Part shown: piece after piece, positions 1 through 20,154 of the stretch | Layout: each line of letters opens with the position of its first letter | How positions within the stretch are numbered: the stretch's first letter is position 1 | DNA from: a virus | Length of the DNA: 20,154 bases | IMG/VR virus record: IMGVR_UViG_3300015261_000168 | Location: 1-20,154 of that record | Direction: 5' to 3' (one strand) | The notes under the pieces: model-generated | Database searches by the model: none | Told to the model about the DNA's origin: nothing | Seen by the model: only the letters and a program-made list of their open reading frames with translations | Made by a program: the position numbers and the translations under genes

Positions 1-414
1 ATGTTGAACAGCAGTCAGTCGGTTGAAAGCAGGGCGGTGCCGCGGCAGGGGCGCCAGTTACAGGGACGCAGCAAGAAGTCGCAGCTGCATATCGCCCGCA
101 TCGCGCAGTACATTCGCGAGCAGGGCCAGGCCAGCGCGGCGCAGTTGTCCGCCTTGCTGGGACTCGATGCGGGCACCATGAGCCGCTATCTGCGCCACAT
201 GTGCGGCATGGGACAGATCCACCTGGCGCAGCGCCATTGCACGGAGCCGGGACGCCAGCGGCCCGCCCTGTACGCGCTGGGCGAGCAGGACGACGAGGTC
301 GACGGCTGGGCCGAACTGCCTCCGCAGGTGCGCCGCACGGCCAGCTGGCCGCGCGGTGCGGCGCGCCGCGATCCGCTGGTGGCGGCCCTGTTCGGGCCGG
401 CGCAGGACAACTAA
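1..414 (+). CDS. Small winged helix-turn-helix DNA-binding protein
   Basis: A 137-residue protein. Residues about 28-95 look like a winged helix-turn-helix: a first helix with HIARIAQYI, a second with SAAQLSALLGL, and a recognition helix around DAGTMSRYLRHM (about residues 56-67), followed by a short wing region rich in Gln and Arg. The N-terminal 25 residues are basic and probably disordered, and the C-terminal 40 are low in complexity and end in a hydrophobic RDPLVAALFG stretch. The ATG is at the window edge, so an upstream start cannot be excluded. The next gene begins 25 bp downstream with a good ribosome site, which suggests one regulatory operon. It probably controls phage or tailocin genes, but its target and sign (activator or repressor) are unknown. 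The HTH call is good; the role is inference. Confidence 0.7.
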   Translation: MLNSSQSVESRAVPRQGRQLQGRSKKSQLHIARIAQYIREQGQASAAQLSALLGLDAGTMSRYLRHMCGMGQIHLAQRHCTEPGRQRPALYALGEQDDEVDGWAELPPQVRRTASWPRGAARRDPLVAALFGPAQDN

Positions 415-439
415 GACAAGTATCAACGAGGAGAAAATA

Positions 440-982
440 ATGGGGTTTGCAGAAAAATTCATCGCATCGCTGTCGTCGCAGAACCTGCGCGACGATGCCG
501 TCCACCACGACCTGGACGTGATCGCGGCGGCCGCGCTGGCCGGCGACATGGGCGCCTTGCTGTGCCGCGTCAAATACGCGGACGGCACCATCAGCCGCCT
601 GTTCGAAGGCAATGCCGGCAACCTGGCGCAGCTGCTGCGTGCCTGGACGGCGGCCGTGACGCAGAAGGGCCGGGCACGGCGCTGGGTCAAGGCGCAGACG
701 GCCTGGGATGCGCAGGCCGCCAATACCTTGTACCGCCGCGTGGCCGAAGCGTCGCTCGCGCATTGGCTCGACAGCAAATGCAAGGTTTGCCACGGCACGG
801 GCGTCGTCGCCGCCATGCAGGCCGGCGCGCCGGTCGTCTGCAAGGCGTGCCATGGCGGCGGCGAGGCGGCCATCAGCTGCTCCGGCGGCTTCGAGCTCGA
901 ACGCATCAAGGATATGGTCAGCGAGCTGGAAGGTATCTTCCAGTCGCACGGGGTCCGCGCCATGCGCCGCCTGGGTCACTGA
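440..982 (+). CDS. Zinc-knuckle protein, probable lambda Q-type late antiterminator
   Basis: A 180-residue protein. The frame is open further upstream, but the ATG at 440 is preferred because GAGGAG lies just before it and the upstream part overlaps the preceding gene. The diagnostic part is two DnaJ-like CxxCxGxG motifs: CKVCHGTG (Cys114, Cys117) and CKACHGGG (Cys134, Cys137). Paired CxxC motifs about 20 residues apart are found in lambda Q-family antiterminators, where they bind zinc. The position fits: the gene ends about 20 bp before a candidate promoter, and two intrinsic terminators lie between that promoter and the first tail gene, the same geometry as Q, pR' and tR'. The protein would bind DNA near the promoter, join paused RNA polymerase and make it ignore terminators. 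The N-terminal 110 residues are helical and not otherwise recognised. Alternative: a DnaJ-like zinc protein of other function. Confidence 0.6.
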   Translation: MGFAEKFIASLSSQNLRDDAVHHDLDVIAAAALAGDMGALLCRVKYADGTISRLFEGNAGNLAQLLRAWTAAVTQKGRARRWVKAQTAWDAQAANTLYRRVAEASLAHWLDSKCKVCHGTGVVAAMQAGAPVVCKACHGGGEAAISCSGGFELERIKDMVSELEGIFQSHGVRAMRRLGH

Positions 983-1002
983 AAAGTTTTTTTGCAATAT
1001 GC

Positions 1003-1030
1003 CTGGCGCTGAAAAAAACGCCCCTACAAT
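1003..1030 (+). promoter_or_regulatory. Candidate late promoter
   Basis: TACAAT at 1025-1030 matches the sigma70 -10 box at five of six positions. The best -35 at 16 bp spacing is CTGGCG (1003-1008), which matches only three of six, so the promoter would be weak or need an activator. GGCG at 1005-1008 and CGCC at 1019-1022 form a short inverted repeat inside the spacer, where lambda Q binds in its own promoter. A start near 1037 would give a leader of about 290 nt before the tail tube gene, containing two terminators. Read by eye only. Confidence 0.45.
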
Positions 1031-1053
1031 AGAGTCTCGATCACGCAGCAACA

Positions 1054-1077
1054 GCAACACCGCAACACCGCAACACC
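1054..1077 (+). repeat. Three tandem copies of an 8-bp unit in the leader
   Basis: GCAACACC occurs three times head to tail at 1054-1061, 1062-1069 and 1070-1077, and is followed by a partial GCA. It lies 25-50 nt downstream of the predicted transcription start. It contains almost no G, so it would be an unstructured RNA segment, which could serve as a protein or Rho loading site. Function unknown; replication slippage is the likely origin. Confidence 0.8.
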
Positions 1078-1186
1078 GCAGGACCACATGCTTCTCCACT
1101 CGTAATAGACGCGTCTCTGGCGCGACACCGATAGGGGAAATCAGCGCAGCGAACCGCCTTCATGGCCCCCTTCGCCCATTCCGTCC

Positions 1187-1202
1187 GGCACGGCCCCGTG
1201 CC
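1187..1202 (+). promoter_or_regulatory. Leader hairpin upstream of the tandem terminators
   Basis: GGCACG and CGTGCC pair perfectly around a GCCC loop, giving a 6-bp GC-rich stem without a T tract. It sits 11 nt before the first terminator stem, so nascent leader RNA would fold into three successive hairpins. It may act as a pause signal; that is inference. Confidence 0.5.
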
Positions 1203-1213
1203 ACCCGGACGCC

Positions 1214-1249
1214 AGCCCGCCGCCTCACCGCGCGCGGGCTTTTTATTTT
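1214..1249 (+). terminator. Intrinsic terminator 1 in the late leader
   Basis: AGCCCGC (1214-1220) pairs with GCGGGCT (1234-1240), a perfect 7-bp stem, and is followed by TTTTATTTT. The end lies about 205-215 nt after the predicted start near 1037, close to the length of the lambda pR' leader that ends at tR'. It would block late transcription until antitermination. Confidence 0.75.
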
Positions 1250-1275
1250 CCCGATACTTGGCAGTTCCACCCCTC

Positions 1276-1302
1276 AAGACCGCACCTGCGGTCTTTTTTT
1301 TT
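1276..1302 (+). terminator. Intrinsic terminator 2 directly before the tail tube gene
   Basis: AAGACCGC (1276-1283) pairs with GCGGTCTT (1288-1295) around an ACCT tetraloop, and the 3' strand runs into nine T residues (1294-1302). This is the strongest terminator of the window and lies only 22 bp before the tail tube start codon. The Shine-Dalgarno-like GAAAGG follows it. Confidence 0.85.
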
Positions 1303-1324
1303 CATCCCACGAAAGGTATTACTT

Positions 1325-2530
1325 ATGGCATCGACAGCAAACGGCATCGACAGCTTGATCGTTATCAGCAAACAAAGCGCCGAAGGCAGCAAGGCCGCCG
1401 CCGGCGGCGGCCAGATTTATCCCCGCGTCACGGCCACCTTCGACACGGAAGCGGACAAATATGCGAGCGCCGAAATCGACGCCAGCCAGCAGCAGGGCGA
1501 TACCCGCCTGGGCAATTTCCGCACCACGGGCGCCATCAAGGCCGAAGCGGCGTGCGGCACCTATGCGCCGCTGATGGCAGCGCTGCTGCGCCGCGACTTC
1601 ACGGCCGGCGGCGTCGCTGCCGCGCAAACCACCATCGCTGCCGCCGCCTCCGGCCTGACGCGCAGCGCCGGTTCCTGGCTGGCAGAAGGCTTCCGCGCCG
1701 GCAGCGTGGTGCGCATCACCGGCATGACGGCGCCGGCCGCCGCCAACAACGCGAAGAACTTCTTCGTCACGTCGGTGACGGCGACCAACCTGAATGGCCA
1801 GTTCATGGACGGTTCCGCCATGATCGTCAAGGCGGCCGGCGACTCGGTCGGCGTGGCGGCGGTGGGCAAGCGCAGCTTCACCCCTTTGAGCGGCCACACC
1901 ACCGACTGGTTCACGGCCGAAGTGCAGGACCCGAAGATCGGCGTGCACCGCAGCTTCGTCGACCAGCTGGTCAGCAAGATGGATATCGCCGTGCAGCCGA
2001 ACGGCATCACCAGCCTGGACTTCACTCTGATGGGCAAGGCGGAAGGCCCGACCACGGCCGTGCCGTACTTCCCCACGCCGCTGGCCGCACCGGGCACCGG
2101 CAAGTTTTCGGGCGCCACGGCGATGCTGTCCGTGAACGGCATCCCGTCGCAGATCTGCACCGGCATGTCCGTCTCGCTCGACGGCCAGGTCAAGGTCGAC
2201 CCGGTGATCGGTTCGAAGTACGCCACGGCAGCCTCGCGCGGCAAGGTGATGGGCTCGGGCCAGTTCACGGTGCTGCTGCAGGACACCACCTACCTCGACT
2301 ACTTCAAGTCCGAGACGGAAATCCCGCTGGCCTACGCCATGGCATCGGGCACGGCACCAACCGCCGACGTGCTGGCATTGGCCATGGGCCGCATCAAGAT
2401 CACCTCGGCCAAGATCGACGACGGCGAGAAAAACAAGATCGTCACCTGCGCCTTCGACGTCCTGCGCTACAAGGGCGCCGACGCGCAGCACGAAGCGACC
2501 ACCCTGACCATCCAGGATAGCGCGCTGTAA
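1325..2530 (+). CDS. Major tail tube protein
   Basis: A 401-residue protein with the composition of a siphophage tail tube subunit: beta-rich, soluble, many Ala, Gly, Thr and Ser, no membrane segment or signal peptide. GAAAGG lies 8 nt before the ATG. The N-terminal half contains a pattern of alternating polar strands (YPRVTATFDTEADKY and following) and the C-terminal third has the repeated GSGQFTVLLQDTTYLDYF and KNKIVTCAFDVLRYKG strands that suit a tube beta-sandwich. Residues about 110-180 (AGSWLAEGFRAGSVVRITGM and following) look like an inserted Ig-like decoration domain. It is the first structural gene and is followed directly by the G/GT chaperone pair, which is the canonical place of the tube gene. 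The family assignment rests on context plus composition, not on a specific motif. Confidence 0.75.
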   Translation: MASTANGIDSLIVISKQSAEGSKAAAGGGQIYPRVTATFDTEADKYASAEIDASQQQGDTRLGNFRTTGAIKAEAACGTYAPLMAALLRRDFTAGGVAAAQTTIAAAASGLTRSAGSWLAEGFRAGSVVRITGMTAPAAANNAKNFFVTSVTATNLNGQFMDGSAMIVKAAGDSVGVAAVGKRSFTPLSGHTTDWFTAEVQDPKIGVHRSFVDQLVSKMDIAVQPNGITSLDFTLMGKAEGPTTAVPYFPTPLAAPGTGKFSGATAMLSVNGIPSQICTGMSVSLDGQVKVDPVIGSKYATAASRGKVMGSGQFTVLLQDTTYLDYFKSETEIPLAYAMASGTAPTADVLALAMGRIKITSAKIDDGEKNKIVTCAFDVLRYKGADAQHEATTLTIQDSAL

Positions 2531-2550
2531 GCGGCTAGCGTCCGTACCGG

Positions 2551-2575
2551 GGCCGCCTGCGTGGCGGCCTTTTAA
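2551..2575 (+). terminator. Intrinsic terminator 3, after the tail tube gene
   Basis: GGCCGCC (2551-2557) and GGCGGCC (2563-2569) form a perfect 7-bp stem with a TGCGT loop, followed by TTTTAATT. In a late operon it would limit read-through from tube to chaperone genes and so favour the subunit needed in most copies. It can also stabilise the 3' end of the tube mRNA. Confidence 0.7.
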
Positions 2576-2604
2576 TTCTCATCCTAATCAAGAAAGCAAA
2601 TTAC

Positions 2605-3057
2605 ATGAACAACGCACAAATGATCGCCTCGGCCGGTTTTGACATCTCCCTGCTGAATGACGCCAACAAATCCGTAGACCAGGTTCACCTGGTGTCGGTG
2701 TTGTTTGACGAAGACGGCGCACACAAGGCGGGCTTTGACATCGTCAGCAAAAATTCTGACCAGTATCGTGCCGTGATCCGCGAGACGTCGCTGCACGCCA
2801 TCAAGCGCTCAGTGCAGAAGAGCAAGCAGATCGACGCGAAGACCGACGAGGGTGCGGCGGAACTGTATGACCTGGCGGAAAACCGCAACATGAAGATCGC
2901 CATCGCCGTGGTGGTGGGTATGCCTGGTTTCGTCGACAAAGGCGTCCCGGTACAGCCTTCCCCGACTTTGCTGAAGGCGATTTTTGAAAAAATGCCGTCC
3001 TGGCAGGAAAAAGTGCTGGCGGCACTCGAGGCGGACGGCAATTTTTTGACGGTCTAG
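2605..3057 (+). CDS. Tail assembly chaperone G
   Basis: A 150-residue soluble, mainly helical protein. It lies between the tail tube and tape measure genes, where nearly all siphophages encode the chaperone that coats the tape measure before the tube polymerises around it. The core of the call is structural: a slippery heptamer lies ten nucleotides before the stop codon, and the downstream frame is the -1 frame, as in lambda G and T. No domain is recognised from sequence alone, which is usual, because these chaperones diverge quickly. The ATG at 2605 has only a weak purine-rich site (AAGAAAG) ahead of it. The unshifted product G should be the major form. Confidence 0.8.
   Translation: MNNAQMIASAGFDISLLNDANKSVDQVHLVSVLFDEDGAHKAGFDIVSKNSDQYRAVIRETSLHAIKRSVQKSKQIDAKTDEGAAELYDLAENRNMKIAIAVVVGMPGFVDKGVPVQPSPTLLKAIFEKMPSWQEKVLAALEADGNFLTV
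3042..3048 (+). promoter_or_regulatory. Programmed -1 ribosomal frameshift site (T TTT TTG)
   Basis: In the G frame the codons read AAT TTT TTG ACG GTC TAG. The heptamer T TTT TTG fits X XXY YYZ exactly: both tRNAs can re-pair on TTT after slipping one base back, and translation continues GAC GGT CTA into the T frame. A strong stem-loop lies 8-12 nt downstream: GCCGCC (3060-3065, with an alternative at 3057) pairs with GGCGGC (3107-3112), stacked on TTTGCCGA (3075-3082) with TCGGCAAA (3099-3106). Site, direction, distance and structure all agree with a stimulated -1 shift. Confidence 0.85.
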
Positions 3058-3065
3058 CCGCCGCC

Positions 3066-3401
3066 TTGCTGCTCTTTGCCGACGAACAGTTCGAGCGTTC
3101 GGCAAAGGCGGCCGATGGCAATGCGAAAGGCGAGCATCTGGATGCCGCGAAGCGTCATCCACTCTACCGGGAGCCGCAGGCTCCCGTTTGCGCGCAACTG
3201 CCGTTTGAACTGGCGCACGTGTGGCAGTTTTTCGTGCAGATGAACCGCAAGCGGCAGAGCGGCATGGCGGTTAACCCCTTGAGCAGCCTGGAGGTCCTGG
3301 CCTGGCAATTGCGTCATCGTATCCGCCTGACTACTTTCGAAGAGGATCTCATCGACAGGCTCGATGGTGCTTATCTCGCATATCAGAATACGTCGCAATA
3401 G
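3066..3401 (+). CDS. Tail assembly chaperone T domain, made as a G-T fusion
   Basis: This frame has no convincing start of its own: the first possible initiator is TTG at 3066 with no Shine-Dalgarno sequence. It lies in the -1 frame relative to G and is entered at 3048 through the slippery heptamer, so the real product is a fusion of about 265 residues (148 of G plus 117 more). The T part is hydrophilic and helical, with a Phe/Trp-rich middle (FELAHVWQFFVQMNR) and an acidic end (FEEDLIDRLDGAYLAYQ). In lambda the T domain recruits tube subunits to the tape measure complex that the G part has coated, and the G to GT ratio matters. The next gene is the tape measure, as expected. Confidence 0.8.
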   Translation: MLLFADEQFERSAKAADGNAKGEHLDAAKRHPLYREPQAPVCAQLPFELAHVWQFFVQMNRKRQSGMAVNPLSSLEVLAWQLRHRIRLTTFEEDLIDRLDGAYLAYQNTSQ

Positions 3402-3482
3402 CCATGCCATGGCCTGTCAGCTTTACAGCAGAGGTGAAACAGACAAGATCGGGGTCATCGTGAGGGTGGCCTTCATTGCATT

Positions 3483-3505
3483 ACCACCCGCGCGGTGGTT
3501 TTTTT
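3483..3505 (+). terminator. Intrinsic terminator 4, just before the tape measure gene
   Basis: ACCACC (3483-3488) and GGTGGT (3494-3499) pair around CGCGC, and the 3' strand runs into seven T residues. The tape measure ATG follows 11 nt later. The 115-nt space between the T frame and the tape measure holds no other gene that can be supported. The hairpin is close enough to the start to affect its translation too. Confidence 0.7.
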
Positions 3506-3516
3506 ATGGGTAAATT

Positions 3517-6500
3517 ATGACTGTTGATATTGCAACGCTATTGATACAAGTCGATACGCTTGAAGTACGCATTGCGGCCAATAACCTGGTGCACATGCAG
3601 CAAGCCTGTACGCGGGCAGCTGAAGAAACGTCAGCCCTTGAGAAGGTGACGGAGAAATACACGAAGGCATTGTCCAGTCTGGGCATTGCGAATGACATCG
3701 GCCAGATCGTCAAGATGTCGGATGCATATACCAAGTTCACGGCACAGTTGCGCATGGCGACAGGCACCACGCAGGAATACGGCGAGGCTTACGATAACGT
3801 CAAGCGTATTGCTGCCACGGGACAAACGGAACTGGCCGCCACCGCAGGCATGTATACCAAAATTACGGATGCCACGGAAAAGCTGGGTATCAACCAGGCC
3901 CAGGTCGCCAACATTACCGAGGCCTTGAATCTGGGGGTCAGGATCAGCGGCGCATCGGCCGAGGAGTCCGCGACGGCGATCGAAGCCTTGTCCGACTCCT
4001 TCGTCAATGGCGCGATGAGTAGCCGGGAATTTAACGCCATCAACCAGAGTGCGCCCGAAGTCATGGCGGCACTGGCCGCTGGCATGGGCGTACCGGAAGA
4101 AGCGCTTGCTGCTCTGGCGGCTACCGGCAAGATCAGCGCCGATGTGATGGCGATCGCATTGCCGAATGCGCTGGGCGATTTGCGTAAGGAATCAAAAAAA
4201 TTCGACACCATCGGTGGTGCATTTACTGTGTTTAGCAACAATGTGCTGGAATTCACCGGGCAGATGGTCGAATCGACGGGCGCGGTCAGTGTACTGACTG
4301 GCGGCCTCAACTTTCTATCGAACAACCTGACGCTGGTGGTGGGCTTGCTGGAAACCTTGACTGCGGTGAAGTTTGTCAACTGGGCCAGCACCGCCGTCAA
4401 GGGCATCTATGCGAAGGTTACGGCCAATCGCGCCATGCATGCATCGACCCTGGCGGTTGCGAGTGCCGATGTAGCAGCGACAGGCGCCGCTTCTACGCTG
4501 GCTGCGGCGCGCGTGGCGGAGCTGCAGGCCACGATACGAACCAGCCAGGCCGATGTGGCTTTGGCGCTCACGACCAACGGCCTAATTCCCGCCCAAGCCC
4601 GTGCTGCCATTGCCGCTGAAGCGCATGCTGCGGCGTTGATGGCACAAATGGCTGCGATGCGGGCCGCGTCTGTGGCAGGCGGTGTGCTGCGTGGTGCGCT
4701 GGCATTCTTGGGCGGACCTATCGGATTGATCGTGACGGCGCTGGGTATCGGAGCTACGGCCTGGGGCATGTGGGGGAAATCATCGTCCGATGCGTCTAGA
4801 TTGGCCTCCGAGGAAAGTGAACAGAGCATGTCTCGAATCATATCCAATCTTGAAAAGCAGAATGTGAAAATACGTGAGCAAATTGTCTTGGCACGTAAAG
4901 AAAGTCCTCAACTTGCCAATGTCGAGTCGCCAGCTGCACAAGAGGCGGCAGCGGTGCTTTCTCGATTGAATGCGCTACGTAGTCGTAGTACACCGCTTAG
5001 TAATGTTGATCAGGTCATGGTTGCTAATTTGAGTGGCATGTATAAGCAATTAACGGGAGTCATGAAAGAAAATCTCTCCGTTAAAGCAGAGTTAGATGTG
5101 GTTACTCAGAAAAGGTCTACGTCTGAATGGATGAGCGAGTACGCCACAACAGCGGAAAAAATGGCTGCGAGACTGGCATTGGTAGGTAAATCGTACAAAG
5201 ATGGAGTGATTCCTCCTGATTTGTATAAGCGCATCCAGGAGAGTTTTGGTGTCCAAGATGATGGAGGTAAAAGGGTAGCGTCAGCGCTTGATGAGTCCAC
5301 CAAGGCTGCCAATGGATTTATTGAATCTCTACGTAATGAAACTGCGCAAGTTGGCTTGAGCGTCGATCAGATGCGAATGATGACTGCTGCACGCGCAGCG
5401 GCAAAAGCCCCGAATGCCGAATTGCGTATGGAGATAATGGCGACTGCGCTGGCGAATGACATTGCCCTTAAGTCTTGGGAAAATTTGGAAGATGCTCGTA
5501 AATCTTCTGAGGCGGAAACACAGAAGCTGACCGATGAGCGAAATACATCCTATGCAGCGGTTGTGGCAGAACTTGCCGCAAACAAAGAGGCAATCACCAC
5601 TTATGGTTTGAGCAAAGTGCAAATTCAGGCCCTTACTCTAGCGCGGGACGAAGAGCGTTTGTCACAGCGCGAGACACTAAAACTGAGCAAGGAAGAATTG
5701 ACCCACTTAGAGCGCATGATTGGGGGACGTAAGGCGAACGTCGCTGCTTTGAACGATTTGCATGCTCGTGAGAAAGAAACGAAGGATGCAGAAGAGCGGT
5801 TGGAGGAACAAAAGAAACTGTGGAATTCGATCGATTCGGCCGCGCACGGCGCATTTGTATCTATCTTCGATGCTGGGAAGTCTGCTTTCGATGGCCTGCG
5901 TAGTACGCTGAAAAATGGCCTGTTGGATATGCTTTATCAAATGACCGTCAAGAAGTGGGTCCTGAATGTTGGCGCATCTATATCGGCCGCCAGTGCTACG
6001 GGCATGGCGTCGGCCGACGGTTTAGGTATAGCAAGCGGGACCATAGATGGAGGCATTGGCGGTATTGCGAGCTTGATGCAGAGCGCTAAAACCGCGTATA
6101 CCATCGCCACAGCGGGTTTCGCGACTCTCACGACAGGGATGGGCACCAGCGTTGTAAGTATGGGCACTCTGTTTGGCTCGACGGCGATTGAGGCATTTGG
6201 TGCTGGCCTAGGTAGTACGGGGTTGGTGGGGACGGCCGACGCGGCTGGACTCTATGCCGCGTCAGGTGGTTTGGGGAGCGCTAGCGCGGTGACTGCGGGC
6301 GCTTACGCGGGCGCCGCCATCACGGCTGCTGCCGGCATCGCCGCGGGCATACTTGGCGGGAAAATGATTTCCGGGCAGTACGGCAGTGGTTCCACGGTAA
6401 TGGTTGGCACTGGTGCTGGCGCTGTTGCTGGGGCAATCATTGCTGGCCCAATTGGTGCGGCCATTGGCGGTGCTTTGGGTGGTGTGGTTGGTGGTATCGG

Positions 6501-8334
6501 AAACCGTATTTTTGGTATGGGAGACAAAAAATACGGCGATACTGGGATCGATGGCATATTGTCCGGCACTGAATTTTCAGGAACGGAGTATGCCAAGTGG
6601 ACCCAAAAAGGCGGTTGGCTGAGAAGCAATAAGAAGGGAACTGACCTTGAAACGGTTGATGCCACGATGTCCGCAGCGTTCGTGGAAACCTACGCAGCCA
6701 TTCGTAACGTGTCCGCCTCCTTGGCCAATGTCTTCGGCATTGATACATCCAGCCTGGCAACCCGCACCCAGGCACTTCATATCAATTTAACCGGCCTCGC
6801 GACCGAGGCGGATCGCCTCGGTGCTGTCACGAAATTCTTTGAAGGGGTCGGTAATGCGATCGCAGTGGAGCTGTTGCCCAATATTGGCGAATTCAAGGTC
6901 GGTAACGAGGAACTCAGTACGACGCTACAACGTGTCGCCGGTAATTACTCCGGTATCGATGCAGCGCTTCAGTTGATCGGTCGTACGTCGCAAGATGCGT
7001 TCGGTGCTGTTGGCGTGGCAACGATTGGAGCAAGGGAAAATCTGGTCAAGCTGGCCGGTAGTTTGGATGCTTTCACCAGCGGTACAAGCTTCTTTGCGGA
7101 AAATTTCCTAACTGAGGCTGAGCAGATGGCCCCATTGCTGTCGACCGTAGCGGACACCTTGGATAAGTTGGGCTTAGCAGGCGTCAAGACGGTTGACCAG
7201 TACAAGGGGGTTGTGCTGGGCCTAAATTTGGCCAGTACTGCTGATCAAGAACTATATATCAAACTTTTGGCACTGGCGCCTGCGTTCAAAACGGCTAGCG
7301 AATACAGTAACCAGTTAGCTGCTGCAACGGGCAATTTCTCCGCTGTAAGCAAGACGGCCAGCGACATCGCCAGCGAGCGCAGGGATATGCAGCAGCAGTT
7401 GAACCAGCTGACGCAAAGCGAAGCGCAGCTGCTGGCCTCCCAGCGCGCTGGCATCGCGGAAGGCAATCGCGGGCTGTTCGACCAGATCCAGGCCGTCAAG
7501 GCGGTGACCAGCGCGAAGGATGCGCTGGCCAAAGCCTACGAGACGGAATCGGCGGCGGCCAAGTCGGCGCTGGAGAAATCGAAATCGTGGGTGACGACCT
7601 TGAACGGGCTCAATTCCAGCATGGCGCTGGGCGCCCAATCGACGCTGACGCCGGAGCAGAAGTACGCCGAGGCGCGGGCGCAGTTCGAGAAGACACTGGC
7701 GGCCGCAAATGCCGGCGACGCGACGGCGCAATCGGGCTTGTCTGCCGCCGAGCAGGCGTTTTTGACGGCATCGCAAGTGGTCAATGCGTCCGACGCCCGC
7801 TATGCGGCCGATTATGCCCGCGTGGTCGAAGCGAACAAGGAAGCGTTGAAATGGGCAGCGGCGCAGGTCGACGTGCAGCAGGCCAGCCTCGATGCACTCA
7901 ATGCCCAGGTATCGGGCTTGATCACCATTAACGACAGCGTGCTGACGGTGGCGCAGGCCATCGCCGGCCTGCGGGCAGCAATGGGCGGTGCGGCGGACCT
8001 GGGAGTGAAGTTCAGCAATCCCCCCGTGGTCGCGGCACTGGCCGCGATGACTTCCCCCGTTACGGCGGCCGTCTTCGACCCCGTACGCTATTCCTCGGCC
8101 GCGAACGTGGGTTCCGAGGTTCTTGTCGCAGAAATCCGCGGCCTGCGCGAGGACAACCAGGCCATGCGCGTGGAGCTGGAAGGCTTGCGTGCCGATCAGC
8201 GGGCGCAAACGGGCGCCACCATCCAGGCCACCTTTGAATCGAACGCCAACGCTGCCAGGACGGTGGTCGATGGCGTGGACAAATCGTCCAGGGCATCTGC
8301 CTGGGCCACTGCAGTGAAAGGAGAATACGCATGA
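3517..8334 (+). CDS. Tail tape measure protein
   Basis: At 1605 residues this is by far the longest gene, as expected for the protein whose length sets tail length. Residues about 65-250 fit the phage tape measure N-terminal domain: MSDAYTKFTAQLRMATGT, then a helix-rich stretch with SAEESATAIEALSDSFVNG and SREFNAINQSAPEVMAALA, ending near NNVLEFTGQ. A hydrophobic segment lies at about 392-420. Residues about 765-815 (WNSIDSAAHGAFVSIFDAGK and following) resemble the lambda-type tape measure C-terminal region. A Gly/Ala-rich hydrophobic stretch at about 925-1001 could insert into the host membrane. The C-terminal 350 residues are mostly coiled coil. At about 1.5 angstroms per helical residue, a tail near 240 nm is expected. 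GC content drops in the middle third, suggesting mosaic origin. The start has a weak ribosome site. Confidence 0.93.
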   Translation: MTVDIATLLIQVDTLEVRIAANNLVHMQQACTRAAEETSALEKVTEKYTKALSSLGIANDIGQIVKMSDAYTKFTAQLRMATGTTQEYGEAYDNVKRIAATGQTELAATAGMYTKITDATEKLGINQAQVANITEALNLGVRISGASAEESATAIEALSDSFVNGAMSSREFNAINQSAPEVMAALAAGMGVPEEALAALAATGKISADVMAIALPNALGDLRKESKKFDTIGGAFTVFSNNVLEFTGQMVESTGAVSVLTGGLNFLSNNLTLVVGLLETLTAVKFVNWASTAVKGIYAKVTANRAMHASTLAVASADVAATGAASTLAAARVAELQATIRTSQADVALALTTNGLIPAQARAAIAAEAHAAALMAQMAAMRAASVAGGVLRGALAFLGGPIGLIVTALGIGATAWGMWGKSSSDASRLASEESEQSMSRIISNLEKQNVKIREQIVLARKESPQLANVESPAAQEAAAVLSRLNALRSRSTPLSNVDQVMVANLSGMYKQLTGVMKENLSVKAELDVVTQKRSTSEWMSEYATTAEKMAARLALVGKSYKDGVIPPDLYKRIQESFGVQDDGGKRVASALDESTKAANGFIESLRNETAQVGLSVDQMRMMTAARAAAKAPNAELRMEIMATALANDIALKSWENLEDARKSSEAETQKLTDERNTSYAAVVAELAANKEAITTYGLSKVQIQALTLARDEERLSQRETLKLSKEELTHLERMIGGRKANVAALNDLHAREKETKDAEERLEEQKKLWNSIDSAAHGAFVSIFDAGKSAFDGLRSTLKNGLLDMLYQMTVKKWVLNVGASISAASATGMASADGLGIASGTIDGGIGGIASLMQSAKTAYTIATAGFATLTTGMGTSVVSMGTLFGSTAIEAFGAGLGSTGLVGTADAAGLYAASGGLGSASAVTAGAYAGAAITAAAGIAAGILGGKMISGQYGSGSTVMVGTGAGAVAGAIIAGPIGAAIGGALGGVVGGIGNRIFGMGDKKYGDTGIDGILSGTEFSGTEYAKWTQKGGWLRSNKKGTDLETVDATMSAAFVETYAAIRNVSASLANVFGIDTSSLATRTQALHINLTGLATEADRLGAVTKFFEGVGNAIAVELLPNIGEFKVGNEELSTTLQRVAGNYSGIDAALQLIGRTSQDAFGAVGVATIGARENLVKLAGSLDAFTSGTSFFAENFLTEAEQMAPLLSTVADTLDKLGLAGVKTVDQYKGVVLGLNLASTADQELYIKLLALAPAFKTASEYSNQLAAATGNFSAVSKTASDIASERRDMQQQLNQLTQSEAQLLASQRAGIAEGNRGLFDQIQAVKAVTSAKDALAKAYETESAAAKSALEKSKSWVTTLNGLNSSMALGAQSTLTPEQKYAEARAQFEKTLAAANAGDATAQSGLSAAEQAFLTASQVVNASDARYAADYARVVEANKEALKWAAAQVDVQQASLDALNAQVSGLITINDSVLTVAQAIAGLRAAMGGAADLGVKFSNPPVVAALAAMTSPVTAAVFDPVRYSSAANVGSEVLVAEIRGLREDNQAMRVELEGLRADQRAQTGATIQATFESNANAARTVVDGVDKSSRASAWATAVKGEYA

Positions 8335-9800
8335 CCGATGCGCAATTTCAGAAATGGCTGCAAAGCTCGTCGGCCATCCGCATGGTGCTGATCGAGGCGC
8401 AGGTGAATGTGGCCGGCAGCGAGGTGACGCGGTATATCGCTTCGCGGCCCTACGTGACCGGCCCACAGGAGGTGCCGGCAAATACCGCGTACCTGCCGCT
8501 GGCCAAGGGCGGCCTGGCCTTCACGGAACAGGTCAGCCTGTCCGGCGAGGCGGGGCTGTCGGGCGGCGATATCGAACTCGATAACGCCGACGGCGCGCTC
8601 GATGGCTGGCTGGACGACGTCTGGATGAACCGGCCGATCAAGGCCTGGGCCGGCGATCCCTCCTGGCCGCGGGCCGACTTCCAGCTGGTCTTCGACGGCA
8701 TCATCGCCGACGTGGCCAGTGCGGGGCGCGAGTCGGTCAACCTGGTGCTGCGCGACAAGCTGCAGCGCCTGAATACGCCGATCTCCGAAGCCAAGCTGGG
8801 TGGCGCCACGCCGAACAAGGACGCCATCCTGCCGGTGCCGTTCGGCGAATGCCACAACGTGGCGCCCTTGCTGACCGATCCGGCGACCCTGGAATACGGT
8901 TTTCTCGGCGCGGTGGAATCGACGTTCGAGGTGCGCACGAACGGCAAGCCGATCGCCGTGGCCTTGAATGACCAGGCGGGCCGCTTCAACCTGACGACCG
9001 ATCCGTTTTCCACCACGATCACGGCCAGCGTGCAGGGCGACAAGGGCGGCGGCTATGCGCCGCGCATCGCTTCGCTGGTGCAGCGCATCGCCACGGCCTA
9101 CGGCAAGGCGGCCGACCGTTTTACGCTGGCTGATCTGGACCTTGCCAACCTGGCTGCCTTCGATGCGGCCCACCCGCAGCCGGTGGGGCTGTATGTTGCG
9201 GACCGCACGAACCAGGCGCAGGCCATCCAGCAGCTGGCGGCCAGCGTGGGCGCCCAGGCGGTCATGTCGCGTACCGGCCAGCTGCGCCTGGTGCAGATCG
9301 CGCTGCCGGCCGCCGGCGTGCCGGTGGCGATCGGACCGGAACAGATGCGCGAGCGTTCGCTGCGTCCCGCGCAGCGCCTGCCCGTGACGGCGGCCGTGAA
9401 GATCGGCTTCGACCGCAACTACACGCTGCAGGCGGGCCTGACGACCAGCATTCCGCCCGCGCATGCGGATTTGTACGCCACCGAATGGCTGACCGAAACC
9501 GTGGTCGACGAGGCGGTGCGCGCGCGTTACCGCCTGTCCGACGACCCGGTGCAGATCGATACCTGCCTCAAGACGCGGGCCGATGCCCGCGCGGAAGCGC
9601 AGCGGCGCCTGGCCTTGAGCAAGGTGCCGCGCACCATTTACGAATTCGATGGAGAACCCGAAATGATGATGCTGGAATTGGGACAGCCCGTAACCCTGCG
9701 CGCCGAGCGCTTTGGTTTGCACGATGGCGTGCCGGGCGTGGTGGTGATGCTGTCGCGCTTCTGGCTGACGGGCAGAGTGACGGTGGGGGTGCTGGCATGA
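8331..9800 (+). CDS. Tail tip or baseplate hub protein
   Basis: A 489-residue soluble, beta-rich protein whose ATG overlaps the tape measure stop as ATGA, behind a strong AAAGGAG. It is the only large gene between tape measure and fibre genes, so it must do most of the distal-tail and hub work. The sequence has an early segment with FTEQVSLSGEAGLSGGDIEL and DGIIADVASAGRESVNLVLRD that suits an OB-fold or hub-like start, and the middle has MSRTGQLRLVQIALP. The C-terminal part, with RADARAEAQRRLALSKVP and LELGQPVTLRAERFGL, matches the style of phage hub proteins in which a helix precedes a final beta domain. A specific family was not recognised. Tail-tip placement is strong from position; the hub role is inference. 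Confidence 0.65.
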   Translation: MTDAQFQKWLQSSSAIRMVLIEAQVNVAGSEVTRYIASRPYVTGPQEVPANTAYLPLAKGGLAFTEQVSLSGEAGLSGGDIELDNADGALDGWLDDVWMNRPIKAWAGDPSWPRADFQLVFDGIIADVASAGRESVNLVLRDKLQRLNTPISEAKLGGATPNKDAILPVPFGECHNVAPLLTDPATLEYGFLGAVESTFEVRTNGKPIAVALNDQAGRFNLTTDPFSTTITASVQGDKGGGYAPRIASLVQRIATAYGKAADRFTLADLDLANLAAFDAAHPQPVGLYVADRTNQAQAIQQLAASVGAQAVMSRTGQLRLVQIALPAAGVPVAIGPEQMRERSLRPAQRLPVTAAVKIGFDRNYTLQAGLTTSIPPAHADLYATEWLTETVVDEAVRARYRLSDDPVQIDTCLKTRADARAEAQRRLALSKVPRTIYEFDGEPEMMMLELGQPVTLRAERFGLHDGVPGVVVMLSRFWLTGRVTVGVLA

Positions 9801-11413
9801 GCGCGATTGTGGGGGAACGCGATACGCTGCTGCAGGCGACGGCGGAGCGCTTCAGTACCGCTGCCGACGGCAAGGCGATCCTGATGGCCGCCAGCACGCC
9901 CGTCTTTCGCGTCAATAGCGCGGGCGAGGGTGCGCCTGATTCGATCGCCATCACCGCCAAACCGGTCAATGTGGTGGGCGATATCGTGTTTTCGGTATCG
10001 TCCGGCACGACCTTGCGGGTAAACGGTAACGTCGCCACGGTCGATTTTGCCAGCATGACGACCGACACGGCCCTGGTGCAGGCGCGCATCCGTGAGTTTG
10101 GCGTCGATTACATCGCAAATTACATGGTCAGCAAGGTCTTCGACGGCGCCGCCGGCGAGACGGGCCTGGCTGGCCTGAACACGGGCCAGGCTTTCGCCTA
10201 CAAGCGTGCGGCCGCCGCGCCAACCGATTCGCCGGGCGACGTGATTTTCACTTTTTCCACGGCGGCCGTCACGACGCCGGCCGGCAATGACCTGGCCAAT
10301 GGCTGGTCGAAGAATATCCCGGCCGGCACGGCCCCGCTGTACGTGCGCGTGGCGTCGGCCAGCTCGCGCAATGCCACGGACAATATCGCCGCCAACGAAT
10401 GGTCGGCGGCGGTGCAGCTGGCCAAGGACGGCACCGACGGCTTGAATGTGGCGCCCGTGCGCATCTACCAGCGCGGCGCGACCAGTATTGCGCCCGCGCT
10501 GCCCTCGGCCGCCTGCACCTTTACGTTTGCCACGGGTGCGCTGACGGGCTTGAACAACGGCTGGTCGGCGCAGGTGCCGGCGGCGGGCGGCGCCTATCTG
10601 TTTACATCCGGCGCCACGGCCGCGTCACGCACGCAGACCGACGATATCGCCCCAGGCGAGTGGGCGGCCGCTGTGCGCCTGGCCGCCGACGGCGCCACCG
10701 GCCAGCGCGGCACCGTCACGGTGACGGCGCCCGGCTATTCGACCTGGTCGGATGCATCGGCCGTGTATGAACTGGGCCGCGCAGGCTATGGCGCGCCGGT
10801 CAACCGCGACGTGGTCACGCTGTACGACGCGACGCATGCGGTGACGAAGTTCTTTGTGGACAATACCTGGCTGGATCTGGGGACCGTGTTGAATGGCAAT
10901 CTGCTGGTGGATGGCACGGTGGCTGCCAAGGCCTTGAGCGTCGCCAACCTGGAGGCTGTCAATACGAAGACGGGCAAGTTGCTCGTGACCGGTACTATCA
11001 GTGACGCTGCTGGAAACTGGTCCGTCAATGCGGCGGGGCAGGCCGTGATGAAGGCGGTCACGATCTATGGGGCAAATGACAGCGTGATTCTTGCCGCTGG
11101 CGCCAGCGGCATCGACTACAGCAAGGTAATTGGTGCCAAGCCACCGGCGAATGCGACGGCGGGTGCAACTTTTGGCGTCAATATCGGCGGGCAGATGAGT
11201 CAATCCACCATCGGCACGTACATCCAGGGTGCAGCCATCGATCTGGCGCTGATCAATACCGCCAGCATCAAATCCTTGTCCGCCATGTCGGCTGTCATCG
11301 GTACCTTGCGTGACGCCACCTGGGGGGCTCGCACGGAAATCTGGGACAACGTCATTAAAGTGTATGACAGCAACAACATGTTGCGCGTACAGATAGGAGA
11401 CCTGACACGATGA
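9797..11413 (+). CDS. Central tail fibre or tip attachment protein with duplicated domain
   Basis: A 538-residue protein starting at the ATG of an ATGA overlap with the hub gene; the frame is open upstream but that part lies inside the previous gene. Residues about 132-215 and 221-302 are two copies of one domain: each runs from a Y-x-R or Y-Q-R strand through FTF, an NGWS turn, and NEWSAAVQLAKDG or GEWAAAVRLAADG at the end. Such tandem modules are common in phage tip proteins. After residue 370 comes NGNLLVDGTVAAKALSVANL, typical of the C-terminal region of lambda J-like proteins where the central fibre begins. The end of the protein is Ala/Ser/Thr-rich and probably trimeric fibre. It likely links the hub to the receptor-binding proteins encoded next. 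Confidence 0.7.
   Translation: MSAIVGERDTLLQATAERFSTAADGKAILMAASTPVFRVNSAGEGAPDSIAITAKPVNVVGDIVFSVSSGTTLRVNGNVATVDFASMTTDTALVQARIREFGVDYIANYMVSKVFDGAAGETGLAGLNTGQAFAYKRAAAAPTDSPGDVIFTFSTAAVTTPAGNDLANGWSKNIPAGTAPLYVRVASASSRNATDNIAANEWSAAVQLAKDGTDGLNVAPVRIYQRGATSIAPALPSAACTFTFATGALTGLNNGWSAQVPAAGGAYLFTSGATAASRTQTDDIAPGEWAAAVRLAADGATGQRGTVTVTAPGYSTWSDASAVYELGRAGYGAPVNRDVVTLYDATHAVTKFFVDNTWLDLGTVLNGNLLVDGTVAAKALSVANLEAVNTKTGKLLVTGTISDAAGNWSVNAAGQAVMKAVTIYGANDSVILAAGASGIDYSKVIGAKPPANATAGATFGVNIGGQMSQSTIGTYIQGAAIDLALINTASIKSLSAMSAVIGTLRDATWGARTEIWDNVIKVYDSNNMLRVQIGDLTR
10190..10441 (+). repeat. Intragenic domain repeat, copy 1
   Basis: Encodes residues about 132-215 of the central fibre protein. 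Paired with copy 2 at 10457-10702 through shared FTF, NGWS, D-x-IA-x-x-EW-x-AAV and DG marks. The two copies differ enough in DNA that they are an old duplication rather than a recent one. Confidence 0.7.
10457..10702 (+). repeat. Intragenic domain repeat, copy 2
   Basis: Encodes residues about 221-302 of the central fibre protein and matches copy 1 in motif order and length. It has more Gly and Ala in the middle part. The pair may extend the tip or bind carbohydrate; no binding residues can be named. Confidence 0.7.
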
Positions 11414-11694
11414 GCATTGGTATTACGACCTATAAAGCCAATGGCACGCCCATGATTACCCCCGACGGTGCTGGCGGCATCTATGTGGAAACGTGGCGAC
11501 AAGGCCCCGAGCAACCTGCGGTGCGCGTGTATTCCGGATTGCGTGGCATGTCCTTGCGAGTGTTTCAAGTAATGGGAGGTGTATTTGCCTGGGTGGTCGG
11601 CCAGGATGGCCATGGCAACCCCACGATTACCTTCTCGTTTGAATACAAGGACGCCTATGGCGGCGATCTGATCTTGTTGGTATTCGCATCATGA
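11410..11694 (+). CDS. Small tail tip accessory protein
   Basis: A 94-residue protein coupled by ATGA to the central fibre gene. It starts MSIGITTYKANGTPMI, a pattern seen at the start of many phage tail proteins of the form G-I-x-x-x-x-x-x-G-x-x-x-I. It is beta-rich and ends in a hydrophobic strand (GGDLILLVFAS). The following gene starts with a similar pattern and is also ATGA-coupled, so the two may be related minor tip components. No enzymatic motif or membrane segment is seen. Function unknown; the tail role is inferred from position. Confidence 0.6.
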   Translation: MSIGITTYKANGTPMITPDGAGGIYVETWRQGPEQPAVRVYSGLRGMSLRVFQVMGGVFAWVVGQDGHGNPTITFSFEYKDAYGGDLILLVFAS

Positions 11695-12482
11695 CGAACG
11701 GCATACTGTTTAATACGGAAAAGGGAAGCCGGGTCATCGATGAAGAATTCATGGTCCCGGAGTTTATTGGCAAGGTTGCCTTGAATCCCGCGCCGCATAT
11801 TTCCGGCCTGTTTACCAGCGGGAATGTCGGCGCAAAACCTTACTATACCAATTCCCATCAAGTCATCTCGATGCCCGATTCGGGCGGCCGCGCCGTCATG
11901 ACGTTCTGGCGTTATCCGGATGCCAATGGGGAGGATCTCTGGTTTTATCCCACCTTGTCGGTGGACACACCAGGCAACGGCAGCATGCCTGGCATGAATA
12001 TCTACCGGCGCAGCGCAAGCGTGCTGCCGACCTTGCCAATTGGCTATTGCTTTGCCATCGGACGTGCCATTGCCTCGCCCAATACCTTTGGCATGCGTTC
12101 GTGGGATGCCGCGGGAAAGCTGATATTCGATAGCGGCAATTTGTCTCTGAAGATAGAGTCATTCTTGTCCATATCCTTTGGCTATCAAGTAAGCGATTAC
12201 GTTATTCCCGCCGTATCCAATGCCGCTATTTTGCTGCCTGATACCTACCAACTCAGCGATGTGTCGGTGGGCGATGCGCCGGGATATCCCGGCTCGGGCA
12301 ATTCCCAGTTTTACGAGAACCGGGGCGGGGTGCGCAGAAATGGGGCGACTTTTTCTACCGGCATGGTCAATGTGGCTGCCTACTATTTCAAGGGCGCCGA
12401 ATATGACCGGGATAGCAGCTCGCATTCGGGAAATGCTTCAGATCTGAGCATGCCCATCATTAATGCATCTCTTTACGACTAG
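11691..12482 (+). CDS. Minor tail or tip-associated protein of unknown function
   Basis: A 263-residue beta-rich protein, coupled by ATGA to the gene before it. The N-terminal MTNGILFNTEKGSRVIDEEF resembles a widespread phage tail pattern: short beta strand, G-x-x-x-I, then an acidic patch. It shares this pattern with the 94-residue neighbour. Aromatic residues (FWRYPD, LWFYP, YYFKG) are spread over the surface-like loops, which would suit sugar or surface binding, though that is a guess. No Cys-rich, membrane or catalytic motif is seen. GC content is a little lower than in the hub gene. Its place before the fibre cassettes suggests a role at the tip. Confidence 0.55.
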   Translation: MTNGILFNTEKGSRVIDEEFMVPEFIGKVALNPAPHISGLFTSGNVGAKPYYTNSHQVISMPDSGGRAVMTFWRYPDANGEDLWFYPTLSVDTPGNGSMPGMNIYRRSASVLPTLPIGYCFAIGRAIASPNTFGMRSWDAAGKLIFDSGNLSLKIESFLSISFGYQVSDYVIPAVSNAAILLPDTYQLSDVSVGDAPGYPGSGNSQFYENRGGVRRNGATFSTGMVNVAAYYFKGAEYDRDSSSHSGNASDLSMPIINASLYD

Positions 12483-12490
12483 GAAAACTG

Positions 12491-13138
12491 ATGATTCTCA
12501 AAAACTTCACCACGCCAAATGGCGTGGCGGTCGGCGTTCATATGCTCAAGCGAATCGAAATCAATGCGCCATTCGATACTGCGCAGCTTTCCGTGCATAG
12601 CTACGCCAGCGAAGTGGCTTATCTGGCCGGTTCCGGCCTGGCCTGGAACACCCCGCTGCAGATGCCATTATTGCAATTGCAAGGAGAGCTGGGCAGCATT
12701 GCCGAGCGGTGGCTGACCACTGACGCGGCCAGTCCGTTTGCCGGCGGCAGCATTGTCGCGGACCGCAGCGGCACGCTCGATACGGCCCGGACCCGCGCAT
12801 GGGCGCGCATCAAGCAGGCGCGCGCGCTTGCCGAGACTGCGGATTTCGCGTGGGACGGCGCCCTGTACCAAGCAGACAAGGACCGCATCACTGGCGCCAC
12901 GCAGCAGGCCCTGCTGGCGCAAGCTTCCGGCCAGCCGTACGGCATCGACTGGACCTTGTCGGATAACACGCAGGTGACGCTCGATGCGGCCGGCATGGTC
13001 GCCGTGGGCGCCGCGCTGGGGGCGCACGTTGCCAAGGCGTTCGCTATTGCCCTTCAGTTGCGCAGGCAGATCGCTGCCGCCACTTCCCTCGACGCGCTTG
13101 AGGCCATCGTTTGGCCAGTGCAGGGTGCACATGAGTAA
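12491..13138 (+). CDS. DUF4376-type tail protein
   Basis: A 215-residue protein. Residues about 98-215 carry the pattern of the DUF4376 domain found in phage tail and fibre-associated proteins: an Arg/Ala-rich helix (RTRAWARIKQARALAETADF), then WDGALYQADKDRITGATQQA, a D-N-T-Q-V-T-L-D-A segment and a long C-terminal helix with LDALEAIVWP. The N-terminal 95 residues are divergent and may form the specific contact. In other phages such proteins sit beside fibre genes and may help fibre assembly or attachment. The stop overlaps the ATG of the next gene (TGAGTAA arrangement, ATG at 13131), so translation is probably coupled. There is only one copy, although the fibre cassette that follows exists twice. 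Confidence 0.7.
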   Translation: MILKNFTTPNGVAVGVHMLKRIEINAPFDTAQLSVHSYASEVAYLAGSGLAWNTPLQMPLLQLQGELGSIAERWLTTDAASPFAGGSIVADRSGTLDTARTRAWARIKQARALAETADFAWDGALYQADKDRITGATQQALLAQASGQPYGIDWTLSDNTQVTLDAAGMVAVGAALGAHVAKAFAIALQLRRQIAAATSLDALEAIVWPVQGAHE

Positions 13139-13961
13139 CTTGCGCATCATTTACGACAACGCCGCCGACCGCGCAGTGTTGTCGGCGTCGAGCCAGGCTG
13201 GCGGGCTTGGGCCTGCCAATTTGCAGCGCGAAGGAAAGTCTGCGGTGCTGCGTTCAATTGGCACGGTACAGAGCATCGTAGCAACGTGGCTGGCACCGGA
13301 AATTGTCGGCGGCGTGGCCCTGCCGTTTTGCAACCTGACCCCAGAGGCAAGCATCCGCGTGCGCGGCTACGTCGAGCCTGGCGACGCTGCGCCTGCATTC
13401 GATACCGGCGTCGTGCCGGCGTGCGAGTATGCGCGGCTGGGCATGTGGGATTGGGGCGCATTGCCGCTGGGCTTGAATGCCTACAGTTACGGCGGCGGTA
13501 CCTACGCCCGTTGCTGGTTCCAGATGCGCAGCATCAGGAAACTGGTGATCGACCTGGCCGATCCCGACAATCCTGCCGGCTACATCGAGGCTGCGCGCCT
13601 GGTGGCAGGGGCTTACTGGAGTCCGGAACAGAACGCTTCATACGGTGCCGGCATTGCGCCGGTCGATACCAGCAGCCAGTACCGCAATGGCGCCGGCGAA
13701 CAGAAGGTGGAGCGTGGCGTGATGTACCGCAAGCTGTCGCTCGCGCTCGATCACATGACACCGTTGGACCGTGCCGAACTGTGGCGCATCGTGCGCGGCA
13801 ACGGCCTGTCGCGTCCGCTTTTCATCAGTCTGTATCCGGATAGCGATGACGTCGAGCTGGAGCAGGCGCACCAGGTGTATGGACGCCTGGCTAACCTGGC
13901 CGCCATCACCACGCCATCTTTTCAGGCTTATGCCACCAACATTGAAATAGAGGAACTGTAA
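13131..13961 (+). CDS. Fibre adaptor-like protein, copy 1
   Basis: A 276-residue protein. The start at 13131 is chosen because the paralogue at 16138 begins with the same MSNLRII; the frame is open upstream, but inside the previous gene. Residues 1-100 resemble a galactose-binding-like beta sandwich (SQAGGLGPANLQ, then TWLAPEIVGGVALPFCNL and SIRVRGYVEPG). The middle has YIEAARLVAGAYWSPEQN, an R-L-x-x-G-x-Y-W-S-P motif shared with the paralogue, and the last 90 residues form a second domain with LDHMTPLDRAELWRIVRG. No enzymatic residues can be named. The gene ends TAATG with the fibre gene, so the pair is one translational unit. It may connect the fibre to the tail or bind host sugars; the role is inferred. 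Confidence 0.6.
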   Translation: MSNLRIIYDNAADRAVLSASSQAGGLGPANLQREGKSAVLRSIGTVQSIVATWLAPEIVGGVALPFCNLTPEASIRVRGYVEPGDAAPAFDTGVVPACEYARLGMWDWGALPLGLNAYSYGGGTYARCWFQMRSIRKLVIDLADPDNPAGYIEAARLVAGAYWSPEQNASYGAGIAPVDTSSQYRNGAGEQKVERGVMYRKLSLALDHMTPLDRAELWRIVRGNGLSRPLFISLYPDSDDVELEQAHQVYGRLANLAAITTPSFQAYATNIEIEEL

Positions 13962-15799
13962 TGGGTGATTTTTTTTACTATGGTCAGAAGGATACGATCC
14001 AGCGCTTGAATGAGCTGGCCGGGCGCGGCGCTGTGGTGGCGTCGTATGCGCCAAAGGTTGGGATGTCGCCGGTGGGCGGGGCGAATGGATTCATGAATCC
14101 GGCGTGGCTTGATCCGAACTTGCCAATTGCAACAAATTCTCCTGTGGCGGTGGGCGTTACCAATAAATATGGATACAGCTACATTGGACAAAACCCCCCG
14201 ACAGACCTCTGGTATCGGATTGCCACATTTGCCATGGATAGCAGCTCCAATGCACAGCATCTGCGCATTGACGGGGTATTGAATGACGGCTGGGCAGCAA
14301 ACGCCAGTTCCCCCTTTGTCCTCATGCTGGGTGTTCGGGGTGGCTTTTACTACGATTCGACGTTTAATGGCGCCATTTCGATAAACGCGCGGATACAGGT
14401 TTTTCAGCAAGTGAATGGAACTTTTGAGGTGTACTTGAATTTCCGAGCCGGGACGTTTGGTTCGGCGTCATTTAGTCTGCAGGGCTTTACCGCCACAACA
14501 TACGCACAGCCAGTATCAGTGACAGCGACGCCCGCTGGAACAATGGTGTATGACTCGGGAAATACTGCGGCCTATCCGCCAAGATACAGGGGGTTTGCAC
14601 CTGCGGAGACTAATACATCTACTGCAGCCACTATGTTCAGGTCTACCGTATTTGTTGGAAACGGTGGCACCAGCACATCATTTCTTAACTCGGGGAGCGA
14701 AGAAAATACAATGGCCGGCGGTGCATATCGGAATATGCTGACACTGGGTATAGGCGGAATAGCTGGCCTTGCGTATCCGGGAACATTTCATTGGGATGTT
14801 TCTGCCGGTAACAACGTACCATACTATCAGGGCTATCGTATGCGCCTTAAGGCCTTCGATGCTGGTTCTGGGAATCACTCTGGAACATTGCTTTCCATCT
14901 CAGGAGATGGGCAAATCTACATGCCGCGACTTCGGGCGGGTACTCCGACTGAAGTAGTCGCAACTAATTCCCATAACATAGCGCAGGATGGGGTGCAGGG
15001 CGCTGATATTTTGGTTGTGTCTAATTCGGCTGGGTTCCGAAGGTGCGATGGGGACTGGGGGAACACAGCGAACGCAGCAATGATCGTAATGGCTAATACT
15101 GTCACTGGACGCAGTAGTAATAACAAAGGCACGGTCAATACGATGGGTAATGACTATGCTGAATATATTTTCAAAAGTTCGATGTGCGGTATCGTCGCCC
15201 CTGGCCAAATAGTAGGCATCACCGCCGACAATAGGGTCACCGACATGTGGGCCGATGCTACCATGTTTTCGATCAAATCGACCGCACCATCTTTCGTCGG
15301 TGGTGATTCCTGGGCAAATGACGTAGGGCAGCGCCCATCGCCCCAGGCAGGACCAGCGCCGACCCAGCCCTTGCGTCGCGCCGATGTGCTCACGCAGCAG
15401 CCAGTGCCCGGCGCTAATCCACCGGAATATGAGTACGTGGTAATGGAACCTGGCGACACCGATGACGTATGGGCCGAAAAGCAGGCGGCCTTCGTTACTG
15501 CATTGGCCGCCCACAACGCCGCCGTGCAGCAGGACGCCGAAGCCATGGCCAACTTCGACGCGGCGCTGGAAGCCGCGCGCCAGACAGTCGACCGCATCGC
15601 CATCGCCGGCCGCGTACCGGTCAACGTGCTGGGCGCCCAGCCGGGCGACTACATCGTGCCGGTGCAGGACGGTGCCGGTATCAAGGGCATCGCCGTGCGC
15701 GAGGATGATTTGAGCATGAAGCAGTACCTGCACGCCGTCGGCCGCGTGATCTCGATCGAGCCGGACGGCCGGGCCTACGTGATGGTCAAGGCCGTGTAG
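13961..15799 (+). CDS. Tail fibre (receptor-binding) protein 1 with C-terminal self-processing chaperone domain
   Basis: A 612-residue protein. The N-terminal part (MGDFFYYGQKDTIQRLNELA) resembles that of fibre 2 and probably anchors to the tail. Residues about 45-390 are beta-rich, of lower GC, unlike fibre 2, and likely bind the receptor. From Asp398 the protein reads DYAEYIF, then G-x-I-V-x-P-G-Q-I-V-G-I and FVGGDSW, then after a helical insert VDRIAIAGRVPVNVLG, GDYIVPVQ and HAVGRVISIE. This order fits the phage Peptidase_G2-type intramolecular chaperone seen in phi29-like appendage proteins, which trimerises the fibre and cuts itself before the D of DYAE. Cleavage after Asn397 is predicted but not shown. 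A run of eight T lies in codons 3-6. A terminator follows the stop. Confidence 0.75.
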   Translation: MGDFFYYGQKDTIQRLNELAGRGAVVASYAPKVGMSPVGGANGFMNPAWLDPNLPIATNSPVAVGVTNKYGYSYIGQNPPTDLWYRIATFAMDSSSNAQHLRIDGVLNDGWAANASSPFVLMLGVRGGFYYDSTFNGAISINARIQVFQQVNGTFEVYLNFRAGTFGSASFSLQGFTATTYAQPVSVTATPAGTMVYDSGNTAAYPPRYRGFAPAETNTSTAATMFRSTVFVGNGGTSTSFLNSGSEENTMAGGAYRNMLTLGIGGIAGLAYPGTFHWDVSAGNNVPYYQGYRMRLKAFDAGSGNHSGTLLSISGDGQIYMPRLRAGTPTEVVATNSHNIAQDGVQGADILVVSNSAGFRRCDGDWGNTANAAMIVMANTVTGRSSNNKGTVNTMGNDYAEYIFKSSMCGIVAPGQIVGITADNRVTDMWADATMFSIKSTAPSFVGGDSWANDVGQRPSPQAGPAPTQPLRRADVLTQQPVPGANPPEYEYVVMEPGDTDDVWAEKQAAFVTALAAHNAAVQQDAEAMANFDAALEAARQTVDRIAIAGRVPVNVLGAQPGDYIVPVQDGAGIKGIAVREDDLSMKQYLHAVGRVISIEPDGRAYVMVKAV

Positions 15800-15820
15800 C
15801 AAATCCGTCATCCACCTCCC

Positions 15821-15842
15821 AAACCCGCTTCGGCGGGTTTTT
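15821..15842 (+). terminator. Intrinsic terminator 5, after fibre 1
   Basis: AAACCCGC (15821-15828) and GCGGGTTT (15833-15840) form a perfect 8-bp stem closed by a TTCG tetraloop, followed by TT and an AT-rich tail. The same stem and loop are found after fibre 2 at 18843-18862, as part of a duplicated segment. Confidence 0.8.
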
Positions 15843-15914
15843 CATTTCCTCCACCTTGGAGGCAACCATGGCCCTCGAGACCACCGTCGCTGGCGGCGCA
15901 TTGATCAATCTGTT
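15821..15914 (+). repeat. Direct repeat A: terminator plus first codons of the holin
   Basis: This roughly 94-bp segment matches 18843-18937 almost base for base, with scattered changes: terminator stem-loop, Shine-Dalgarno region, ATG and the first 15 or so codons of the holin gene. The two copies flank the second fibre cassette in direct orientation. The match stops at CTGTT. Recombination between the copies would remove cassette 2 and join fibre 1 to the intact holin. Confidence 0.85.
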
Positions 15915-15918
15915 GTAG
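15868..15918 (+). pseudogene. Truncated holin gene remnant
   Basis: A 16-codon frame, MALETTVAGGALINLL, then TAG. It matches the first 16 residues of the full holin at 18891 with two or three changes (A7V, K14N, F16L) and has the ribosome site TTGGAGG before its ATG. No membrane segment remains, so it cannot work as a holin. Its breakpoint is followed by TGTAGCAAAT, ten bases that also occur at the end of fibre 1 (15795), which hints at recombination by short homology. Confidence 0.85.
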
Positions 15919-16137
15919 CAAATGGGGCTGTCATGACGATCTCGCCGCTGATCCGGTCTGCTGTGATGGGCTGTCCAAACTCCGACCCGTCATACGATCC
16001 CAGCGCCGGCACCAATCGCTGGCATGTCGAGTTCTACGGGGCATGTGGCGCCGCCCGTCCATTACCGAGCCTATCGGCGTTGCCACTGGGTTTATTTCGC
16101 CAACCACTTACCTCATCCTGAAAGGGGCACTGCTGCC
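15919..16137. other. Spacer between holin remnant and second fibre cassette
   Basis: Together with the terminator and remnant this makes a 338-bp stretch with no full gene. A 62-codon + frame starts at 15933 (MTISPLIRSAVMG and so on, stop 16121) but has no good ribosome site and no recognisable motif. A minus frame of 35 codons (16012 to 15905) also exists; neither is convincing. AAAGGGG near 16121-16127 is the ribosome site of the next gene. The DNA resembles no other part of the window and may be debris from the event that brought in cassette 2. Confidence 0.6.
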
Positions 16138-16992
16138 ATGAGCAATCTTCGCATCATCCACGACAACGCCGCTGACCGCGCGGTGCTGACTGCATCGAGC
16201 CAAACCGGCGAACTGGGCCCGGCCAACCTGCAGCGCGACAGCAAGAATGCCGTGTTGCGCGCCAGCGGCACTGCACAGATCATCACCGCCACCTGGCCGA
16301 CGCAGGAGTCCATCGCCTGCGTGGCGCTGATTTCCACCAACATGACCAGCAGCGCGCGCATGCGCGTGCGCGGTTATGCCCAGCCGGGCGGTGCCGTACC
16401 GGTGTTCGACACTGGCAGCATCTTCCCATGCCCGGCCGCCGTGCACGGCTCCTATCCCTGGGGCGTGCTGCCGCTCGGCTGGAACGGCTATCAGTGGGGC
16501 GGCGTGAACACCTGGGCGCGTGGTGGCGGCGCCGACGGCGTGACATGGTTCGCGCCTGTGCGCGTGCGCCAGATAGTGATCGACGTGTCTGCGCCGCAAA
16601 GCCCGGAAGGCTACCTGGAAATTTCGCGTCTGGTGGTGGGCAACTACTGGTCACCGCAATATAACGCCGAGTATGGCGCCCAGTTGCAGACCCAGGATAG
16701 CAGTGAAAATTACCGCACGGGTGCAGGCAACCTGAAAACCGCGCTGGGCACGACCAGCGACAAGCTGAGCATCAATCTGACGCACCTGACACCGATGGAC
16801 CGCGCGCGCTTCATGCGCATCCTGCGCGAGAACGGCAAGGGCAAGGCAATGCTGTTCAGCTTGTTCCCGGAAAATCCGGACCCGCTGCTGGAGCAGGACT
16901 ACATGCTGTATGGCAAGGCCAGCAATATCGACGCGGTAACTACGCCGTACTTTGACACTTATTCTGCACCACTACAAATCGAAGGAATTTAA
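16138..16992 (+). CDS. Fibre adaptor-like protein, copy 2
   Basis: A 284-residue paralogue of the 276-residue adaptor. Both begin MSNLRII(Y/H)DNAADRAVL and share the GPANLQR segment, the MRVRGYAQPGG type strand, YLEISRLVVGNYWSP against YIEAARLVAGAYWSP, and LTPMDRARFMRILREN against MTPLDRAELWRIVRGN. The main difference is the middle (about residues 95-140), where this copy has a longer Trp- and Gly-rich loop (WGVLPLGWNGYQWGGVNTWA). That points to diversification at an exposed surface. The start is fixed by homology to copy 1. The stop is directly followed by the ATG of fibre 2, again making a pair. Confidence 0.6.
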   Translation: MSNLRIIHDNAADRAVLTASSQTGELGPANLQRDSKNAVLRASGTAQIITATWPTQESIACVALISTNMTSSARMRVRGYAQPGGAVPVFDTGSIFPCPAAVHGSYPWGVLPLGWNGYQWGGVNTWARGGGADGVTWFAPVRVRQIVIDVSAPQSPEGYLEISRLVVGNYWSPQYNAEYGAQLQTQDSSENYRTGAGNLKTALGTTSDKLSINLTHLTPMDRARFMRILRENGKGKAMLFSLFPENPDPLLEQDYMLYGKASNIDAVTTPYFDTYSAPLQIEGI

Positions 16993-18822
16993 ATGGCTGA
17001 TAAATTTTATGACGGTATGCCCAACGTCAACGAGAAATTGAATGAAATGGATCGGGCGTTTGCGGCGGGACCGTACAATGCCTTGCCATTGTCCGGCGGG
17101 AATATGAAGGGCACGATCTATTCGAATGCCCCGATCACGACAACTCAATATGTGCAAGCTTGCGCGTACGGCCCAGGCTCTATTGTGAACACCGGTATGA
17201 AGACTGGCTGGTGGCGAATCGGAAAGTTTAATTCTGCACAGCAGGGAACCGAGGCATCAATTCGTGTAAGTGGAACCACGTCGTACGGTGCTGTTGCCGG
17301 TATGTCGAACGCCATGGCAACCATCATCCAGCTCCGGGTAGACAACGACAGCAAGATACGCGGTGTTTTCCATAACGAAGGCGGAACGACAAATAACACG
17401 GTATCGGAAGTGACCATCACGGATGATGGTCAGGTATATATCCTGTGCGGTACCTTCTTCTCCCTGGCCGTTTACTGCGAGTCCACTTGCTGGCAGGATT
17501 CTGACGTATCGTATTACGGTGTAGCGGCCGAGCCCCCAGCCGGGACCTTGGCGTCTTCTATCTTTGGCTTGAAACTTGGTGCGCAGAATACGGTAACGTT
17601 CGAGCGGCAGCGGACTACCTTCGATTCTTCCTCAGTTCTGGTTGGTCCAAAGCAAATAATTGCTGGAGAGATATCTAGTACTCTTTGGGCAAGCGCTCTT
17701 CGGGCGCCGAATGATGGGGCGGCGGGGGGCGCTGGCATATATTATGAAGTGCTGTCCATGGGCGTCGCATCGGTTCCAAGTTATTCCAATGCAGGTAGAT
17801 TTTTTTGGAGTGCCCGTAGTCATCCGGGGAACTCTGGAAAAGGATTCCAACTACGTTTGAATGCTGTCGATGCTAGCTTGCCTGACAATGTCACATCAGT
17901 TCTGGATATTAATGGCACCGGCGACCTTACTCTGCCAGGCGTTATTACTGCTGGCCCAGTTCTCCCGTTAAGTGCGCATCAGTTAACCCGTAGGACTGCG
18001 GAGTTCGGTGAACTTTGCTACGTTGGGCGCGTCGAGACAGGGGTCACTTCCTCGTGTTTTGCCATTCGAGCGTCAAATGGTGCCGGCGGTTGGGGCAACA
18101 GTGCTTCGGTTGCATACGTCGGGCGAAACTCCACGACATCGCGCTCGATTAGCGCCGCTGGCACCATCAATGCCGGCGGTACCGATTACGCTGAATATAT
18201 GTTAAAGGCACCTGGATGCACGGGTATTCTTCCGGGGCAGATTGTCGGCATTGATGTTGATGGAAAACTAACCGACCAATGGCAGCGCGCCATTGCCTTT
18301 GCTGTTAAATCGACTGATCCTTGTATGGTTGGCGGGGATCGTTGGGCGCGGCATTTGGGTGAGCGTCCGGTGCCTGTTGAACGTCTCATGCCTTCCACGC
18401 GTCAAGTGCTGCTCAGTGAGGCTGTTGCTGCCATTGACGCGGTGATGGAAGTGGTGGATGGCAAGCTGGTTGAGGTTGCGCCTGCCGTGCCGGCCCGCGA
18501 AGCGCAATATCGCGAAGAAGCAATACCGGGAGATACCGATGAAGAATGGGGCTTTAAATGCGCACCCGGCCTCGCGTTTGAGGCGGCCCTGGAAGCGGCG
18601 CGTCAGCAGGTTGACCGCATCGCTTTCTGCGGTCAGGTACCTGTGAACGTCCTGGATGCCACACAGGGGCAGTACATCGTCCCGGTGCAGAAGGGCGATG
18701 GCATAGGCGGCTTGGCTATACGCGAGGAGGACATGACACTCCAGCAATACATGCGCGCCATCGGCAAGGTCATCGCCATCGAAGACGATGGGCGCGCCCG
18801 TGTCATCGTGAAGGTGGCATAA
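16993..18822 (+). CDS. Tail fibre (receptor-binding) protein 2 with C-terminal self-processing chaperone domain
   Basis: A 609-residue paralogue of fibre 1. The first residues (MADKFYDGMPNVNEKLNEMD) follow the same M-x-D-x-F-Y-x-G and LNE pattern, then residues about 40-390 are quite different, beta-rich and of lower GC. The C-terminal third matches fibre 1 again at roughly 60-65 percent by eye over its last 80 residues: DYAEYML, GILPGQIVGIDVDGK, MVGGDRW, then VDRIAFCGQVPVNVLD, YIVPVQ and AIGKVIAIEDDGRA. The Asp of DYAE is residue 398 in both fibres. The helical insert within the domain differs (PGDTDEEWGF and so on). It would be trimeric and processed after Thr397 if the family rule holds. 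A terminator and the lysis genes follow. Confidence 0.75.
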   Translation: MADKFYDGMPNVNEKLNEMDRAFAAGPYNALPLSGGNMKGTIYSNAPITTTQYVQACAYGPGSIVNTGMKTGWWRIGKFNSAQQGTEASIRVSGTTSYGAVAGMSNAMATIIQLRVDNDSKIRGVFHNEGGTTNNTVSEVTITDDGQVYILCGTFFSLAVYCESTCWQDSDVSYYGVAAEPPAGTLASSIFGLKLGAQNTVTFERQRTTFDSSSVLVGPKQIIAGEISSTLWASALRAPNDGAAGGAGIYYEVLSMGVASVPSYSNAGRFFWSARSHPGNSGKGFQLRLNAVDASLPDNVTSVLDINGTGDLTLPGVITAGPVLPLSAHQLTRRTAEFGELCYVGRVETGVTSSCFAIRASNGAGGWGNSASVAYVGRNSTTSRSISAAGTINAGGTDYAEYMLKAPGCTGILPGQIVGIDVDGKLTDQWQRAIAFAVKSTDPCMVGGDRWARHLGERPVPVERLMPSTRQVLLSEAVAAIDAVMEVVDGKLVEVAPAVPAREAQYREEAIPGDTDEEWGFKCAPGLAFEAALEAARQQVDRIAFCGQVPVNVLDATQGQYIVPVQKGDGIGGLAIREEDMTLQQYMRAIGKVIAIEDDGRARVIVKVA

Positions 18823-18842
18823 ACACTGTGCTTGCTACATGC

Positions 18843-18866
18843 AAACCCGCTTCGGCGGGTTTTTTT
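18843..18866 (+). terminator. Intrinsic terminator 6, between fibre 2 and holin
   Basis: AAACCCGC (18843-18850), TTCG loop, GCGGGTTT (18855-18862) and seven T residues in a row (18860-18866). Its T tract is longer than that of the copy after fibre 1. It separates structural genes from lysis genes, so holin expression depends on read-through, antitermination or a promoter not seen here. Confidence 0.85.
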
Positions 18867-18937
18867 ATTTCCACCACCTGAAAGGCAATCATGGCCCTCG
18901 AAACCACCGCCGCTGGCGGCGCATTGATCAAACTGTT
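18843..18937 (+). repeat. Direct repeat B: terminator plus start of intact holin
   Basis: Second copy of the segment at 15821-15914. In this copy the holin frame continues intact beyond CTGTT. Being flanked by these repeats, the 3-kb second cassette could be lost or amplified by host recombination. Confidence 0.85.
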
Positions 18938-19319
18938 TGGCGTGCCCGTGCTGGCCGGCGCCGCCGCTACATCGCTGGGCTTCATGTTCATGTGGCCCCA
19001 ATCCACCAAGGAGGCATTTATTCGTTTTTGTTCCAGCATCATCATTTCCACCTTTCTCGGTCCCGTGCTCGTGGCGGCCGTGCTGTCGTGGTGGCCCAGC
19101 CTGTTCGACAGTGCGAAGACGGTGGCGGGCCTGTATGGCGGCGATCCTGCCACGGGATTTCTGTTCATCGCCGCGCCGCTGATGGTGGCGGCCGGCTTAC
19201 CCGCCTGGTGGGTGCTGGGCGCCTGCGTGCGCTGGTTCGACAAGCGGCGCGGCAAGGATATCGGCGAACTGGCGGCTGATGCGGCCGCTGCCGTCAAGGA
19301 TGTGCGGGGCATGCTGTGA
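18891..19319 (+). CDS. Holin
   Basis: A 142-residue membrane protein with three predicted membrane segments: about 14-35 (FGVPVLAGAAATSLGFMFMW), 47-68 (SIIISTFLGPVLVAAVLSWW) and 89-112 (FLFIAAPLMVAAGLPAWWVL). A charged tail, RWFDKRRGKD, follows, then an Ala-rich helix. Three segments and a basic C-terminus suit a class I holin, which makes holes in the inner membrane so that the endolysin reaches the cell wall. GAAAGG lies before the ATG. It lies directly before the endolysin gene, and the stop TGA overlaps a GTG start. The family was not recognised beyond this topology. Confidence 0.8.
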   Translation: MALETTAAGGALIKLFGVPVLAGAAATSLGFMFMWPQSTKEAFIRFCSSIIISTFLGPVLVAAVLSWWPSLFDSAKTVAGLYGGDPATGFLFIAAPLMVAAGLPAWWVLGACVRWFDKRRGKDIGELAADAAAAVKDVRGML

Positions 19320-19831
19320 CCGGCGCCCAATTGATGCAGATCATGCCGCTGGCCGGCCGCCGCGCTACGCTGTTCCTCGCGCCCTTGAATGCGGCGATGG
19401 CCGAGTTCAGCATCGATACGCCGCTGCGCCAGGCCTCGTTCCTGGCGCAGGTGGGCCACGAATCGGGACAGTTGCGCTATGTGCGCGAGCTGGCCAGCGG
19501 CGCGGCCTATGAAGGACGCGCCGACCTGGGCAATGTGATCGCCGGCGATGGCGTGCGCTTCAAGGGGCGCGGCTTGCTGCAGGTGACGGGGCGCGCCAAT
19601 TATGCGGCGTGCGGCGTGGCGCTGGGCCAGGATCTGCTGGCGGCGCCGCAGTTGCTCGAGCAAACGGCTTTCGCGTGCCGCTCGGCGGGCTGGTTCTGGC
19701 AATCGCGCGGCTTGAACCGCCTGGCCGATGCGGGCGACCAGGAACGGGTGACGCGTCGCATCAACGGTGGCGTGAACGGCCTGGCTGAGCGCCTGGCCTT
19801 GTACCAGGCAGCGCGCAAGGTGCTGGCATGA
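19316..19831 (+). CDS. GH19-type endolysin (chitinase-like muramidase)
   Basis: A 171-residue protein with GTG start overlapping the holin stop. It has the marks of phage GH19 endolysins: QASFLAQVGHESGQL with the likely catalytic Glu49, YEGRADLGN with Glu66, and then F-K-G-R-G-L-L-Q-V-T-G-R-A-N-Y (residues 82-96), and near the end RRINGGVNGLAER. Residues 101-140 carry the usual helix pair with W-F-W. There is no signal peptide or N-terminal membrane anchor, so it must rely on the holin to cross the membrane. It cuts glycan strands of peptidoglycan between N-acetylmuramic acid and N-acetylglucosamine. The length is normal for a single-domain phage lysin without a cell-wall-binding domain, as usual in Gram-negative hosts. 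Confidence 0.92.
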   Translation: MTGAQLMQIMPLAGRRATLFLAPLNAAMAEFSIDTPLRQASFLAQVGHESGQLRYVRELASGAAYEGRADLGNVIAGDGVRFKGRGLLQVTGRANYAACGVALGQDLLAAPQLLEQTAFACRSAGWFWQSRGLNRLADAGDQERVTRRINGGVNGLAERLALYQAARKVLA

Positions 19832-20154
19832 AGCCGTCGTTGAGCATTGCGGCCATGCTGTTGCTGTTGGGCGCGGCCGTGTTTTGCGCCCAGCGCTGGG
19901 GCCGCGAAGCGGGCCGTGCTGCGTGCGCGGCGCAAGTGAGCGAGGTGCAGGGCGTGTTGCGGCGCCAGAACCAGGCCCTGAACGCGATGCGGGAGGAGGG
20001 CGCGCGCCGGTCGGCACGGGTAAGGCAGGCGCAGGCCGCGGCGCAGGCCGGGCAGGCGGACGCGCAAGCGGCTGCTGCGCGCATCCTGGCCTTGCAGCCC
20101 GAAGGCGATGCCTGCCGTGCCGCCGAGGCGCTGATCGCCAGCGAAATGCCATGA
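19828..20154 (+). CDS. Rz-like inner-membrane spanin
   Basis: A 108-residue protein coupled by ATGA to the endolysin gene. Residues about 5-21 form one N-terminal membrane segment (LSIAAMLLLLGAAVFCA), followed by a long Ala/Gln/Arg-rich helix to about residue 90 that would be a periplasmic coiled coil, and a short end with Cys (DACRAAEALIASEMP). This is the layout of Rz, the spanin subunit that joins an outer-membrane lipoprotein (Rz1) to fuse the two membranes in the last lysis step. I looked for a nested Rz1 in the other two frames and saw no lipobox. The gene ends in ATGA, so Rz1 may start at 20151 and run beyond the window. Confidence 0.8.
   Translation: MKPSLSIAAMLLLLGAAVFCAQRWGREAGRAACAAQVSEVQGVLRRQNQALNAMREEGARRSARVRQAQAAAQAGQADAQAAAARILALQPEGDACRAAEALIASEMP

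Follow-up and report, generated by a model that had tools for sequence, protein, structure and literature searches.

F-type pyocins of Pseudomonas aeruginosa are encoded by loci that carry genes for a flexible tail and for lysis but no head genes, under the control of a repressor/activator pair. Few F-type tailocins have been described so far. One of them is rhizoviticin of Allorhizobium vitis, whose antagonism is recA-dependent, with a LexA-family repressor as the proposed switch (PMC10811719). The Janthinobacterium locus described here resembles this F-type tailocin in having genes for tail and lysis but none for heads, and in having complete prophage relatives that do possess head genes (PMC10811719). 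An initial annotation of the DNA had stated that such tailocins are little described in this bacterial group; in the literature searched, with subscription papers mostly outside its reach, we found no F-type tailocin in Janthinobacterium, in its family, or in any of the Betaproteobacteria, and the locus is apparently the first flexible-type tailocin in its group. We propose, with a probability of roughly 85%, that it is a domesticated, SOS-controlled F-type (flexible, non-contractile) tailocin of Janthinobacterium.

The window, that is, the whole stretch of 20,154 bases that was analyzed, is an entire IMG/VR record, a predicted provirus trimmed at the edge of the host sequence. Most of its close viral relatives begin at the identical base, where the HTH gene has its start codon. 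Because the record is trimmed, a window devoid of head genes is no proof in itself, and whole genomes were needed. Searches against Pfam and PHROGs families showed that all of the genes in the window are intact and lie on the + strand. The order is an S24 repressor (outside the window), an HTH regulator, a Q-like protein, a leader with terminators, tail tube, chaperones, tape measure, hub, fibres, holin, endolysin, and spanin. The tail portion begins with the major tail tube protein (1325–2530; PF18906, Phage_tube_2, E 5e-28; phrog_290), which also matches the 'Major tail structural protein' of PDB entry 8xan_B (E 5e-5). It is followed by the tail assembly chaperones (2605–3057 and 3066–3401; PF23812, Phage_TAC_18, E 4.5e-13), a tape measure protein of 1605 residues (3517–8334; PF20155, TMP_3, E 1.2e-44), and the protein at the hub position (8331–9800), which matches phrog_8917, a family with no annotated function. 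A search of the latter against sequences of solved structures gave nothing usable, and its AlphaFold2 model, built with nine homologues, had a mean pLDDT of 48, too poor for use. The lysis cassette belongs to the same unit as the tail genes and consists of a holin-like protein with three hydrophobic stretches (18891–19319; phrog_1024), a GH19 endolysin (19316–19831; phrog_181, E 9e-67; PF00182, E 2.5e-9), and a spanin-like protein (19828–20154), so named for its position after the endolysin, its match being to phrog_3774 (E 5e-7), for which no function is annotated. The gene list of the initial annotation thus stands with respect to presence, integrity and strand, the name 'hub' being a designation by position only. 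The same searches bore out its remark that terminase, portal, capsid, and integrase are missing from the window, and none of the proteins in the window matched a contractile sheath family in PHROGs or Pfam. A search of Rfam found no RNA family, and PADLOC returned weak, chance-level matches only.

The regulatory genes lie at the left end. The repressor gene is located approximately 100 bp upstream of the window in divergent orientation (L023:7809-8579, − strand), and its product is an S24/XRE protein of the self-cleaving type (Peptidase_S24, PF00717, E 5e-19). The first gene past it, at 1–414, encodes a winged-helix regulator with a FeoC/MarR-like HTH; it is syntenic in 22 tailocin loci and in nine holin-only loci (see below), and among 295 genomes of the family it is confined to Janthinobacterium. 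Inspection of the gap between the two genes revealed a palindrome, GACTTTA-N14-TAAAGTC, that overlaps the promoter-like sequence TTGACT-N17-TAAAGT and is retained in G014 too, the locus that diverges most. The next gene, at 440–982, encodes a Q-like protein with a DnaJ-type zinc finger (phrog_127, a weak match at E 9e-4) that is 62% identical to the protein preceding the head genes in the Janthinobacterium prophage FT13W; judged from its sequence, it may be a late antiterminator. Reduced units composed of a repressor and a Q-like gene were also seen at other chromosomal sites in two genomes (L188 in G038, ~3.607 Mb; L190 in G033, ~1.594 Mb), where the next gene encodes a small membrane protein or is fibre-like, and tail genes are missing.

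A scan of bacterial genomes detected the tube gene, at 87–100% identity, in 16 Janthinobacterium genomes, and a genus-wide search detected near-identical loci in 24 of 40 genomes, the tube gene being free of stops in all. For comparison, 22 loci with their flanks were assembled from fetched genome pieces. The repressor lies 49–78 bp from prpE in 18 of the 22, and 58 bp from prpF in one; on the right, a xanthine permease gene is found 0.2–1.2 kb past the lysis genes in 19 of 22, other host genes taking its place in the rest. Neither integrase nor replication genes were found at the locus. The comparison places the locus at one fixed site, typically between prpE and the xanthine permease gene. 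Complete genomes show host genes at either end, so the cluster is a chromosomal locus with defined limits. According to the initial annotation, intact terminase, portal, and capsid genes adjoining the window and transcribed with it would count against a tailocin; in the 22 loci, host genes bound the cluster instead.

Related complete siphoprophages live in Janthinobacterium, some of them in the same genomes as the tailocin locus. The FT13W prophage (L102-L104) begins with an S24 repressor (49% identical), a replication region, and the Q-like gene. Its head block comprises a DUF2280 protein at the terS position, terminase, a DUF4055 protein at the portal position, a Mu F-like protein, scaffold, Gp13-like capsid, adaptor, head closure, neck, and tail terminator, and is followed by tube (77%), chaperones, tape measure, hub (87%, at the equivalent position), fibres, holin (75%), and endolysin (78%). 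After the Q-like gene, the window (1100–1247) and FT13W (88028–88175) have in common a leader block, TCGTAAT...CACCGATAG, that ends in the terminator GCCCGC...GCGGGC-TTTTTATT (T1, 1215–1247 in the window). A second terminator (...GGTC-T8; T2, 1276–1302 in the window; hairpin at 100160–100183 in FT13W) and a purine-rich ribosome-binding site are positioned immediately 5′ of the tube gene in both. Between the two terminators, FT13W carries 12.0 kb of head genes (88175 to 100160), whereas the window has 29 bp (1247 to 1276). The initial annotation had supposed the head genes to be lost from the stretch linking the Q leader to the tube gene; related complete prophages with exactly that order, and homologous terminators at both edges of 12.0 kb in one case and 29 bp in the other, confirm the supposition at the nucleotide level. 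None of the thirteen proteins of the head block had a match in the window or in any of the 22 loci (best E 0.08), whereas 15 of 15 prophage controls matched. Siphophages normally need a tail terminator to cap the tube. No tail-terminator gene was found at the locus, either in the 22 loci or in the window; the tube is either closed by a different protein or controlled in length without a terminator.

Within the tail genes, a conserved core is combined with parts that vary from locus to locus. A −1 frameshift site, TTTTTTG, lies 13 nt before the stop codon of the first chaperone gene, in frame in 23 of 23 loci, and the heptamer is kept across chaperone alleles that are merely ~47% identical. The tape measure falls into two length classes, of 1059–1114 and 1513–1605 residues, the window belonging to the long class, and two tail lengths are predicted on this basis. 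Chaperones and tape measures behave as exchangeable alleles, tape-measure swaps being partly independent of the chaperone alleles. In one of the 22 loci, in the complete genome G048 (L112, ~11091-14304), a frameshift divides the tape-measure gene into parts of 677 and 473 codons, which reflects either natural loss or a sequencing error. The fibre region ranges from 4.4 to 9.1 kb and holds one or two modules, the longest being that of the window (~9785–18822). There, a tail-tip or fibre protein of 542 residues (9785–11413; 68% identical over its full length to an FT13W protein) is followed by small variable genes (11410–13138; 94, 263, and 215 residues, the last being a DUF4376/tail fibre protein), by fibre module 1 (13134–15799; 275 and 612 residues), which is hypervariable between loci, and by module 2 (16135–18822; 285 and 609 residues), a second divergent copy; both modules match phrog_8610 and phrog_34132. 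The distal fibre of the first module is at best about two-thirds identical to its counterparts among the loci, and that of the second (609 residues) is 96% identical to proteins of G032 and G015; the modules are 55–81% identical to those of FT13W. Recombining fibres on a conserved core are a pattern known from other tailocins (PMC13195805). The fibre region of G015 also contains a partial holin copy with a stop codon (L186; G015:C33:197329-197499), ~3 kb before the intact holin gene, which may have been left behind when a fibre module was transferred from the end of a prophage.

The core genes are under purifying selection similar to that on flanking host genes, and they mostly track the host. 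Median dN/dS values were 0.057 for the holin, 0.07 for the tube, 0.098 for the repressor, 0.105 for Q, 0.126 for the endolysin, 0.146 for the HTH regulator, and 0.160 for the hub, as compared with 0.093 for prpE and 0.086 for the permease. Synonymous divergence of the regulators, tube, and holin is near that of the flanks, and the distances of the repressor, HTH, Q, tube, holin, and endolysin correlate with those of the host flanks (r 0.76–0.94); the correlation is weak for the hub (0.46) and nil for the chaperone. Fibres and tape measures are swapped between loci. The same gene set is present across deeply split species, with the core intact in 22–23 loci and the holin 142 residues long in every locus where it was detected; among the 22 loci, the search recovered no spanin in G013 and G014, and in G014 it did not recover the holin either. 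One could envision that the locus is a decaying prophage remnant, which lost its head genes by chance and whose other genes are eroding, and its descent from a prophage lineage, the broken tape measure of G048, and the reduced repressor-Q remnants at other sites (G038 and G033) would be in keeping with such a history. Core genes that remain intact with dN/dS like that of metabolic neighbors, a gene set unchanged over such distances, and the retention of the frameshift site and the terminators all argue against decay, and we consider this explanation very unlikely.

An empty insertion site was sought in the genomes lacking the tail genes, and a holin-only allele was found in its place. In nine genomes, representing nine species (G042, G043, G052, G041, G017, G035, G018, G019, and G046; loci L135-L141, L144, and L145, e.g., L139:8986-12547), the site before the permease gene contains only the repressor, the HTH gene, and a gene for a 142-residue holin; 7 of the 40 genomes have neither allele at the site. 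Sister pairs are 92–97% identical from prpE to the end of the HTH gene, where the identity breaks, to restart ~100–190 bp before the permease gene. The holins of the short allele form one clade (support 100/100), differ by ~27% from the tailocin holins, and show a dN/dS of 0.143. In a tree of the flanks, built from two genes with a single genome for each species, carriers of the holin-only allele are interspersed among tailocin carriers, and supported branches force at least five changes. With the carriers of a single holin clade scattered in this way, two old alleles are exchanged as cassettes. The short allele is either a working lysis module or a remnant that persists stably. A further-reaching hypothesis, which we regard as rather unlikely, is that a full tailocin and a minimal SOS-controlled lysis or suicide module lacking the weapon are two ancient alleles, exchanged as cassettes by recombination within their common flanks and maintained by balancing selection between producers and non-producers. 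The short allele at this site hints that lysis may be of use by itself, which speaks for the possibility that the tail-derived particle serves an end other than bacterial killing, such as effector delivery to eukaryotes or biofilm lysis. As neither an effector gene nor a sheath was seen, and hypervariable fibres fit the choice of bacterial targets, this alternative is highly improbable.

Another scenario is that the element depends on a helper, supplying tails for heads made by a related prophage, such as the complete ones that reside in some tailocin genomes. However, 12 tailocin genomes contain neither a related capsid nor a related tail terminator on any contig, and the positive control for this search recovered the tail-terminator family in 13 of 13 control genomes; moreover, the connector and terminator genes for joining a head are missing, and there are no packaging genes, all of which makes helper dependence extremely unlikely. 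That the window belongs to a complete phage, its contig truncated or its head genes elsewhere in the unit, was suggested by the trimmed record and by the complete prophages of the genus, some in the same genomes, but is barely conceivable and was rejected, given that host genes lie directly on both sides in complete chromosomes and that none of the loci has head genes.

We return, then, to the F-type tailocin, which the initial annotation had put forward as a candidate and for which we found tail genes, a lysis cassette, no head genes, no sheath, and a stable locus under selection. Points that weigh against this reading are the missing tail terminator, the interrupted tape measure of G048, the spanin and holin not recovered in G013 and G014, the weakness of the Q-like match, and the seven genomes with neither allele. 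The headless particle, its induction, and its killing activity are predictions from these genes. Upon DNA damage, RecA would stimulate self-cleavage of the repressor, freeing the HTH/Q promoter; we infer SOS release in the manner shown for rhizoviticin (PMC10811719). The Q-like protein would then let transcription pass the leader terminators, and tube protein, frameshifted chaperones, and tape measure would build a flexible tail whose length is set by the tape measure. Holin, endolysin, and spanin would lyse the producer cell, and the released tails would kill relatives picked by the variable fibres, probably via membrane permeabilization. As to its origin, the locus probably arose from a local siphoprophage lineage that lost its replication genes and the head/connector/tail-terminator block, and was then kept as a chromosomal locus.

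Janthinobacterium is known for protecting amphibians against fungi. In this genus, the whole route by which a prophage gave rise to a weapon can be followed, with a complete relative at hand and the head-block junction known to within ~30 bases. There are dozens of natural variants that differ in fibres and tape-measure length, and target range, the length of headless tails, and tube capping without a terminator become testable in culturable bacteria.

The closest relative in sequence, the FT13W prophage, shares with the locus the Q gene, leader, terminators, tube, hub, fibre modules, holin, and endolysin, and differs in its replication genes and the 12 kb block from terminase to tail terminator, which are missing from the tailocin locus. 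The R-type tailocins of Burkholderia (BceTMilo and BglaTNB6; PMC11524443) also belong to Betaproteobacteria but are contractile, whereas the window has no sheath gene. F-type pyocins are alike in gene content (reviewed in PMC12090994), a likeness drawn from their description; they have lambda-like tails and regulators of their own, whereas the Janthinobacterium locus has kept the Q-like gene and leader terminators and occupies another site. With rhizoviticin, for which SOS control was shown, the locus shares a LexA-family repressor (PMC10811719). Rhizoviticin, described in one strain, keeps replication genes and an integrase remnant (PMC10811719); unlike it, the Janthinobacterium locus combines two regulators with a repressor, occupies one site throughout the genus, and stems from a siphoprophage lineage of Janthinobacterium itself.
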